DNA of 64,000 nt from Bacillus sp. REN16 (GTDB taxonomy: Bacteria; Bacillota; Bacilli; Bacillales; Bacillaceae_L), in the NCBI RefSeq assembly GCF_020731355.1, contig NZ_JAJFZK010000003.1:1-64000 (forward strand), read 5' to 3'. Under the pieces are notes generated by a model. The model saw nothing but the letters and a program-made list of their open reading frames with translations, had not been told where the DNA came from and searched no databases. This document shows positions 1 to 64,000 of the stretch, piece after piece. Positions within the stretch are counted from its first letter, which is position 1, and every line of letters starts with the position of its first letter. The position numbers were made by a program, and so were the translations under genes.

Positions 1-129
1 ATTATACTCGTCAAATTCTGGACAGGCAATACCGTCAACTTTCAGTCATTATGGGATAGCAATAACATCAATATTCATTGTAGAAACTATCACAAACCCT
101 TCCATGAAGTCTTTTATGTGAAGGAATAA
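1..129 (+). CDS. 3' end of an unidentified gene (partial)
   Basis: An open frame runs from the first base of the window to a TAA at 127-129, giving 42 residues rich in aromatic residues and Asn/His and ending in HEVFYVKE. The frame has no internal stop and looks coding in composition. The start lies outside the window and I do not recognise the family. It could be the tail of another envelope or polysaccharide gene because an LCP gene follows about 190 bases later, but this is only positional inference. Confidence 0.35.
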   Translation: MILVKFWTGNTVNFQSLWDSNNINIHCRNYHKPFHEVFYVKE

Positions 130-244
130 TGGAGGAAATTCTGAGAAATGTTATGATATCCCGTAAATCACTAATGTTATTTTAGAAATGCTTTAGTATA
201 CAAAACAACAGGCCGTTATTGATACAAATACCATATTATTTCTA

Positions 245-273
245 TTGTTATTGCTGCAAAACAAGATTATAAT
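245..273 (+). promoter_or_regulatory. Candidate sigma-A promoter of the LCP gene
   Basis: TTGTTA at 245-250 and a perfect TATAAT at 268-273 are separated by exactly 17 bases. They lie about 45 bases upstream of the LCP start codon at 316. The -35 matches four of six consensus positions. Confidence 0.55.
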
Positions 274-315
274 TCATATAGTTACTGACAATTTTAGACA
301 AAAAGGGAGAAGGAT

Positions 316-1272
316 ATGGAGAATCGACATAAAAAGAAGATGAGTATTGGAAAGAAAATACTTATCTCTGTTCTTAGTATATTTATTGTTTTAATTCTAG
401 GTGCTGGTGGTTATGCATATTACCTATATAATTCAGTAGAGAAAACAGCTGAGACGATGCACAAGCCAATTGATCGTGAAAAGTCCGAAAAACGTACGGA
501 GGAAGTAGTTTTTGAAAAACATGATCCAATTTCTGTCCTGTTAATGGGGGTAGACGCCCGCGCAGGTGACAGAGGCCGATCTGATTCACTAATCGTTTTA
601 ACTGTTAACCCTAATGATAAATCAATGAAAATGGTAAGTATCCCTAGGGATACCAGAACTGAAATTGTCGGAAAAGGATTCCAGGATAAAATCAACCATG
701 CTTATGCATTTGGTGGCCCTGAAATGGCAATTGATACTGTTGAAAACTTTTTAGATATCCCAATTGATTACTATGTTCAGGTAAATATGGAGAGTTTTAA
801 AGATATTGTTGATGCAGTTGGTGGAGTAACTGTAAATAACAGCTTTGAGTTTAGTTCCGGTGGTTACACTTTTAGTAAAGGACAAGTTTATTTAAATGGT
901 GCACAAGCATTAGCATACGCTAGAATGCGTTATGAAGATCCTCGGGGTGATTTTGGACGCCAAGACCGACAAAGACAAATTATGATGGCTGTCATTAATA
1001 AAGGTGCAAGCTTCTCTAGTTTAACAAATTTCAAGAATATATTAGGCGCGATCGGAAAGAACATTCAAACCAACCTGACATTTGACCAAATGGTTGATAT
1101 TCAAAAAAACTATAAAGAAGCACGCCATAGCCTAGAACAATCTATGGTAAAGGGCAGCGGCACAAAGATAGATGGTATCTATTATTACATCGTTCCTGAC
1201 AGCGAGCGATCTTCTCTATCATCCATGTTAAAAGAACATTTACTTGTAAGTGAAACAGTAACAAAAAAATAA
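316..1272 (+). CDS. LCP (LytR-CpsA-Psr) family cell-wall glycopolymer transferase
   Basis: This 318-residue protein has a basic N-terminus, a single membrane segment at about residues 13-37 and an extracellular LCP domain. LCP enzymes transfer undecaprenyl-linked teichoic acids or capsular polysaccharide onto peptidoglycan outside the membrane. Visible LCP hallmarks are LLMGVDAR near residue 75, SDSLIVLTVNP, the arginine-rich SIPRDTR, the DAVGGV segment, and ALAYARMR followed by the D-x-GR-x-x-RQ motif. The start is supported by a GGGAGAAGGAT ribosome binding site. It faces the polysaccharide operon across a shared terminator, so attachment of that polymer to the wall is a reasonable inferred role (TagU/CpsA type). 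The exact polymer is not shown by sequence. Confidence 0.9.
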   Translation: MENRHKKKMSIGKKILISVLSIFIVLILGAGGYAYYLYNSVEKTAETMHKPIDREKSEKRTEEVVFEKHDPISVLLMGVDARAGDRGRSDSLIVLTVNPNDKSMKMVSIPRDTRTEIVGKGFQDKINHAYAFGGPEMAIDTVENFLDIPIDYYVQVNMESFKDIVDAVGGVTVNNSFEFSSGGYTFSKGQVYLNGAQALAYARMRYEDPRGDFGRQDRQRQIMMAVINKGASFSSLTNFKNILGAIGKNIQTNLTFDQMVDIQKNYKEARHSLEQSMVKGSGTKIDGIYYYIVPDSERSSLSSMLKEHLLVSETVTKK

Positions 1273-1280
1273 CCTTATAG

Positions 1281-1316
1281 AAAAGGCTCGATGAGTAATT
1301 GCTCATCGGGCCTTTT
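1281..1316. terminator. Bidirectional-looking intrinsic terminator
   Basis: A 15-bp stem, AAAAGGCTCGATGAG paired with CTCATCGGGCCTTTT with one wobble, flanks a six-base loop. The T-rich 3' side fits termination of the LCP gene. The A-rich 5' side could also serve the converging polysaccharide operon that ends at 1464. Confidence 0.8.
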
Positions 1317-1463
1317 ATTGATAAAAATCTATCAAAGCTTTTCATATTTATAATATATAATATAGAAATATTATATTCACAACCATTTGAAGCCATCTTC
1401 AAGTGCAAAAGGTGTAGGAGTTTCAAACTTCTCCAAGACCCTAAAACCCAAAGCATATAAATA

Positions 1464-2489
1464 TTATTTTACATCATAATATTTTACATACCAATCAGCA
1501 AACTGCTGCAAACCTTCTTCAATTGTTGTTTCAGGTTTGAATCCAACCGATTGTTGTAATTGCTTAGTGGAAGCAAAGGTTGCAGGCACGTCGCCTGGTT
1601 TAATAGGTTCGAAAATCTTTTCAAACTGTACCTCTCTTCCTAGTGAGTTACTTAAACACTTCTCTAGTGTTTCGATAAACACCATTAATTTCTCCGGATT
1701 ATTGTTTCCAATGTTAAATACCTTATGTTGAACTTCACCTTCTGGAGGATTACTTAATAAGCGAGCAATGCCTTCGACAATATCGTCAATATAGGTAAAA
1801 TCTCTATAAAGGTCATTTTCAAAATCACCATTATTAAAAATCCTTATTGGTTCTCCTGCAAAATATTTATCCGCAAATCCAAAGTATGCCATGTCTGGAC
1901 GTCCCATTGGACCATAAACTGTAAAGAAGCGGAGTCCAGTTGCTGGTATTTTATAAAGATGGCTATAAGTATGTGCCATCAATTCATTTGATTTCTTTGT
2001 GGATGCATATAATGATACAGGGTTGTCCACAAAATCAGTTTCCTCAAAAGGAACCTTTTTATTTGCTCCATAAACAGAACTTGAAGATGCATATACAAGG
2101 TGATTCACAGGGTAATATCTACATGCTTCAAGGATATTATAGAAACCAATAATATTGCTTTGAATATACACATCTGGATTTTCGATTGAATAGCGTACTC
2201 CAGCTTGTGCAGCAAGATTTATTACAATATTTGGCATGTGCTTTTCAAAAAGCTCCATTACCTTTTCCTTATCAGAAATATCGCCTTTAATAAAAGTAAA
2301 ATTTTCATAAGGTTCAAGTAGACCTAAACGTGTATATTTTAGATTTATTTCATAGTAGTCATTAATATTGTCTACTCCAATTACTTTACATCCTTGTTCT
2401 AGTAAGTTTCTGGAAAGGAAGAAACCAATAAATCCAGCTGCACCAGTAATAAGATAGGTCTTACTCTTATCAAGAGTGTTGTAATTCAA
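1464..2489 (-). CDS. UDP-glucuronate 4-epimerase (NAD-dependent, extended SDR)
   Basis: This 341-residue extended SDR enzyme converts UDP-glucuronic acid to UDP-galacturonic acid. The N-terminal Rossmann motif GAAGFIGFFLSR binds NAD. The catalytic YASTKKSNE (YxxxK) and the signature RFFTVYGPMGRPDMA are typical of the UDP-glucuronate/CapI epimerase branch rather than GalE. The start is a TTG preceded by AAGGAG at about 10 bases. It overlaps the UDP-glucose dehydrogenase gene by 20 bases, so product of the upstream enzyme is substrate for this one. It is the last gene of the polysaccharide operon. Uronic acids in the polymer would make it acidic; that is inference. Confidence 0.88.
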   Translation of the reverse strand: MNYNTLDKSKTYLITGAAGFIGFFLSRNLLEQGCKVIGVDNINDYYEINLKYTRLGLLEPYENFTFIKGDISDKEKVMELFEKHMPNIVINLAAQAGVRYSIENPDVYIQSNIIGFYNILEACRYYPVNHLVYASSSSVYGANKKVPFEETDFVDNPVSLYASTKKSNELMAHTYSHLYKIPATGLRFFTVYGPMGRPDMAYFGFADKYFAGEPIRIFNNGDFENDLYRDFTYIDDIVEGIARLLSNPPEGEVQHKVFNIGNNNPEKLMVFIETLEKCLSNSLGREVQFEKIFEPIKPGDVPATFASTKQLQQSVGFKPETTIEEGLQQFADWYVKYYDVK

Positions 2490-3840
2490 GATTCTTCGAC
2501 TCCTTCAATCCTTCTCTGCTAGTAGCTTTTCTACCAATAGAATGATATTCTACTCCAGCTTGTTCCATATCTTCAACATTGTATATATTTCTTCCATCAT
2601 ATACTAATGGAGTTCTCATTAACTTTTCAAATCTGTCAGGAGTTACAGCCTTAATTTCTCCCCACTCTGTAAAGATAAAACAGACATTTGCACCTTCTAA
2701 TGCTTCGTCCATATTGGCTGCATAAGTAATAGAACCACGTCTATTTTTGCCTTCTGGATACACCTTGGCAAAATTGAATGCTCCTACAGGGTCGTATGCA
2801 TATATATCTGCTCCTTTTTCCAATAATAAAGGTACATTTTCAAGTGAAGCTGCTTCCCTTAAATCATCGGTTCCGGGTTTAAAGGTTAAACCTAAAACTG
2901 CAACCTTAAGTCCACTGAAGGTTATTAATCTCTTACTTGCTTTCTTAAAAAGCACTGTTTTCTGTTCTTTGTTTACATCAATAGCTGCTTTAACTGTCTT
3001 TAATTCATATCCGTTCTGTTTTGCAATATTTTCTAATGCTTTTGTATCTTTTGGAAAACAAGACCCCCCAAATCCAATACCAGCATTTAAGAATTTGTTA
3101 CCAATGCGTGCATCAAAACTCATGCCTTTTGCCACGTCTTGAATATCTGCTCCAACCAATTCACATAGATTAGCAATATCATTCATATAAGATATTTTAA
3201 GAGCAAGGAAATCATTTGATGCATATTTAATCATTTCCGCAGATCTTCTACTTACTGGCACAATTGGTAAATGAAATGGTTCATAAATATTTATTAGCAA
3301 TTCTTCGGCCCATTTACTTTCAGTACCAATAATAATTCTTTCCGCTTGTAGAGTATCACGAACAGCGGATCCTTGTGCTAAAAATTCAGGGTTTGATGCA
3401 ACTTCAACTCTTACATCATTAACTAAAAAATCTTGAATAAACTGTTCTACCTTATCATTTGTTCCAACTGGGACTGTAGATTTTACAACAACGAGACAGT
3501 CTTTTTCTACTGATTCTGCAATTTGTCTAGCAACAGTCGCGATATAAGAAAGATTCGCTGAACCGTCGGGTTGTTCAGGGGTACCTACACCAATAAAAAT
3601 CGCATCAGCGTCTTTATATGCAGTCTTATAATCAGTTGTATATGAAAGTCTCCCAGTTTCATTATTCTTTTGCATTAGCTCTTCCAGTCCTGCTTCATAG
3701 ATAGGTGAAACACCGGATCTCATTAGTTCCACTTTTTTATCATCAATATCAACACAAGTTACTTGATGCCCTTTTTCTGAAAAACATACACCTGCGACTA
3801 AGCCAACATATCCTGTGCCTGCTACAGCAATTTTATACAT
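2470..3840 (-). CDS. ugd: UDP-glucose 6-dehydrogenase
   Basis: This enzyme of about 456 residues oxidises UDP-glucose to UDP-glucuronate with two NAD+. It has the N-terminal GTGYVGLVAGVCF dinucleotide motif, the VVVKSTVPVGT region and the catalytic cysteine in GFGGSCFPKDTKAL near residue 260. The C-terminal UDP-binding domain includes GLTFKPGTDDLREA. I place the start at ATG 3840 (MYKIAVAG) rather than a GTG two codons upstream. The gene overlaps the downstream epimerase, which suggests translational coupling. It supplies UDP-GlcA from the GalU product. Length and motifs are normal for the family (TuaD/Ugd). Confidence 0.93.
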   Translation of the reverse strand: MYKIAVAGTGYVGLVAGVCFSEKGHQVTCVDIDDKKVELMRSGVSPIYEAGLEELMQKNNETGRLSYTTDYKTAYKDADAIFIGVGTPEQPDGSANLSYIATVARQIAESVEKDCLVVVKSTVPVGTNDKVEQFIQDFLVNDVRVEVASNPEFLAQGSAVRDTLQAERIIIGTESKWAEELLINIYEPFHLPIVPVSRRSAEMIKYASNDFLALKISYMNDIANLCELVGADIQDVAKGMSFDARIGNKFLNAGIGFGGSCFPKDTKALENIAKQNGYELKTVKAAIDVNKEQKTVLFKKASKRLITFSGLKVAVLGLTFKPGTDDLREAASLENVPLLLEKGADIYAYDPVGAFNFAKVYPEGKNRRGSITYAANMDEALEGANVCFIFTEWGEIKAVTPDRFEKLMRTPLVYDGRNIYNVEDMEQAGVEYHSIGRKATSREGLKESKNLELQHS

Positions 3841-4078
3841 AATCACACCATCCTATTAAATTTGTGTTTAATTTATAAAAAATTCCATTTAAATATGATT
3901 AATATAATCTATTTTTATAATACATCCCATTTACCTTACTAAAAAGAAGTAAGTATTACCAGAACATCAACATGATTTGTAATAAAAAAGTGAGAAATAA
4001 TCTTTACTGTCTCATTAATATTAATTTTGAAGTTAACTAACAAGTGTTAATAGTATTTCAATAAAAAGATATTACTTG

Positions 4079-5074
4079 CTACTCAAACAAATTCTTCTCA
4101 AAATTCCATGCATCTCGACACATAGAGAATAAATTACGTTTCGCTGTCCAACCTAGTTCTTTTCTTGCTTTTGAAGCATCTGCATAGCATAATGCGATAT
4201 CGCCGGGTCGACGCTCTACAAATTCATAGGGTATTTTAATGCCGTTTGCAGTCTCAAATGTTTCAATCAATTCTAAAACACTCGTTCCTTGTCCTGTTCC
4301 TAAATTATAGATATTCACATCATCTTTAAGATTTTCTAAAGCTGCTACGTGACCTTCTGCTAAATCCATTACGTGTATATAATCACGTACACCAGTACCA
4401 TCATTAGTTGGATAATCGTTTCCGAACACCCTTAATTTATCCAATTTTCTATTAGCCACTTGAGTAATATATGGCATAAGGTTATTTGGAATGCCATTCG
4501 GCGACTCACCAATTAAACCACTTTCATGCGCTCCTACAGGATTGAAATATCTAAGTAATGATACTGAAAAGTTTGTGTTAGCCTTTGCAATATCAGTTAA
4601 TATTCTCTCACTCATGGCTTTTGTTTCGCCGTATGGATTAGTAGTTGGGAGTAGATCCATAGTTTCTACAAATGGAACAGTATTATCACCATAAACAGTA
4701 GCAGACGAACTAAAGACAAATCTTGTTACACCGTGTTTTTGACAAGTATTTGCCATAATTAATGTACTTATAATATTATTATAATAATAATCGTATGGCT
4801 TTTTAACAGACTCTCCCACAGCTTTTAGGCCAGCAAAATGTATAACACCATTTATATCATGTTTACTAAAAATTTTATCGACTTGTGCAGAGTTAGTTAC
4901 GTCAATCTCATAAAAGGTTATCTGTTTATCTGTAATTCTCATAATTTTTTGTATCGTTTCCCTGCTGCTATTACATAAATTATCAGCAATGATCACAGAA
5001 TATCCAGCGTTAATTAAGGAAATACATGTATGTGAGCCAATATAACCAGCTCCACCGGTAACAAGTATATTCAT
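4079..5074 (-). CDS. galE: UDP-glucose 4-epimerase
   Basis: This 331-residue short-chain epimerase interconverts UDP-glucose and UDP-galactose. The NAD motif GGAGYIGSHTC, the SSSATVYGD serine region, the YGETKAMSE (YxxxK) active site and RYFNPVGAHESGLIGE are classical GalE signatures. ATG 5074 is chosen because GGGGAGAG lies eight bases upstream; an in-frame ATG 36 bases further up lacks a good site. It lies between the flippase and ugd genes in the polysaccharide operon, so it probably makes UDP-Gal for the repeat unit. A gap of about 240 bases separates it from ugd, with no clear terminator. Confidence 0.93.
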   Translation of the reverse strand: MNILVTGGAGYIGSHTCISLINAGYSVIIADNLCNSSRETIQKIMRITDKQITFYEIDVTNSAQVDKIFSKHDINGVIHFAGLKAVGESVKKPYDYYYNNIISTLIMANTCQKHGVTRFVFSSSATVYGDNTVPFVETMDLLPTTNPYGETKAMSERILTDIAKANTNFSVSLLRYFNPVGAHESGLIGESPNGIPNNLMPYITQVANRKLDKLRVFGNDYPTNDGTGVRDYIHVMDLAEGHVAALENLKDDVNIYNLGTGQGTSVLELIETFETANGIKIPYEFVERRPGDIALCYADASKARKELGWTAKRNLFSMCRDAWNFEKNLFE

Positions 5075-5172
5075 ATTTTTTACTCTCCCCAACTTAAAAA
5101 TTTTAAACATCTAATATTTATGCATTTTTATTCAAAAAGTAGTTATTTTTATCAATCAATAATCGAGCATAA

Positions 5173-6522
5173 CTACATTGTATTGACAATACCTAAAATC
5201 ATTAAGAGTAGTCTAATAAGGGAATACGATAATAACAAGATTATAAGCGAAAAAATTAGGGGGATTAAATATCTGTTGATTTTAATATTAGTTTGCTTAA
5301 AAATAGTACAAAAGTAAATTATTTGGATTATTACAAATACTAAACAAAATGCAAATATACTTATATATATATTATTAAATATACTTGCCCCCACCCAAAA
5401 TCCAAATGAAATTCCTACTATCTGAAAAATCCCAGAAACCATTAAATATTGCTGTTTATCTATAACCGTAGCAATACCATTTACAGACATGGATAGAAAC
5501 AGAAAAAATCCATAAAGAGTCATTATTCTTAAAATATTTCCACTGATTTTAAACTCAGCACCAAAAAGAATCATAACTACTACATCACCAATGCACAATA
5601 ATAGAACCATTGGTAATAATGAGAATTTCATTGCCTTTTTTTGGATTCTTAAGGTAAACTCACCAACTTGTTCTCCCCTTCTTTTAATTTCAGATGCACT
5701 CTGGAAGAAAACTTTCCCAATAGAGTTTGCTAATAAAGTTATAGGCATCCCCAGAACCCTCATTGCAACAGAATAGTACCCTAGCATTGAAGAACCAAAA
5801 AACATACTTATAAATATAGTCGGTAGTTGTCCTTTAAATTGCATAATAATATTTGATGGCATTTGATAAAACACAAATTGTCGATGCCTTTTAAAGAAAT
5901 CTTTATACTCACTTATTTCAAAACAAAAAAAGCCTTTAGGCAAAAACCTTTTCATATGGAATAGGGTGACAATCTGACCTAAAATTAAACTTATATAATA
6001 CCCATATTCTATATAACCACATAGACCGAAGAATAATGCGAAAATTGTCACTACTGTATTATTTAATATAGGGTTTTTCATTAGTACATTATATTGCTTT
6101 TTTCTATTTAACCAGGTGTAAGATATTTGTATTTGCTGCAATGTAAAAAAAAGTACAGTTAGCATTACAGCTAGAAATATTTGATTAAAGCCTAAGCCCG
6201 ATAAAAATAACCCATTATAAAGACATATTCCAATTATTAAGCTTATGATTATGCTAAGTGTTGAAACCACTTTGTATAGATTCCTAGCGAGTTGTTCACT
6301 CTTTTCCATCATAATTGCATTTGTAAGTCCTAAATCTGAAAATGATCTTACAATAATTGCTAAGGAATAAAATAGTGCCCAATTTCCAATTACGGCCGGT
6401 CCATAAATCCTTGTGAAAATGGGCAATGTAACAATTGAAATAACCTGTCCCAAAATCGTACCAAATGAAATTTTTCCTACATTTTTTATATTCCTTGATA
6501 AGGATATTTTTTTCAAATCCAC
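5173..6522 (-). CDS. Wzx-type polysaccharide flippase
   Basis: This 449-residue, very hydrophobic protein has about 12-14 predicted membrane segments and starts with IKNVGKISFGTILGQVISIV, a typical entry of the oligosaccharide flippase (MOP/MATE-like) family. Members move undecaprenyl-diphosphate-linked repeat units to the outer face of the membrane. The start is a GTG with AGGTGG seven bases upstream. It follows the polymerase gene by 16 bases, the usual Wzy/Wzx pairing. Codon and base use are strongly AT-rich like the neighbouring transferases, which is common in exchangeable polysaccharide loci. Confidence 0.85.
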   Translation of the reverse strand: MDLKKISLSRNIKNVGKISFGTILGQVISIVTLPIFTRIYGPAVIGNWALFYSLAIIVRSFSDLGLTNAIMMEKSEQLARNLYKVVSTLSIIISLIIGICLYNGLFLSGLGFNQIFLAVMLTVLFFTLQQIQISYTWLNRKKQYNVLMKNPILNNTVVTIFALFFGLCGYIEYGYYISLILGQIVTLFHMKRFLPKGFFCFEISEYKDFFKRHRQFVFYQMPSNIIMQFKGQLPTIFISMFFGSSMLGYYSVAMRVLGMPITLLANSIGKVFFQSASEIKRRGEQVGEFTLRIQKKAMKFSLLPMVLLLCIGDVVVMILFGAEFKISGNILRIMTLYGFFLFLSMSVNGIATVIDKQQYLMVSGIFQIVGISFGFWVGASIFNNIYISIFAFCLVFVIIQIIYFCTIFKQTNIKINRYLIPLIFSLIILLLSYSLIRLLLMILGIVNTM

Positions 6523-6538
6523 ATAAAGTCCACCTAAC

Positions 6539-7768
6539 TTAAAGTTTTCTTATATTTTTTAAATTAATTACACATAAACATGAGATGACGGATATTAAAA
6601 CCATATATGGAAGACTTAGATAACTTACAACCGCAAAATCATTTATAAGTAATGAAATTATAAATATAAAACCTAAAGCGAATAGTGGATCCTTAAATTC
6701 TTTAAAACGTTTAAATAATTTTCTTAAAATTAGTAACAATCCACCGTAATAAATACTAAAACCTATAGACCCGGTGGAAGCAAGTAGCTCCAGATAATTA
6801 TTATGAGCATATAGTCTAATCCCAACTGTTTTATCTGCAAAATCCCTGAAAGCCCCAAATCCGTAGCCAAAGAAGGGGTATGATTTAAAACACTCTAAGG
6901 CTGCCTTTACTAGTATTTGTCTCTCATTGAAAGAATTGTCGGCTTCACCAGTTCCTTGCAACCCTGCTATAAACCCTTGCATTCTTCTTCCTACTGTTGA
7001 AGCAAAATATTCATTATTCATTAGTATTGGATACGCTATAATTACCATACATATACCCATTGTTATTTTTAAAAAACCACTAATCACCTTTTTCCTATTT
7101 ACTGATATCATGAAAACATATCCGATCCAAAAAATTATTGGAATGATAATGGCTTTTCGAATAGCTGTAAAAACACTTATAAAATAAAGAAATACTATTA
7201 TAAACAATAAAATAACTTTCAAAGTTTTTCTAATTTCTTTAAAAAAGAGCCATGTCGCAATACATAAACTAATCATTAAATAATACGTAAACATCGTGTA
7301 CTGGTTACCAAATAATAGTGACCCTATTCTGGTATATTGGTTAAATCCATTCATTAATTCATTAATTAATACATATATTGCAAGAATTATTGTACTAACT
7401 AAAAAAGTTTTCAAAACAGTTACAATTCTCCCATATGATTCGGATGGGGTATTTAAGATAAACCAAGTCAAAATGAAACAATAAAAGTAATAAGGAATTA
7501 TTTGTAACAATATAGTTTCAGTTGATACTGAATCCCGGGTATAAACTAAGCTAATTATACCAGACAAAATTAAAAGGAAATAAGAAACATTAAAGACAGT
7601 TATTGGAATAAAGCTGTCTTTTCTTACGAAAACAATCAAACTAACTGTCGATACCACAATTAACATTAAACTAAAAAATAAAGGGTTAAAAAAGAATTGA
7701 AAAGGAATTATAAAAACACCTATATATATTATTAGAAATTTGGATAACCTATTTTTAATTGGATTCAT
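6539..7768 (-). CDS. Wzy-type O-antigen/capsule polymerase (O-antigen ligase family)
   Basis: This 409-residue integral membrane protein has about 10-12 hydrophobic segments. A hydrophilic extracytoplasmic loop contains YGFGAFRDFADK and YAHNNYLELLASTGSIG. The HNxYLExxxxxG pattern is the recognisable Wzy_C/WaaL signature. Such proteins polymerise flipped repeat units at the outer face of the membrane. Sequence alone separates polymerase from ligase poorly, but the neighbouring Wzx, chain-length regulator and initiating transferase favour polymerase. The gene is AT-rich, with a weak AGG site before ATG 7768. Confidence 0.82.
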   Translation of the reverse strand: MNPIKNRLSKFLIIYIGVFIIPFQFFFNPLFFSLMLIVVSTVSLIVFVRKDSFIPITVFNVSYFLLILSGIISLVYTRDSVSTETILLQIIPYYFYCFILTWFILNTPSESYGRIVTVLKTFLVSTIILAIYVLINELMNGFNQYTRIGSLLFGNQYTMFTYYLMISLCIATWLFFKEIRKTLKVILLFIIVFLYFISVFTAIRKAIIIPIIFWIGYVFMISVNRKKVISGFLKITMGICMVIIAYPILMNNEYFASTVGRRMQGFIAGLQGTGEADNSFNERQILVKAALECFKSYPFFGYGFGAFRDFADKTVGIRLYAHNNYLELLASTGSIGFSIYYGGLLLILRKLFKRFKEFKDPLFALGFIFIISLLINDFAVVSYLSLPYMVLISVISCLCVINLKNIRKL

Positions 7769-7981
7769 TTTACCTATCCTTACTTGTATAAAATATTAAT
7801 GTTACTATAATACCAATAATATTTTGCATCCCAAAATTTCTGGATATAAATTATTATTGCTTTATAAGCTACTATTTTTGTGCTTTTTTGCATTAAAAGT
7901 TATCACAAATTTTCCAAACCATAAAAATGGAGATCCATAGGTTTATTAAAATGAAATTAATTTATTATTAATCCTTTTAGA

Positions 7982-9127
7982 TTATAAATTTACTTTTTCT
8001 AATATTGGAATACTAAAAAGAGAATCTGTATCGGTATATTCTTTTGTTTGTTCATTAATAAATGAAAGTCCATCATTTTTTTCAATATGTTTTATATAAT
8101 TCTTATATTGAATGCTTCCATTAAAATAATTACCTTCTAATGCAATTTTTCTATATTTATTTATATCTCTTGGTAAAAATTTATAATGTAGAAGTGCTGT
8201 TATACAATTTGTATTTTTATTTTTTATATAAGGAAATAAATAATGGGATTTACCTTGAATATCCCCTTCTTGAAAATAACATAATGGATATTTTGTTAAC
8301 CAAGGATTTTGATTAAACAATCTTCCTCTAGGGCCACCTGTAATCAAATCCAAAGAATCTCGCTTGATATATTCATAGGTATCTAAATCAAAATACCTAC
8401 AATTTTCTATAAATTCATCATCTTTATTAGACTTGTAAAATGCATCCGAAGCATACATGTCAATCATTACTGCTCTTACTCTATTTATTGAATTTTTTTC
8501 ACAATAATCTATAAAAGCATTTATTTCTTTGTTTTCCATATTATAATATGCTAATAATTCATCTGAATCTACAATAAGATACCATCTATTTAATCCATAA
8601 TAAGCAATCAATCTATTGATCCAAGCTTCTCTTCTATTGGTTGTGTATTTATCCTCAACACTAAAAAGATCTACATCTTTTTGGACTGCTAGCCATTCTA
8701 ACGTTCCATCATTAGAACCATTATCAAGAATCGCAAAATGCTTTACCCCTAATTTTCTATGGTGCTCAATTAATTTTTCTATCTTTAACAAATCATTTTT
8801 AACAACACACACAAGTATTACTTTCGAATTATTGCTGACACCAATAGACAAATTAAATATTTTTATTTTATTTAGAAAAAATTCAAAAGCAACTTCACTT
8901 TCAGAAGGTTGAGCTCTAATAAATTTTATAAAGGACCAATACCATGAATCTACGCCATTAACTATTTCTAATCCTTTTTGTTCATTGTTCCTAAATGATA
9001 AATATACTTTTTTAAACTTCCTGTTTAATAATAGTAATTTTATTGGATTTTTACAGCCTTTACGTTCCCTACAATATATTTTGAAACGAAGAGGCATTTT
9101 ATTGAATATCTTTTTAAAAATTTTCAT
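7982..9127 (-). CDS. Glycosyltransferase family 2-like protein (Glyco_tranf_2_4 type)
   Basis: This 381-residue soluble protein has a GT-A-like core starting near residue 100. VILVCVVKNDLLKIEKLI is followed by AILDNGSNDGTLEWL, and the metal-binding DSDE sits in WYLIVDSDELLAYY. This resembles the Glyco_tranf_2_4 group, in which an acidic DxD-like motif binds the nucleotide sugar. The N-terminal 80 residues are basic and not recognised. An AGGGG site lies eight bases before the ATG. It sits among the transferases of the operon and presumably adds one sugar to the lipid-linked repeat unit. Donor and linkage cannot be told. Confidence 0.75.
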   Translation of the reverse strand: MKIFKKIFNKMPLRFKIYCRERKGCKNPIKLLLLNRKFKKVYLSFRNNEQKGLEIVNGVDSWYWSFIKFIRAQPSESEVAFEFFLNKIKIFNLSIGVSNNSKVILVCVVKNDLLKIEKLIEHHRKLGVKHFAILDNGSNDGTLEWLAVQKDVDLFSVEDKYTTNRREAWINRLIAYYGLNRWYLIVDSDELLAYYNMENKEINAFIDYCEKNSINRVRAVMIDMYASDAFYKSNKDDEFIENCRYFDLDTYEYIKRDSLDLITGGPRGRLFNQNPWLTKYPLCYFQEGDIQGKSHYLFPYIKNKNTNCITALLHYKFLPRDINKYRKIALEGNYFNGSIQYKNYIKHIEKNDGLSFINEQTKEYTDTDSLFSIPILEKVNL

Positions 9128-9252
9128 ATTCTAAACCCCTATTTAATTTATTTATTGCTTATTTTAGATAAATTAAATTGTTGGTGTTAAAAAACATAAC
9201 AATTCAGTGCAAAGTTTATACCTGTTCAAAAATAATTGGATTAAATTATTAG

Positions 9253-10221
9253 TTAAAAAAGACGTAATACATTTAAACCTAATTTAAAACCAAAAAATTT
9301 ACAAAAATATAAAAAGCATTTATGTTTTCTAGAACTTGTATATTTAAATATCTCTAAATTCCCTTTAAGTTTTTCTTCTATTTTAAGTTTTTCTTCTTTC
9401 CTTAAATATTTATAGCTTTTTAGCATATAAAATATAGATAATACTAATCTCTCAAATATAATTGTTCGAGAATTATTATCTAAGTGTAAATAATTAGGAT
9501 TATTGATATTTTCTTGAACAATGTCGATCACATCTAAAACCCTTTTACCACTCTTATTGGACGTAATCGCCCCGACTCTTTCCATTCTATGTGAATACCA
9601 AAAATAATCTGAAACTGTAAATTTATCTGCGTATAAGAATAATTTACTAGTCCAATCAATATCCTCATGTAAATAGCCTTTTTTAAAATTTAAATTGTTA
9701 TTTTTTATAAATGTACGTCTTACAATATACCTAACAGAAGGCCATGCAATTTGTGATTTGCGAAAAATCCATGATATTACATCCTCTTTATTACCATTTT
9801 TGAACTTGTCAATTGGAAATTCCGAATCCATGTATTTAATTTCATTTTCAGAAAAAACTTTCATAATTCTAGTGATCAATACATCAGCATAATAATCATT
9901 TTTTAATATAAGATAAAAATTATTTAAGGTATTTGATATAATGTAATCATCACTATCAACAAAAATAATAAATTCCCCAGTAGCATTTTTTATTCCTACA
10001 TTTCTTGCATCCGATAGTCCACCATTTAACTTATGAATTACACGAATTTTATTATTATTGTTTGCATATTCATCGCATATTGCTGGCGATTGATCTGTTG
10101 ATCCGTCATCAACTAAGATTAATTCGTAGTCATTAAATGATTGACTGATTATACTATCTATACATTGTCTTAAATAGTTATCCACGTTATATACCGGCAC
10201 AATTATGCTAAAAAAAGGCAT
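9253..10221 (-). CDS. Family 2 glycosyltransferase (capsular, EpsJ/CpsJ-like)
   Basis: This 322-residue GT-A glycosyltransferase has the canonical start FSIIVPVYNVDNYLRQCIDS, the nucleotide-binding ELILVDDGSTDQSP, GGLSDARNVG and the metal site FVDSDDYI. The C-terminal 100 residues are basic and rich in Lys/Tyr, typical of membrane-associated polysaccharide transferases. A strong AAGGAGG lies seven bases before the ATG. Its place in the operon implies transfer of one residue of the repeat unit. The donor sugar is unknown. Confidence 0.87.
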   Translation of the reverse strand: MPFFSIIVPVYNVDNYLRQCIDSIISQSFNDYELILVDDGSTDQSPAICDEYANNNNKIRVIHKLNGGLSDARNVGIKNATGEFIIFVDSDDYIISNTLNNFYLILKNDYYADVLITRIMKVFSENEIKYMDSEFPIDKFKNGNKEDVISWIFRKSQIAWPSVRYIVRRTFIKNNNLNFKKGYLHEDIDWTSKLFLYADKFTVSDYFWYSHRMERVGAITSNKSGKRVLDVIDIVQENINNPNYLHLDNNSRTIIFERLVLSIFYMLKSYKYLRKEEKLKIEEKLKGNLEIFKYTSSRKHKCFLYFCKFFGFKLGLNVLRLF

Positions 10222-10334
10222 AAAAATTCCTCCTTTCTAAGATAAAATAACAAAAATACAAAAATCAATTTTAATATTAATGTGATAAAAGCACTCATTT
10301 TTTTGTATCTTCAATTAATTAAGTTCTGTAAAAT

Positions 10335-11462
10335 TTATAAATTATTATAATTACTATTTTTATAAATTTGCTCATACATCTTTACAATATTTTCCCATTT
10401 AAACTTATTAACAAGTTGTATATTTCTTTTGTAAAAATCATTGTATTTATCTAAAACCTTAATAATTTTATCCGCAATATCAATTGGATCCATACAATTA
10501 ACCGGGTACCCAACTACCCCATCATCAAACTGATTGTCAAAACCTTGCTCTTTAGTATAAAGTACTGGTAATCCCTGAGACATAGCCTCAGCATATACAA
10601 GTCCAAATGTTTCAGTTATTGACGGAAGTACAAAAATATCACTTTGTCTATACAATAGTAACAATTCCTCTTTTTTGACATGTCCCAAAAAATTTATATA
10701 TTTTTTTTCAACTAAGTTCATTTTGGTTTTTTCATTTATATTTCCTGCAACATATAGCTCAATTTGATATTTTTTTCCTACTAAAAAATCACAGGCAGAT
10801 ACAAGTGTTTTAAGGTTTTTTCTTTTGGAATCGTCTCCGACAAAAATCAGTTTTGCCTTCTCAGTTTTAATATTTCCCATAGGTTCTACTGGCTTATTTT
10901 CAAACCAAAAATTATCGATCCCATTTGGGATTATTAGCGTCTTTTTTAAGATTTGTGATTTATATTTAGATGGAATATATTTTTCAAAACATTCATTTTT
11001 ATGACTTTCAGATAAAAATATCACTTGATTGGCATTTAATAGAATATTTAACCCTAATCTTCTTAAATTAAGCATTCTCTTAAAAAAAACGTTTATATCT
11101 GTACTTCTCACAGTTACGATATAAGGTTTTTTATATTTTTTATATGAAAGATAAGCAATATAACCGTTTGAAAAAAGAGAGTGTGCATGTAATATATCGT
11201 AATTTTCTAATTTAAATTTAATAAAAAAATCACGAATTATTTTAGTATGTTTTAGATGAAAAAAAATCCTCTCATATTTTTTATAACACTTGGACACATA
11301 TACATGTTCTGGGAGAGGGAATGAAATCTCTTTTCTCGCCTTATAAGTAGAATGAATTGGAACGTATGTTGTTAGATTAAGACCCGTTCTTTTTAAGTTT
11401 TCTTCCATCGGCTGGTATAAAGAGGAACTCAAATAATAAGAATTTATATTAAGTATTTTCAT
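10335..11462 (-). CDS. Family 4 glycosyltransferase (GT-B)
   Basis: This protein of about 375 residues has two Rossmann-like halves. The C-terminal half carries KLIFVGDDSKRKNLKTLV and the donor-binding SITETFGLVYAEAMSQGLPV, with the E-x7-E motif of retaining GT4 enzymes. The N-terminal half begins MKILNINSYY. I use ATG 11462, which has GGAAGG four bases upstream. A TTG four codons earlier overlaps that site and is less likely. It is a cytoplasmic enzyme working on the lipid-linked acceptor within the polysaccharide pathway; specificity is not predictable. Confidence 0.87.
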   Translation of the reverse strand: MKILNINSYYLSSSLYQPMEENLKRTGLNLTTYVPIHSTYKARKEISFPLPEHVYVSKCYKKYERIFFHLKHTKIIRDFFIKFKLENYDILHAHSLFSNGYIAYLSYKKYKKPYIVTVRSTDINVFFKRMLNLRRLGLNILLNANQVIFLSESHKNECFEKYIPSKYKSQILKKTLIIPNGIDNFWFENKPVEPMGNIKTEKAKLIFVGDDSKRKNLKTLVSACDFLVGKKYQIELYVAGNINEKTKMNLVEKKYINFLGHVKKEELLLLYRQSDIFVLPSITETFGLVYAEAMSQGLPVLYTKEQGFDNQFDDGVVGYPVNCMDPIDIADKIIKVLDKYNDFYKRNIQLVNKFKWENIVKMYEQIYKNSNYNNL

Positions 11463-11616
11463 ATTACCTTCCAATCTAATTATAAATAAGTAATTTATTT
11501 AATATTTCTTTTTTATTAAACTAACTTAAAATAGTTTATTATCTTTTCATTCTTTTTGATAAGAATTTTAAAACGTACAATTAATATGTTCTTTATTTTG
11601 AGGTTATTTAATTCAC

Positions 11617-12522
11617 TTATTTATATTTTATTAATTTCTTTGAAAAATATAGAAATTCCTCAATACAATCTATTGGAGAACTAATTACAGCTTTAACTAA
11701 GTGATTAATAGAAACTAATGGTTTTCTACTTCGTTTACCTACTACCGTCATAACCGCATGATATCGAAATTTAACGTATTGTCTTTGTCTAAATGTTAAT
11801 TGCTTCATATATTTTTGTTTGAAATCAAAAAGTTCTTTTTCTTTTTCTATTTTGTTTTGACCAATAGAAATTCTTTCTCCGGGATGAATATACTGTATAA
11901 TGTCTGCCACTGGTAAATATCCAATTTTCAAATTCGACTCAATTGCTTTTAACATCAACATAAACTCTTGGCCAACCTTTACATCATCAAATCCACCAAT
12001 ACTTATTAATGCCTCTCTTTTAAACATATAAGTAGCAGTGGGTGTTAAATGATGCATTATATGTTGTTTTAAAAGCTCATCATTAGAGAAACTCTTAATA
12101 TATGGGTGTTCCCTAAAATCTACTAATTTATTATTCGTATTATGAATCCTAACATTTGTAAAAGATAGGTCAAGCTCGTTTTTAATCATATACTGTAGTT
12201 GATTTTCAACTTTATTAGGAAGATAGATATCGTCATCATCTAAAAAAGTCACAAATTCACCTGTTGCTTTATATATCCCCACGTTTCTAGCTAATGCCCC
12301 TCCAAGATTTTCTTTATTTTTGATATAAATAATTTTCTTATTATCTTTATATTTCTCCATCTTCTGTTCGGTTAATAATCTAAATTCAGAGTTTGAAACA
12401 TTATCATCTATTACAATAATTTCAACATTCGAATAAGTTTGATGTAACAGTGAGTCTATTGCCCTAAGTAAAAAATCACTTCGTTTATATGTTGGAATTA
12501 CTATACTGATTTTTATATCCAA
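11617..12522 (-). CDS. Family 2 glycosyltransferase
   Basis: This protein of about 301 residues has a GT-A fold: IKISIVIPTYKRSDFLLRAI, then VEIIVIDDNVSN, ENLGGALARNVGI and an acidic metal site FLDDDDIYLP. The start is probably the TTG at 12522 because GAGGTG precedes it by six bases. The ATG two codons upstream overlaps that Shine-Dalgarno sequence. The C-terminal quarter is basic and amphipathic. It is the first pathway-specific transferase downstream of the initiating enzyme, so it may add the second sugar of the repeat unit. That is inferred from gene order only. Confidence 0.85.
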   Translation of the reverse strand: MDIKISIVIPTYKRSDFLLRAIDSLLHQTYSNVEIIVIDDNVSNSEFRLLTEQKMEKYKDNKKIIYIKNKENLGGALARNVGIYKATGEFVTFLDDDDIYLPNKVENQLQYMIKNELDLSFTNVRIHNTNNKLVDFREHPYIKSFSNDELLKQHIMHHLTPTATYMFKREALISIGGFDDVKVGQEFMLMLKAIESNLKIGYLPVADIIQYIHPGERISIGQNKIEKEKELFDFKQKYMKQLTFRQRQYVKFRYHAVMTVVGKRSRKPLVSINHLVKAVISSPIDCIEEFLYFSKKLIKYK

Positions 12523-12671
12523 ATACATTCACCTCGATACAACATGTCCACAAAAATAAAGGATAATACTAAGTTTTTAATCTATATAGACTTTAATATA
12601 TCAAAAAATTTAATTAAAGTTCTTGAACCCACATTCCCGTAATGGCAATTAAAATCAACAATAAATTTACA

Positions 12672-13337
12672 TTATCTCGCACCCTCACCTGTTAATACCA
12701 CTTGAACTGTTCTTATAATAATTTTCAAATCCATGGTTATTGAACAATTTTCAATATAATATAAATCAAGTTCTAATTTTTCTTTAGGAGTAATATCATA
12801 ACCTCCATTTATTTGCGCCCACCCTGTAACGCCGGGTTTAACAGATAGTCTATTAACAAAACCGGGTATTTCGTCGTTAAACTGGGCAGTGAAAAGAGGT
12901 CTTTCCGGTCTCGGCCCAATTAAACTCATATCACCCTTAATAACATTAATAAGTTGCGGCAATTCATCTATTCTAGTTTTTCTAATAAAACTACCAATCT
13001 TTGTTACTCTTGGATCATTCTTATGCGCCCACTGCGCACCATTTCTTTCAGCGTCAACGTTCATCGAACGGAGTTTAATCACATTAAAATACTTCCCATT
13101 TTTCCCAACTCTTTCTTGCAGGTAAAATACAGGGCCTGGTGTTTCAATCTTTATTAATAATGAAATAGATAACAATAATGGAAGTGTAATAACAAGTCCA
13201 ATTATAGATAATAAAATATCCATAAATCGTTTAATTATAATGTAATAATATATATCTTTTGAAAAAATAATGGATTGATTATCAGAACCGGTTGCAGCAT
13301 ACTCTCGAAAGAAGTTATGGCTTTGTCTTTTTTTCAC
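12672..13337 (-). CDS. Undecaprenyl-phosphate sugar-phosphate transferase (initiating enzyme)
   Basis: This protein of about 221 residues belongs to the bacterial sugar transferase (WbaP/WcaJ/EpsL) family, which starts polymer synthesis by moving a sugar-1-phosphate from UDP-sugar to undecaprenyl phosphate. It has one hydrophobic hairpin (MDILLSIIGLVITLPLLLSI) and the conserved cytoplasmic core: ERVGKNGKYFNVIKLRSM, a KIGSFIRKTRIDELPQL active-site region, GDMSLIGPRPERP and KPGVTGWAQINGG. It is the short form without extra N-terminal membrane helices. The start is a GTG at 13337 with a GGGGGGAG site; a TTG five codons upstream lies inside that site. The sugar is probably Glc, Gal or a derivative. 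Confidence 0.88.
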   Translation of the reverse strand: MKKRQSHNFFREYAATGSDNQSIIFSKDIYYYIIIKRFMDILLSIIGLVITLPLLLSISLLIKIETPGPVFYLQERVGKNGKYFNVIKLRSMNVDAERNGAQWAHKNDPRVTKIGSFIRKTRIDELPQLINVIKGDMSLIGPRPERPLFTAQFNDEIPGFVNRLSVKPGVTGWAQINGGYDITPKEKLELDLYYIENCSITMDLKIIIRTVQVVLTGEGAR

Positions 13338-13361
13338 AATACTCCCCCCCAAAAAACTAAA

Positions 13362-14246
13362 TTATTTCTTTTGAATAATAGAATCTTTTAAAACATTTTC
13401 CAAAAACACCAATAACTCTTTCTTTAATTCTTCATGCTGTAATGCAAATTCAATAGTAGTCTTTACAAAACCGATTTTTTCCCCGACATCAAATCGTTTA
13501 CCCTCGAAATCATACGCGAATACACGTTGTATCTCGTTCAATTTTTGGATGGCATCAGTTAACTGAACCTCTCCCCCAGCCCCAATTTCCTGCTGCTCTA
13601 AGAACATAAAAATTTCTGGGGTTAATATATATCTTCCCATAATAGCTAAATTTGATGGGGCTGTTCCTTGCTTCGGTTTTTCAACAAAACGATCCACCTG
13701 AAAACGTCTACCTTCATTTGTCAATGGATCAATAATTCCATACCGATGTGTTTCATTTTCTGGTACTGTTTGCACACCGATCACTGATGATAAGGTATTT
13801 TCATACTCATCCATGAGTTGACGCAAACAAGGGGTTTCGGCGTGTACGATATCATCTCCTAATAATACAGCAAAAGGCTCATCTCCAATGAACTTTCTAG
13901 CACACCATACAGCATGCCCAAGGCCTTTTGGTTCTTTTTGACGAATGTAATGTATATCAACACTAGAAGATTGTTGTACCTTTTCTAGTAAATCAAATTT
14001 CTTTTTTTCTAATAAATTTTGCTCGAGTTCAAAGGAGTTATCAAAATGATCTTCAATGGCACGTTTTCCCTTACCAGTTACGATGATAATATCTTCAATT
14101 CCCGATTTAATTGCTTCTTCAACTATATATTGAATTGTAGGTTTATCTACGATAGGTAGCATTTCCTTTGGCATTGCTTTAGTTGCTGGTAAAAATCTAG
14201 TTCCTAATCCTGCTGCAGGAATGATTGCTTTTCTTACTTTTTTCAT
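13362..14246 (-). CDS. galU: UTP-glucose-1-phosphate uridylyltransferase
   Basis: This 294-residue nucleotidyltransferase makes UDP-glucose from UTP and glucose-1-phosphate. The nucleotide-binding start [38 protein letters not shown], the metal-site region [10 protein letters not shown] and [19 protein letters not shown] are diagnostic of GalU/GtaB/HasC. It lies in the polysaccharide operon between the phosphatase and the initiating transferase. It feeds both GalE and UDP-glucose dehydrogenase encoded downstream. A GGGGG site lies about nine bases before the ATG. A second GtaB elsewhere in the genome is likely but cannot be seen here. Confidence 0.93.
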
Positions 14247-14319
14247 CTGTAAAGTCCCCCTTGTAATGTCTGATCAAAAAATAAAACTAGTAAACACATA
14301 ATTTATGTTCTTTATAACT

Positions 14320-15087
14320 TTAAAATATACCAAATAGCCTCTTTTTCTTGACTTTTTCAGGTGTTTCTTTAATAATTGTTTTTCCTTCAATTAGCATTTC
14401 CGCATTTTCTTTAAAAAAATATTCAACACCCGTTCCAAACTCTTTAACTAATTCACTGTATGCCTCTCTCATTCGAAAAGGTCTTGATGATAAATCGTGA
14501 GAATCAGAAGCAACGAAATGAGTTAGGTTTGATTCAACCAATTGCATTGTAAACTTTTTAATATTTTTACCGAAGTGACCCGTAACACTGGAAGATGTAA
14601 TTTGTGAACAAGTTCCATTCTTCACAAACTTATACAATAAATCAGGATTCTCCATTATTTCACTATTCCGTTCAGGATGAACAATAATTGGAGTTAATCC
14701 ATTTAACTGAATATCAAACAGTAACTGTTCTGCATATCTCGGCACATGTCCACTAGGAAACTCAACAAACAGGTATTTCCCACCATTATTTAAAGTAAGG
14801 ATTTCCCCTTTGTTATAGTCATGTAGGATTTCTCCATATATTCTTGGTTCTTGTCCTGGTAAAATAGTTAGGGGAATTTTATGTTGAGATAATTCTTTAT
14901 TTAGACTCTCAACTGCCTGTAGGATTTTCTCTTTTGAGTTTTCAAATTCTCTTTTTTTATAATGAGGGGTAGCGATGATCTTTGTAATTCCTTCCTCAGC
15001 TGCCTTATTAGCCATTGCAATCGTTTCAACTAGGTCTTTTGCCCCATCATCAAACCATGGGAGTATGTGACAATGTATATCAATCAT
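14320..15087 (-). CDS. CpsB/CapC-type (YwqE) tyrosine-protein phosphatase, PHP fold
   Basis: This 255-residue manganese-dependent phosphatase removes phosphate from the tyrosine cluster of the neighbouring BY-kinase. PHP metal-binding motifs are visible: MIDIHCHILPWFDDGAKD at the N-terminus, IIATPHYKKREF, PIIVHPERN and FVASDSHDLSSR near the C-terminus. I start at ATG 15087 because AGAGGG lies about 11 bases upstream; a GTG four codons earlier abuts that site. It is separated from the kinase gene by about 200 bases containing a strong hairpin, so its dose relative to the kinase may be set there. Confidence 0.9.
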   Translation of the reverse strand: MIDIHCHILPWFDDGAKDLVETIAMANKAAEEGITKIIATPHYKKREFENSKEKILQAVESLNKELSQHKIPLTILPGQEPRIYGEILHDYNKGEILTLNNGGKYLFVEFPSGHVPRYAEQLLFDIQLNGLTPIIVHPERNSEIMENPDLLYKFVKNGTCSQITSSSVTGHFGKNIKKFTMQLVESNLTHFVASDSHDLSSRPFRMREAYSELVKEFGTGVEYFFKENAEMLIEGKTIIKETPEKVKKKRLFGIF

Positions 15088-15216
15088 AATGAATCGCACC
15101 CTCTTTCATTTCATTTTCGACAAATTATTTTATCAAAATGCTTACAAGCGTAATAGTACCATATAAGAAATTTTAAAGAAACGGGGGAAATTTGTCGAAT
15201 CGTGCCGAACAAAGAG

Positions 15217-15250
15217 AAAGGAAATATTTACATATATAAATATTTCCTTT
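15217..15250 (-). terminator. Hairpin between kinase and phosphatase genes (attenuator candidate)
   Basis: AAAGGAAATATTTA and TAAATATTTCCTTT form a perfect 14-bp palindromic stem with a six-base loop. It lies between the end of the kinase gene (15286) and the start of the phosphatase gene (15087). Transcription continues to essential operon genes, so partial termination or mRNA processing is more likely than a full stop. Confidence 0.55.
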
Positions 15251-15285
15251 CGTGCAAGATTCCCTTTTTGTTAAAATTTAAACGA

Positions 15286-15990
15286 TCACTTTTGACCATA
15301 ATAATAGTAATATTGACTTTCCGTTCTCTTTTTGTTGTTCAAAACCACACCTAATAGTTTAGCCTTTGCATTCATTAATGTTTCTTTTGCCTTTAATGCA
15401 GCATCATTTTCTGTTTTGTTGCTGCTTACCACCATCACTACACCATCTGTCTTATTTGCCAGAACCTGTGCATCAGTGACAACCAAAACTGGCGGTGTAT
15501 CAAAAATTACAATATCATATTGACTTCTTACTTCAGTAAGAAATTGATCCATCGCCTTAGAACCGAGTAATTCTGCCGGATTTGGCGGTATTGGTCCGCA
15601 GGTTAAAGCGAATAAATTCTCTTGTTCTGTTGGTTGAATGACATTTATTAATGTCTTTTGTTTCGTTAATACATTTGTCAATCCAACATGATTTTCAAGT
15701 CGAAATGAGTAATGGACGGTTGGTTTTCGTAAATCAGCGTCTACTAATAATACTTTTTTACCTTGCTGGGCAAATACAATTGCAATATTATTTGTTGTCG
15801 TTGATTTTCCTTCTCCGGGACCAGAAGATGTAACCATGATTAATTGCATTTCTTCATCCACTGTCGAGAATTGAATGTTTGTACGGATCGTTCGGTATTG
15901 TTCCGATATAGGTGATTTCGGATTTAGCATTGTCACCAAGCTACGATTTTGCATCTGGAATTGTTTACGATTGGATTTTTTACGCGCCAA
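15286..15990 (-). CDS. CapB/CpsD-type bacterial tyrosine kinase (YwqD/EpsB-like)
   Basis: This cytoplasmic kinase of about 234 residues autophosphorylates a C-terminal tyrosine cluster and controls polymer export and length with its membrane partner. The Walker A SSGPGEGKSTTTNNIA, the A' motif VLLVDADLRKP and Walker B IVIFDTPPV are present. The protein ends in SQYYYYYGQK, five consecutive tyrosines. PISEQYRTIRTNIQFS is the usual contact segment with the modulator. The start is chosen as TTG 15990 (MARKKS...), eight bases after a GAGGAAGAGG site; a GTG three codons upstream is possible. It overlaps the modulator gene by about 11 bases, as expected for this split Firmicute BY-kinase arrangement. 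Confidence 0.92.
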   Translation of the reverse strand: MARKKSNRKQFQMQNRSLVTMLNPKSPISEQYRTIRTNIQFSTVDEEMQLIMVTSSGPGEGKSTTTNNIAIVFAQQGKKVLLVDADLRKPTVHYSFRLENHVGLTNVLTKQKTLINVIQPTEQENLFALTCGPIPPNPAELLGSKAMDQFLTEVRSQYDIVIFDTPPVLVVTDAQVLANKTDGVVMVVSSNKTENDAALKAKETLMNAKAKLLGVVLNNKKRTESQYYYYYGQK

Positions 15991-16720
15991 GAGAATCACC
16001 TCTTCCTCTGTTTCGTTTATTACCTGATTCCGCTGCTTTTTTCGATTCGTCCTCTAGGTCAATTTGAGCAATCGCACCTAATACAGGAAGTTCCAATAAT
16101 TTTTCGACATCTTGTTCTGTCTTTATTGTGTTGTCCAGGTATTCAAGTAAGAACGCAAGACCCACACCTGCCATTAAGCCGACTACTAAAGCAATAGCCA
16201 TGTTAAGCATTGGATTTGGTTTAACTGGTACCGGAGTTTCTGGTAGCTCAGCTGGTGATAGTACACTTACATTATCTACATTCATAATCTTTACAATTTC
16301 TTCTTTAAACACATTTGCTGTTTTATTGGCAATGTTTACTGCCATCTGTGGATCTGTATGCTGAACTGTAATTTTCATTACCTGTGAGTTGTTTGAGCTT
16401 CCAACGGTGATTAAATCGCCCAGTGGTTCAGTTAAATCAAGCTCTTCCTTCACAAGATCTAAAATAGCGGGTGTTTTAATAATTTCGTTATACGTGTTAA
16501 TTAATTCTACATTTGTTCTAATATCGTTTTGATTCATATACGGCTGATCCGAGGTTTTTTGGTTTACTAGAATTTGAGTAGAAGATTCGTAGACTGGTGT
16601 TAGAAAGAAAAAGCTGATCACTCCAACAGTCGCAACCGCAACAGCGGTAATCATTATAATGAGCAAAAGACGCTTTTTAATCGTCTGGAATAATTCTCGT
16701 AAACTAATTGTTTCTTCCAT
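15980..16720 (-). CDS. YveK/CapA-type chain-length determinant and kinase modulator
   Basis: This protein of about 246 residues has two membrane segments (about residues 18-40 and 175-197) bracketing an extracellular Wzz domain. VYESSTQILVNQKTSDQ, NVELINTYNEIIKTPAIL and ELPETPVPVKPNPMLN are typical. The short cytoplasmic tail activates the tyrosine kinase encoded next. I use ATG 16720, with AGGGGG six bases upstream; the ATG two codons earlier abuts that site. It is the first gene of the polysaccharide operon, so the operon promoter should lie in 16721-16900. Confidence 0.9.
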   Translation of the reverse strand: MEETISLRELFQTIKKRLLLIIMITAVAVATVGVISFFFLTPVYESSTQILVNQKTSDQPYMNQNDIRTNVELINTYNEIIKTPAILDLVKEELDLTEPLGDLITVGSSNNSQVMKITVQHTDPQMAVNIANKTANVFKEEIVKIMNVDNVSVLSPAELPETPVPVKPNPMLNMAIALVVGLMAGVGLAFLLEYLDNTIKTEQDVEKLLELPVLGAIAQIDLEDESKKAAESGNKRNRGRGDSLGA

Positions 16721-16767
16721 TTTCATCCCCCTGTTTTCTTTTGTTGCATATTCAAAGTCTATCAGTA

Positions 16768-16773
16768 ATTATA
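16768..16773 (-). promoter_or_regulatory. Candidate -10 box of the polysaccharide operon
   Basis: On the minus strand a TATAAT preceded by TGTA occurs about 48 bases upstream of the first gene. No well-spaced -35 is evident, so this may be an extended or regulated promoter, or chance in AT-rich DNA. Confidence 0.3.
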
Positions 16774-16901
16774 TACAAGCATTTTACAAATATCTACAAA
16801 AATAGGGTAAAAAAATATTCCATTTGTTCTTAGGGATAAAATATTGTCAAATATTTTGGTTATGCGTCGCAATAAGAATATCCGTGGTTTTCATTGTACT
16901 G

Positions 16902-16934
16902 AAAAAAAAGATAGCCCAGTGGACTATCTCTTTT
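16902..16934 (-). terminator. Intrinsic terminator after the oxidoreductase gene
   Basis: AGATAGCCC and GGACTATCT form a 9-bp stem with one mismatch and a three-base loop. A-run and T-run flank it on both sides. It lies 15 bases past the stop of the minus-strand oxidoreductase gene and separates it from the polysaccharide operon. Confidence 0.75.
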
Positions 16935-16948
16935 CAAGGTTATTTTGA

Positions 16949-18031
16949 TTATTTGTCGAATCTTCCTTCGAAGTCAAGAGTACTGCACTTTTCTAATGGA
17001 AGTTTTACACCTTTTCCTTCTGCAGCAGACTTGTATATTGCAAGTACTAGTTCTAAAGCATCTCTTCCGTCTTTTGCAGTTACGTAAGGATCGCGATCAT
17101 TTTTAATTGCGTCTATAACATCCGTATAAAGTGGATTATGTCCGAATCCATATACACTTGGAGGATTTTCCTGATATTTTGCTTTTACTTCATCAGGATT
17201 GTCTTTGTTGTCAGCAAAATGCCATTCTTCAATGATATTAACTGATTTTCCTCCGGCTTTTATCGTTCCTTTATCACCGAATATGTAGAGTGTTTCTTCT
17301 AAGTTTGTTGGGAAGATATTAGTTGTTCCTTCAACAATTCCGTAGCTTCCATTTGAGAATTTGATTAATGCCATACCAAGGTCTTCCGCCTCGATAAAGC
17401 CATGCTTGAGGTTGTCAGTCATGCCTACAACTTCTTCAATTTCTCCACCCATCATCCAGCGTAACAAGTCAATATTATGGATACATTGGTTCATTAATGC
17501 TCCACCGTCTTGTTCCCATGTTCCACGCCATGGTGCTTGCGTATAGTAGTCTTCGCCACGGTTCCAGCGAATATGAGCTGTACCGTGTAGCAAACGTCCA
17601 AATCGCTCATCTTCTACCGCTTCTCTAATTTTTTGAATAGACTTGTTAAATCGGTTTTGGTGGCATGCACTTACTTTTACATTTTTCTCTTTTGCTTTTT
17701 GGATGATTTTATCCGCATCTTCTAGTGAAAGTGCAATTGGCTTTTCAATGATAAGGTTTGCTCCAGCTTCAATACAGTCTAGTGCTATTGCAGCATGCTT
17801 TCCACTTTCCGTACAAATCGCTACTAATTCAGGTTTTTCCTTTTCGAGCATTTCTTTATAATCCGTATATAAAGCTGTTGATTTTGATAGTTCAAACTTG
17901 TTCATTTTGTCTTCCATGTTTTCAGGAAGTACATCACATAGTGCAACTATTTCTAGGTCATTTTCTTGGGCAGCTGCGATATGGTTTGGTGAAATACGTC
18001 CACAACCAATTAATGCATATTTTAAACTCAT
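16949..18031 (-). CDS. Gfo/Idh/MocA family NAD(P)-dependent oxidoreductase
   Basis: This 360-residue two-domain dehydrogenase has an N-terminal Rossmann fold (LKYALIGCGRISPNHIAAAQ, then VALCDV) and the family lysine in LIIEKPIALS near residue 95. The C-terminal alpha/beta domain carries the substrate-side motif GGALMNQCIHNIDLLRWMMG with the catalytic histidine. Members oxidise or reduce sugars, inositols or nucleotide sugars; this branch resembles those near polysaccharide clusters. The start is ATG 18031, six bases after AAGGAGG. It has its own terminator and is not in the downstream operon. A role in making a modified sugar for the polymer is possible but not shown. Confidence 0.85.
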   Translation of the reverse strand: MSLKYALIGCGRISPNHIAAAQENDLEIVALCDVLPENMEDKMNKFELSKSTALYTDYKEMLEKEKPELVAICTESGKHAAIALDCIEAGANLIIEKPIALSLEDADKIIQKAKEKNVKVSACHQNRFNKSIQKIREAVEDERFGRLLHGTAHIRWNRGEDYYTQAPWRGTWEQDGGALMNQCIHNIDLLRWMMGGEIEEVVGMTDNLKHGFIEAEDLGMALIKFSNGSYGIVEGTTNIFPTNLEETLYIFGDKGTIKAGGKSVNIIEEWHFADNKDNPDEVKAKYQENPPSVYGFGHNPLYTDVIDAIKNDRDPYVTAKDGRDALELVLAIYKSAAEGKGVKLPLEKCSTLDFEGRFDK

Positions 18032-18295
18032 CATGATCCTCCTTAATAATAGAAACGTACTTGGAATCGTTCGGGTTAACAATTCATTTGTAACCCCTTC
18101 ATTATTCTATTATAAAAATGAATAACTGGAAAGCTTTGAGATATTATATTTATGAGGATATCCAACGTCACTAGTAGGTAGTAGTCATTTTTAATGTTGT
18201 TCTTTGATTCATTGGATAGTGTATCCAAGAATCCAAAAATTACTTAGTGATTTGGTATTTTAAAGTTTGCTTTCAATACTTATTATGTAATTCTG

Positions 18296-19069
18296 TCATG
18301 ACTTCTTTCTTCTGATCACCCAGAAGATCCCCCCGCCTATCACACCAAGTGCTAACAATGATGAAAATACAATTTTTTCTATATAAAAAGGCGGTTTTAT
18401 ATCTCTACTCACTTCTTTAGAAGCAATTTTTGTTTTTTCCTGTTGGTTCTCAGTCGAAGTTTCATCTATTACAGTTTCCTCCTTTCCTTCTCCTTTCTCC
18501 ACTTTTACCTCTTCATCCTCCATAGCCTTGGGTTGCTCTTCCTCAGTTATACCCATTGCCTCAGGTGAGTTTGGTAAATTAGGAGTCCTGGTTTTTTCAG
18601 GTTCCACAGGCGTATAAGTTCTTGGAGTATTAGGTTTTGGCTGTGATTTTGGTTTTGAACTAGGTTTTGGTTCTTGGTATTCTGATTTTGATTCCGATTC
18701 CGGTACCTTTACAGGTTCTTTTGACACTTCCGGTTCTGTTGTCGGCTTCGGGACTGGTGTTGGATTTGGTTTCGGTGTCGGAGTAGGCTCCGATTCTGGC
18801 TTTGGTTCTGGTTCAGGATCTGGCTCTGGTTTTTGTTCAGGTGGTGGCTCTTGCTCTGGTTCCGGCTTTTTACTTGGGTCTGGCTTTGGCTCTGGTGGAT
18901 CCCCCTGATTAGGATCCGGTTGTGGTGTTACAAGATGTATCACCATCGGTACCATTACATAACTGCTAGAAGAAGTTCTCCCTTCCCCAAATGCTTGCTT
19001 TGGCCAACTAATAATGAAGAGTAACCCGATTATCGCTATTACCTTTAATGAAATATGTAATCCTTTCAT
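18296..19069 (-). CDS. Secreted proline-rich, membrane-anchored wall-spanning protein
   Basis: This protein of about 257 residues has a signal peptide (MKGLHISLKVIAIIGLLFII, cleavage near QAFG). A long low-complexity region of Pro-Glu, Pro-Lys and Pro-Thr repeats covers about residues 50-175, followed by a Glu/Lys-rich stretch. The C-terminus is a hydrophobic segment with positive tail VIRRKKS. This layout resembles wall-spanning stalks of surface proteins, but no LPXTG-like motif precedes the last membrane segment, so a simple transmembrane anchor is likely. The start at 19069 has GGAAG seven bases upstream; an ORF 23 codons longer lacks support. Function unknown. The repeat tract may vary in length between strains. 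Confidence 0.7.
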   Translation of the reverse strand: MKGLHISLKVIAIIGLLFIISWPKQAFGEGRTSSSSYVMVPMVIHLVTPQPDPNQGDPPEPKPDPSKKPEPEQEPPPEQKPEPDPEPEPKPESEPTPTPKPNPTPVPKPTTEPEVSKEPVKVPESESKSEYQEPKPSSKPKSQPKPNTPRTYTPVEPEKTRTPNLPNSPEAMGITEEEQPKAMEDEEVKVEKGEGKEETVIDETSTENQQEKTKIASKEVSRDIKPPFYIEKIVFSSLLALGVIGGGIFWVIRRKKS

Positions 19070-19239
19070 AACATCACTTCCAATAGATTCATAGTCTTTT
19101 AATCCTGTAAATTTTTCTGAACTTATTATAACGTACAAATCTATTTTTTACATAATTAGAGATTATTTTCCTTTACATAAATAAATCTGAATGTATGTAT
19201 TTTATAGCTTTGAATTTATATGTACAAAGGATTAAAAAA

Positions 19240-19275
19240 AGGACGATTTGAAGTCACATTGCTTCAAACCGTCCT
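19240..19275 (-). terminator. Intrinsic terminator after the Nudix gene
   Basis: AGGACGATTTGAAG and CTTCAAACCGTCCT form a 14-bp stem with one mismatch, flanked on the minus-strand 3' side by a run of T. It lies 10 bases past the Nudix stop codon and ends the phosphatase/Nudix operon. Confidence 0.85.
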
Positions 19276-19284
19276 CTTTGATTT

Positions 19285-19905
19285 TCAATCAAACAAAACC
19301 TCTATATTCTCTTTCTTCCTACAATCAAACGCCCACTGCAATTGAGCCTCCGTAATTCGTTCTATTGATAGGGTTGGAAGGGAATCTCTTGAAAAAAATC
19401 CTACATCCGACGTTTCTACACTAGTTTTAGGCGCACCACCAATAAGTTCGCATTCAATAAATAGTTTATAGCTATGATAAATATTAGGTGTGTGGGGATG
19501 CATGTTTCGATCTAAAACAGCGAGCACCCTCTTGGGTTTTACTATGTATCCTGATTCTTCTTCTACTTCCTTTACCGCATTTTGAGAAGGTGATATTCCG
19601 ATATCTGCCCAACCGCCAGGCAAGGTCCATCGATTGTCACTTTTTTCCTTGACCATTAGAATTTTGTCTTCTTTAAATACAACAGCCCTTACATCAACCT
19701 TGGGAGTTTGATAGCCTTCTTCATTAATAAAAATTCTTTTGACTTCATCCAGGTTCTTATTTGAGTACTCTGTAACAATTTCCGCACTTAGCTCCCGTAA
19801 TTCCTTAAATCGTTCAATATCGTATACATCCTTTGAATAAGCTAACCCTGATTGGGAAATTGCTTGAATTTGCTGCGCCCATTCTAACCACTTTAAACTC
19901 ATCAT
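19285..19905 (-). CDS. Nudix hydrolase with N-terminal Nudix-associated domain
   Basis: This 206-residue protein has an N-terminal helical domain (WLEWAQQIQAISQSGLAYSK, as in the NUDIX_hydrolase_N group) and a C-terminal Nudix fold. The Nudix box reads GGWADIG-x5-NAVKEVEEESGY, keeping the REUXEE-like acidic residues with Lys in place of the usual Arg. Members cleave nucleoside diphosphates linked to another group, often ADP-ribose or nucleotide sugars. The ATG overlaps the stop of the PP2C gene, so translation is coupled. A repair or signalling-nucleotide role beside the phosphatase is possible; the substrate cannot be predicted. Confidence 0.85.
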   Translation of the reverse strand: MMSLKWLEWAQQIQAISQSGLAYSKDVYDIERFKELRELSAEIVTEYSNKNLDEVKRIFINEEGYQTPKVDVRAVVFKEDKILMVKEKSDNRWTLPGGWADIGISPSQNAVKEVEEESGYIVKPKRVLAVLDRNMHPHTPNIYHSYKLFIECELIGGAPKTSVETSDVGFFSRDSLPTLSIERITEAQLQWAFDCRKKENIEVLFD

Positions 19906-20747
19906 TTTTCCCTCTCTTTCACAGTGAATTTTATATATGTGCGGTCATCGAAGGAAAGATTCCCTTTCGTTAATCCTTTTGCAGATTTATAGATTCTAAA
20001 ACACAGAGGATCTTCTGTTAATATTTCTTGCAGCATTCTTTCTGACTCTACAAGACTTTCTTTTACATATGGATAGCCGTCAGATGCAAGTACGATATAC
20101 TCCGTTGTTGGAGACACTTCAATGATCTTTACTTTAGAAAAATCAACAGGGAAACCATTAATGATTTCGAAGCCATACTGGTTTTCCACATCATTTTGCA
20201 GATAATATTGCTGTTGAATTAATTCCTGAATGAACCTCCAACCAGGGTCATCCACCAATAATTCATCGATTGTTTTCCCTTTTTTTATTTCAGCCTCTAA
20301 GTATAGCGATCTTGCATTAGCAGTAATATCATCGATGATTTTATCATTTTTATACAATTTGCCATCCACCATGCATTGACAATCACCGATCTGCCATATT
20401 TCTTTATGATGGTCACTATATACAATTAGGCTTGCGGTAGGTGCCATCCATGCATGCTTTTTAATTTCCTTTTTCAATCCTATTTCTTCATAGGTATGTT
20501 GGAGATTATCGTTAATAGTAGAGACCATGTCTTGCAACGAGATTTCTCTTGGTAAGGTTTCAATTGTTGCTTTCACAATCTCTGCTGCTAGCCTTCCTGG
20601 TGTTTTACCGTTCATCTTTTTACCAGATACATTCGTGGCACCATCTACGATAGCCACAAAGTCTTCCGTACATACATACAAATCCTCACATAGCAAAGGG
20701 TCTCCTAGTTTTCCTTTTGATAGTGATTCAACCATTGTTATAGCCAT
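19902..20747 (-). CDS. PP2C-like serine/threonine phosphatase domain protein
   Basis: This 281-residue soluble protein has a PP2C-type layout. The acidic metal motif AIVDGATNVSG lies near residue 33, the central IWQIGDCQCMVDG resembles the PP2C GDSR segment, and a second metal motif IVLASDGYPYVKES is near residue 220. Glu21-Asp22 in LLCEDLY could be the N-terminal acidic pair. It is divergent from housekeeping PrpC. It follows the second solute-binding protein gene by 6 bases and overlaps the Nudix gene, which implies one operon. AAGGGTG lies seven bases before the ATG. The target is unknown. Confidence 0.7.
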   Translation of the reverse strand: MAITMVESLSKGKLGDPLLCEDLYVCTEDFVAIVDGATNVSGKKMNGKTPGRLAAEIVKATIETLPREISLQDMVSTINDNLQHTYEEIGLKKEIKKHAWMAPTASLIVYSDHHKEIWQIGDCQCMVDGKLYKNDKIIDDITANARSLYLEAEIKKGKTIDELLVDDPGWRFIQELIQQQYYLQNDVENQYGFEIINGFPVDFSKVKIIEVSPTTEYIVLASDGYPYVKESLVESERMLQEILTEDPLCFRIYKSAKGLTKGNLSFDDRTYIKFTVKEREK

Positions 20748-20753
20748 CTGACA

Positions 20754-21893
20754 TCACCCTTGTTCCATTAGATTTTTATCACTCTTCTTCAACTTCTCCC
20801 AAACCTCATCATCCCTCACGGACGGATACTCTCCTTCGGCTTCCAAACTGTCCAGAATTGCTTTTTGGTAACCGGGATATTGGCGATATTCCTTTAGAAA
20901 GGCTGAGCTTTTTATGTTCTTTTTATATGCTGGAATTAGGTTTTCTTTCTTTGCGTACTCCTCAAGCTCTTCATCTTGAAGAATATATGATATAAATTTT
21001 GAAACCACATCTTCTGAGGCTGTCTCTTTCATTACAACTAATCCATTTCCATTCGGGATCATATTTTTTGGATCAATCGGGAATTGGGAGGTGCTCCATT
21101 TAAATTTCGTTCCTATTAATTTTTCAAATAACCATATATTTCGAGAGGTACTTAGGAGAATTCCACCCTTGCCGTTTACAAATTGTGTAATCGCTAAATG
21201 GTCCGTGTAAGGCGGTAATAGCCCATACTCATCCCTCGCTTTATACCATAACGATTCCTTCACCTGTGTATCCTCAAGACCTTCTTCTTTTAAAAGATTC
21301 AACATATACCACGGGTAGAGTGTGTCGGAATTCATCCCCCAAATATTATTGTTATTCTCTTGAACCCATTTACCATTCGTAAAAATATCTATTATCGTAC
21401 TTCCTACTTTATCTTTTGGTACTACGTTTTCATTGATATAGAGCAAAGGTATTTCATACCCAAGAGGAATCGCCCACAGCTTTCCGTCATAGGTAAACCT
21501 TTTTTCCATGCTCTGTACAAGGTTCTCTTTCAATTCCTCATCAAGCAATTGCTCTACCTGTACCAGAGCCCCTGAATCAACCAATGAGCTTAGTCCATAA
21601 AAGGAAGGAATCTCTGCAATATGAGGTGGCTGGCCTGCCGATTCTGCAATCGATAGTTCCTCCAGCAGCATTTGTGGGTCATCCACTAGCCTAGTAACCA
21701 CCTCAATATGATCATTTTCTTGTTGAAATTCATTTGCAATGTCAACTGTTGTTGGTGAAGACGTCCAAATAACAAGTGTTTGATCCTTCGCTGTTTGGCG
21801 ATTCAAATTCTCCTCCGGCTTTAGTGAATATAAAAGGATGCATAACATAACACCTGCAAGTATGCTACTTACTAGAAGAATTCTTCTCATCAT
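20754..21893 (-). CDS. Extracellular solute-binding protein (family 1-like), membrane-tethered
   Basis: This protein of about 379 residues starts with a hydrophobic segment (ILLVSSILAGVMLCILLYSL) and then a periplasmic-binding fold: LVIWTSSPTTVDIANEFQQE, WAIPLGYEIPLLYINENVV and a C-terminal LQDEELEEYAKKENLIPAY. This resembles carbohydrate ABC substrate-binding proteins. The only cysteine near the membrane segment is not in a good lipobox, so it may be anchored by an uncleaved helix. Either of two adjacent ATGs (21893 or 21890) can serve after AGGGA. It has no dedicated permease, and co-occurrence with PP2C and Nudix genes hints at a sensing rather than transport role; that is inference. Confidence 0.72.
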   Translation of the reverse strand: MMRRILLVSSILAGVMLCILLYSLKPEENLNRQTAKDQTLVIWTSSPTTVDIANEFQQENDHIEVVTRLVDDPQMLLEELSIAESAGQPPHIAEIPSFYGLSSLVDSGALVQVEQLLDEELKENLVQSMEKRFTYDGKLWAIPLGYEIPLLYINENVVPKDKVGSTIIDIFTNGKWVQENNNNIWGMNSDTLYPWYMLNLLKEEGLEDTQVKESLWYKARDEYGLLPPYTDHLAITQFVNGKGGILLSTSRNIWLFEKLIGTKFKWSTSQFPIDPKNMIPNGNGLVVMKETASEDVVSKFISYILQDEELEEYAKKENLIPAYKKNIKSSAFLKEYRQYPGYQKAILDSLEAEGEYPSVRDDEVWEKLKKSDKNLMEQG

Positions 21894-21944
21894 CACGTTC
21901 CCTATCTTTCCTATACAATCATACTTAACATTATATCGTAGATG

Positions 21945-22076
21945 GGGGGAAACATGGGGACGGTTCCGCCGTTTCCCTAAATTATGGAAAACACCAGAGA
22001 CCGCTACCTCTATCTATAACGTAGATAGAGAACCATGTATTACATCGTAATTCCCTTTTTACCAGACAATAGATTG
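21945..22076. repeat. Copy 1 of a 139-bp-spaced tandem duplication with GGGGACGG stem-loop
   Basis: This segment matches 22084-22215 base for base with scattered differences, displaced by 139 bp. It contains the GGGGACGGTTCC motif between arms GGGAAAC (21947-21953) and GTTTCCC (21971-21977), then a second hairpin CTCTATCTA/TAGATAGAG. It ends in a remnant of the 3' end of the permease gene. Confidence 0.85.
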
Positions 22077-22083
22077 GAAACAT

Positions 22084-22215
22084 GGTGGAAACATGGGGAC
22101 GGTTCCGGCGTTTACCTAAATTATGGAAAACACCGGAGACCGCTACCTCTATCAATACCGTAGGTAGAGAACCATGTATTACATCGTTATTCCCTTTTTA
22201 CCTGACAATAGATTA
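22084..22215. repeat. Copy 2 of the tandem duplication, overlapping the permease 3' end
   Basis: This copy includes the true last codons and stop of the permease gene (22179). Its GGGGACGG stem-loop has arms GGTGGAAAC (22084-22092) and GTTTACC (22110-22116), which differ from copy 1 while preserving pairing at most positions. Confidence 0.85.
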
Positions 22216-23855
22216 ACTACAATTAAAGATAGGATGGTACAGAAGGACAGGATTGATGCCAGAGCTGCTGCTGTACCAAAGTTTGCTGTAAATACCTCGC
22301 GATAGATTGTTACGGTAATGGTTGCTGTATGGCCAGCATATAGAACAATTGTCGAACTTAATTCATTGATCGTGGTTACCCAACTCAAAATGGCTCCTGA
22401 TAGCACCCCTGGTAACATCAGAACCGCGGTTGTTTTAAAGAATGTCTTCATTGGCGGAACACCCAAACTGATGGATGCCTCTTCTACACTTTTATCAATT
22501 TGGTATAGAATTGCCGTACTAGAACGCATTGTATACGGTAATTTACGGATTACATATGCGATCACTAAAATAATCCACGTTCCTGTTAACACCATAGGCG
22601 GCTTATTAAAAGCGATGATTAGACTTATCCCTAATACTGTCCCCGGAATGACATACGGAATCATAATAAAGGCGTCCAATAAAGAGGTAAGCCTCGAGCT
22701 TCTTCGTACAGTTACATAGGAAAGTAGTAAGCCCGCAATCACCATTATCACAATCGCAATGCTTGAATATGTGAACGTATGCAGAATTGCCTGCGGAACC
22801 TTGAATAAAATTTCACGATAGCTATCTAAACTAAACTGATTCGTGAAGACAGGACCATTTGTTTTTAGGAAAGATGTTGTGATCACAGTTGCTTGTGGAA
22901 TCATTGAAATTCCGACGACGATAAATATAAATGCAAGTGCGAAAAACTTTTGTAATGGTCTTAATTTGATTACCTTCGGTGGGCGCATTGAACTCATTGA
23001 GAAACTTTTTCTAGTCACTAAATACCTTTGTAAAAAAAGAATACTCGTACTAATCACAAGAAGAATAATACTAAGCGTACTTGCCATTGCTGGGTTAGAG
23101 CCCATCTCACTAATAAACTGCTCATATGCTAATATTGGCAGTACTTTAATTCCTTGGCCTAATAGCATTGGCGTTCCAAAGTCCGCAAAGGAAGCCATGA
23201 ATACCATTAATGCCCCCGTAGAAAGGGTTGGGAAAATAAGTGGAAGCGTAACAGTACGAAGCTTTCTCCATCTTTGACTTCCTAAGCTTTCTGCTGCCTC
23301 TTCAAGTGAGCTATCAACTGTTTTTAATGCTCCTGACACATACAAATATATATGCGGATAAAACTGGATGGTAAATACCCAAATCATTCCATGTAATCCA
23401 TATATCGATTTCACATTAATCCCTATGTCATGAAGAAAGTTTGTCACATATCCGTTGTTTCCAAGCATGAGAATCCATGAATATGCACCAATGAATGGCG
23501 GAGACAATAGCGTTAAAATAATTAATATGTGAATAAGTCCCTTAAACGGGATATCAAATCTCGTCATAATATAAGCAACTGGAACACCGATTAGTGTCGC
23601 GAAAAATGTTGCTGAAATACAAACTATGAAACTATTAAGTAATGCACCATAATAATACTTAAGTGTGAAAAAATCCTTATAGGTCTCTAGACTAAATTTC
23701 CCTTCATAGTAAAAGCTTTTTACCAAAATATTAAATAAAGGATAAAGTAAAAACAGAAGCATGAACAGAAGACCCGCAATTATGACAACGTTCCAAAAAT
23801 CCCATTTTACCCTCTTAGCTCGTTTCGTTCTTACTACATTAGTTTGCGTTTGCAT
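22179..23855 (-). CDS. ABC transporter permease, fused double domain (AfuB/FbpB type)
   Basis: This 558-residue membrane protein has about 12 helices formed from two tandem binding-protein-dependent permease domains. Each half carries an EAA loop: ..EEAAESLGSQRWRKLRTVTL in the first and VEEASISLGVPPMKTFFKTT in the second. Fused permeases of this kind occur in the iron(III), thiamine, aminoethylphosphonate and hexose-phosphate (AfuABC) transporters. It overlaps the ATPase gene by 17 bases. The last residues lie in a repeat that is duplicated just downstream. Substrate is not decided by this subunit. Confidence 0.88.
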   Translation of the reverse strand: MQTQTNVVRTKRAKRVKWDFWNVVIIAGLLFMLLFLLYPLFNILVKSFYYEGKFSLETYKDFFTLKYYYGALLNSFIVCISATFFATLIGVPVAYIMTRFDIPFKGLIHILIILTLLSPPFIGAYSWILMLGNNGYVTNFLHDIGINVKSIYGLHGMIWVFTIQFYPHIYLYVSGALKTVDSSLEEAAESLGSQRWRKLRTVTLPLIFPTLSTGALMVFMASFADFGTPMLLGQGIKVLPILAYEQFISEMGSNPAMASTLSIILLVISTSILFLQRYLVTRKSFSMSSMRPPKVIKLRPLQKFFALAFIFIVVGISMIPQATVITTSFLKTNGPVFTNQFSLDSYREILFKVPQAILHTFTYSSIAIVIMVIAGLLLSYVTVRRSSRLTSLLDAFIMIPYVIPGTVLGISLIIAFNKPPMVLTGTWIILVIAYVIRKLPYTMRSSTAILYQIDKSVEEASISLGVPPMKTFFKTTAVLMLPGVLSGAILSWVTTINELSSTIVLYAGHTATITVTIYREVFTANFGTAAALASILSFCTILSLIVVNLLSGKKGITM

Positions 23856-24945
23856 GGAGATTTAGCGCCTCCTCTCCATCCACTGTATAGACAACCGCCT
23901 CTTCCGGGTTTAAATAAAGAGTTATTTCTTCACCCTCTGTCATAAGTTGGTGATAAGGAACAGCATGCTCATGAACCTGTATTTCTTCGCCAGTCGAATC
24001 AAGCTTGATTTTATACTCTACCTTTTCACCTAAGAACACAGCCTCTATGACCTTTCCTTTAACGATTGGGTCTTGTGCTGATTTTGAATCACGAATTACT
24101 TTTATTTGTTCTGGACGCACAGAATACACGACTTCCCCGCTGTAAGCTTTCGTTAATGTGATTGGATACTGGACACCCTCAAGTTCCACACGTACAGCAT
24201 GCCCGCTGTCTACGACACGACCTTGAAGGAAATTAGTTGAACCAATAAAATTGGCTACAAATTTATTTTTTGGAGTCAAATAAATTTCATGAGGTTTTCC
24301 GATTTGTTGAATCTTCCCACTGCTTAACACAGCAATACGGTCCGAAACCGCTAATGCTTCCTCTTGGTCATGGGTAACATAAATGGTGGTTATATTAAGT
24401 CGTTTTTGCAGTTCCCGAATATCAGATCTCATTTTTAATCGGAGCTTTGCATCAAGATTTGAAAGTGGTTCATCCATTAACAATAAACCAGGGTGAATGA
24501 CAATCGCTCTAGCAAGAGCAATACGTTGTTGTTGTCCACCACTCATATCGGACGGCTGACGATCCTTTAAGTGTGCCAACTCTACCATTTCAAGTGCTTC
24601 CATTACTCTTTTTTGAATTTCTTGTTTCCCCGCTTTGCGTGCCTTTAGTCCATATGCTACATTTTCGAAAACCGTCATATGCGGAAAGATTGCATAACTT
24701 TGGAAGACCATTCCAATGTTTCTTTTATGAGTGGGCATATCATTGATACATGTTTCGTCGAAATAGATATCCCCTTCTTCCTGACGGTAAAATCCTGCTA
24801 ATGTACGTAGCAAAGTCGTTTTCCCACATCCACTTGGCCCTAATAAGGTGAAGAACTCCCCCTCTTGAATGTTAATTGTTGCGTTGTCTACCCCTTTTAC
24901 ATCTCCAAAGTATTTAGATACTTGATCAATTTTTACATGTGTCAC
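23839..24945 (-). CDS. ABC transporter ATP-binding protein (AfuC/FbpC/PotA type)
   Basis: This 368-residue ATPase has Walker A GPSGCGKTTLLRTLAG, Q-loop MVFQSYAIFPHMTV, signature DMSGGQQQRIALARAI, Walker B LLLMDEPLSNLDA, the switch histidine in YVTHDQEEALAVSD and a C-terminal TOBE-like regulatory domain from about residue 240. It energises uptake by the adjacent permease and lipoprotein. The start is a GTG with AAGGA about nine bases upstream. A stable hairpin lies between it and the lipoprotein gene, a common way to keep binding protein in excess over the membrane parts. Confidence 0.92.
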   Translation of the reverse strand: MTHVKIDQVSKYFGDVKGVDNATINIQEGEFFTLLGPSGCGKTTLLRTLAGFYRQEEGDIYFDETCINDMPTHKRNIGMVFQSYAIFPHMTVFENVAYGLKARKAGKQEIQKRVMEALEMVELAHLKDRQPSDMSGGQQQRIALARAIVIHPGLLLMDEPLSNLDAKLRLKMRSDIRELQKRLNITTIYVTHDQEEALAVSDRIAVLSSGKIQQIGKPHEIYLTPKNKFVANFIGSTNFLQGRVVDSGHAVRVELEGVQYPITLTKAYSGEVVYSVRPEQIKVIRDSKSAQDPIVKGKVIEAVFLGEKVEYKIKLDSTGEEIQVHEHAVPYHQLMTEGEEITLYLNPEEAVVYTVDGEEALNLHANAN

Positions 24946-24969
24946 TTCTTTACATCCTTCCTATTTAAA

Positions 24970-24999
24970 GAGAGAATCGTTACCAAACACGATTCTCTC
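24970..24999 (-). terminator. Intra-operon hairpin after the binding-protein gene
   Basis: GAGAGAATCGT and ACGATTCTCTC form a perfect 11-bp stem with an eight-base loop, followed on the minus strand by TTTAAAT. It probably causes partial termination or stabilises the upstream lipoprotein mRNA. Confidence 0.7.
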
Positions 25000-25005
25000 A
25001 AACTA

Positions 25006-26046
25006 TTATTTACCGATTACTAGGTCTTGGAATTTTTTCATTACATCATCTTGATTCTCAGATGCCCAGTTGAAGTCGTAATCAACCATAGGAATATCCT
25101 TTGTTGCAGGTAATCCTTCCGGTGCATTTACATCTTCTCGAACAGAACGTCTATTAAACTCAGAAACAATCAATTCTTGAACTTCCTTGCTCGCTAAGAA
25201 ATCTAAGAATGTTTTAGCATTTTCCTGATTTTTTGCTCCTTTAATCAACGCCATTCCGTCTGGAACTGCAGAAGTTCCTTCACTAGGATACACAACATCT
25301 ACATTTGCTCCACCAGCGATATAGCGGTATGCCGCTTCTTCAAGCGTCACACCTAATGGAAACTCTCCGTCTGCAACACCTTTATAAACCATACTAGAAC
25401 CACTTAGAATTTTTCCATCTAAGTTTGCAACGAATTCTTTCGCAAAATCCCAACCATCATTTTGGCTATTGAATGCAGTAAGCATTGTTACTAGCTGTGT
25501 ATAAGAAGAACCAGATTTAGCAGGGTCTGCATATGCAATTTTACCCTTCCACTTATCATCTAATAGATCTTCCCAAGAAGTTGGAACATCATCCCCAGTT
25601 ACCATGTCTTTATTTAACATAATCACCATTGGTAATGCAGAAAAGCCTGTCCATAGATCTTCAGAACTCTTATATGCATCTGGAATCGCTGCATCATCAG
25701 CTACTTCATATGCTTCAAAGTGTGACTTGAATGCTTCTAGTGACTCAGCACCACCGCCCCAGAATACATCTCCAAGTGGATTTGCAGATTCAGCTTGAAC
25801 ACGGTTTAATAATTCACCCGTTCCACTTGAAACTAGTTCGACTTTTATTCCCGTTTTGTCCTGGAATTCCTTTATAATTGGGTTAATGACTTCTGTCTGA
25901 TGTGGTGAGTACACCGTTACAGTATCGCTTTTTTTGCCAGTATCTTCTTTTGCATCAGTACCAGTACCAGTTTCTTCCTTCCCACTACAAGCCGCTACTG
26001 CCAAAGCTAGCAAAAGTGTAAGACATAACATGAATAGCTTTTTCAC
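25006..26046 (-). CDS. Solute-binding lipoprotein of an AfuA/FbpA-type ABC transporter
   Basis: This 346-residue lipoprotein has signal MKKLFMLCLTLLLALAVAAC, where VAAC is a lipobox with the lipidated cysteine at residue 20. The mature part has the family 1 binding-protein fold: VTVYSPHQTEVINPIIKEF, DVFWGGGAESLEAF and YKGVADGEFPLGVTLEEAAY. Relatives bind ferric iron, aminoethylphosphonate or hexose phosphates. Conserved iron-ligating Tyr-Tyr is not obvious, and the neighbouring two-component system and cre site fit a carbon or phosphate source better than iron. The start is a GTG after AGGGGG. First gene of the transporter operon. Confidence 0.85.
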   Translation of the reverse strand: MKKLFMLCLTLLLALAVAACSGKEETGTGTDAKEDTGKKSDTVTVYSPHQTEVINPIIKEFQDKTGIKVELVSSGTGELLNRVQAESANPLGDVFWGGGAESLEAFKSHFEAYEVADDAAIPDAYKSSEDLWTGFSALPMVIMLNKDMVTGDDVPTSWEDLLDDKWKGKIAYADPAKSGSSYTQLVTMLTAFNSQNDGWDFAKEFVANLDGKILSGSSMVYKGVADGEFPLGVTLEEAAYRYIAGGANVDVVYPSEGTSAVPDGMALIKGAKNQENAKTFLDFLASKEVQELIVSEFNRRSVREDVNAPEGLPATKDIPMVDYDFNWASENQDDVMKKFQDLVIGK

Positions 26047-26095
26047 AAAATTTCCCCCTTGTTTTTAATTGGAACATTTTAAGTGTAAATTTATG

Positions 26096-26109
26096 TGGAA
26101 GCGATTACA
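26096..26109 (+). promoter_or_regulatory. Candidate CcpA cre site upstream of the transporter operon
   Basis: TGGAAGCGATTACA matches the Bacillus catabolite-responsive element consensus TGWAANCGNTNWCA at all defined positions except the third. It lies 50 bases upstream of the lipoprotein start, a position suited to CcpA control. Function is inferred from the match. Confidence 0.55.
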
Positions 26110-26151
26110 ACGAGGGATTTTTTCGAAAATGTTGAATTTTTTTCGAATAAA

Positions 26152-26178
26152 AAGAGACTTGCAATCAAGCAGTCTCTT
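26152..26178 (-). terminator. Terminator of the two-component system genes
   Basis: AAGAGACT and AGTCTCTT form the outer stem with GCTTG/CAAG inside, and the minus-strand product ends in TTTTTATT. It closes the kinase/regulator operon before the transporter promoter. Confidence 0.75.
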
Positions 26179-26203
26179 CCTAACTATCGGGTTCTCCTAA
26201 TCC

Positions 26204-26998
26204 TTAATGTTCCGATTTCTTTCTTAAGGCTTTAAACTCAGACGGTGTATTGCCAGTTAACTTTTTAAAAATTTGGCTGAAGTAGCGCTGGTCTGCGTAC
26301 CCGACAGATTTGCTTATTTCATTGGTCTTTAATGTCGAATGCTGGAGTAGCTCCTTCGCCTTACTGATTCGCAAATCCGTAAGATAATCAATAAAATTTT
26401 TCCCTGTGTACTGTTTGAAGATCCGACTCAAATAACTATCTGAAATATAAAATCGATTTGCTAAATCGTGTAATGTAATTTGCTCGTGATAATGGGAGTG
26501 GATGACGTCTATCATTTCCTTCATTTGAATCGGGTGAGAATCGTTTTGGTAAATCTCATCCATGTATTCTTTATCCCCTTTTAACACGGAAAAGATTTGC
26601 AATCTCATTTTCTCTTCATTCTGCTTTTGAATTTTTGTGGCGACATTCTTGATACTCTTCATTAGTTCCTTCTCGTCGATTGGTTTAACAAGGAAATCAT
26701 GAACCCCCAGTTTTACCGCTTTCTGAGCATAGGCGAATTCGCTAAACCCAGTCAAGATAATCGTTTTCATCGCCTTATTCACGTCCATCATTTTCTCGAT
26801 AAGCTCTAATCCACTTAAGCCTGGCATCCGAATATCTGTAAGCAACAAATGGGGTGATTCCTTTTTGACAAGTTCTAATGCTTCGATACCATTTGATGCA
26901 GCACCACAGACCGTGATCCCTAGCTTCTCCCAATCAATTGTCTCTACTAATCTCTTCCGAATGATAGATTCATCATCCGCAATCACCATTTTAATCAA
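26204..26998 (-). CDS. Response regulator with AraC-type DNA-binding domain (YesN-like)
   Basis: This protein of about 264 residues has an N-terminal receiver domain (MVIADDESIIRKRLVETIDW, phosphoacceptor Asp in LLLTDIRMPGLSG, Lys in DFLVKPIDE) and a C-terminal AraC/XylS double helix-turn-helix (HDLANRFYISDSYLSRIFKQ and KSVGYADQRYFSQIFKKLTG). The start is the TTG at 26998, with GGGGAG five to six bases upstream. It overlaps the end of the kinase gene by eight bases. It should be phosphorylated by the adjacent kinase and probably controls the transporter operon immediately downstream. The linker domain is short compared with many YesN proteins. Confidence 0.88.
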   Translation of the reverse strand: MIKMVIADDESIIRKRLVETIDWEKLGITVCGAASNGIEALELVKKESPHLLLTDIRMPGLSGLELIEKMMDVNKAMKTIILTGFSEFAYAQKAVKLGVHDFLVKPIDEKELMKSIKNVATKIQKQNEEKMRLQIFSVLKGDKEYMDEIYQNDSHPIQMKEMIDVIHSHYHEQITLHDLANRFYISDSYLSRIFKQYTGKNFIDYLTDLRISKAKELLQHSTLKTNEISKSVGYADQRYFSQIFKKLTGNTPSEFKALRKKSEH

Positions 26999-28778
26999 GC
27001 ACACTCCCCCTCTCATTAAGAATTGGAAGCTTAAGCAAGACCGTCGTTCCCACATTCTTTTTACTTGTAATCATAAGTCCATATTCTTGACCAAAGAGTA
27101 ATTCGATTCTTCTTCTCACATTTTCTAGACCAATTTGGGTATGATTGTCATTTTTAACCAGAGCTTCCATGTTGCGTAATCGATTTAAGGTTTCTTCGTC
27201 CATCCCTATACCATTATCCTTTACTTTAATCCACAGTAGATTGTTTTCCTCATAAATCCCAATGTGAAGTTCTCCCGTGCCCACCTTCATTTCAAGGCCA
27301 TGATTAATCGCATTCTCGATAAGTGGCTGTATCAGAAGCGGTGGAATATAGTAGTTTTTTACAGAAGACTCCACATCTAAAAAGACATTGATTTTATCTT
27401 GAAACCTAACCCTTTGGATAAATAAATAATAGTCTACTAGACGCAGATCCTCCTCTATTTGAACGAGTTGCTCTTCCTTTTTGATTGAGTAGCGCATCAT
27501 TTCTCCAAGGGCAACCGACATCTCACTGACAACATCCACTTTCTCAAGCTTCGCTATTGCGCTAATTGTTTCTAATGTATTATATAGAAAATGTGGATTG
27601 ATTTGAGCTCGGAGCGCCTTGATTTCAGCCTCTTGAAGCAATGTTTTCTTTTCAATACTTTCCATAATTAATTTACTAAGCTGAGACACCATATGATTAA
27701 AATTCTTTCCAAGAGAACCAATCTCATCTCGATAGTCGGAACGATATTGGACGGTTAGATCTCCGGTTTCTACCTTTTTGAATAACCGATTCAGACGCAG
27801 AATCGGATTGGTTAATGTTTTCGAGAAAAAATAAGACAACCAAATGGCCACCAGAAAACTAAGTACCGCAACGATGATTGTAATATACCCTATCAAATTA
27901 CTATTTTTCGTTACTTCGCTCTCAGGAATGAAGGTTGCAATTTTGTACTGTGAGTTTTCACTCGTATCATAAACTAATATCGAAGGCATCTGTTCCCATT
28001 CCGTTCTTGTGTACCCTTGTTTCCCTTCTAGAATAGAAGATAGCGAGGGATGTTCCAGCCTCATTCCAATTGTAGCCTTACTCGGGTAACCTGATATGAC
28101 ATACCCATTTTTATCTAATAGAAACAACTGGGATATATCATCGGTTTTTTGTTGATAGATTTCCGCTATCGTCGATTCCATCACATCAATAACCAGATAT
28201 CCAAGGGGCTCGCCTGTCTTGGTATGTTTAATAAGTCTTCCCGCACTTAAAACAATATTCTGGTCCTCCACCTTTCGGATTGTATAGTGCGTATCCCACA
28301 CTAATGAACCGTTTGACTCACTTGCCTTTCGAAATATCCCCCAATTATCCACATAATGATCATATTGGTCTGGGAGAAACTCACCGGTAAAATAACGATC
28401 CCCATTTAAACCAATGACATACATATATAGATTCCAGTTCTTAGAACCCTTTACAGTGCTGAATAGTGAAGAAATATTCGTGAAGTCTTCGTACTTTTCA
28501 TAATCACTTCGATTCCCCGGTTTCATCAACACTTCTTGTAGCGTTTCATTTCGGTACAGGTAATTACTCACCTGCTCCATATCTTTCGTAAAAAATGTTA
28601 GATTTTTATTAATTTGAATCAACCGCTCGAGAACCTTTTCACTCACCTGCTCTTTGACAATCTCCGATGACTTCTGGTAGGTAAAACTCCCCAACAGCAC
28701 TAACGGAATGAGCACAATAATTGTAAAAAAAATCATCAATTTCGTTTTGATCGATAGATTTAAGAAAGATTTAATCAT
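26991..28778 (-). CDS. Membrane sensor histidine kinase (YesM-like)
   Basis: This kinase of about 595 residues has two membrane segments flanking a large extracellular sensor domain of about 270 residues. A HAMP linker follows (FFSKTLTNPILRLNRLFKKV), then the His_kinase domain with the phosphoacceptor in ALRAQINPHFLYNTLETISA and an HATPase_c domain with VKDNGIGMDEETL. Such kinases pair with AraC-type regulators and usually sense extracellular sugars, often through the cognate binding protein. The start is uncertain: ATG 28778 is chosen as the residue before the first membrane helix, but it has only a weak upstream site. GTG 28790 is an alternative. Confidence 0.87.
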   Translation of the reverse strand: MIKSFLNLSIKTKLMIFFTIIVLIPLVLLGSFTYQKSSEIVKEQVSEKVLERLIQINKNLTFFTKDMEQVSNYLYRNETLQEVLMKPGNRSDYEKYEDFTNISSLFSTVKGSKNWNLYMYVIGLNGDRYFTGEFLPDQYDHYVDNWGIFRKASESNGSLVWDTHYTIRKVEDQNIVLSAGRLIKHTKTGEPLGYLVIDVMESTIAEIYQQKTDDISQLFLLDKNGYVISGYPSKATIGMRLEHPSLSSILEGKQGYTRTEWEQMPSILVYDTSENSQYKIATFIPESEVTKNSNLIGYITIIVAVLSFLVAIWLSYFFSKTLTNPILRLNRLFKKVETGDLTVQYRSDYRDEIGSLGKNFNHMVSQLSKLIMESIEKKTLLQEAEIKALRAQINPHFLYNTLETISAIAKLEKVDVVSEMSVALGEMMRYSIKKEEQLVQIEEDLRLVDYYLFIQRVRFQDKINVFLDVESSVKNYYIPPLLIQPLIENAINHGLEMKVGTGELHIGIYEENNLLWIKVKDNGIGMDEETLNRLRNMEALVKNDNHTQIGLENVRRRIELLFGQEYGLMITSKKNVGTTVLLKLPILNERGSVLD

Positions 28779-29009
28779 CCTAAGTTTCACCCGCATTTGA
28801 CAATCTATCATTATTTGAAAACCTTTTCTTCTACTGTATAGCAAAATAACTCGAAATTAAATAGGAGATTTTTTGGGATCGCGGGTTTTGTTACAATGGG
28901 TTGCGAGACATTGGTATTTCAATATAATAAATTTATTGTTATCAACAAGTTAACAGCCTTTACATTTTAAATAACTGGATCAAGATATAATTAATCTAAC
29001 AGGTAACTA

Positions 29010-29045
29010 AAAAACCAGGACCCGTTAATAATGGTCCTGGTTTTT
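29010..29045 (-). terminator. Intrinsic terminator of the small gene
   Basis: AAAACCAGGACC and GGTCCTGGTTTT form a perfect stem with a 10-base loop and T/A runs on both sides. It lies 16 bases past the stop of the 54-residue minus-strand gene. Confidence 0.8.
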
Positions 29046-29061
29046 CATATTTTATCGTTGG

Positions 29062-29226
29062 CTATATTTTGGCGATGTAGTGAATAGCTTCCCGCTCATG
29101 GTAGTGCATTTTGGTTTCAATGTCAGTCTTAAGCTTTTGGCACCGGCAATCATCCAATAGAGCTCGATTCTTACTGAATTGCCTACTATGCCAATAGTAC
29201 TTCGCTTTGTAGATTGTTTTTTTCAT
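29062..29226 (-). CDS. Small basic protein of unknown function
   Basis: This is a 54-residue ORF starting MKKTIYKAKYYWHSRQFSKN, rich in Lys, Arg, His and Tyr, with two cysteines (CRC). A GAGGAG site lies nine bases before ATG 29226 and a strong terminator follows the stop, which together make it a credible gene. A longer frame to 29301 lacks a ribosome binding site. No family is recognised. It stands alone between the two-component system and the first TTTGC array. Confidence 0.55.
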   Translation of the reverse strand: MKKTIYKAKYYWHSRQFSKNRALLDDCRCQKLKTDIETKMHYHEREAIHYIAKI

Positions 29227-29529
29227 TATAATATTCTCCTCTCGATTTTTACACATAAATCGACGGAGCCTCGTGTTCGGGAACTGGCTGGCATAGTCCA
29301 AATGACCTTAGCCCCTCTAGTTTTGCGTCATCATTTTTCAATGATTTTGCCGTTTCGTACGATTTATGCATGGTTCATTATCACTATAAGATAGTGCGCG
29401 AATTTATTAAAAGGGTCTTTTGACCTATTTTGTTCATAAATAGTACTTTAGTAGTGGAAATTTGTTGTTTTTTGTCGAAAACGAGATTGGATGGACAAGC
29501 ACCTTGCTATGGCATGGGGTTAATTTTAG

Positions 29530-29770
29530 TGGATTTGCTTTGTTGCACAGGGGATTTGCTTCAAACTTTTGATATTTGCGTCGATCGCCCAGGATTTGCG
29601 TCAAACTTTTGATTTATGCGTCGAACGGCGAAGGATTTGCATCGTATTTTTGTTTTTTGCGTCGAACGGCGAAGGATTTGCTTCATATTTTTGTTTTTTG
29701 CGTCTACCTGCGAGGATTTGCTTCATATTTTTATTTTTTGCGTCTACCTGCGAGGATTTGCTTTTTTACG
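29530..29770 (+). repeat. TTTGC array 1 (about 12 units, near 20 bp)
   Basis: The core (A/T)TTTGC(G/T/A)TC recurs roughly every 20-21 bp on the top strand, with pairs of units such as GGATTTGCTTCATATTTTTG repeated almost exactly. It lies downstream of the S8 protease gene, beyond its terminator, and upstream of the small minus-strand gene. The unit is less regular than in the other arrays. Confidence 0.85.
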
Positions 29771-29784
29771 TGGCAAACTAAAAA

Positions 29785-29814
29785 GACTAGCGATCAATTA
29801 CTTGATTGCTAGTC
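29785..29814 (-). terminator. Terminator of the S8 protease gene
   Basis: GACTAGCGATCAA and TTGATTGCTAGTC form a 13-bp stem with one wobble and a four-base loop, followed on the minus strand by TTTTTAG. Confidence 0.85.
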
Positions 29815-29822
29815 TACTAAAC

Positions 29823-32800
29823 TTAGTTTTTCTTGTTTCCAGTCGTTCCGTTATTACCTTTGCTACCGATTTTTACGTCGTTGGTTGTGACGTTACCAGC
29901 GTAGTCGACCGCAACTACTGTTACAGTTTGGTCTTTTGTGATTGGTTCAGCGAGAACATGTTCTGCTTCGCCGTTTACGTATGGTTCTTCTGTTACTGGT
30001 TCACCATCGACGTATACATCCCAATATGCGATGCCGCTTGTTTTGTCCGAAACGTCAACATCCACAGTTTTACCATCCTTACCTAATTTCGTTTTTACCT
30101 TAGGTGTTGTGACGTCAAGTTTTACTGGGAATGTGATTGTTTGTGCTTCGGCACCTTCATAGTCAAGGGTTGCTTTAGCCTGTAAGAAATATTGACCATC
30201 TTTTACAATCTTGCCATTTTTACCTGTTCCATCCCATGTCCAGTCAGATTGTAGGTAATACATTAGGCCTTGTCCACCGTCATAGTAGTTTTTGCGGACA
30301 AATTCGTCGGACGCAATTTCTTTGACAACCTTGCCATTCTTGTCTAAGACATTTAACTCGAACTCTTTTGCATTTCGAAGTAACGATAACAGGTAAGTTG
30401 CGCTGTCGTTCGCTCCATCACCATTTGGTGAAATTGCGATTAGGTTCGTATCAATTAGACCAGTTTCTTGGCTGACACCTAAGTATTTGTAGCTGCTTCC
30501 ACTTGTATGTGACATCACACCAGTTGTTCCGTAGTATGTCGCATCATCCCAGATTGGAGCGTCAAAAATTGGTGCTGCGTTCCAGTCGCCTTTAAAACCT
30601 ACATAAGGTACAACTAGGTCTGGGTTTGTATCCGTTGGATCTGTTAATTTTACAAATCCTTCTAACCAATAGCCATTTGTGAAAATGGATGCTAAATCGG
30701 CGTCCAACTCACTCACATCAACCGACACTTCAAATGTTGTTTTACCATTTGCAGGTACTTCGATCGTGCTTGTGGTTTGACCATTAACAGTTGCGATTTC
30801 TCCCAAGTCCATAGAACCATAAAGGTTTGGAGCCGATACTAAAATTCCTGCGTTCACAGGCATATCCGTTTGAGCACTTGCATTTACTTCATAAGATACT
30901 GCCTTGTCTGTTAAGTTCTCCGCTGTTAACGAGAATGTAACGACATTTTCTTTCACTTCTTTAAGTGCTACCTTTGCTTCACCAGTATTTGGGTCAGTGA
31001 CTGTGACAGGTGTTGTGAATGCTGCATGAAGCTGTATTAGACCTGAACCTTGACGACGTGGTGAAACTGGTGCTTCACCCAGAATAACTGGATTTGCAGT
31101 GTTCATCATTAATTTTTTCGCAAGTTTGGATCGATCTGCGCCTTCCAGACCAAATTCTTGGTCCACACGCTCTAATACTAATGCTGATCCACCTGAAACA
31201 TGCGGAGCCGCCATTGAAGTACCGCTCTTAATTGCATATTTATCGTCATTGATTGTTGAGTAAATTTGTCCTCCTGGAGCTGTGATTTCTGGTTTGAAAT
31301 CAAGGTTTGGTGTAATGCCCCAAGACGTAAAATCACTCATTTTTCCAGCATTCGTGTTTGGAATAGCCATTTGGTTTCCGTCGAATGACACGGTAACCGT
31401 TTTTCCATCTTTAAGCGCTGTGGCAAAGCGATCACCATCTGCCTTTAACATGAATAATTGTGGAATTGTAATCGCTGCATCTGATGCCATGCTCACTGTA
31501 CCATCTGTGTTGTTGTAGATGAATACACCTGCTGCACCAGCATTTTGTGCATTTATTGCCTTGTCAACAAAGCCGATTGAACCACGTTGAACTAATGCAT
31601 ATTTGCCTTCTAGATCTTTACCCGCAAAATCTTCAGGAGTTCCTAGGCCAGCATTCACTAGTTCATAGCTTGTCCCAGCTACTGGATCCGCCTGACTTGC
31701 GGATAAGTACATCACTTGAGATGGTTCTTCCTCGCCTACTTGTACGTTAACTGCATCCACGATCATGTTCGTGTTTTCAAATGATGCCACTTGAAGTGAA
31801 TCATAAGATACACCTGGTGACCCTACCACACCATAATCAGGATTTGATGCATATGGATATGGGAAATTTGAGCCACTTCCCAAATAGTTTGAGTTACCCG
31901 CTGAAATAGACATGATCACACCATTCTCAACGGCACGTGTTACTGCCTGTTGCTCTGGAGAGTTGGCATCTACGAATCCAGCTGTGGACCCAAGACTCAT
32001 GTTAAGAACGTCTGCCCCTAACTTGATTGCATCGTCAATTGCTTTAATATAAATATCACCATATGTTGTTGCTACATTTTCACCAAACACACGTAATGCA
32101 AGTAATTGCGCTTCTGGAGCAACACCTTGGATGCCGCCATTGTCCTCGTCACCGTTTGCTGCAACTGTTCCCGCTACGTGCATACCGTGCATATTTGTAT
32201 CAGCGTTCAGATCGACAATGTGATCGTTATTGTCCATGTAGTTCCAACCGTAAGGAACCTTTTCTGTCCAGAACTTTCCTGGAAGGGAGAATTCAGTAAT
32301 TGCGCTGTTTACGTCCGCTTCAGATAAATCTGCTGCTGAACCGTCTGTCAAGACAAGGTCTTTGTGAGAAGGGTCAATACCAGAGTCAATGATTCCAACA
32401 ATCATGCCTTCTCCTTTGAAGTCGAAGTCACGCCAAACTTTCTGCGCTTCCACTAGCTCTTTACTGTATTTCATGTCTGCTTCTTCTTCTGGAAGCTCAT
32501 ACTCAGTAGCAATGTATACATTTTTAACTTCAGGGACTTCTTTGATCTTTGCGATATCCGCAAATTTCACTTTTCCACTGAAACCATTTACGATTGCATC
32601 GAATTCTTGCTCATATTTGATGTTTACTTTTTTTCCTTTGATTTTATCTTTCGCTGCTTTTTGCTTGTTCTTTGCAGCTTTTTCGAGTTGCTTTCTTTCC
32701 CCATTTGATAGCTTATCGTATTTTTTACCTTTCTTTGTTGCTACTTCAACCGGAGCATCGCCGTCCATTTCAACGACTACACGCACCTCTTGATCAGGGT

Positions 32801-32957
32801 CAATATTTGGCAAATCTGTTGCTTCTCTATCCGTGATTTCACTCGTTGGTTTTTGTGCATCTAGCTGCTTTGTTACAAACCCGCCAGTTAACGCAAAACC
32901 GCTGCCACTAAATGCTAATAATAAAACTAGTAATAATAGCGTAACTCTCTTAGCCAT
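29823..32957 (-). CDS. Secreted S8 (subtilisin-type) serine protease, Vpr-like
   Basis: This protein of about 1044 residues has a signal peptide (MAKRVTLLLLVLLLAFSGSG) and a propeptide region to about residue 170. The catalytic triad is visible: Asp in VGIIDSGIDPSHKD (about 188), His in MHGMHVAGTVAANG (about 260) and Ser in IKSGTSMAAPHVSGG (about 577). A protease-associated (PA) domain is inserted between His and Ser (YALVQRGSIGFVDKAINAQ). After the catalytic domain come a Fn3/C5a-peptidase-like region and FlgD-like Ig modules ending in a Lys/Asn-rich tail. There is no sorting signal, so it is probably released. ATG 32957 lies six bases after GGGAGG. It is likely an exported nutrient-scavenging protease. 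Confidence 0.92.
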   Translation of the reverse strand: MAKRVTLLLLVLLLAFSGSGFALTGGFVTKQLDAQKPTSEITDREATDLPNIDPDQEVRVVVEMDGDAPVEVATKKGKKYDKLSNGERKQLEKAAKNKQKAAKDKIKGKKVNIKYEQEFDAIVNGFSGKVKFADIAKIKEVPEVKNVYIATEYELPEEEADMKYSKELVEAQKVWRDFDFKGEGMIVGIIDSGIDPSHKDLVLTDGSAADLSEADVNSAITEFSLPGKFWTEKVPYGWNYMDNNDHIVDLNADTNMHGMHVAGTVAANGDEDNGGIQGVAPEAQLLALRVFGENVATTYGDIYIKAIDDAIKLGADVLNMSLGSTAGFVDANSPEQQAVTRAVENGVIMSISAGNSNYLGSGSNFPYPYASNPDYGVVGSPGVSYDSLQVASFENTNMIVDAVNVQVGEEEPSQVMYLSASQADPVAGTSYELVNAGLGTPEDFAGKDLEGKYALVQRGSIGFVDKAINAQNAGAAGVFIYNNTDGTVSMASDAAITIPQLFMLKADGDRFATALKDGKTVTVSFDGNQMAIPNTNAGKMSDFTSWGITPNLDFKPEITAPGGQIYSTINDDKYAIKSGTSMAAPHVSGGSALVLERVDQEFGLEGADRSKLAKKLMMNTANPVILGEAPVSPRRQGSGLIQLHAAFTTPVTVTDPNTGEAKVALKEVKENVVTFSLTAENLTDKAVSYEVNASAQTDMPVNAGILVSAPNLYGSMDLGEIATVNGQTTSTIEVPANGKTTFEVSVDVSELDADLASIFTNGYWLEGFVKLTDPTDTNPDLVVPYVGFKGDWNAAPIFDAPIWDDATYYGTTGVMSHTSGSSYKYLGVSQETGLIDTNLIAISPNGDGANDSATYLLSLLRNAKEFELNVLDKNGKVVKEIASDEFVRKNYYDGGQGLMYYLQSDWTWDGTGKNGKIVKDGQYFLQAKATLDYEGAEAQTITFPVKLDVTTPKVKTKLGKDGKTVDVDVSDKTSGIAYWDVYVDGEPVTEEPYVNGEAEHVLAEPITKDQTVTVVAVDYAGNVTTNDVKIGSKGNNGTTGNKKN

Positions 32958-33123
32958 TTTCATCCTCCCTTTCACATATCAAACTATCAAATTCGGAAAA
33001 AATAGTCCCCCTTCTCGAAAATTTCGCCCCTCAAACGTTACATAATTTTCGGGATATTCACACTATACTAAATTACTATTTCTGGAACTAGCACTAAAAG
33101 TCGTAGTCAAATTGGGCTAAAAA

Positions 33124-33180
33124 CGGGGGGGACAGGGGGACGGTTCTCGTGTTCACCTAGTTTTTCCCAGTAAGGAACAG
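33124..33180 (+). repeat. GGGGACGG element beside array 2
   Basis: GGGGGACGGTTCTCG followed by GTTCACCTAGTTTTTCCC matches the dispersed family at 38.1 kb and 47.05 kb, and like those copies it lies immediately left of a TTTGC array. The left stem arm is degenerate here. Confidence 0.75.
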
Positions 33181-33194
33181 ACCACAGGGCACGT

Positions 33195-33485
33195 TATTTG
33201 CGTCAGTTCTCGCATTTTTGCGTCTACAATGGGATATTTGCTTCTAATTTCATGAATTTGCGTCTACATGCCAATATTTGCTTCTAATTCTATGGATTTG
33301 CATCTACATGCCGATATTTGCTTCTAATTCTATGGATTTGCTTCTACATCCCAATATTTGCTTCTAATTCTATGGATTTGCGTCTTCATGCCATTATTTG
33401 CTTCTAATTCTATGGATTTGCTTCTACATGCCATTATTTGCTTCTATCCCCAAATTTTTGCTTCGCTGACCGCAGATTTGTTTTG
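33195..33485 (+). repeat. TTTGC array 2 (15 units, exact 20-bp period)
   Basis: ATTTGC(G/T/A)TC recurs at exactly 20-bp steps from about 33200 to 33480. Units alternate between TTCTAATTCTATGG and TCTACATGCCAAT-type spacers, giving a 40-bp higher order. It occupies the divergent intergenic region between the S8 protease and SGNH hydrolase genes. Confidence 0.9.
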
Positions 33486-33547
33486 TTTTGATATATTGGC
33501 GTTACTTCACCCTATAAACCTTACATTTCTTTTTTAACACAAAAGAT

Positions 33548-33586
33548 GCCAGTCGCCTCACGAATTGCATTCGTTCGGTGACTGGC
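33548..33586. repeat. GCCAGTC hairpin, copy 1
   Basis: GCCAGTCGCC (33548-33557) pairs with GGTGACTGGC (33577-33586), with GAAT/ATTC inside the loop. The same hairpin recurs at 35262-35300. No minus-strand gene precedes this copy, so it is an orphan terminator-like repeat. Confidence 0.75.
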
Positions 33587-33592
33587 TAGAGA

Positions 33593-33664
33593 AACAAGGG
33601 GACGGTTCTTGTGTCCTCCTAGTATTTTCCAAGTAACCATTGGAGAGGTTCACCTGTCCCCTTA
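33593..33664 (+). repeat. GGGGACGG element beside the SGNH gene
   Basis: AAGGGGACGGTTCTTGTG begins the element, and a complementary AGGTTCACCTGTCCCCTT ends it, so the whole 70 bp could fold. It belongs to the dispersed GGGGACGG family. Confidence 0.7.
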
Positions 33665-33792
33665 AACCTATGTTTTGTCACATTTTGCATTTTTTTGTAT
33701 GAAATTAGCGAACGGTTTACATTGATGGTTCTGAAAATTAAAAATAAACTAAATAAGACTATAAATATAATACAAAAGGAGGAGGACTTTAG

Positions 33793-35160
33793 ATGTCTTT
33801 TTTTAAGAAGAAAAAACTAAGTATTTTGTTTTTACTAGTTTTATTGTTTCAAGCAGTCGTTGCTCCGATGTCATTCGCTGCAGAAGCTACTGCGGACAAG
33901 CCATCTCTAGTAGCGCTTGGTGATTCAATCACCTTTGGATGGAATCTTTATGAGGGGGAAAATCCGGATATATCCAAACCATCCATACATGCATTTCCAA
34001 ATTATATAGGAGATGGTGGTTTTGATGTCACAAACTTGAGTTTTCCTGGTTGGACCTCTGGGGACTTATTAACCAAAATAACAAGCGATCCAATGTACTT
34101 ACCTGCAATCGCTCAAGCTGATGTAATTACGCTAAATATCGGAAACAATGATTTACTTCAAGCTGCTGAAATAAATAAACTCATTTCAGAAGGTCAAGCA
34201 TTAACGCCAGAAAAAATTGAAGAAATCACAATTAAGATCAAGCTTGCATCTGGGCAATTGGCCGCAAATCTCACTCAAATTATGGGCGCCATTCGACAGG
34301 TCAATCAATCAGCACCTATTATCTTCTATAATATTTATAACCCATTTGGTGCCCACCTCGACCCAATTGTGCCTAATCTACATATGATGGGCGAGCAAAT
34401 TATTACGGGTGTTAATAAAAATGTTATCGAACCAATTGCTGCAAAAGTACCCGGAACGATTTTGGTAGATGCATACTCTGCTTATAATGGAAAACAAGCT
34501 ACATACATTAGACCATTTCCAGATGTTCATCCTACTGTAGAAGGTCAAAAGGTATTAGCATCCTTAGCGGATCAAGCATTACTATCTTTGCTTCCTCCGG
34601 AACTAGAGATCTTACTCACTCCTTCAACAACTGAATCATCCGAAGGACCTGTAACAATTAACATTGCTACAAACCACGATGAAATTTTAGAACTGAAATG
34701 GCTTCCTGGCAAATTAGCAGTAGAAGACTTTGAAACGGAAGGTAACATAATTCCTTTAGACAATCCTGCGTTTGATGTAACAGAAAATGGATTTTACACG
34801 GTTTACATTTTAAGTGGAACTGGTGAGAAAAAGGTTGTATCAATCGAAATCACAAGTATTGTTCCAAAGGTAGTGCAACCAACTGAGGAACCGCCTGTGG
34901 AACAGCCTCCTGTTGAGGAACCACCAGCAACAGAAGACCCGAAAGAAGGGCCTAAAGAAGAACAAAAAGAAGAACCCAAAAAAGAGGAACCTGTTAAGAA
35001 TGAGCAAAAGGTAACTCCCGAAAAGAAAGAAATAAAATCAGGACCAAAGCTTCCTAACACTGCAAGTCCAATCTATAACTTGCTCGCTCTAGGAATCTCA
35101 GCTCTACTAATCGGCTCAGTAGTATTATTTATGTACATGAGAAGAAATAGAACCGTATAA
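33793..35160 (+). CDS. Wall-anchored SGNH/GDSL-family hydrolase with LPNTA sorting signal
   Basis: This 455-residue surface esterase or lipase-like protein has a signal peptide (residues 1-30, ending MSFAAEA). The GDSL block VALGDSITFGW contains the nucleophile Ser45, NIGNNDLL supplies the block III Asn, and DVHPTVEGQ near residue 242 the Asp-His pair. An Ig-like region and a Pro/Glu/Lys-rich spacer (about 360-415) follow. The C-terminus is LPNTA (about 420-424), a hydrophobic segment and YMRRNRTV. LPNTA is the motif used by class D/SrtC-type sortases of Bacillus, so covalent attachment is expected. AAGGAGGAGG precedes the ATG. Substrate unknown. Confidence 0.9.
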   Translation: MSFFKKKKLSILFLLVLLFQAVVAPMSFAAEATADKPSLVALGDSITFGWNLYEGENPDISKPSIHAFPNYIGDGGFDVTNLSFPGWTSGDLLTKITSDPMYLPAIAQADVITLNIGNNDLLQAAEINKLISEGQALTPEKIEEITIKIKLASGQLAANLTQIMGAIRQVNQSAPIIFYNIYNPFGAHLDPIVPNLHMMGEQIITGVNKNVIEPIAAKVPGTILVDAYSAYNGKQATYIRPFPDVHPTVEGQKVLASLADQALLSLLPPELEILLTPSTTESSEGPVTINIATNHDEILELKWLPGKLAVEDFETEGNIIPLDNPAFDVTENGFYTVYILSGTGEKKVVSIEITSIVPKVVQPTEEPPVEQPPVEEPPATEDPKEGPKEEQKEEPKKEEPVKNEQKVTPEKKEIKSGPKLPNTASPIYNLLALGISALLIGSVVLFMYMRRNRTV

Positions 35161-35180
35161 AATACTAGGGGAAACACAGG

Positions 35181-35211
35181 GGGAAACACGGGGACGGTTC
35201 TTGTGTTTCCC
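35181..35211 (+). repeat. GGGGACGG stem-loop with perfect 9-bp arms
   Basis: GGGAAACAC (35181-35189) and GTGTTTCCC (35203-35211) pair perfectly around the loop GGGGACGGTTCTT. A second partial GGGGAAACAC lies just upstream. This is the clearest example of the family structure. Confidence 0.8.
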
Positions 35212-35254
35212 TATTATTTTCCAGCAAGAAACTCGCCGTTTTCTTTTGTGAGAC

Positions 35255-35300
35255 AAAAAACGCCAGTCACCTCACGAATTACATTCGATCGGTGACTGGC
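35255..35300 (-). terminator. Terminator of the small membrane-protein gene (GCCAGTC hairpin, copy 2)
   Basis: GCCAGTCACC and GGTGACTGGC form a perfect 10-bp stem, followed on the minus strand by GTTTTTTG. It lies 12 bases past the stop of the gene ending at 35313. Confidence 0.8.
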
Positions 35301-35312
35301 TTGTGAGTTGCT

Positions 35313-35888
35313 TTAGTCAGTCGTTTCAATCCACCAACCCGCTATATTAATTCCTTCATAATGAACTTCTTCCCCGCTCCCGTCTTCGTAAGAAAAATAG
35401 CCGGTCGCAAAGATGAAGTAATGATTCGTATAAGCAAGCGTGATTGGCACAATTTCGGATTTTGTAACCAAGTTTTCATTTTTATCAATATAAGTTGACA
35501 CTTTCACACAATCAAACCCGCTAGGGCAATAGAGTTGGTTCTTTTCACTTACCCAATTCTGAAATGAATCGGGATGGGTTGGAACTCGGATTCCACAAAA
35601 CAGGAAGGTCGCAATGACAAAGCCACCCACCCAGATTTTCACCCTGTTCTTTTTTTCAGCCAAGAATAGAAGTAAAAGATTAACCGTATAGAAAATGAGC
35701 CACAGAAATAAACCTTCTTTGAAAAAAATCCATCCGAATGAGAAAACCATGAGACTAAACGCCATGATGTCCGGAAAATACTTGAATGCGGATGGATCTA
35801 CCTCTTCTTCGTTTTCTTCCTTTTCTTTTCTTAGAAAGGCCCAAATTGCTGAAACGGATACTGCAAGAATGAAAAAGATGATTTTCAT
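35313..35888 (-). CDS. Hypothetical membrane protein
   Basis: This protein of about 191 residues has an N-terminal membrane segment, an acidic stretch (EKEENEEEVD) and two or three further hydrophobic segments up to about residue 100. An extracytoplasmic C-terminal domain of about 85 residues contains two cysteines (YCPSGFDCVKV). The start at ATG 35888 follows GAGG by six bases. It has its own terminator and no close operon partner. I do not recognise a family; the paired cysteines suggest a disulfide-stabilised outer domain. Confidence 0.65.
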   Translation of the reverse strand: MKIIFFILAVSVSAIWAFLRKEKEENEEEVDPSAFKYFPDIMAFSLMVFSFGWIFFKEGLFLWLIFYTVNLLLLFLAEKKNRVKIWVGGFVIATFLFCGIRVPTHPDSFQNWVSEKNQLYCPSGFDCVKVSTYIDKNENLVTKSEIVPITLAYTNHYFIFATGYFSYEDGSGEEVHYEGINIAGWWIETTD

Positions 35889-36211
35889 AGTGCACCTCAA
35901 CGGTTAGATTGGTAGCTCATTTATTTGCTTGATTACGATATTAGTAGAAACCATTTAGAATATTATATATCAGGAAATTGGGAATTAACATAAAATCTTC
36001 CTATATTTAACACGTATTGGTGGGTGGAGAGGAATAAGAACAAGAGGGCGGTTCCCTCCACAATCGACACAAAAAAAGCAGCAAGAAAATTGTCGCTCGA
36101 GTTACGACGCATTCCCCAAAGGGACACCTCAACTCCTCTGCATGGCGCTTGCCTTTTTCTTGATTTGGAAATAATTAGGCGAACACAAGAACCGTCCCTT
36201 TGTTTCCTCAG
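35889..36211. repeat. Intergenic region with inverted GGGACGG-family remnants
   Basis: No convincing gene is present. A fragment GAGGGCGGTTCCCTCC-like on the + strand (36040-36062) and an inverted copy reading GGGACGGTTCTTGTG on the minus strand (36177-36211) bracket about 115 bases of unrecognised sequence. This is the only inverted orientation of the family seen in the window. The pair may mark a decayed mobile repeat. Confidence 0.55.
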
Positions 36212-37051
36212 TTATTGAAAATACATTCGAAAACCAATGACAATTAATAGTACAGACAACATTTGCATAATCACTCGACTTGGGATTTTTTGTGATAATC
36301 GCACTCCCAATTGAGATCCAACAACAATCCCAAGACCGCCGTATAAAACATACGACCAATCAACATTGCCATTGATAATCTGCAAAATCACACCCACTGA
36401 TGTATATAAGCATAATGAAAAAATCGATGTTGCCGTTGCATTATGTGTAGACATTCGAAATATGTAAATTAAAATAGGTACAAGCAGCCATCCTCCGCCG
36501 ATGCCAAGATAGCTTGAAAAAATCCCCATTATTAAACCAAGAGGCAGAAGATACTTCGCCAAAAGTCTGGACTTTGGTTCATACGCCAAAGGTTTACTAT
36601 GTTCGGAGTGATTTTGTTCTGTTGTGGCCGCTACCTGATTTGAGACATTTTTAGAATCTTGTAAACCAGATTTTTTCTCTACCCGCGTATTTTTTACAAT
36701 TAAAAACACACCTAGTATAACTAACAAACTAGCAAATAAGATATAGAAAGAACTAGAGGCGTACATTTGCAATAGCCAAACCCCGATAAATGAACCCGGA
36801 AAGGCCCCAATACTTAATAGAATTCCAGTACGGTAATCGATTCGTTTTTGTTTTGAATATCCTACTACCCCTGATAAGGAGTTCATTAAAACAATAACAA
36901 GCCCTGTTCCCGCCGCAATGGTGGGTTCAACATGAAATAGGAGCAGAAGTGCAGGTACAAATATGAATCCTCCCCCTGCTCCGACAATTGCCCCGTATCC
37001 GCCTGCAATGATGCCAATGATGATTAGTAATAGTCCAGTTATAATGACCAT
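36212..37051 (-). CDS. TauE/SafE-family membrane exporter or permease
   Basis: This protein of about 279 residues has eight or so membrane segments in two halves. The characteristic glycine-rich motifs are GGYGAIVGAGGGFIFVPALL near the N-terminus and SSYLGIGGGWLLVPILIYIF in the second half. Family members export sulfite, sulfoacetate or related anions, or import organosulfur compounds. Between the halves is a hydrophilic loop rich in Lys, Ser and Glu. The start is uncertain: ATG 37051 follows AGGAGG by only one base, and longer frames exist up to 37159. The divergent LysR gene probably regulates it. Confidence 0.83.
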   Translation of the reverse strand: MVIITGLLLIIIGIIAGGYGAIVGAGGGFIFVPALLLLFHVEPTIAAGTGLVIVLMNSLSGVVGYSKQKRIDYRTGILLSIGAFPGSFIGVWLLQMYASSSFYILFASLLVILGVFLIVKNTRVEKKSGLQDSKNVSNQVAATTEQNHSEHSKPLAYEPKSRLLAKYLLPLGLIMGIFSSYLGIGGGWLLVPILIYIFRMSTHNATATSIFSLCLYTSVGVILQIINGNVDWSYVLYGGLGIVVGSQLGVRLSQKIPSRVIMQMLSVLLIVIGFRMYFQ

Positions 37052-37222
37052 TCCTCCTATTTTATATGATAATATTAAGCTATCAAACATATAAAATGAA
37101 GTAAAATAGGAATTCATTATGCTCCATAACAAAACGTAATATACCATTTTAATAATCATGTCTTAATAGTTTTTATTTTTCATATAACAGAAGTATAGGG
37201 TTCAGAAATGGGAGGGCTTAGA

Positions 37223-38113
37223 TTGAATATCGAAAACTTAAAATTATTTTGTCTTGTGATTGAAGAAGGCAGTCTAACGTATGCTGCCCGTAAAAGCTAT
37301 ATCTCCCAACCCGCAGCCACCAAAAAAATTGGACAATTGGAGGATGAATATGGCGCCTTACTTTTTGAGCGTGTAAGTGGGGGTTTGCATCCAACACATG
37401 CCGGTGAGGTACTATACCCTTTTGCAAAGGAAATTATCGAACATTACAAAAGGTCTGTTGACGCCATTCATGAAGTGACGGGACATGAGAATATTCTTAT
37501 AAATGTTGGGGCAAGCCTCACAATCGGAGAGTATCTATTACCCCGGTTGCTTGGATATTTTAAAAAGGAATATCCGCAAATGACATTTAGCCTCGTTCTC
37601 GGAAACACCCCTACTATTTTGGCAAAGCTCGAATTAAACGAAATTGATATCGCTTTGGTGGAGGGTTTGTATGACAACGATCAATTCATTAAGGAAAAGT
37701 TCGCTGAGGATGAGCTTATTCTTGTCACATCAAATGAGCATCATTGGAAGAATCGAAAAAGCATTCAACTCGATGATTTAACGGAAGAAAAAATGATTTG
37801 GAGAGAACCAGAATCTGGCTCAAGGATAATGGTTGAGCGTTTCCTAGAGGAACACGGGGTGCTTTTTCAAATTGAAAGTGCAATGGAGATGGGAAGCATC
37901 CAATCTGTAAAAAGTGCCGTTGAAGCAGGCCTCGGGGTTAGTATCCTACCAAAACTAACCGTTCTAAAGGAACTCGAATACGGAACGTTATGCGAAATCC
38001 CAATTGAAGGGGTTAAACTATCCCGTGAACTATACATCGTACAAAAACCCCAACGCTTCAAAAAAATCGGGTTAACGTATTTTGCGGATTTTATCAGGGG
38101 TGCACTTTGGTGA
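37223..38113 (+). CDS. LysR-type transcriptional regulator (CysL-like)
   Basis: This 296-residue regulator has an N-terminal winged helix-turn-helix (LKLFCLVIEEGSLTYAARKS, then SQPAATKKIGQLEDEYG) and a LysR substrate-binding domain (INVGASLTIGEYLLPRLLGY). The C-terminus has the usual GLGVSILPKLTV. The start is a TTG at 37223, six bases after GGGAGGG; an upstream ATG lies within that site. It is divergent from the TauE gene with a gap of about 170 bases, the standard LysR layout for controlling a neighbouring transporter. Similarity to sulfur-related CysL regulators fits a sulfite exporter, but this is inferred. Confidence 0.87.
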   Translation: MNIENLKLFCLVIEEGSLTYAARKSYISQPAATKKIGQLEDEYGALLFERVSGGLHPTHAGEVLYPFAKEIIEHYKRSVDAIHEVTGHENILINVGASLTIGEYLLPRLLGYFKKEYPQMTFSLVLGNTPTILAKLELNEIDIALVEGLYDNDQFIKEKFAEDELILVTSNEHHWKNRKSIQLDDLTEEKMIWREPESGSRIMVERFLEEHGVLFQIESAMEMGSIQSVKSAVEAGLGVSILPKLTVLKELEYGTLCEIPIEGVKLSRELYIVQKPQRFKKIGLTYFADFIRGALW

Positions 38114-38217
38114 ACAGGGGGACGGTTCTCGCGTTCACCGGGAAACGAGGGGACGGTTCTCGCGTTCACCTAGTTTTTTCCAAATAGAAGGTCTGGGAAC
38201 CAGGGGACGGATCCTGC
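38109..38217 (+). repeat. Three GGGGACGG elements in tandem, left of array 3
   Basis: The first has arms GGTGAAC (38109-38115) and GTTCACC (38133-38139) around GGGGGACGGTTCTCGC, and overlaps the last codons of the LysR gene. A second begins GGGAAACGAGGGGACGG, and a third reads GGGGACGGATCCTGCG. The stretch is homologous to 47046-47130. Confidence 0.8.
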
Positions 38218-38227
38218 GTTTCTCATG

Positions 38228-38542
38228 GATTTGCGTCTTCGTGTCGAGATTTGCGTCGGTTTCCGCGGATATGCGTTTTTCTTTACATATTTGCGTCACT
38301 TTCCAGTTATTTGCGTCGTTCCCCACATATTTGCGTCGCTTTCCTGATATTTGCGTCGTTCCTTACATATTTGCGTCACTTTCTGTTTATTTGCGTCGTT
38401 CCTCACATTTTTGCTTCATTTTCCACATATTTGCGTCGTTCTTCGCATATTTGCATTTCTTTCTAGATATTTGCGTCGTTCTACGCATATTTGCATCACT
38501 TCCCAAATATTTGCTTCGTTCCTCACATATTTGCGTCGCCCT
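38228..38542 (+). repeat. TTTGC array 3 (16 units, exact 20-bp period)
   Basis: Cores recur at exact 20-bp steps from 38234 to 38534, with spacers alternating TCACTTTCC and TCGTTCCTCACA types. The order of variant units matches array 4 at 47.1-47.4 kb. It sits between convergent genes (LysR and the LPITA protein). Confidence 0.92.
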
Positions 38543-38570
38543 GCGATAATCGCATCTTCGCACAACAAAA

Positions 38571-38616
38571 AAAGACACAGCAAGCAGTTCATACCTTAAC
38601 TGTTTGTTGTGTCTTT
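38571..38616 (-). terminator. Terminator of the LPITA-protein gene
   Basis: AAAGACACAGCAAGCAGTT and AACTGTTTGTTGTGTCTTT form a 19-bp imperfect stem, with T-rich sequence on the minus-strand 3' side. Confidence 0.8.
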
Positions 38617-38635
38617 CATTTTTATAGCTTAGAGA

Positions 38636-39355
38636 CTATTCAGTTACGGAGTTGCGCTTTCTTTTTAACAGGATTGCACCAGTGCCTAAAAGGATTAATC
38701 CAACTAGTAAAATAGTAAAAACATTTGTTGCTGTTATTGGCAGTAGTTTGCCGGTTTCGTCGCTTTTGTCGCTAGGCTGCTTATCCCCTTTATTTTTGTT
38801 GTCGTTTTGACCATTTTGATTACCTGGTTGATTTTGACTGTTATCATTCTTATCTTTATCATCGGTGTCGCTACCCGGTGTGTTTCCATCGCCTGGGTCT
38901 TCTTCATTGTTATCTTCCCCTGGTTTTACAGGATCCTCATCACCGTCTTCGCCTGGGGTTTCTCCGTCGTGTCCTTCATCCGGGTTTTCACCATTGTCTT
39001 CATCCCCAGGCTTGGCGTCTGGATGATACATCGCATTGTCTTCAACAACCTTACCATCCGCAGCAACTTTTATATAGAAGGGTTCATCCGCAGAAAGGGC
39101 TTCTTTCGTGCTAAATGTGTGACTATAGTTTCCAGCTTCATCTGCTTGGATTTCATCAATAAACATCAGGTTTTCAGATATTTGTTCTTTACCTTTAAAA
39201 ACGGTGATTGACACTGTTTTATTTTTAAGATTGTCTATTTTCCCACTGAGTGTAAAGGTTCCGTCGCCATTGTTGGTTGTGGCTGCCAGTGATGATAGTG
39301 GAAAAACGATACTTAGCATGACGATTGCCACAAATCCAAATATGATTTTTTTCAT
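38636..39355 (-). CDS. Wall-anchored acidic surface protein with LPITA sorting signal
   Basis: This 239-residue protein has a signal peptide (MKKIIFGFVAIVMLSIVFPL, cleavage near SLAA) and a beta-rich domain of about 85 residues (FTLSGKIDNLKNKTVSITVF). A low-complexity Asp/Glu/Gly/Pro/Asn spacer follows, and the C-terminus is LPITA, a hydrophobic segment and KRKRNSVTE. The LPXTA-type motif matches that of the SGNH hydrolase in this window, so both may be substrates of the same sortase. GGAGG lies before the ATG. It follows the giant metallohydrolase gene, with a strong hairpin in between. It may be a small wall protein whose N-terminal domain mediates binding; the partner is unknown. Confidence 0.82.
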   Translation of the reverse strand: MKKIIFGFVAIVMLSIVFPLSSLAATTNNGDGTFTLSGKIDNLKNKTVSITVFKGKEQISENLMFIDEIQADEAGNYSHTFSTKEALSADEPFYIKVAADGKVVEDNAMYHPDAKPGDEDNGENPDEGHDGETPGEDGDEDPVKPGEDNNEEDPGDGNTPGSDTDDKDKNDNSQNQPGNQNGQNDNKNKGDKQPSDKSDETGKLLPITATNVFTILLVGLILLGTGAILLKRKRNSVTE

Positions 39356-39385
39356 GTTTTACCTCCAAATTCGTTTGTAAAACGA

Positions 39386-39414
39386 CCAGTGGCGGTCATG
39401 GATGACCCCACTGG
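39386..39414 (-). terminator. Hairpin just upstream of the LPITA-protein start
   Basis: CCAGTGG-C-GGTCA pairs with TGACC-CCACTGG around a TGGA loop. On the minus strand it is followed by TCGTTTT and then the GGAGG site of the LPITA gene. It could terminate or attenuate read-through from the giant gene. Confidence 0.6.
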
Positions 39415-39442
39415 ATAAGCTTCTTTCATCGGGTTTTGGACA

Positions 39443-39507
39443 AGGGACCTATCCCCATGTCCCACAATCCTTTTTCCCCACCAGAGTGGGTCAAGCGACC
39501 TGTCCCT
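39443..39507. repeat. GGGACAGGT-family dispersed repeat at the giant-gene stop
   Basis: AGGGAC and GTCCCT form the outer arms. The minus strand reads GGGACAGGTCGCTTGACCC followed by ACTCTGGTGGGG, resembling the element at 48298-48343. It overlaps the stop codon of the 2471-residue gene. Confidence 0.6.
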
Positions 39508-42500
39508 AGCGTAATTCTGGGCGTTTGGTTTGTTCGTTCCATGTCCAGATGTTTTCGAAGTCCCAGCTAAGTTGTTCGGTGTATAGGCCTTGGCTATCTA
39601 TTACGTCTAGGGTGATTCCTTGACCTTTTTCGTTTGTTGTTGATTCGGTTGTGACAGCTTCCTTTGTGACTGTCATACCTGCATTTGCAAGGTTATTCAC
39701 GAGAATGGCCGTTTCTCCGCTTAATACTTTTCCTACCACACGGTTTGCACTTGATGATGCTGTTACGGATTCATTTAGCGCAATCGTGTTGCGGATGATT
39801 GTGTCTTGGTACGCATACCCTGAGATCCCACCAGCATTGCTTTTCGCTGCTGATACAGCTCCCGCTGCAAATGAATTTTCAGTGATACTGCCCGTGTTTG
39901 TAATTCCAATAAGTCCACCGGCTTGACTTCCTTTTGAATGGACATTCGCTGTTGAGTAGCTATTTCGAACGATTCCATTCGAATATCCTACAAGTCCTCC
40001 CGTCGTTTGCGTACCGCTAACCTGTCCAGTTGAATAACTATTTTCAACTGTCCCATTATTCGTATTGACCAAAATACCTGTTTGAGGCATTCCTGGAGTT
40101 CCGACTACATTTGCATTCACCATGCCAAGATTCTTGATTGTTCCGGCATTTAGATCAAAAAGGGCACCCGTTGTTGATGTGAAATTCGAAATGATTTTTC
40201 CATTTCCATCAAACACACCTGTGAACACATCCGAGAGAATACTTACCTTTTTTCCTGCTAAGTCCAGGTCTGCTTGTAAAATATAGCTTCCACTTGGGAA
40301 TTGATTGACTGCCTGTAAATCATCCGCTGAATCGATGATATAAAAACCATTTCCGTCTTTTTCAAGTGCAGGTGCTGTCGCGCCGCCAGAAGCTTCCGTG
40401 TTTTCTTTGTTTGAAACTAGCACCGGGCGCTTCGCTTTGGCATCCCATGCCCAAACGTTTGTAAAATCCCAACCAATAGCCTCAAAGCTTGCTACCGTTT
40501 GTAGTTCAGCAATGGCCTTACCAAGACCTTTTTCATTGTCAGCACCTTCAGTTGTAACGCCTTCTTTACTTACAATCATGCTGTTGCTTGCAAGATTATC
40601 TACTAGGGTTGCAGTTTGCCCCGCTCCTACACGACCAACAATTCGGTTTGCCGCGCTTGTTGTTAGCACTGCTTGATTCAATGCCACATTTCCACGAATT
40701 TCAGTCGTCACATAGCCATACCCGCTCAAGCCACCGGCATTGCTTTCACCAGCATGTACAGTACCGCTCGCATAGCTATTAGTTGTTTTACTTCCTTTAT
40801 TCGTAATTCCTACTAGTCCACCCGCTTGTTTTGATGTTGCCAGAACATCCGCAGTCGAATAGCTGTTGCGGACCTCGCCATGGGAATGCCCAACCAGTCC
40901 GCCGACCGTACTTGTCCCTGTCATACTTCCTGTCGAATAGGAACTCTCCACTACACCACGATTTGTATTCACAAGAATTCCGACATTGCTGTTTGCAGTT
41001 GTCACATTTGCATCAACCATAGCCACATTTTGAATCGTTCCAGTATTCTCACCGAACAATCCACCAGTAGCAGATTGATAGTGGGAAATTGATTTGCCAT
41101 TTCCGTCAAATGTACCCGCAAAGGTCGGAATGCTTACATTCGCACCTGAAAAATCAAGATTAGCTGTTAATCTATATTGTTCATTTGGATATTTATTGAT
41201 TTCTTTTACATCATCGACTTTCTTGATCATGTAAAATCCGTCTGCATCCTTACTAAGGTTTGGAGCATCGACTGGTTCGGTTGGTTCATCAGGATGACTA
41301 GCAGCAAAGATCCTCAACTCTGGTCGATTCGCTTTTGTATCCCACACCCAGTTATTCTCAAAATTCCAGCCGAGTTCTTTTTCAAATGTTTCTTGGGTTT
41401 GCAGTTCAGCTGCTGTCTTACCAAGACCTTTTTCATTATTTGCATCCTCCGCTGTTGTCCATTCCTTCGAAACAACCATATCGGCATTGGCAATGTTATG
41501 AGTCAATGTTGCCGTATCACCAGCTAATACTCGACCGACAATTCGATTCGCTGCTGTTACCGTTGTAACGGATGGATTAAGTGCAGCATTGTATTGAATG
41601 ACTGTCGTTGTATAGCCATAGCCACTGAATCCACCGGCATTGCTTATGACGGAATTGACTGTTCCGCTTGCGAAGCTATATTCAGTTGTACTGCCGCGTC
41701 CTGTAATTCCAACAAGACCACCTGATTGCTTCTCTTTTGCCGTTACATCAGCTGTGGAATAGCTGTTGCGGATTTCGCCGTATGAATATCCAACTAATCC
41801 ACCGACCGTGCTTTTACCAGTGATTTTCCCAGTAGAAAATGAGTTTTCTACCTTCCCGTTGTTTGTGTTGACAAGGATTCCAACATTATTGTTAGTAGAA
41901 TCCACATTCGCATCGACCATTCCGATGTTTTGAATCGTTCCGTTGTTTACTTCAATCAAAGCACCTGTATTGGATTGATAGTTTACTAGACGCTTCCCAT
42001 TTCCATCTAAGACACCATGAAAATTAAGAATCGTAATCGGTTCCTTAGCCGTCGTCAAATCAAGGTCAGCCATAAGAATGTATTGTTCTCTTGGATAAGC
42101 ATTGATTTCTGCTAGGTCCTCGATTTTTTCAATTTGATAAAATCCATTTGCATTCTTTTCTAGAGCTGGCGCATCTGGTTCTTCCTCTTCCACGATGTCA
42201 CTATGAACACGTAATACAGGCTTTTTATTCTTAGCATCCCAAATCCAAGTTGTTTCGAAATCCCAGCCTAGTAGCTGACTATAAGTGTTCTTGTCTTGAA
42301 CTTCCAATCTCGGAAGTCCCGCACCTTTTTCAGTGATAGGGGAATCTTCCGTAATTCTCTCCACATCCACAACCATCTCAGCAAATGCATAGTTGTTGAG
42401 TAGAGTAGCTTTATTTCCAGCAAGTACACGCCCGACTACTCGGTTCGCACTTGATGGTGTTGTCACCGATTGATTTAGTGCAATTACGTTTTGGACAACT

Positions 42501-45500
42501 GTATCGTTATAGCCATAACCCGTGATTCCACCTGCATTGCTCTTTAAGGCTTGCACTTTACCAGTCGCATAGACATTTTCAGTCAAGCTTCCGGAGTTTG
42601 TAATCCCAACAACTCCACCCGCCTGGCTTACTTCGGCCGTTACATCGGCATTGGAATAGCTGTTACGAACAACCCCATTTGAGTATCCAACAAGTCCACC
42701 AACTGTGTTCTTACCCGTCACTTTCCCTGTTGAATAACTGTTTTCAACCGTTCCATTGTTCACATTGACCAACAGACCTGTTTGCGGTGCACCTGCTTCG
42801 CCTGTTACATCAGCATCGATCATCGCCACATTTTTAATGGTTCCGCCATTCAGATGGAACAGCGCACCTGTTGCTGATTTGAAGCCAATGATTTTCTTCC
42901 CGTTTCCGTCGAACGTTCCCATGAACGGAATATCAACAGATAAGGTTTCGAATGTTTTTCCAGTAAGATCGATATCATTTTGTAAAATGAAGTTCGCATT
43001 CGGAAATTTACTTACCTGTTTTAAATCTTCAGCCGTTTCAATTTTGTAAAATCCATTTTCGTTCTTTTCAAGGGTTGGCTTGCTTCCGCCTTCTGGATCA
43101 ATTTTTTCTTGATTTGTCTGTAAAACTGGTCGTTCGGCAGACTCATCCCACGTCCAGACATTTGTAAAATCCCAACCTAATTCTTCAAAAGCTGCTTGCT
43201 TTTTCAATTGTTCAGGACTCACACCAAGACCTTTTTCATTGTCAGGTGCTTCAGCCGTGACTGCTTCCTTACTTACCATCATTTTGTTAGAAGCAATATT
43301 GTTTTCTAAGGTTGCTTTTTCGCCACTTAACACTCGTCCTACAATACGGCTTGCACTGCTTGTTGTGATGACAGATGTATTCATCGCGGCACTGTTTTGG
43401 ATGATCGTGTTTTCGTAACCATAGCCACTGATCCCACCCGCATTACTGCTTCCAGCTGTAACAGAACCAGTTGCATAGACGTTTTCAGTTAGACTGCCAC
43501 GGTTCGTAATTCCGACTAAGCCACCCGCTTGTTTCGCATTTGCCTTAACAGTGGCAGTGGAATAACTGTTTCGGATTACTCCGTTTGAGTATCCAACAAG
43601 TCCACCGACATTAGATAGACCTGTAATTGATCCAGTTGTGTAGGAATTTTCAATGGTACCATTGTTTAAATCAACTAGAATTCCCGCATCATTTGTACCC
43701 GAATTGATATCTGCATTGAGTACGGCGAGATTTTTTATCGTACCTCCATTAACGCTAAATAAGCCCGCGCCACTAGGAGATGCCATTTTCACTCCTGTGA
43801 TGGTATGACCTTTCCCATCAAAAACACCTGTAAATGGTGTTCCATCTGAGCCGATTGCCGTTAACACATCATTTTTCCCAACAATATCCGCAGTTAGTTC
43901 ATAATGCTTGTCCGGATAATAGTGAATTTTTTCAAAATCAGAAATGCTATCAAGCTTATATGGATTTTCCGCAGTTCCTTCGCCATCCATAGCCTCACGC
44001 ACAACAGTTGATGGCAACAATGGATTCTGATTCGCAAGATTATCCCAGATGAAAAGCTTAATTGTATTTTGGTCATCAAAGGTTAATGATTCCTCAAAAT
44101 GAATGACCTGCTCACGGCCAAGACCTTCTAATGCTACTTCTTTGATTTGAGCATCGATAAGCTTTGTTCCAGTTGCATCATATTTTGCGCCAATCATTGT
44201 GATTTTTTCAGTAGTACCTGGATAGTTTAAAAGACCAACACCCTTAAATAAACCGTCTTCTACTTCAAGACTTGTAAGCTTCATATGATTTTCAGGCTGA
44301 GTTAATTCAAAAGTGTCGATCACTGTTCCTTCATCATTGTAAACCGTGAATGTAAGTGACTCATCATTTGCCTCTAACACAGCACCTGTTTGACGGTTCT
44401 CATCATAAACAATATGATCCCAGTCAAATGCTTGGTTATCATAAAATTTAGGTCCTGATGATCCCATCGTGATAAAAGTCGTACCATACTTCATTGCCTC
44501 TTCACTTTGATTTACCTCATCATTATGAATCGTTGTTCGTTTGTACACATGGTCATGTCCACCGATATGAAGATTCACGCCAAGCTGCTGAACCACTTTC
44601 GCCATTTGTGCTCTTTGTGTATTCATTCCAGGGTCATCACTGTGTGAGCCGCCATAATACGGAAAATGCTCCATGACAATTTTCCACTTTTTATCAGTCG
44701 CACGCATATCTTTTTCCAGCCATTTAAGCTGGGCTTGGGTAAAGTCCATTGAATTCAATACTGCAATATGAACATCCCCGTAGTCGAAGGAATAATTTCC
44801 TTCCGAATACGTGCCTTCCCCATTTTCAGGAAGGTTAAAGAAATTTCGATATCTTCTTGCATCCTCATCCTGGACATACTCATGGTTTCCAATCATATTG
44901 GCAGATAGAAGATTTAGATCTTTATAGATCGAATCAAACACGTCTGTCCACATATACGTAAAACCAGTTTTATCAACCAGGTCACCAACTTGAATCATTA
45001 ACTTCCCGTTGTTGTTTTTTTGCTTTAACACATCAAGCATATCGGTGAATAAAGTAAAGCTATCCTTGTTTCGATCTGGAACTTGAAGGTCACCCATCAT
45101 GTAAATCGTTGTATCCTCTGATTCGGGTGCTGTTTCAAATGAATACGTCTTGCTCCATGGTCCTTCAGCTGTTAGACCATAACGATAGTCGTACTCTGTT
45201 CCTTTTTTCAGATTAGCAAGATCTGCTTCATGTGCAGCATGGATGCGGTATGTACCTTGTGCAATACTATCCCCATATGCTGATTCAAAATAAGAAACCT
45301 TTGTGTCTTGAACCGTCCCCTTGTTCCAGCCAGCATCCTTTGTTTTGTATTGAATGTAGGCTTGATCGAGAACTTTATCTGTTACAAGGGTAATCCCGAC
45401 TTCTTCCTCAGTTGCCCCAACATTAACGATTGGTATAAATTCATTTAAAATCTTTTCACCGTCAAGCTTGCTGTCGTCTACTAAAATACGAATCAACTCA

Positions 45501-46921
45501 GCTCTAGTATTCCCTTTTGAATCAGTCGAATAATAGCGGACAAAGTACTCTCCATACTCTTCAATCTTAAATTGATTATCGACAATCTCGACAAGTCCTC
45601 TTTGGTTGAAGGCTTCGATTTTTAAGGTTGGTGCAATTCCACTATCATCCGTTGTGGAAGCATCTGGAACGGTCACCTTGTCACCAAGTTTTACTTTTTC
45701 AGGAAGCTCTCCATTCACCGTAATTTCTGGAGCATGGTCTGTCCCTTTTGTTTCTGAGCCAACCCAGATTGGTGCAGAAATGACTTCTTGTCCATCAGCT
45801 TGAACGACTTTCAAGAAGTAGTACTCCCCATCTGCTGCTGGAATCACTTCATTCTGTTCAAACGTTGTACTGTTAATGTTCTTGTACTCTTTTACAATTT
45901 CACCTTTGTTTGTATAAAGGGTTACGTTATCAATGTTATCTCCTGCATCTGGATCCTCTAGTTTAAAATGGATGTTTAATTCTTTTGTATCACTAGGAAG
46001 AATCGACCCAAGCATTTGCCCATTAGCTGAGTATGCAAGGATAAAATTTTCATCAAAGCTCGCATATGTACGGCGGTTTGCCATCGCATCGTGTACGGAT
46101 TCTCTAGTTAGCTCATTCGTCCAAAGGCCCGTATGTGCAGGATTTCCTGAAGCCCAGTTTGTCTGGTGATCATCCCCGCTATAAGTCGGTGATAGATGCC
46201 AGCCCTTGTCCAATGCTTTTACAAAATCGTTAAAATAACTAGACACTTTGTATTCGAACAACGATACATTGTCATCGACGTCTTTGTTAAAATGGCGAAA
46301 TTCGTTAAAATCCCCCCATCCACTTTTGCTTGGGTGGTTTAATTGGGCAATCGCCGTTGGGTCGTTGGCAATTCGTCCATAAAATGTTGGAAGATCGTAT
46401 TTCAAATCTCCAATACCAAATTGACCCGTTGCGCCAACTCCATAGGTACGCGGAAACCACTCCGCATTGTAAATGTTCACATGGCCACTCATGTCATACC
46501 ATGTTAGCTCCACACCCGGAATCGTTGCGAACGTTTTTTTATTAAAACGGTCGTGTTCATCCTTCACAAATTTATACTCCTCTGAATACGAGTCGCGATA
46601 ATCTTCTAGATAGTCATTACCCGAAGAAATATCAAATGTTACCTCATGCTCCGCGGTTCCAAAAAAGTCAAGATTGGTCTGCGCTTGAACATGCTTGAAC
46701 GCATCCTCCGGTAAAAGCTTTCCGTCACTGATTGAGGTATGCGAATGAAACTCTCCTCGATATAGCTTCATCCCCAAATACTCGGGTCTTTCCTTCTCCC
46801 TCTGTTCCTGTTCATCTGATTCAGCTGCCAAAGCCCGAACCGGCACAAACTGGACAAGGAACGTGAACACAATTGCTAGAATCATAGCCTGCTGCCAAAT
46901 CACTCTCATTTTCCTACTCAT
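39506..46921 (-). CDS. Giant secreted protein: CehA/McbA-type PHP domain, metallophosphoesterase and five GLUG-type repeat units
   Basis: This 2471-residue protein has a signal peptide (residues 1-33, ending ALAAES). A PHP/CehA-McbA-like metallohydrolase domain covers about 50-310 (YRGEFHSHTSISDGK, TAEHEVTF). After Ig-like spacers comes a purple-acid-phosphatase-like domain at about 530-815 (IYMMGDLQVPD, VGDLVD, GNHEY, GGHDHVYKR). From about 980 to the end there are five units of about 300 residues. Each unit has a beta-helical GLUG region (GGLVGYSNGVIRNSYST) and ends in a WDFTNVWTWD-like motif. No sorting signal or membrane tail is visible, so retention is unexplained. AAAGGAG lies five bases before the ATG. 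It is presumably an extracellular phosphatase or phosphodiesterase; the actual substrate is unknown. Confidence 0.88.
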   Translation of the reverse strand: MSRKMRVIWQQAMILAIVFTFLVQFVPVRALAAESDEQEQREKERPEYLGMKLYRGEFHSHTSISDGKLLPEDAFKHVQAQTNLDFFGTAEHEVTFDISSGNDYLEDYRDSYSEEYKFVKDEHDRFNKKTFATIPGVELTWYDMSGHVNIYNAEWFPRTYGVGATGQFGIGDLKYDLPTFYGRIANDPTAIAQLNHPSKSGWGDFNEFRHFNKDVDDNVSLFEYKVSSYFNDFVKALDKGWHLSPTYSGDDHQTNWASGNPAHTGLWTNELTRESVHDAMANRRTYASFDENFILAYSANGQMLGSILPSDTKELNIHFKLEDPDAGDNIDNVTLYTNKGEIVKEYKNINSTTFEQNEVIPAADGEYYFLKVVQADGQEVISAPIWVGSETKGTDHAPEITVNGELPEKVKLGDKVTVPDASTTDDSGIAPTLKIEAFNQRGLVEIVDNQFKIEEYGEYFVRYYSTDSKGNTRAELIRILVDDSKLDGEKILNEFIPIVNVGATEEEVGITLVTDKVLDQAYIQYKTKDAGWNKGTVQDTKVSYFESAYGDSIAQGTYRIHAAHEADLANLKKGTEYDYRYGLTAEGPWSKTYSFETAPESEDTTIYMMGDLQVPDRNKDSFTLFTDMLDVLKQKNNNGKLMIQVGDLVDKTGFTYMWTDVFDSIYKDLNLLSANMIGNHEYVQDEDARRYRNFFNLPENGEGTYSEGNYSFDYGDVHIAVLNSMDFTQAQLKWLEKDMRATDKKWKIVMEHFPYYGGSHSDDPGMNTQRAQMAKVVQQLGVNLHIGGHDHVYKRTTIHNDEVNQSEEAMKYGTTFITMGSSGPKFYDNQAFDWDHIVYDENRQTGAVLEANDESLTFTVYNDEGTVIDTFELTQPENHMKLTSLEVEDGLFKGVGLLNYPGTTEKITMIGAKYDATGTKLIDAQIKEVALEGLGREQVIHFEESLTFDDQNTIKLFIWDNLANQNPLLPSTVVREAMDGEGTAENPYKLDSISDFEKIHYYPDKHYELTADIVGKNDVLTAIGSDGTPFTGVFDGKGHTITGVKMASPSGAGLFSVNGGTIKNLAVLNADINSGTNDAGILVDLNNGTIENSYTTGSITGLSNVGGLVGYSNGVIRNSYSTATVKANAKQAGGLVGITNRGSLTENVYATGSVTAGSSNAGGISGYGYENTIIQNSAAMNTSVITTSSASRIVGRVLSGEKATLENNIASNKMMVSKEAVTAEAPDNEKGLGVSPEQLKKQAAFEELGWDFTNVWTWDESAERPVLQTNQEKIDPEGGSKPTLEKNENGFYKIETAEDLKQVSKFPNANFILQNDIDLTGKTFETLSVDIPFMGTFDGNGKKIIGFKSATGALFHLNGGTIKNVAMIDADVTGEAGAPQTGLLVNVNNGTVENSYSTGKVTGKNTVGGLVGYSNGVVRNSYSNADVTAEVSQAGGVVGITNSGSLTENVYATGKVQALKSNAGGITGYGYNDTVVQNVIALNQSVTTPSSANRVVGRVLAGNKATLLNNYAFAEMVVDVERITEDSPITEKGAGLPRLEVQDKNTYSQLLGWDFETTWIWDAKNKKPVLRVHSDIVEEEEPDAPALEKNANGFYQIEKIEDLAEINAYPREQYILMADLDLTTAKEPITILNFHGVLDGNGKRLVNYQSNTGALIEVNNGTIQNIGMVDANVDSTNNNVGILVNTNNGKVENSFSTGKITGKSTVGGLVGYSYGEIRNSYSTADVTAKEKQSGGLVGITGRGSTTEYSFASGTVNSVISNAGGFSGYGYTTTVIQYNAALNPSVTTVTAANRIVGRVLAGDTATLTHNIANADMVVSKEWTTAEDANNEKGLGKTAAELQTQETFEKELGWNFENNWVWDTKANRPELRIFAASHPDEPTEPVDAPNLSKDADGFYMIKKVDDVKEINKYPNEQYRLTANLDFSGANVSIPTFAGTFDGNGKSISHYQSATGGLFGENTGTIQNVAMVDANVTTANSNVGILVNTNRGVVESSYSTGSMTGTSTVGGLVGHSHGEVRNSYSTADVLATSKQAGGLVGITNKGSKTTNSYASGTVHAGESNAGGLSGYGYVTTEIRGNVALNQAVLTTSAANRIVGRVGAGQTATLVDNLASNSMIVSKEGVTTEGADNEKGLGKAIAELQTVASFEAIGWDFTNVWAWDAKAKRPVLVSNKENTEASGGATAPALEKDGNGFYIIDSADDLQAVNQFPSGSYILQADLDLAGKKVSILSDVFTGVFDGNGKIISNFTSTTGALFDLNAGTIKNLGMVNANVVGTPGMPQTGILVNTNNGTVENSYSTGQVSGTQTTGGLVGYSNGIVRNSYSTANVHSKGSQAGGLIGITNTGSITENSFAAGAVSAAKSNAGGISGYAYQDTIIRNTIALNESVTASSSANRVVGKVLSGETAILVNNLANAGMTVTKEAVTTESTTNEKGQGITLDVIDSQGLYTEQLSWDFENIWTWNEQTKRPELR

Positions 46922-47045
46922 TGTAAGCTCCTTTCGAATTTTGTCGCATTCTCCTACATGTTAATATCGAAATATGGATACCTGATGAATGCTAGATTAA
47001 GAGTTTGTATGAAGTATTAATTTTTGGTAAATTTCGTGAATGAGG

Positions 47046-47130
47046 GGGAAACGGGGGGACGGTTCTCGCGTTTCCCTAGTTTTTTCCAAATTCAAGGTCT
47101 GAGAACCAGTGGTCGGGGTTTGCGGTTCTT
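47046..47130 (+). repeat. GGGGACGG element left of array 4
   Basis: Arms GGGAAAC (47046-47052) and GTTTCCC (47070-47076) enclose GGGGGGACGGTTCTCGC. CTAGTTTTTTCCAAAT and AGGTCTGAGAACCAG follow, as in the copy at 38150-38200. Confidence 0.82.
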
Positions 47131-47425
47131 ATGGATTTGCGTCTTCGCGTTGAGAATTACGTTATTTTTCACGGATTTGCGTCACTTTCCTGATATTTGC
47201 GTCGTTCTTCACATATTTGCATCACTTTCCCGATATTTGCATCGTTCCTCACATTTTTGCTTCATTTTCCACATATTTGCGTCGTTCTTCGCATATTTGC
47301 ATCTCTTTCTAGATATTTGCGTCGTTCTCCGCATATTTGCATCACTTCCCAAATATTTGCGTCGTTCTTCACGTTTTTGCGTCACTTTCCTGATATTTGC
47401 GTCGTTCTTCGCATATTTGCATCAA
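47130..47425 (+). repeat. TTTGC array 4 (15 slots, exact 20-bp period)
   Basis: Cores end at exact 20-bp steps from 47140 to 47420, with one degenerate slot (47160). The internal unit order closely matches array 3. It lies between the divergent giant-protein gene and the acetyltransferase-like gene. Confidence 0.92.
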
Positions 47426-47511
47426 TGGGACTAGATGGCTGTTCCTTTTGCGCAATAAAATATGATAGTATTTATTTGAACAAAATATCACAAAAAGCGA
47501 GTTGATCCCTG

Positions 47512-48048
47512 TTGACAATTGATTTTTTTCATATAGATTATTCCTTTTCGTTCGATGAAGATTTGAATATGATGGGTGGGTACGCCAAAATTACAGCGTT
47601 TATAGATGATGATTTAGATGAGGAAATCGAAATTGGACATCTTTCGTTCAATTTTTATAATACTTATGCAATGGACGATGACCAAGAACTGCTTTTTAGT
47701 GCGGATGAGATTTCTGGCGATGAGGAATACATGATTTCTGCATTTATCGAAAGTGATTTTATTGGTGGAAAAGTTATAACACTGGACCAAATCACTATCT
47801 TCGAGCAATATGATCAAGCCGGATTAGAGGAGCAAATTCTAGAAAAGTTTATCGACTTCTGCAACTATATGAATTTTGATTACATATTAGTGATTGCCGC
47901 TAATCCAAGAAAAGATGAGGATAATGAAGTGATTGAATTTCCACTGTTAAAGCAGTACCAAGAACTTGGATTTACAAAACTTGGCGGATTCGAAAATCGT
48001 GCTCCTGTGATGATCAAGGTTTTAGATGAGGATGAGATGTTTTATTAA
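47512..48048 (+). CDS. Acidic protein with possible GNAT-like C-terminus
   Basis: This 178-residue, strongly acidic soluble protein has many Asp/Glu runs. The C-terminal half (ILEKFIDFCNYMNFDYILVI, then LLKQYQELGFTKLG) resembles the end of GNAT acetyltransferases, where YxxLGF is common. The acetyl-CoA binding motif (Q/R-x-x-G-x-G/A) is not evident, so activity is doubtful. The start at TTG 47512 has no clear ribosome binding site; a later ATG at 47569 is possible. It is a single gene close to array 4 and convergent with the SDR gene. Confidence 0.6.
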   Translation: MTIDFFHIDYSFSFDEDLNMMGGYAKITAFIDDDLDEEIEIGHLSFNFYNTYAMDDDQELLFSADEISGDEEYMISAFIESDFIGGKVITLDQITIFEQYDQAGLEEQILEKFIDFCNYMNFDYILVIAANPRKDEDNEVIEFPLLKQYQELGFTKLGGFENRAPVMIKVLDEDEMFY

Positions 48049-48115
48049 GAATAGAAAAATTTTCTTGTGAATAATGCGACTGTAACAGACCATTTTCAGA
48101 GACCCGAAACCCTTC

Positions 48116-48190
48116 CAATCAAACGTTTGTTTGAAATTCAGAATTCACGTCTACACTTAAATCAACCGCCATACAAACGTTTGTTTGAAT
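48116..48190. repeat. Paired CAAACGTTTG palindrome element, copy A
   Basis: Two sites, TCAAACGTTTGTTTGAAATT at about 48119 and ACAAACGTTTGTTTGAATTT at about 48173, have their 10-bp palindromes 54 bp apart. They lie between convergent genes. A near-identical arrangement occurs at 52818-52880. Confidence 0.75.
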
Positions 48191-48297
48191 TTAGATTTTA
48201 TGATTGGTACAGAGTCTTCTAAAAATATATTTTAATATTTTAAAATAATAAATTTCATCATTTGATTATATAGTTCAGATATTGTGGGTCGCTAGAG

Positions 48298-48343
48298 CAG
48301 GGAAGCAGGTCCCCCACCCAGTGTGAGTCACCTAACCTGCCCA
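48298..48343. repeat. GGGCAGGT-family dispersed repeat at the SDR 3' end
   Basis: GCAGGT (48305-48310) and ACCTGC (48335-48340) form the outer stem around CCCCCACCCAGTGTGAGTCA. The element supplies the last codons and stop of the SDR gene and resembles 39443-39507. Confidence 0.6.
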
Positions 48344-49113
48344 TTGGACCCCATTTTGTTCACGACATTCACTCCGCCTGATGCTGAAACGACACTTCCT
48401 GTAATAAAATCCGAGTTTTCTTCACAGAGAAAAGCTATGATTCTGGCAATATCTTCGCCTGTGCCGGGGCGGCCGATTGGGGTATCTGGGTCCTTTCGTG
48501 TGCGGGCTGTGGTGATGGTGGCTTCTTTCATATCACCATTGATGTCCCCAGGGCACACCATGTTTGCGGTAATTCCGTGTTCGGCCTCCTCAAGGGCAAT
48601 GGATTTGGTGAGTGAGACTAGCCCCACTTTGGCCGCACTAAAGGCAGCTCTGTACATCCAGCCAGGTGCGCTCTCCGCATCCTGAAAACCATAGGTGATA
48701 ATCCTGCCGAATTTTTGCCTCCGCATGACAGGTATAGTCAGTTTTAAAAAATGAAACACCGAACTGAGGTTACCGTTAATCATCTCATTCCACTCATGAT
48801 CCTCGTAATCTACTAGCTTTTTCCGTTCAAAAATATAAGGACCGGCGTTATTAATAAGATAGTCAATTCGACCAAAGCGATCCATCGCCTGGTTGAAAAC
48901 CGTTGATATATCCTCTTTTTTCGTGATGTCACCTTGAACGAATTGAACCCATTCCAAATAAGGCTTCCATTCTGTTTTCAGCTCTTCAACTCGGGCCTCA
49001 TCGCTCCGATAATTCACCGTCACAGAGCAGCCCATTTTTAAAAATTCCTCGGTTACCTTTCTACCCAAACCCTTCGTTCCAGCTGTAATAACTGCATGTC
49101 GCACCTCTTTCAC
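48328..49113 (-). CDS. SDR-family oxidoreductase-like protein with altered active site
   Basis: This 261-residue protein has a classical SDR fold. The cofactor motif ITAGTKGLGRKV, the basic residue in VNYRSDEAR suggesting NADPH, and DYLINNAGPY (NNAG) are present. GSVVSASGGVNV near the C-terminus is FabG-like. The expected YxxxK catalytic motif reads FSAAK, with Phe in place of Tyr, and the usual catalytic Ser segment reads RIITYGFQDAES. The enzyme may therefore be inactive or use another residue, such as the Tyr in GWMYRAAF. The last residues are encoded in a dispersed repeat. A GGGGACGG stem-loop separates it from folE; no clear operon. Confidence 0.83.
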   Translation of the reverse strand: MKEVRHAVITAGTKGLGRKVTEEFLKMGCSVTVNYRSDEARVEELKTEWKPYLEWVQFVQGDITKKEDISTVFNQAMDRFGRIDYLINNAGPYIFERKKLVDYEDHEWNEMINGNLSSVFHFLKLTIPVMRRQKFGRIITYGFQDAESAPGWMYRAAFSAAKVGLVSLTKSIALEEAEHGITANMVCPGDINGDMKEATITTARTRKDPDTPIGRPGTGEDIARIIAFLCEENSDFITGSVVSASGGVNVVNKMGSNGQVR

Positions 49114-49129
49114 CTGCCTTTCAGTTTGG

Positions 49130-49160
49130 GGGAAACGCGGGGACGGTTCCTTTGTTTCCC
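49130..49160 (+). repeat. GGGGACGG stem-loop abutting the folE stop
   Basis: GGGAAAC (49130-49136) and GTTTCCC (49154-49160) enclose GCGGGGACGGTTCCTTT. It ends at the base before the folE stop codon and may act as part of the folE 3' end. Confidence 0.75.
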
Positions 49161-49793
49161 TTATCGATTTAAAAGAGTTAAGAATTCGAGACGTGTGTCT
49201 GCGCGTTGCTCGAATATGCCTCGTACGGCTGTGGTTGTGGTTTCGGAGTTTGTCTTTTTAATTCCGCGCCCGCACATACACATATGTTTCGCCTCGATGA
49301 CGACCATGATGCCTTGCGGTGCAAGGATTTCTTCGACGGCGTTTGCGATTTGGTTTGTCAGCGTTTCTTGGACCTGGAACCGTTTCGCATAGCCCTCTAC
49401 CATTCTTCCAATCTTTGAAAGTCCCGTTACCTTTTTGTCGGGGATATAGCCGACATGGGCGACACCAAAGAAAGGTGCGAAATGATGTTCACACATCGAG
49501 TGGAACTCGATATTTTTTACCAGCACGAGCTCACGATGTTCGACATCGAACACCTTTTTCAAATGGTCCTTTGGATCTTCTCGGTAGCCTTCGGTGTATT
49601 CAAGGAATGCTTTGACGACGCGCTGTGGGGTTTCGATGAGCCCATCGCGATTCGGGTCATCCCCGCAAAGTTCGATCAGATTTTTTATAGCGGCTATTGC
49701 GATATGAGCCTGTTTGATTTTTTCAGGGTTTCCTTCAAATATACGTGGGAATTTTTCAAGTATGTTTTTTTCCGCATCTAATAATGACATCAT
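49161..49793 (-). CDS. folE: GTP cyclohydrolase I
   Basis: This 210-residue enzyme converts GTP to 7,8-dihydroneopterin triphosphate, the first step of folate (and queuosine) synthesis. Diagnostic zinc and active-site segments are present: [39 protein letters not shown] and [12 protein letters not shown]. The N-terminal extension of about 25 residues relative to short Bacillus FolE is basic and helical. GGGG precedes the ATG. It is a stand-alone gene here, not next to other folate genes. Sequence and motifs are otherwise standard. Confidence 0.93.
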
Positions 49794-49939
49794 GTCAAAC
49801 CCCTTTTTTTAAAATAAACTACTTAATTACTTCTTCTTTTGCGGGGGATTTCCTTCCTACGAAATGCCTATTTGCTCGGGCTGCGGGGGTTGATTGGAAA
49901 TAGAGTAACTTTGGTTTTGGGTTTTTGAGTCTCGATTTG

Positions 49940-50530
49940 ATTATTTGCGTTGTCTCGGTTCGGATTTGCATCGAAATTCACTTATTTGCGTCATCTCGCA
50001 CAGATTTGCGTCATATTCCAATTATTTGCGTCGTCTCGCCCGGATTTGCATCTTATTTCAATTATTTGCATCTTCTCGCCCGGATTTGCATCGTCATTCA
50101 GTTATTTGCGTCGTCTCGCACAGATTTGCATCTTATTTCAATTATTTGCATCTTCTCGCCCGGATTTGCATCGTCATTCAGTTATTTGCGTCGTCTCGCA
50201 CAGATTTGCATCTTATTTCAATTATTTGCATCTTCTCGCCCGGATTTGCATCGTCATTCAGTTATTTGCGTCGTCTCGCACAGATTTGCATCTTATTTCA
50301 ATTATTTGCATCTTCTCGCCCGGATTTGCATCGTCATTCAGTTATTTGCGTCGTCTCGCCCGGATTTGCTTCGTATTCCAATTATTTGCGTCGTCTCGCC
50401 CGGATTTGCTTCGTCCCACACCTATTTGCTTCTAATTCTTCTTTTTTGCATCGTCACACAAGGATTTGCTTCTAATTCTTCTTTTTTGCATCATTAAGCA
50501 CATTTATGCGTCACCACACCATTATTAGTG
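49940..50530 (+). repeat. TTTGC array 5 (about 29 units, 80-bp higher-order repeat)
   Basis: The longest array. Cores fall at exact 20-bp steps from 49989 to 50509, after two units at slightly different spacing. Between about 50040 and 50360 four different 20-bp units recur as an almost identical 80-bp block. It lies between the folE start and the thiolase 3' end, both minus strand. Confidence 0.93.
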
Positions 50531-50569
50531 TCACCCCACAAATTTTACGCCTACTCGCCCATATTAAAA

Positions 50570-50594
50570 GGCCTTCAGATCTTTTCTGAAGGCC
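50570..50594 (-). terminator. Terminator of the thiolase gene
   Basis: GGCCTTCAG and CTGAAGGCC form a perfect 9-bp stem with a seven-base loop, followed on the minus strand by TTTTAATAT. Confidence 0.85.
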
Positions 50595-50603
50595 CTGACT
50601 ATC

Positions 50604-51791
50604 TTATAAGCTTGTATTTTCGATGATCATGGCGATTCCTTGGCCGCCACCGATGCAGAGGCTGACCGCTGCGTATTTTTTATCGCGGCGTCTTAGTTCA
50701 TACGCTGCTGACAATAGGATTCTCGCACCGCTCGCTCCGACTGGGTGGCCAAGTGCAACCGCTCCACCGTTGACATTCGTTTTCTCGCGGTCAAGTCCGA
50801 GTTCTTTTTCAACTGCAAGGTATTGCGCGGCGAATGCTTCGTTTACCTCCACTACGTCCATGTCGGCTAAGCTAAGTCCGGCTCGTTCGAGCGCCTTTTT
50901 AATCGCTGGCACAGGACCGATTCCCATGATCGTTGGGTCAACTCCCGCTACTCCCCACGATACTACCTTCGCAAGTGGCTTCAGTCCATTTTCACGGACG
51001 GCTTTTCCACCTGCAACAATGACTGAAGCTGCTCCGTCATTGATTCCGGATGCGTTTGCGGCCGTGACGGTTCCGTCAGCAATGAATGACGGACGCAATT
51101 TACTTATCGACTCCAAGTTCGCGTTCGGTTTGATATGCTCATCTTTTTCTACTAAAATACTACCTTTTCTCGTTTTCACCTCGACGGCGACGATCTCTTC
51201 CGCAAAGGTTCCATTTTCCGAAGCCCTAGCCGCCCTCTGGTTCGATTCAATTGCGAATTTGTCCTGATCCTCCCGTGTGATCGAATAGTTTTTTGCTAGT
51301 TTTTCAGCGGTCATACCCATCCCTTTTCCCGTATATTGGTCGGTAAGGGTTGTCAACAACATATCTTCAAATTGAAGATTGCCCATTTTTGAACCGCCAA
51401 ATCGCTGGCTAAAATTCGCATATGGGGATTGGGACATGTTCTCGGTTCCACCGGCAAGCACCAGTTCCGCATCCCCTACTAAAATATGCTGAGCCGCGGA
51501 AACGACAGATTGCAGACCAGACCCGCATAAGCGGTTGACCATAAATGCAGGTACTTCCTGAGGAACGCCGCTATGTAGTGCGATATGTCGCGCCAGGTAG
51601 GACGCATTTTTTTCTGTATGAATGACGTTCCCATAAATAACGTGATCAATTTGAGCCGGGTCGACCTTGGAGCGCTTCATTGCTTCAACGGCGGTAGCGC
51701 GCCCTAACTCGGTTGCACCCGTTCCTGAAAACGATCCTCCAAAACTAGTAAATGCTGTACGAGCCCCATCGACAATAAAAATTGGTTCCAT
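50604..51791 (-). CDS. Acetyl-CoA C-acetyltransferase (thiolase)
   Basis: This enzyme of about 395 residues catalyses condensation of two acetyl-CoA to acetoacetyl-CoA, or the reverse thiolysis. The nucleophile Cys is in NRLCGSGLQSVVSAAQHILV near residue 88. VEVNEAFAAQYLAVEKELGL, GGAVALGHPVGASGARI (catalytic His) and SLCIGGGQGIAMIIE (second Cys) are classic. I use ATG 51791, eight bases after AAGGAGG. It is monocistronic with its own terminator. It could be biosynthetic or part of fatty-acid or amino-acid breakdown; no pathway partner is adjacent. Confidence 0.93.
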   Translation of the reverse strand: MEPIFIVDGARTAFTSFGGSFSGTGATELGRATAVEAMKRSKVDPAQIDHVIYGNVIHTEKNASYLARHIALHSGVPQEVPAFMVNRLCGSGLQSVVSAAQHILVGDAELVLAGGTENMSQSPYANFSQRFGGSKMGNLQFEDMLLTTLTDQYTGKGMGMTAEKLAKNYSITREDQDKFAIESNQRAARASENGTFAEEIVAVEVKTRKGSILVEKDEHIKPNANLESISKLRPSFIADGTVTAANASGINDGAASVIVAGGKAVRENGLKPLAKVVSWGVAGVDPTIMGIGPVPAIKKALERAGLSLADMDVVEVNEAFAAQYLAVEKELGLDREKTNVNGGAVALGHPVGASGARILLSAAYELRRRDKKYAAVSLCIGGGQGIAMIIENTSL

Positions 51792-51873
51792 TGACAATAC
51801 CTCCTTTTTTAACTAGTTTACCATGTTGGTCACGTTGTGTAATGAATATTCTGACTAATATATTAATGGAAAG

Positions 51874-51895
51874 AGGTGTACATTTCTGTACACCT
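51874..51895. promoter_or_regulatory. Perfect palindrome upstream of the thiolase gene
   Basis: AGGTGTACA and TGTACACCT are perfect inverted arms around TTTC, about 80 bases upstream of the thiolase start. There is no following T-run, so an operator is more likely than a terminator. The cognate regulator is unknown. Confidence 0.5.
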
Positions 51896-52190
51896 AGATA
51901 GACTCATTCAGTTGTTTATGTTGAACTTGGCTGCGTATAGTGGCAAAAAACGAGGCTGATGGGGGTTTAAAGTATGTAGAACGTTTACATTTTTATTCGA
52001 TCTATATGTATGGTCTTAGCTGCGTTTCAAACAAATAAGACCGGTGTGATTCGTAGTGTGTTTTTCTATCTTTAGAATACCTGTATGTACAGCAAAGTTC
52101 TGTTAATTTCGTCACACTTTTTCATTTTTTTACAATTTTTTTAAAGTTTTTTTTATTTATCGACAATCATACTTGAAGTTTCCCCATAGC

Positions 52191-52235
52191 AAACGTTACG
52201 TACGGACCCTCCAAGATCCCACGTACGTAAAGTTT
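52191..52235. promoter_or_regulatory. 14-bp inverted repeat upstream of the sigma-factor gene
   Basis: AAACGTTACGTACG (52191-52204) and CGTACGTAAAGTTT (52222-52235) pair at 13 of 14 positions around a 17-base loop, about 90 bases before the sigma-factor start. It may be an operator or a leader hairpin. The rest of 51792-52323 holds no evident gene, only AT-rich sequence. Confidence 0.6.
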
Positions 52236-52323
52236 ACGCTTTGGACTGCCCTTCCCCTAACCGGTTAAATTTGTGTTACCGGCGGAATACAAAAGGAACG
52301 CGTTCTTTAAAAGGACCATTTGC

Positions 52324-52806
52324 GTGGAATTTGAGGAACTAGCAGAACAGTATAAACCATTAATTTTTCAGGTGATTAAAAGATTACGATTGTATGGAGA
52401 CAGGGAAACATTTTACCAGATTGGCTTGATTGGACTGTGGGAGGCATCGAACCGATTTGATGCCGGGAAAGGAGTTGAGTTTTCAACATTTGCTTTTACA
52501 ACGATTCGCGGAAAGCTTCTCGATCATTTAAAAAAGGAAGCTCGCTACCAGGACCACTGCCAACCCACGGGAGAGCAGGTTTTTATGAAGCTTGCGGATT
52601 GCTCCGATGATTTATCGGTTGATTTAATCGAGGAGTACGGGAAAAATTTGACGGAAAATCAGGTGAAGTGGGTTCAAGGACGAATTATTGAGGATAAAAG
52701 CTATAAGGAAATCGCGGGCGAGCATGGTGTTACCGTGGAATCGGTGAAGTCGTGGGGGCGACAAGCTGTTAAGAAATTGCGCCAAATTATTATAGTAGAA
52801 GGATAA
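52324..52806 (+). CDS. Orphan sigma-70 family RNA polymerase sigma factor
   Basis: This 160-residue sigma factor has region 2 (EQYKPLIFQVIKRLRLYG, QIGLIGLWEASNRFDAGKG, FSTFAFTTIRGKLLDHLKKE) and region 4 (LTENQVKWVQGRIIEDKSYK, HGVTVESVKSWGRQAVKKLR). The FSTFAF motif resembles SigH/SigF-like group 3 factors more than typical ECF factors, although length is ECF-like. The start is GTG 52324, eight bases after AAAGGA. No anti-sigma factor of a known family is adjacent; a one-pass membrane protein is encoded about 155 bases downstream. A strong inverted repeat lies upstream and a paired-palindrome element just downstream. Regulon unknown. Confidence 0.83.
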   Translation: MEFEELAEQYKPLIFQVIKRLRLYGDRETFYQIGLIGLWEASNRFDAGKGVEFSTFAFTTIRGKLLDHLKKEARYQDHCQPTGEQVFMKLADCSDDLSVDLIEEYGKNLTENQVKWVQGRIIEDKSYKEIAGEHGVTVESVKSWGRQAVKKLRQIIIVEG

Positions 52807-52817
52807 TTTTTTTCAAC

Positions 52818-52880
52818 CAAACGTTTGTTTGAAATTTAGGGATTTGGAACCGTCTGCCTCAGGCTTTAAACAAGCGTTTG
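52818..52880. repeat. Paired CAAACGTTTG palindrome element, copy B
   Basis: CAAACGTTTGTTTGAAATTT at 52818 and CAAGCGTTTGTTTGAGGCTT at 52871 are 53 bp apart, mirroring the pair at 48120/48174. The pair lies between the sigma-factor gene and the next + strand gene. Confidence 0.72.
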
Positions 52881-52962
52881 TTTGAGGCTTGGGTTCATTT
52901 TTCGAGGATAATGAATGATTAGGATTGCGGCAATGGGCAACAATGTATGGGGAGGTGATGAC

Positions 52963-53493
52963 ATGATTAAGAGGTTGCTACTTCTCGCAATCATTGTGGA
53001 GCTTGGTGTGTTTTGGTATGTGCATCAGGAAAAAGAGCCCGTCTCCGTTCAGGTGGTGAAATTGCCACAGCGCGAGCTCTTTTTGTACAAGAAAAAGGCC
53101 CCTGCTGATAAGCTAGAGCCTGCGGTTGAAACAGCGGCATCGACTGACCCTTTGACGGTCATAAAAGATAAATATAGGGTTGAATTTGAAGTTTTAGAAA
53201 AGGAAACAAAGAAGAAAGCAAAGGATCTGCTGGCACGGGCCAAGGCGGATTTTGTTGAGGAATCGGCCGATGGCATCGCCGCTTTGCAGGTCATGAGCAC
53301 CTACTATAACGAGTTCAAGACGCTTGAAAAAGAAACCGACGAAGCCTTCGAGCAAATCTACTTGCAGCTTGAAACCGAACTAGAGGCAGGCGGCCATTCA
53401 AAGGAAGAAGCCGTTGTCTTCCGGGAACAGTACGAGGAAAAGAAGAAGAAAATGCTGAAAAAGGCGATGGATGTGCAGGGGAGTTATGAGTGA
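52963..53493 (+). CDS. Membrane-anchored coiled-coil protein of unknown function
   Basis: This 176-residue protein begins MIKRLLLLAIIVELGVFWYV, a single N-terminal membrane anchor. An exported or cytoplasmic Lys/Glu-rich helical region follows (VLEKETKKKAKDLLARAK, then EEAVVFREQYEEKKKKMLKK), predicted to form coiled coil. ATG 52963 follows GGAGGTGA by four bases. It lies downstream of the orphan sigma factor in the same direction, separated by the paired palindromes. It could be a partner of that sigma factor, but no anti-sigma domain is recognisable. Confidence 0.7.
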   Translation: MIKRLLLLAIIVELGVFWYVHQEKEPVSVQVVKLPQRELFLYKKKAPADKLEPAVETAASTDPLTVIKDKYRVEFEVLEKETKKKAKDLLARAKADFVEESADGIAALQVMSTYYNEFKTLEKETDEAFEQIYLQLETELEAGGHSKEEAVVFREQYEEKKKKMLKKAMDVQGSYE

Positions 53494-53504
53494 GGACGTG
53501 GAAT

Positions 53505-53775
53505 TTAGTAGGATTGTGCGATATGGCCTGGGGATTGCGCTATAACACCGGAGAATTGCACTTTATGGCCAAGGAATTGCGCGATAGCATTTGGGATTGT
53601 GCGTTATGGCCTAGAGATTGCGCTATAACGCCGAAGAATTGTGCGTTATGGCCAAGGAATTGCGCGATAAGCCCATGGAATTGCGCGATAGCTCCGGGGA
53701 ATTGCGCGATAAGCCCATGGAATTGCGCGATAGCTCCGGGGAATTGCGCGATAAGAATAGATAATTGCGCTTTAC
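53505..53775 (+). repeat. 21-bp TTGCGCGATA array (array 7)
   Basis: About 13 units with core (G/A)ATTG(C/T)GC(G/T)ATA recur every 21 bp; exact starts include 53658, 53679, 53700, 53721 and 53742. Two units alternate (AAGCCCATGG and GCTCCGGGG spacers), giving a 42-bp higher order. The period being a multiple of three creates phantom heptapeptide ORFs in several frames. Confidence 0.88.
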
Positions 53776-53842
53776 TCAAAAATCGTGGAAGTTGGTGACT
53801 AACCAGCTGTTAATTTCGTTCGGGAATGGGCTATAATAAAAT

Positions 53843-53974
53843 AGATCAGGTGCGCGAACACCTGATCTACCCAATTACATGCCGCAAAGTGAGCGGCTAA
53901 CCAATCTTTAAAGGATTACAAATTAAAGTAATCACCCCTATTGCCTTGGTTGGGCGGGGCGGTTACTTCTTTTG
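53843..53974 (+). ncRNA. Antitoxin-like antisense RNA, copy 1 (toxin side decayed)
   Basis: A TATAAT at 53832-53837 precedes a structured segment. It contains hairpin AGATCAGGTG/CACCTGATCT (53843-53868), hairpin GCCGC/GCGGC (53881-53897), then a GTAATCACC...GGCGGTTAC stem followed by TTCTTTTG. The same order of elements occurs 235 bp downstream opposite a holin-like toxin remnant. On the opposite strand only a faint remnant of the toxin C-terminus is visible here. Confidence 0.55.
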
Positions 53975-54042
53975 TTTGCAATCAAACCTTTGCCAAATGC
54001 AGATATTTCACTAGTTTTTCATCAAAATTGGCTTCGCAAAAG

Positions 54043-54071
54043 TTGAAATAAACGGTTATAATGCTTATAAT
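54043..54071 (+). promoter_or_regulatory. Promoter of antisense RNA copy 2
   Basis: TTGAAA (54043-54048) and TATAAT (54066-54071) are separated by 17 bases, with the expected start a few bases before the GATCAGGTG hairpin. Confidence 0.65.
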
Positions 54072-54077
54072 AAAGAT

Positions 54078-54226
54078 ATAATAAAAAAGATCAGGTGCGG
54101 CTAACACCTGATCAATACAATTACACGCCGCAAAGTGAGCGGCTTGCCCATGAACTTAGTAGTGATACCAAAAAGAAGTAACTACCTGGATCCCGGACGA
54201 GGATAGGCGGTTACCTCTTTTTGTTT
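54078..54226 (+). ncRNA. Type I antitoxin-like antisense RNA, copy 2
   Basis: The segment has the hairpin GATCAGGTG/CACCTGATC, the hairpin GCCGC/GCGGC and a terminator stem GTAACTACC/GGCGGTTAC followed by CTCTTTTTG. Its 3' end is complementary to the 3' end of the holin-like toxin reading frame on the other strand. This convergent overlap is typical of TxpA/RatA- and BsrG/SR4-type systems of Bacillus. Confidence 0.62.
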
Positions 54227-54314
54227 GCAACGACCAACATGACCACAATTGTTATGAGCCCTAGCAAACTAAATTAGATTGCAGTGCCACAGACATTGCC
54301 TCGTATGTCGTCAT
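54211..54314 (-). pseudogene. Frameshifted holin-like type I toxin
   Basis: On the minus strand GGGAGGTGG precedes ATG 54314, which opens MTTYEAMSVALQS, the N-terminus of the Bacillus putative holin-like toxin family. The frame then breaks, and the continuation FSLLGLITIVVMLVVANKKR followed by TAA is found in another frame. A single missing base near 54273-54278 explains the break. The intact product would be about 34 residues with one membrane helix. The ribosome binding site and antisense RNA remain. Confidence 0.72.
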
Positions 54315-54500
54315 CTGACCACCTCCCTTCTTACAGGAAGTGGCTAACCGCCCACCCGCTTTATGTAACTGTACCCCTATTTTAACATTTCAGATAATAG
54401 ATTACTAGTGAAACGGGAACATTTGTTCCTATTATTTTACACAAACTAGAACACTGGTTGTGGTAGAATATAGAAAAAACTAGTAAAGGAGCACTCCCCT

Positions 54501-55784
54501 ATGAATTTTTTCGAAAAATTAATTTCGGATTATGATTATTCCTTAGATAAAAATGGTGTGAGTGGAGAGCGTTTGGCGTCTCGACTTGCGGCACTCTCAG
54601 AAATCGGGCTAACCACTGATAATGGCTCACACCGGATTGGATTTTCCCGCGAAGAAAAGGCCGCGAAGGATCTGGTGAAAAAGTGGATGGCGGAAGCTGG
54701 CCTCGTTGTGACGGAGGATGGTGCCGGTAATGTATTCGGTCGTCTAGATGGCAAAAATCAAACCCTACCCGCACTCTTATCCGGCTCACATGTTGATAGT
54801 GTGCCGAATGGCGGGCATTTTGACGGTCCGCTCGGTGTGCTCGCGGCACTTGAAGTTGCTGAGGCATGGAAACAAACTGGCTTTGTGCCGGAACGTCCAT
54901 TTGAAGTCGTTATTTTTTCCGATGAAGAAGGCGCGCGCTTTAACGGTGGTTTCAGTGGAAGTTCATCGATGATTGGCGAGGCGACACGAGAAGAACTCCT
55001 GCCGAAAGTGGATATCCATGGCGACCCTTTTTCAAAGGTTTTAGAGGACATTGGGCTATCGGTTGACGAATTTTTCAATTCAAAAAGGGATCTCAGCAAG
55101 CTTGAGGCGTTTGTGGAAATACATATTGAGCAAGGAAAAAGATTGGAGCGTGCCGGGGTTCCAGTCGGAATTGTAACTGGAATTGCGGGACCTTGTTGGT
55201 TGAAAATGACGTTTTCGGGTCACGCTGGACATGCGGGCAACACGCCAATGGACGACCGTCGCGATGCACTTGTTGCAGCGAGCCAATTCATCTACGAGGT
55301 GCAGTCCCTTCCCGCCCAGGTAAGCTCATCTGCGGTCGCAACCGTTGGAAAGGTTGATGTCCTGCCAAACGGTATAAATGTAATCCCGGGCGAGGTCCGC
55401 CTCACAGTTGACATTCGTGATATTAAAAAAGAAACCCGTGATCAACTCGTCGATTTGGTAATTGAAAAAGCAAAGTCGGTTTCAGCTTCACATGGAACCG
55501 GGCTTCAATATGAAGAAACTTTACGAGAACCACCCGTTCCAATTAGCGAGGAAATGCAGCAAAAACTCGAAAAATCCGTCGTGGCACAAGGGATTGAACC
55601 CGCGTATTTGCCAAGCGGTGCTGGTCACGACTCAATGATAGTCGGTCATGTGTTGCCGGTAGCGATGATTTTCGTTCAAAGTAAGGATGGCATCAGCCAT
55701 AACCCGGCCGAATGGTCCTCTTTAAGCGACTGCGTGCAATCTGTGCATGTGCTAAAGGACTTTGTGGAGAGGTATGACGGATAA
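54501..55784 (+). CDS. M20-family amidohydrolase (N-carbamoyl-amino acid hydrolase / allantoate amidohydrolase type)
   Basis: This 427-residue dinuclear-metal hydrolase has LLSGSHVDSVPNGGHFDGPLG with His and Asp metal ligands, the catalytic Glu pair in IFSDEEGARFNGGFSGSSSM, EIHIEQGKRLE, and the lid-domain GHAGHAGNTPMDDRRDAL. The GAGHDSMI segment and the C-terminal GISHNPAEWSS supply the last ligands. This combination marks the hydantoinase/carbamoylase subgroup (AmaB, AllC, HyuC) that releases amino acids or ureidoglycine. AAAGGAGC precedes the ATG. No other hydantoin, pyrimidine or purine catabolism gene is adjacent, although a purine salvage operon lies 2 kb downstream. Substrate is undecided. 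Confidence 0.88.
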   Translation: MNFFEKLISDYDYSLDKNGVSGERLASRLAALSEIGLTTDNGSHRIGFSREEKAAKDLVKKWMAEAGLVVTEDGAGNVFGRLDGKNQTLPALLSGSHVDSVPNGGHFDGPLGVLAALEVAEAWKQTGFVPERPFEVVIFSDEEGARFNGGFSGSSSMIGEATREELLPKVDIHGDPFSKVLEDIGLSVDEFFNSKRDLSKLEAFVEIHIEQGKRLERAGVPVGIVTGIAGPCWLKMTFSGHAGHAGNTPMDDRRDALVAASQFIYEVQSLPAQVSSSAVATVGKVDVLPNGINVIPGEVRLTVDIRDIKKETRDQLVDLVIEKAKSVSASHGTGLQYEETLREPPVPISEEMQQKLEKSVVAQGIEPAYLPSGAGHDSMIVGHVLPVAMIFVQSKDGISHNPAEWSSLSDCVQSVHVLKDFVERYDG

Positions 55785-55859
55785 TACGGTTCGAAAAATG
55801 GCGTTCTCTCATGAGGGCGCCTTTTTTCGTATAGACATGTGGGTGTGGCCAAAGCAGAA

Positions 55860-56430
55860 TTGCGTTTTAAATTTAGGATTTGCGTCAAATCTGGGATATT
55901 TGCGTCTTCACCACGTTATTTGCGTCGTTTCTGAGATATTTGCTTCGTTTACGAGATATTTGCTTCTTTTCCGAGATATTTGCTTCTTTTCACAGATATA
56001 TGCGTCGTTTCCGAGATATTTGCTTCGTTTCACAGATATATGCGTCGTTTCCGAGATATTTGCTTCGTTTCACAGATATATGCGTCGTTTCCGAGATATT
56101 TGCTTCGTTTACCAGATATTTGCTTCGTTTCACCGGTATATGCGTCGTTTCCGAGATATTTGCGTCTTCACCACGATATTTGCGTCGTTTCCGAGATATT
56201 TGCTTCGTTTCACAGATATATGCGTCGTCTTCGGCATATTGTTTCATATCTGAGATATTTGCTTCGTTCCACCGATTTTTGCGTCTATTTTTCAGGATTT
56301 GCGTCTTTTACGGGATATTTGTGTCTACTCACAGGTTTTTGCGTCCTCCACCAAGTTTTGCGTTACTCACAGTTTTTTTGAGTCTACTCCAAAGTTTTTG
56401 CGTCTCCCACCAGTTTTTTCCGTCTACCCC
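55860..56430 (+). repeat. TTTGC array 6 (about 28 units)
   Basis: Cores fall at exact 20-bp steps from 55861 to 56221, then continue more irregularly to about 56420. Units alternate GAGATATTTGCTTCGTTTCA and CAGATATATGCGTCGTTTCC types. It lies between two + strand genes, so arrays occur in every gene-orientation context but always with the core on the top strand. Confidence 0.92.
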
Positions 56431-56489
56431 ACATAGGATTCAACACAATGGATAATATTAATCCTAACTATGGATTTGAGGGGGTCACT

Positions 56490-56984
56490 ATGCTGCTGGA
56501 GCATTTCATTTTAATCGCGATGTGGCTGTTTGGATTTGCGGGCTTATTTCTTTTCATCCCCCGCAAAAATCGCCGAGAGGGAATATTGGCACTATTAATG
56601 TTTCAATCCATTATCTGGCTTTGTGATATGCCCACTTTTAAATATGAGTTATTAAGTGCTCCTGTCCGGGTATTTCCAAAAACGACAGATCTCACAGTTA
56701 CCATCAATTATATTTTTTATCCGACACTATTTGCCATCTATTATGTCCATCAGCGAAAAAATGGCAACACATGGTTTATGTGGACAACCTTTACCGCATG
56801 GGTCCTGGTCATCACTTTGTTCGATATTCTTATTGAAAGATACACGGAACTATTAACTTACGGAAGAATGACATGGTATTGGATGCTGCTATACATCGCA
56901 TTTCTTTTTTTCGTGAGCCATGCCTTTTGTAATTGGTTTTATCATCACCAATCCATGACTCAGCCAGCGGTGGATGACCAATGA
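56490..56984 (+). CDS. CBO0543-family small membrane protein
   Basis: This 164-residue protein has four or five membrane segments (LLEHFILIAMWLFGFAGLFL, ILALLMFQSIIWL, WTTFTAWVLVITLFDILIE, WMLLYIAFLFFV). Family-like motifs include INYIFYPTLFAIYYV and ERYTELLTYGRMTWYW. The start at 56490 follows GAGGGGG by five bases. It overlaps the next gene by four bases, and the two proteins are paralogues. The family is widespread in Bacilli and Clostridia with unknown function. Confidence 0.75.
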   Translation: MLLEHFILIAMWLFGFAGLFLFIPRKNRREGILALLMFQSIIWLCDMPTFKYELLSAPVRVFPKTTDLTVTINYIFYPTLFAIYYVHQRKNGNTWFMWTTFTAWVLVITLFDILIERYTELLTYGRMTWYWMLLYIAFLFFVSHAFCNWFYHHQSMTQPAVDDQ

Positions 56985-57448
56985 GATTAGAATGGTGGAT
57001 TTTGATATTGGTTTATATTGTAGCCACAGGAATTCTTTTCTTCATCCCCAAAAATAAAGTTCACCTGGCCGTAGTTGCCTTTTTATTCAAACAGTTTATT
57101 ACCTTTCTTATCGGTTTGGCGGTCGTTGAGTGGGGTTTGCTTGAATACCCGATCCGATTATTTGCATCCATCAATCGGGCGAGTTTCACATTTGAATATT
57201 ATGCCTTTCCGGTTTTATGCGCCTTGTTTAATGTACGGTATCCCACTAATCGGAGTACCTTTATTAAATTTACGTATTATGCAACTTATTGTTCAGTGAT
57301 AACTTTATTTGAACACTACCTCGAAAAATACACCGAGCTCATTACGTACATACATTGGGACTGGTATATTACCTGGATTACGTTATTTATATCTTTTTAT
57401 CTGTCACGATTATTTTGTAGATGGTTTTTCAAAAATGAGAAATCGTAA
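56981..57448 (+). CDS. CBO0543-family small membrane protein, paralogue
   Basis: This 155-residue protein has the same layout as its neighbour: an N-terminal helix ending in FFIPKNK, a central FEYYAFPVLCALFNVRYPTN, and LEKYTELITYIHWDWYITW before the last helix. The ATGA overlap with the upstream gene implies translational coupling and perhaps a heteromeric complex. Function unknown. It is followed by the purine riboswitch region of the next operon. Confidence 0.75.
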   Translation: MRLEWWILILVYIVATGILFFIPKNKVHLAVVAFLFKQFITFLIGLAVVEWGLLEYPIRLFASINRASFTFEYYAFPVLCALFNVRYPTNRSTFIKFTYYATYCSVITLFEHYLEKYTELITYIHWDWYITWITLFISFYLSRLFCRWFFKNEKS

Positions 57449-57487
57449 ACGGGGACGAGGAGCTCCCCCTTTTTCCAACTCCCACCA

Positions 57488-57516
57488 TTTACAAATTCCG
57501 CATCACGTCATATAAT
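57488..57516 (+). promoter_or_regulatory. Promoter of the xpt-pbuX operon
   Basis: TTTACA (57488-57493) and TATAAT (57511-57516) are separated by exactly 17 bases. The predicted start lies about 20 bases before the riboswitch P1 stem. Confidence 0.75.
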
Positions 57517-57544
57517 ACCAACATACCATTTGAATATCGGCATT

Positions 57545-57615
57545 CACTCATATAATCACGGGGATATGGCCCGTAAGTTTCTACCAGCGCACCGCAAATG
57601 TGCTGACTATGAGTG
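57545..57615 (+). ncRNA. Purine riboswitch aptamer, guanine class
   Basis: P1 is formed by CACTCATA and TATGAGTG. The three-way-junction core (TATAATC, GATATGGCCCGTAAGTTTCT, ACCGCAAATGTGCTGACTATG) matches the xpt-type purine aptamer. The specificity position before TAT is C, which indicates guanine/hypoxanthine rather than adenine. Confidence 0.92.
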
Positions 57616-57658
57616 AGCAATGGGAATGCATTTATGCTTATTCCACTTTCCTTCGTTT

Positions 57659-58486
<828 letters not shown>

Positions 58487-58487
<1 letters not shown>

Positions 58488-59797
58488 TGCAAAAAGATCT
58501 TTTAAAAACTGCTTCTTTAGGAATTCAACACGTACTCGCGATGTACGCAGGTGCCGTGATTGTGCCGCTCATTGTTGGCGGTGCCATCGGCTTATCAGGT
58601 GAGCAGCTCACATATCTCGTTTCAATTGACTTATTAATGTGTGGAATCGCAACGCTTTTGCAGGTGTGGAAAAATAAATATTTCGGGATCGGGCTGCCCG
58701 TTATGCTCGGTTGTACGTTTACCGCTGTCGGACCCATGATCGCAATCGGCGGGCAATACGGGGTATCCGCAATTTACGGTTCGATTTTAGTTGGCGGTGT
58801 ATTCCTTGTTCTCGTCTCTACTATCTTTGGTAAGCTCGTAAAATACTTCCCTCCGGTCGTGACCGGATCAGTTGTTACCATTATTGGGATTACGCTGATT
58901 CCAGTTGCAATGAACGACATGGCCGGCGGAGTCGGAAGCGCCGATTTCGGTTCGGTTCAAAACCTTGCCCTTTCATTCGGAACACTATTTTTTATCTTAG
59001 TCTTGTATCGTTTCGCAAAAGGTTTTATGCGGCAAATTGCCATTCTACTTGGGTTAATCATTGGTACAGTTGTTGCTTATTTCTTAGGCAAGGTTGAGTT
59101 CTCAGCAGTAGCAGATGCGTCTTGGATGCACATGCCTAAACCGTTCTACTTCGGTATGCCAACGTTTGAGCCATCAGCGATTATCATGATGATTTTAGTG
59201 TTAATCGTGGGTCTTGTCGAAGCATCAGGCGTTTACTTTGCACTCAGTGATATCACCGGCAAAAAGCTAACAGAAAAAGAGATATCCAAAGGTTACCGAG
59301 CAGAAGGAATTGCGACCATTTTAGGCGGAATATTCAACGCGTTCCCCTACACAACGTATTCACAAAACGTTGGACTGATCCAACTCTCGGGTGTCAAAAA
59401 GAACACTGTCATCTACGCAGCTGGGGCATTTTTAATTATACTTGGATTCCTTCCAAAAGTCGGCGCGTTCACAACTGTCATCCCAACGCCAGTTCTCGGC
59501 GGCGCCATGCTCGCCATGTTCGGAATGGTCATCTCTGCCGGAATTAAAATGCTAAGCAAGGTTGACTTTTCATCACAGGAAAATCTATTAATCATGGCAT
59601 GCTCAATCGGAATGGGACTTGGCATCACAACCGTCCCTACCCTATTCGCAAACCTGCCCGAAGGCATCCAAATCATCACCAGTAACGGAATCGTCATAGG
59701 AAGCCTAACCGCTATTCTCATGAACCTCATTTTCATGAAATCACCGCGTGAGAAAAAGGTGCAGGTGCTGAAGGAGCATGGTCAACAGGCTTCGTAA
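58487..59797 (+). CDS. pbuX: Xanthine permease
   Basis: This 436-residue transporter of the NAT/NCS2 family has about 14 membrane segments. Motifs include LGIQHVLAMYAGAVIVPLIV at the start, VVTGSVVTIIGITLIPVAMN, and the family signature in VGLVEASGVYFALSDITGKK. FPYTTYSQNVGLIQLSGVKK corresponds to the NAT substrate-binding region. It imports xanthine for Xpt and is co-transcribed under guanine-riboswitch control. A clear terminator follows. Confidence 0.94.
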
Positions 59798-59870
59798 TTA
59801 AATAGAAATACAGGCATGCAATTTGCTGCAAATAGATCCGTTGATCAAAGCATTTTTAAGTACTATTGAA

Positions 59871-59914
59871 AAAAGTAGCTATCCATCCTTCGGTTGGCAG
59901 GTGGCTACTTTTTT
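59871..59914 (+). terminator. Terminator of the xpt-pbuX operon
   Basis: AAAAAGTAGC and GCTACTTTTTT form the stem, with CC/GG pairing inside, and a T-run follows on the + strand about 75 bases past the pbuX stop. Confidence 0.82.
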
Positions 59915-60024
59915 CTGTATTTTACTACCATCCAAAACTAATTAGATGGGAGTGCTTCATCAATTTTCATTTCCGTAAATAATCAAAAAAGGCGAACCCC
60001 CAAAATAGTTCAACTGTCCTATCG

Positions 60025-61185
60025 TCACTTTCCACAACACTTCTTATATTTCTTTCCACTGCCGCATGGACATGGATCGTTTCTTCCAATTTTAGTTTCA
60101 TTTTTAACTGGGGCTGTTTGAAGTACAGGTTTTTTCATTTCCTTATTGAATTGCATTTCTCTTTTCATAGATACTCTCTTCCATTCCTGTATATCTGGAT
60201 GTTTTTCTCCCACAATCGTATAGAAGCTGTAGGCGACATGCTCAACTTCAATTAGAGAATATGCGTATTCATACTCCATATGAGCGTTGAATTCAGGGAG
60301 GGCATCAGTTGAAAAATGGAAGCTGAGCGCTTCAATAATTGGCTCTTGCACATCCAGTTCATCCGTTTCCCGATAAGCCTTTCTTAACTCCTGAAGTGCA
60401 AGATCCGTTTTAATATTCCCCAAGATTGAAGCAGCATATATGACTGATTCCGGCTCTCTTACATAAGGGGCAACCTCTTTTACAACATGGTCCGATTGAA
60501 AACGTACTAATGCAGCCGAAACCTCCTCCAATAAAAAATCGTCATCCCTTGTTAACAAACTTGCAAAAAGTGGGATGTATTTTTCAAGGTTTAGTAACCC
60601 AGCCATATAGACATTTATAATACCATTGTCGGAGAACCATTCATCATGAACCTCCTCGGAAAGAGTAATATCAATTTCTTCCTCGGTTATCCATCCTTTT
60701 TTTACAATACACTCCGAAAGTTTTTTCACAATTGGATAAAGGTCATATGTTCGGAATGGCGATCGATCAAGTTTATTCAACACCTCTCCATACATCGAAT
60801 AAACTTCTTCCTCTGTACCTTGCTCGATCACTTCATAGACTGACCAGGTTTGTTCAGGTATATACTTTTTAAGCTTCTCTTTATATTTAAGAGCAAGCGC
60901 AGCATCAACCCTACTCAATAAGTTTTTTGCGTGGTGGCTGTTTTTTGGAGTCATGACAGGAATATTATCGATTAAAATATTTAGTGCTTCTTCATTTATG
61001 GTTTGGTTATCAAGATACATTAATATATAGGATTGTTTCTCTTCGTTGCTAAACGCTTCCTTCAATAACTCGACCGTCCATTCCTCAGGAACAGAAGGAT
61101 AGTCATGTAGCGCACGTAAGACTGTTTTTTGGATCAAGAGATCATTCGACAATAAGTGTGGTTTGATTTTTTCTAAAAATGTCAT
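60025..61185 (-). CDS. HEAT-like helical protein with C-terminal SEC-C zinc motif
   Basis: This protein of about 386 residues is predicted to be almost all helical, with HEAT-like repeats (for example [20 protein letters not shown] and [20 protein letters not shown]). It ends in the SEC-C metal-binding motif [18 protein letters not shown], as at the C-terminus of SecA. ATG 61185 follows AAAGGA by eight bases; a longer frame to 61221 is less likely. SEC-C domains bind zinc and often contact ribosomes or SecB-like partners. Function is unknown. It is monocistronic and beside the HipA/HIRAN pair. Confidence 0.78.
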
Positions 61186-61250
61186 TGGTACATTCCTTTC
61201 CCGAATAACTATTTTACTCACAAAGAATACCTTTTCATATAACGGAAGAA

Positions 61251-61286
61251 AAATAATTAGCCAACTTTTTCAGTCGGCTAATTATT
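61251..61286 (-). terminator. Terminator of the HipA-like/HIRAN operon
   Basis: AAATAATTAGCC and GGCTAATTATTT form a perfect 12-bp stem with a 12-base loop, and a T-run follows on the minus strand. It lies about 25 bases past the HIRAN gene stop. Confidence 0.85.
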
Positions 61287-61311
61287 TTTCTTGTTTATAA
61301 ATGATAATAAT

Positions 61312-62073
61312 CTATGCAACTTTAAAAATTAAGCCTTCAAAATCCTTTTCATTGAAAATTCCATCTGAGGCAGTTTCCAAATTGCCAATTAAATTTACCC
61401 GAACCCACCACTGGGGTGCTAGGGTTGATTTTATTTCTTTTACATAAAATGACAATTGCACTCCCCGTTCAACCAGAGCCTTTACAGCCTGAGCAGATAC
61501 ACCCGGAACATAGCCTAGCTGTATCCCCTCTACTGTTTCCATTTTAACAGCATAAGGATCAAATTCATTGTCATAATCCGGGATTGCCTGTAAAGAACTT
61601 CCGACACTTAATCGCGATACCCAATTTTCCGGAAGATCCTGATGCCGCATACCATTTATATAAAAATTTGTTTCAAACTGATTATTTTCATATACCCTTA
61701 ATGGTTCTTCAAATGAGTATGCATCACCAGATAAAATTCCTCTTGTTTCACGAAGTATGTCCATTCGATCGGCTCCAAAAGGAAGGTTTAAATCCTTTAA
61801 AACTTTCTTATAATCTACCCTATCCGATGACGGTATGCGCCGGTCAAATGCAGGAAATAAGGACGCAGCAATATACTTCTTATGAACATCTGGGAATGCC
61901 GGATGTATACGGTATCCATTTCTTACAGCATCAAGGACCTTTCTGTGCGAATTACTATGGTGGGTATATTCAAAAATATATTTTTCACCATCGTAACTCA
62001 ACGTTCCAATATGAAAGTATAAATTTTTTTCTTTACTCTTCCAAACAACCAATAATGACTTTATTGAATGCAT
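61312..62073 (-). CDS. HIRAN-domain protein, partner of the HipA-like kinase
   Basis: This 253-residue protein has a C-terminal HIRAN domain at about residues 140-235. SLQAIPDYDNEFDPYAVKME, GIQLGYVPGVSAQAVKALVE and QWWVRVNLIG match the family pattern N-x-x-D-x-x-AV...GYVP. The N-terminal 130 residues (VVWKSKEKNLYFHIGTLSY, then FPAFDRRIPSSD) recall the N-terminal subdomain region of HipA-like proteins, but I am not certain. The ATG follows AAGGAGG that overlaps the stop of the kinase gene, so translation is coupled. HIRAN domains bind DNA 3' ends in other proteins. Its pairing with a kinase suggests a two-component toxin or defence module. Confidence 0.78.
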   Translation of the reverse strand: MHSIKSLLVVWKSKEKNLYFHIGTLSYDGEKYIFEYTHHSNSHRKVLDAVRNGYRIHPAFPDVHKKYIAASLFPAFDRRIPSSDRVDYKKVLKDLNLPFGADRMDILRETRGILSGDAYSFEEPLRVYENNQFETNFYINGMRHQDLPENWVSRLSVGSSLQAIPDYDNEFDPYAVKMETVEGIQLGYVPGVSAQAVKALVERGVQLSFYVKEIKSTLAPQWWVRVNLIGNLETASDGIFNEKDFEGLIFKVA

Positions 62074-62076
62074 GTC

Positions 62077-62955
62077 TCATCCTCCTTTCCTCAAATCAAA
62101 TATAATTTTATTTATTCTTTGCCTAATAAATTCCTTTAAAAAATGTTTTCTAACAGTAGAAATAAGTGGAAATGTATCAATAAAATCATTATAAGCTTCT
62201 AGGTTAAACTCCTCAAGGTTAATTAGTACTTGTCTTATTTCATTAGGAAAATGCATTTTGCAATATTCTAGTACATCCTGCGCTTTAATAGGAGGTTGTG
62301 TGTTTTCGATAAGTCCAATTTTAACTTTCATTTTTTTATATAATTTTAGCATTTCCTCTTCTTTTTGAATGATCTTTTCAAGTCTTTGCTCAGGTAGTTG
62401 CCAGCCAAGTGATGCACCATTATCATATAATGGACCAAAAAATACATCATTACCTTTAAAAAGCAATTGCCAATTAAATGGATGACGGTCTTGATTACCG
62501 ATTAGAATATCAAAGACATTCATTGAAATATACTCATACTTTACCAAATTAAAAACAGGATACCGTTCAATTAAATTAAATGCCTGAATTAATAGCTCAA
62601 AACTGTTTAAATCACTATTTTGTATACCTTCATATTCTTCTCCAAAAAATGCCGAAAGTAGACCTGCTCCAGGTTCACCTTGGTCTGCGTCATATTGCCG
62701 TAGAAAATGAAGCATTAAACACCCTCTCTTGCCGTTTCTATACGCTATTTCTGCTTCCACAGTCTTTAAATTTAGTAACTGAGCAATCTTTGCTCCAATT
62801 ACTTCATTTACATCTTCCCAATTAACACGATCCCCAGATAATTCCCTCGGATATTTCATAATATATTCATTTTCATCTGGTGATAACAATTCAACCTTTT
62901 CTAGAGTACTTTTTTCACCGTGACTTATAAAAGTCCAATTAGTAACGTCCCTCAT
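62077..62955 (-). CDS. HipA-like Ser/Thr kinase domain protein
   Basis: This 292-residue protein has a kinase-like fold of the HipA/CtkA type. The catalytic loop reads NVFDILIGNQDRHPFNWQLL (about 147-166), with Asp and Asn in the D-R-H-x-x-N arrangement. The metal-binding motif is FGPLYDNGASLGW (about 170-182). EYIMKYPRE near residue 30 could supply the ATP-binding lysine. GAGG lies seven bases before the ATG. No HipB-like helix-turn-helix gene is adjacent; the coupled downstream gene encodes the HIRAN protein instead. It could be a toxin, or a kinase acting on tRNA synthetase-like or other targets. Function is inferred. Confidence 0.82.
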   Translation of the reverse strand: MRDVTNWTFISHGEKSTLEKVELLSPDENEYIMKYPRELSGDRVNWEDVNEVIGAKIAQLLNLKTVEAEIAYRNGKRGCLMLHFLRQYDADQGEPGAGLLSAFFGEEYEGIQNSDLNSFELLIQAFNLIERYPVFNLVKYEYISMNVFDILIGNQDRHPFNWQLLFKGNDVFFGPLYDNGASLGWQLPEQRLEKIIQKEEEMLKLYKKMKVKIGLIENTQPPIKAQDVLEYCKMHFPNEIRQVLINLEEFNLEAYNDFIDTFPLISTVRKHFLKEFIRQRINKIIFDLRKGG

Positions 62956-63016
62956 CTTATTACCTCACATTTATTAAAGCCCTAGTTTTGAAATTTTATC
63001 TTGATCTTAACTTTTC

Positions 63017-64000
63017 CTACCGCGCTCCCAAAACCTTCGAACTAACAGCTTTCGTCCTTCTTAAAGACATTGCTTCCCACAGTGCTTCATTCGTGATGGA
63101 CTCATCTCCACTCAAATCGGATATGGTTCTAGCCAAACGTAGTATTTTCATTTGTACACGACTGCTCCATTGACAACTGGCAGACCATTTTTGAATCAAC
63201 TGTTTTTGTTCGTATTGAAGGGATTTTCCGATTCTAAACATTTCATTTTCTGCAATTGAATTTAAAAATTCACCTTGGTATCGTTTATGCTGTCTATTCC
63301 TTGCTTCAATGACTCGCCTCCGTATTACTTGAGAAGATTCATTTTTTTCTTGTAAATCGCGTTGCAAAGGAACTGATTCTAATTCTAGAATAATATCAAT
63401 GCGGTCTAAAATTGGGCCAGAAATCCGATTTTGATAGGCGTTTATTTGTTTTGGTGTACACGTACAATAATGACTTCGATCACCCAAATAACCACATGGA
63501 CAAGGGTTCATAGCGCCAATCAAAATAAACCTGGAAGGGTAGATAACTGTTGTGGCCGCTCGACTTATCGTTACCTTTCCCGTTTCAATTGGTTGTCTCA
63601 GCATATCCAAACTCCGCCTCGGAAATTCTGCCATTTCATCCAAAAACAGTACACCATGATGTGCAAGGGAAACTTCACCTGGCTTTGGATTGGAGCTTCC
63701 TCCAATTAGGGAAACAGAGGATGAAGAATGGTGTGGAGAACGAAATGGCGCTTGAGTTGGGTTAAGTTGTGATACTTCCGCTAACTGATAAATGCTCATT
63801 ACATCAAATTGACTATCCTTCGTTAATGGTGGCAGAATCGAAGGTAACGACTCCGACAATAGACTTTTTCCACTTCCCGGTGGGCCAATTAGTAAAACAT
63901 TATGGGCTCCGGCTGCTGCTATTTCTAGTGCACGCTTTGCACGTTGATGGCCGATTATGTATTTGAAATCTTTTTCATCTTGGGTATTCTGTGGTGGGGA
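63017..64000 (-). CDS. YifB/ComM-family AAA+ ATPase (Mg-chelatase-like), 3' part
   Basis: The frame is open to the right edge, so 327 C-terminal residues are visible and the start lies outside. Walker A IGPPGSGKS is encoded at about 63870-63900. VSLAHHGVLFLDEMAEFPRR is Walker B, and FILIGAMNPCPCGYLGD with the following CTCTPKQINAYQNRISGPIL is diagnostic of the YifB/ComM family. The C-terminal lid includes ISDLSGDESITNEALWEAMS. ComM in Gram-negatives is a hexameric helicase aiding branch migration in transformation; the Bacillus homologue's role is less clear. The shorter TTG start at 63859 would cut off the P-loop and is rejected. Confidence 0.92.
   Translation of the reverse strand, partial: SPPQNTQDEKDFKYIIGHQRAKRALEIAAAGAHNVLLIGPPGSGKSLLSESLPSILPPLTKDSQFDVMSIYQLAEVSQLNPTQAPFRSPHHSSSSVSLIGGSSNPKPGEVSLAHHGVLFLDEMAEFPRRSLDMLRQPIETGKVTISRAATTVIYPSRFILIGAMNPCPCGYLGDRSHYCTCTPKQINAYQNRISGPILDRIDIILELESVPLQRDLQEKNESSQVIRRRVIEARNRQHKRYQGEFLNSIAENEMFRIGKSLQYEQKQLIQKWSASCQWSSRVQMKILRLARTISDLSGDESITNEALWEAMSLRRTKAVSSKVLGAR

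Follow-up and report, generated by a model that had tools for sequence, protein, structure and literature searches.

Most known arrays of phased direct repeats are single control regions on plasmids. Among other short bacterial repeats, intergenic minisatellites (VNTRs) are tandem, vary in unit number and carry higher-order repeats, CRISPR arrays combine longer repeats with unique spacers of ~30 bp, DNA uptake words occur singly or as inverted pairs and not as phased arrays, and the consensus of LytTR response regulators contains GTT. In the ParR/parC system, as far as the cited account describes it, ParR binds parC with one dimer per iteron, and the DNA wraps onto a helix of protein (PMC5016525). 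Sites of LytTR response regulators are described as direct repeats of 9–10 bp with 11–12 bp between them, at a phase of ~21 bp (PMC2766830), and the DNA uptake sequence of Neisseriaceae as a short genomic word with species-specific dialects (PMC3630211).

Here we characterize arrays in a 64,000-nucleotide stretch of the Bacillus sp. REN16 genome (the window), in which a 9-bp core is followed by a spacer of 11 bp, at times 12 bp. Tandem direct repeats in helical phase (here 20 bp, at times 21) are common to these arrays and, in the accounts cited, to iterons and type II plasmid centromeres. Unlike iterons and parC, the arrays occupy many chromosomal loci and their spacers are unrelated between loci. 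Iterons and plasmid centromeres have the gene of their binding protein beside the repeats; for the window arrays, a Pfam scan of 20 surrounding proteins, 5 of them without a match, recognised no Rep or Par family. The LytTR spacing rule (9-bp repeats, 12 bp between; PMC2766830) agrees with a 9-bp core and 11- or 12-bp spacers, whereas LytTR sites, as that source presents them, consist of one repeat pair and the arrays here of 3–57 units. Among the published architectures considered, parC iterons and LytTR sites come closest, and neither agrees with the arrays in arrangement and setting. The array cores ATTTGCGTC and GACGCAAAT also lack GTT, unlike the LytTR consensus. Species dialects are shared with the DNA uptake sequence as described for Neisseriaceae. 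Tandem units, variable unit number and higher-order repeats are shared with minisatellites, from which the arrays differ by a core conserved between arrays and species, by near-random spacers and by steps of 20–21 bp for several cores. They likewise depart from CRISPR arrays, the core being 9 bp long and the 11-bp spacers often repeated within an array. A literature search, run also with the letters TTTGCGTC, judging relevance by title and leaving most subscription journals outside its scope, found no report on these arrays.

Phased arrays in the window

All six arrays described in the initial annotation were recovered by tandem-repeat search and reading in 20-base frames (Table 1), and its account of five with long 20-bp runs was borne out, with 14 to 27 consecutive slots of which few are degenerate. 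Tandem Repeats Finder returned periods of 20, 40 and 80 for them, and the exact word ATTTGCGTC matches 37 times in the window, on the plus strand only, compared with 0.62 matches expected from dinucleotide shuffles. The repeat had been described as a 20-bp TTTGC(G/A/T)TC unit; core position 7 is indeed G, A or T, but ATATGC variants occur inside arrays (five of the 19 slots of array 6, whose first slot is degenerate) and so do 21-base steps. Similarly, the observation that the core always lies on the top strand holds within the window but not elsewhere on the same contig (C23), where arrays at 125391-125690 and 246385-246444 are on the minus strand. Ordinary chromosomal genes border the gaps that contain the window arrays; divergent, convergent and co-directional gaps all occur, and no shared kind of flanking gene was seen.

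Table 1. Window arrays, copied segments, places matched in related genomes, and core families. Coordinates without a contig name are window positions; G010, Bacillus sp. HNG; G011, B. timonensis MM10403188; G012, B. timonensis AF060A6.
Feature	Location	Strand	Description
Array 1	29554-29763	+	TTTGCDTC core; shorter than the other five; 20- and 21-base steps
Array 2	33196-33475	+	14 core units at 20 bp and one degenerate slot; 40-bp higher-order repeat; divergent gap
Array 3	38229-38548	+	16 slots at 20 bp, two degenerate; convergent gap
Array 4	47135-47434	+	15 slots at 20 bp, one degenerate; divergent gap
Array 5	49964-50523	+	27 core slots in 49984-50523, at least one more unit upstream; 80-bp higher-order repeat
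Array 5, setting	49.9 kb		Co-directional gap; flanked by GTP cyclohydrolase I and thiolase genes
Array 6	55858-56430	+	19 slots at 20 bp (55858-56237), then shifted-frame units to ~56430
Seventh array	53511-53783	+	21-bp step; core ATTGCGC (B type); overlooked in the initial annotation
Copied segment	38140-38562	+	GGGGACGGTTC element and array 3; copy of 47046-47413 (local alignment)
Copied segment	47046-47413	+	GGGGACGGTTC element and most of array 4; copy of 38140-38562 (local alignment)
Matching place	C12:300 kb		With G011
Matching place	C45:237 kb		With G011 and G012
Matching place	55.9 kb (array 6)		With MM10403188 (L012, L109)
Matching place	C23:83-85 kb		With G011
Matching place	C23:104 kb		With G012, one flank only
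Matching place	C3:76 kb		With G010, G011 and G012
Matching place	C23:213 kb		With G010, G011 and G012
B core	C23		ATTGCGC; 20-21 bp
C core	C23		ACTG[T/C]CACT; 20 bp
D core	C23		ATCGGAC; 21 bp
ATATGC variant of A core	C23		
CTATCGA arrays	Two stretches of Bacillus sp. HNG (G010)		20 bp

The two copied segments are direct copies that flank a block of ~8.5 kb. This block encodes a 2471-aa protein with GLUG and calcineurin-like phosphoesterase domains. A mobile-element or phage origin of the arrays was considered and set aside, as no such protein was recognised among the 20 window proteins, 5 of them without a Pfam match.

At the RNA level, ten 150-base strands from five arrays folded with no structure beyond that of shuffled sequences (z -0.24 to 2.46), a result in keeping with an element that acts as DNA, and the same folding revealed no palindrome in the units, in contrast to REP/BIME repeats. 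Promoter and terminator scans of two stretches gave counts near those of shuffles, and the arrays are not placed by them. In an Rfam search of the window, two riboswitches reached the gathering score, neither within an array: a c-di-GMP-I riboswitch (29276-29361, minus strand) that precedes a histidine kinase gene, and a purine riboswitch (57528-57629, plus strand) that precedes a phosphoribosyltransferase/permease pair.

Other repeats share this part of the genome. REP-like GGGGACGGT/GGGACAGGT elements match 36 times across 304 kb of C23, in some cases near arrays, with window sites at 33135, 33597, 33651, 35189, 38117, 38148 and 47054 and others elsewhere on C23. A 139-bp direct repeat (window 21948-22214, 93% matches) contains GGGGACGGTTC. 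Arrays of a 52-bp unit lie at C23:153700-154448, 204575-205346, 216875-217273 and 231938-233579; ATGAAG(G/A)AC and GTCTTCAT motifs are found in three of the four, in one of them as a close hairpin. The 52-bp array at C23:204.6 kb has a diverged 52-bp counterpart in B. timonensis MM10403188 and is absent from that place in AF060A6.

A constant core on a two-turn step

The window is the first part of contig C23 (381 kb) of a draft genome of 4.64 Mb in 73 contigs. Using TTTGC[GAT]TC as the A core, we searched a 464-kb pool made of C23:1-304000 and eight 20-kb stretches, the latter chosen for their hits to a sequence model. Three phased A cores at 20 bp matched 163 times in this pool and the reversed core not once; 200 letter-shuffled cores, from which draws of the core itself were dropped, gave a mean of 0.22 matches and a maximum of 24, only 2 of them being non-zero.

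Constraint on individual positions was estimated from 47 arrays with 746 units in four species, a set in which orthologues and the separate pieces of a split locus are also counted. Core positions 2-6, 8 and 9 are 0.92-1.0 identical between arrays, values that are inflated, as in the aligned pairs and in genome G008 described below, by the choice of units by their core. Between-array identity falls to 0.54 at core position 7, 0.26-0.37 at spacer positions 10-19 and 0.44 at position 20. This difference between core and spacer sets the arrays apart from minisatellites whose whole unit is alike with no privileged core. Phase alone, without a strict core, placed 85 of the 746 slots, and most of the core was kept in the 40 of these that were inspected. 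Spacer sequence is not entirely free and leans towards pyrimidines on the core strand, with C at 0.286 and G at 0.184.

Nine aligned array pairs, eight orthologous and one paralogous, gave the same picture, with mismatches at 37/841 core, 489/1054 spacer and 68/119 position-7 columns; the count took only columns in which both rows had a core with no more than one mismatch, a choice that favours the core. For the paralogous pair (38.2/47.1 kb) the mismatches were 1/84 in the core and 13/123 in the spacer.

The step is tightly kept. Consecutive cores at most 70 bp apart (n=628) are separated by 20 bp in 467 cases, 21 bp in 46, 19 bp in 4 and 22 bp in 2; the remaining distances are 40-42 bp (94), 59-62 bp (10) and others (5). 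For G008, 123 of 128 steps of 19-21 bases are 20, 4 are 19 and 1 is 21. Since gaps of 1-2 bases are common in diverged alignments (43 of 82 internal gaps), indels cannot serve as an argument for a spacing constraint. Above the single unit, two unit types alternate in many arrays, others have a period of three units or one unit, and 200-bp blocks occur at C3:76.3-77.4 kb.

Core words differ between families and species

The first 304 kb of C23 hold 20 array rows of at least three units, some of them overlapping, including further arrays of other cores at a like phase (Table 1). At C3:76.2-76.3 kb a B array passes into an A array in 20-bp register, and the same is seen in B. timonensis AF060A6. 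On another contig, a D-type array (C12:299310-299413, minus strand) lies close to an A-type array on the opposite strand (C12:299662-300242, plus strand).

In this genome, which is near B. timonensis MM10403188, arrays were found on at least eight contigs (150 candidates scored). Within the genus, the strict three-unit pattern occurs in 4/9 genomes, and an 80-column sequence model detects arrays in at least 4/9 (150 candidates scored per genome). Across the order, the strict pattern occurs in 3/299 genomes, all of this genus, in a sample without MM10403188. The relaxed pattern WWTGCRY, three times at 20 bp, extends to 8/9 genus genomes (not G009) and 1/8 other genomes of the family, while its reversed control gave one match (G005) in all 17. 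The A word is carried by this genome, Bacillus sp. HNG, MM10403188 and AF060A6, and B arrays by this genome and AF060A6. Among the matches listed, G005, G006 and G007 have mainly the B word, and G008 has W[A/T]TGC[A/G]CG at more than 20 places. The core word, as read from these genomes, differs by species (TTTGC[G/A/T]TC, AATTGCGY, W[A/T]TGC[A/G]CG), and such dialects suggest a putative trans-acting, sequence-specific factor.

In a collection of genome contigs, the three-unit pattern matched 55 stretches, of which 12 belong to B. timonensis MM10403188, 8 to AF060A6 and 4 to Bacillus sp. HNG. Inspection of 25 of the other 31 (first four units each) found mostly 3-6 units with near-identical spacers; spacers differ in L036 (Rossellomorea aquimaris, 4 units) and in L041 and L049 (3 units each), and L011 (Cytobacillus horneckiae) has 39-41-bp steps. 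Searches of 120 order genomes with the D core and with the C core each matched a single genome, namely this one, in samples that contained no other member of the genus; C arrays also occur in Bacillus sp. HNG and MM10403188, and a D array in MM10403188. Three scans of viral contigs matched 23, 3 and 0 contigs. The five inspected of the 23 contain three units apiece, in some cases with spacers that differ; the three D-core matches all have 3-7 units with near-identical spacers. Two contigs of this genome start inside arrays (C3:2-632 and C25:18-177); assemblies may break at such places, so that array counts may be too low.

Arrays are gained and lost at conserved places

Twenty stretches around arrays of Bacillus sp. 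HNG, MM10403188 and AF060A6 were compared with the 464-kb pool, in which C23 was read through to 304 kb and the eight other stretches had been pre-chosen for model hits. A long counterpart was found for 12, and all 12 have their array at or adjoining the place of an array in this genome. Conserved loci with diverged spacers, for which the initial annotation had proposed a search, therefore exist: the places match while the spacers have diverged to the extent given above.

Up to four species carry arrays at one and the same place between genes, at times with a different core. The place at C23:213 kb is filled by B units in this genome, by A units in HNG, MM10403188 and AF060A6, and in G008 by that genome's own dialect, oriented the other way; in G005, G006, G007 and G009 it lacks an array and contains just a short GGGACAGG element. 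The place at C3:76 kb shows two B-like units in G005 and in G006, another kind of repeat in G009 and no repeat in G008, and G007 matches only in part; the unit number at this place and its counterparts ranges from 4 to 57, the variable copy number typical of a minisatellite. At window 53.5 kb, the gap that holds a B array here contains a TTTGC-type array in MM10403188 (L109:7131-7622), and at the window 49.9-kb place there is no array in MM10403188. Arrays are both gained and lost between species. Judged from these alignments, the places seem older than the letters that fill them, although a different core at one place could also reflect two independent gains.

Orientation relative to replication

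Chromosome arms were inferred from GC skew, the genome being a draft. GC skew is negative in 19/19 bins of C23:1-304000 and minus-strand coding exceeds plus-strand coding in 17/19, and on this basis we take this stretch as one arm. As first scored, 31/35 A-type (TTTGC) rows were opposite the leading strand. Two L109 rows of MM10403188 were re-scored, 15/15 neighbouring stretches of that contig being negative in GC skew, and one row was added (L229, C25:38-157, same strand, weak skew), which gives 33/36; these rows include orthologues and hence are not independent. This genome alone has 14/16. Among the other types, the opposite and same strands hold 2 and 6 ATATGC rows, 4 and 2 B rows, and 4 and 0 C rows; D rows are 4 and 1 in one scoring and 5 and 2 in another. 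A skew is seen as well in single A cores that lie outside arrays (58:24, 46:16 and 24:16; 52:21 in coding DNA), at ratios for which Markov models of intergenic DNA predict 1.06-1.34 to 1. The arrays of G008 show no polarity (16 opposite, 13 same).

The strand constancy of the window arrays had been taken to indicate chromosome-arm polarity. The 33/36 A rows sustain this in part, but both strands occur within one arm (C23:125 kb and 246 kb against the window arrays), the very case that the initial annotation had named as speaking against it, and G008 is unpolar. Polarity is real in the A type and not a rule of the system; it is a feature of the T-rich type, perhaps partly compositional.

Discussion

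Core constancy, tight spacing, conserved places, dialects and copy-number change are features of the arrays themselves. Because the step spans two helical turns, the word is constant and the dialects shift at many loci, a trans-acting reader of the word is needed; a binding protein or an amplification enzyme would both do. We favour, with a probability of a little under one half (about 0.48), the reading that the arrays are iteron-like sites for a putative sequence-specific protein that grow and shrink by slippage or recombination. Such a factor would read an AWWTGCRY-type word head to tail, one per two helical turns and on one DNA face, and could form a local nucleoprotein filament at certain intergenic places, as iterons and plasmid centromere repeats do. 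Units would be added or lost by slippage or unequal recombination, leaving higher-order repeats of 1, 2, 3 or more units, and spacers would drift while core and spacing were kept. If the preference of the factor shifted in a lineage, the core would shift at many unrelated loci, producing dialects. From these features we infer protein binding and cooperativity, and a role that most likely concerns local chromosome structure or the regulation of flanking genes.

The specificity of the core relative to shuffled cores and the conserved places argue for this tandem-site reading. Several core families in one genome count against it, as they call for several factors or a loose one, and so do arrays missing in sister species (C23:213 kb, window 49.9 kb) and the lack of a common flanking gene. 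Selection for a protein that binds one DNA face had been proposed from the fixed core and free spacers. Fixed core, two-turn phase and dialects do suggest selection for putative protein binding.

The main rival, which we regard as a real possibility, is a minisatellite without host function, in which a copying process (a nuclease, an ssDNA transposase or a recombination step) needs the word and keeps it. Arrays would then expand locally, and a core change would spread through the changed preference of the enzyme. Higher-order repeats of 1, 2 and 3 units, the 200-bp blocks, the range of 4 to 57 units at one place, the two contigs starting inside arrays, the replication-strand bias of the TTTGC type and the absence of arrays from some sister species are all in line with such a process. 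On the other hand, no enzyme or mobile gene of this kind was recognised among the 20 proteins near the window arrays (5 without Pfam match), and the units contain no palindrome. Moreover, between-array spacers near background indicate that copying between loci seems rare, with one clear case (38.1/47.0 kb), and yet the core remains constant. That pair of mutual copies is also what speaks for the arrays being products of one recent duplication limited to this region. The possibility that they arose in a single recent local event, raised in the initial annotation, is refuted for practical purposes: other contigs carry arrays too, and three other species have them, with diverged spacers, at orthologous places.

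A polar chromosome-arm mark, read by a segregation, translocation or replication-arm factor as originally proposed, would account for the orientation of the TTTGC-type rows irrespective of divergent, convergent or co-directional gaps. We consider it improbable: an arm-consistent orientation of the KOPS/SRS kind is approached in the TTTGC type (33:3) but not in G008 (16:13), same-arm exceptions exist, the ATATGC rows tend the other way, single cores are skewed even in coding DNA, and many rows are orthologues. An RNA-level element, by which antisense transcripts would carry repeated, pyrimidine-rich stretches free of structure that load Rho or bind an RNA-binding protein, would agree with the intergenic position of the arrays, the ten unstructured strands, the excess of C over G in spacers and the mostly leading-strand-opposed TTTGC type. 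It appears quite improbable given that a spacing locked at 20-21 bases fits helical DNA better, that G008 is unpolar and that divergent gaps hold arrays.

In the arrays described here, phased repeats are spread over a chromosome, and the same intergenic places are kept while the spacers have become near random and the words have split into species dialects. They might form a bacterial analogue of satellite DNA, with genus-wide arrays whose word is locked to two helical turns and coevolves with a putative polymerising chromosomal protein, an idea to which we give rather less than even odds. If no protein reads them, the arrays would be an unusual satellite-like bacterial DNA whose word is preserved by an amplification mechanism. 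If a protein does, Bacillaceae would have a so far unrecognised factor that organises the chromosome or acts in regulation, and comparing the dialects would be a way to work out its recognition code.
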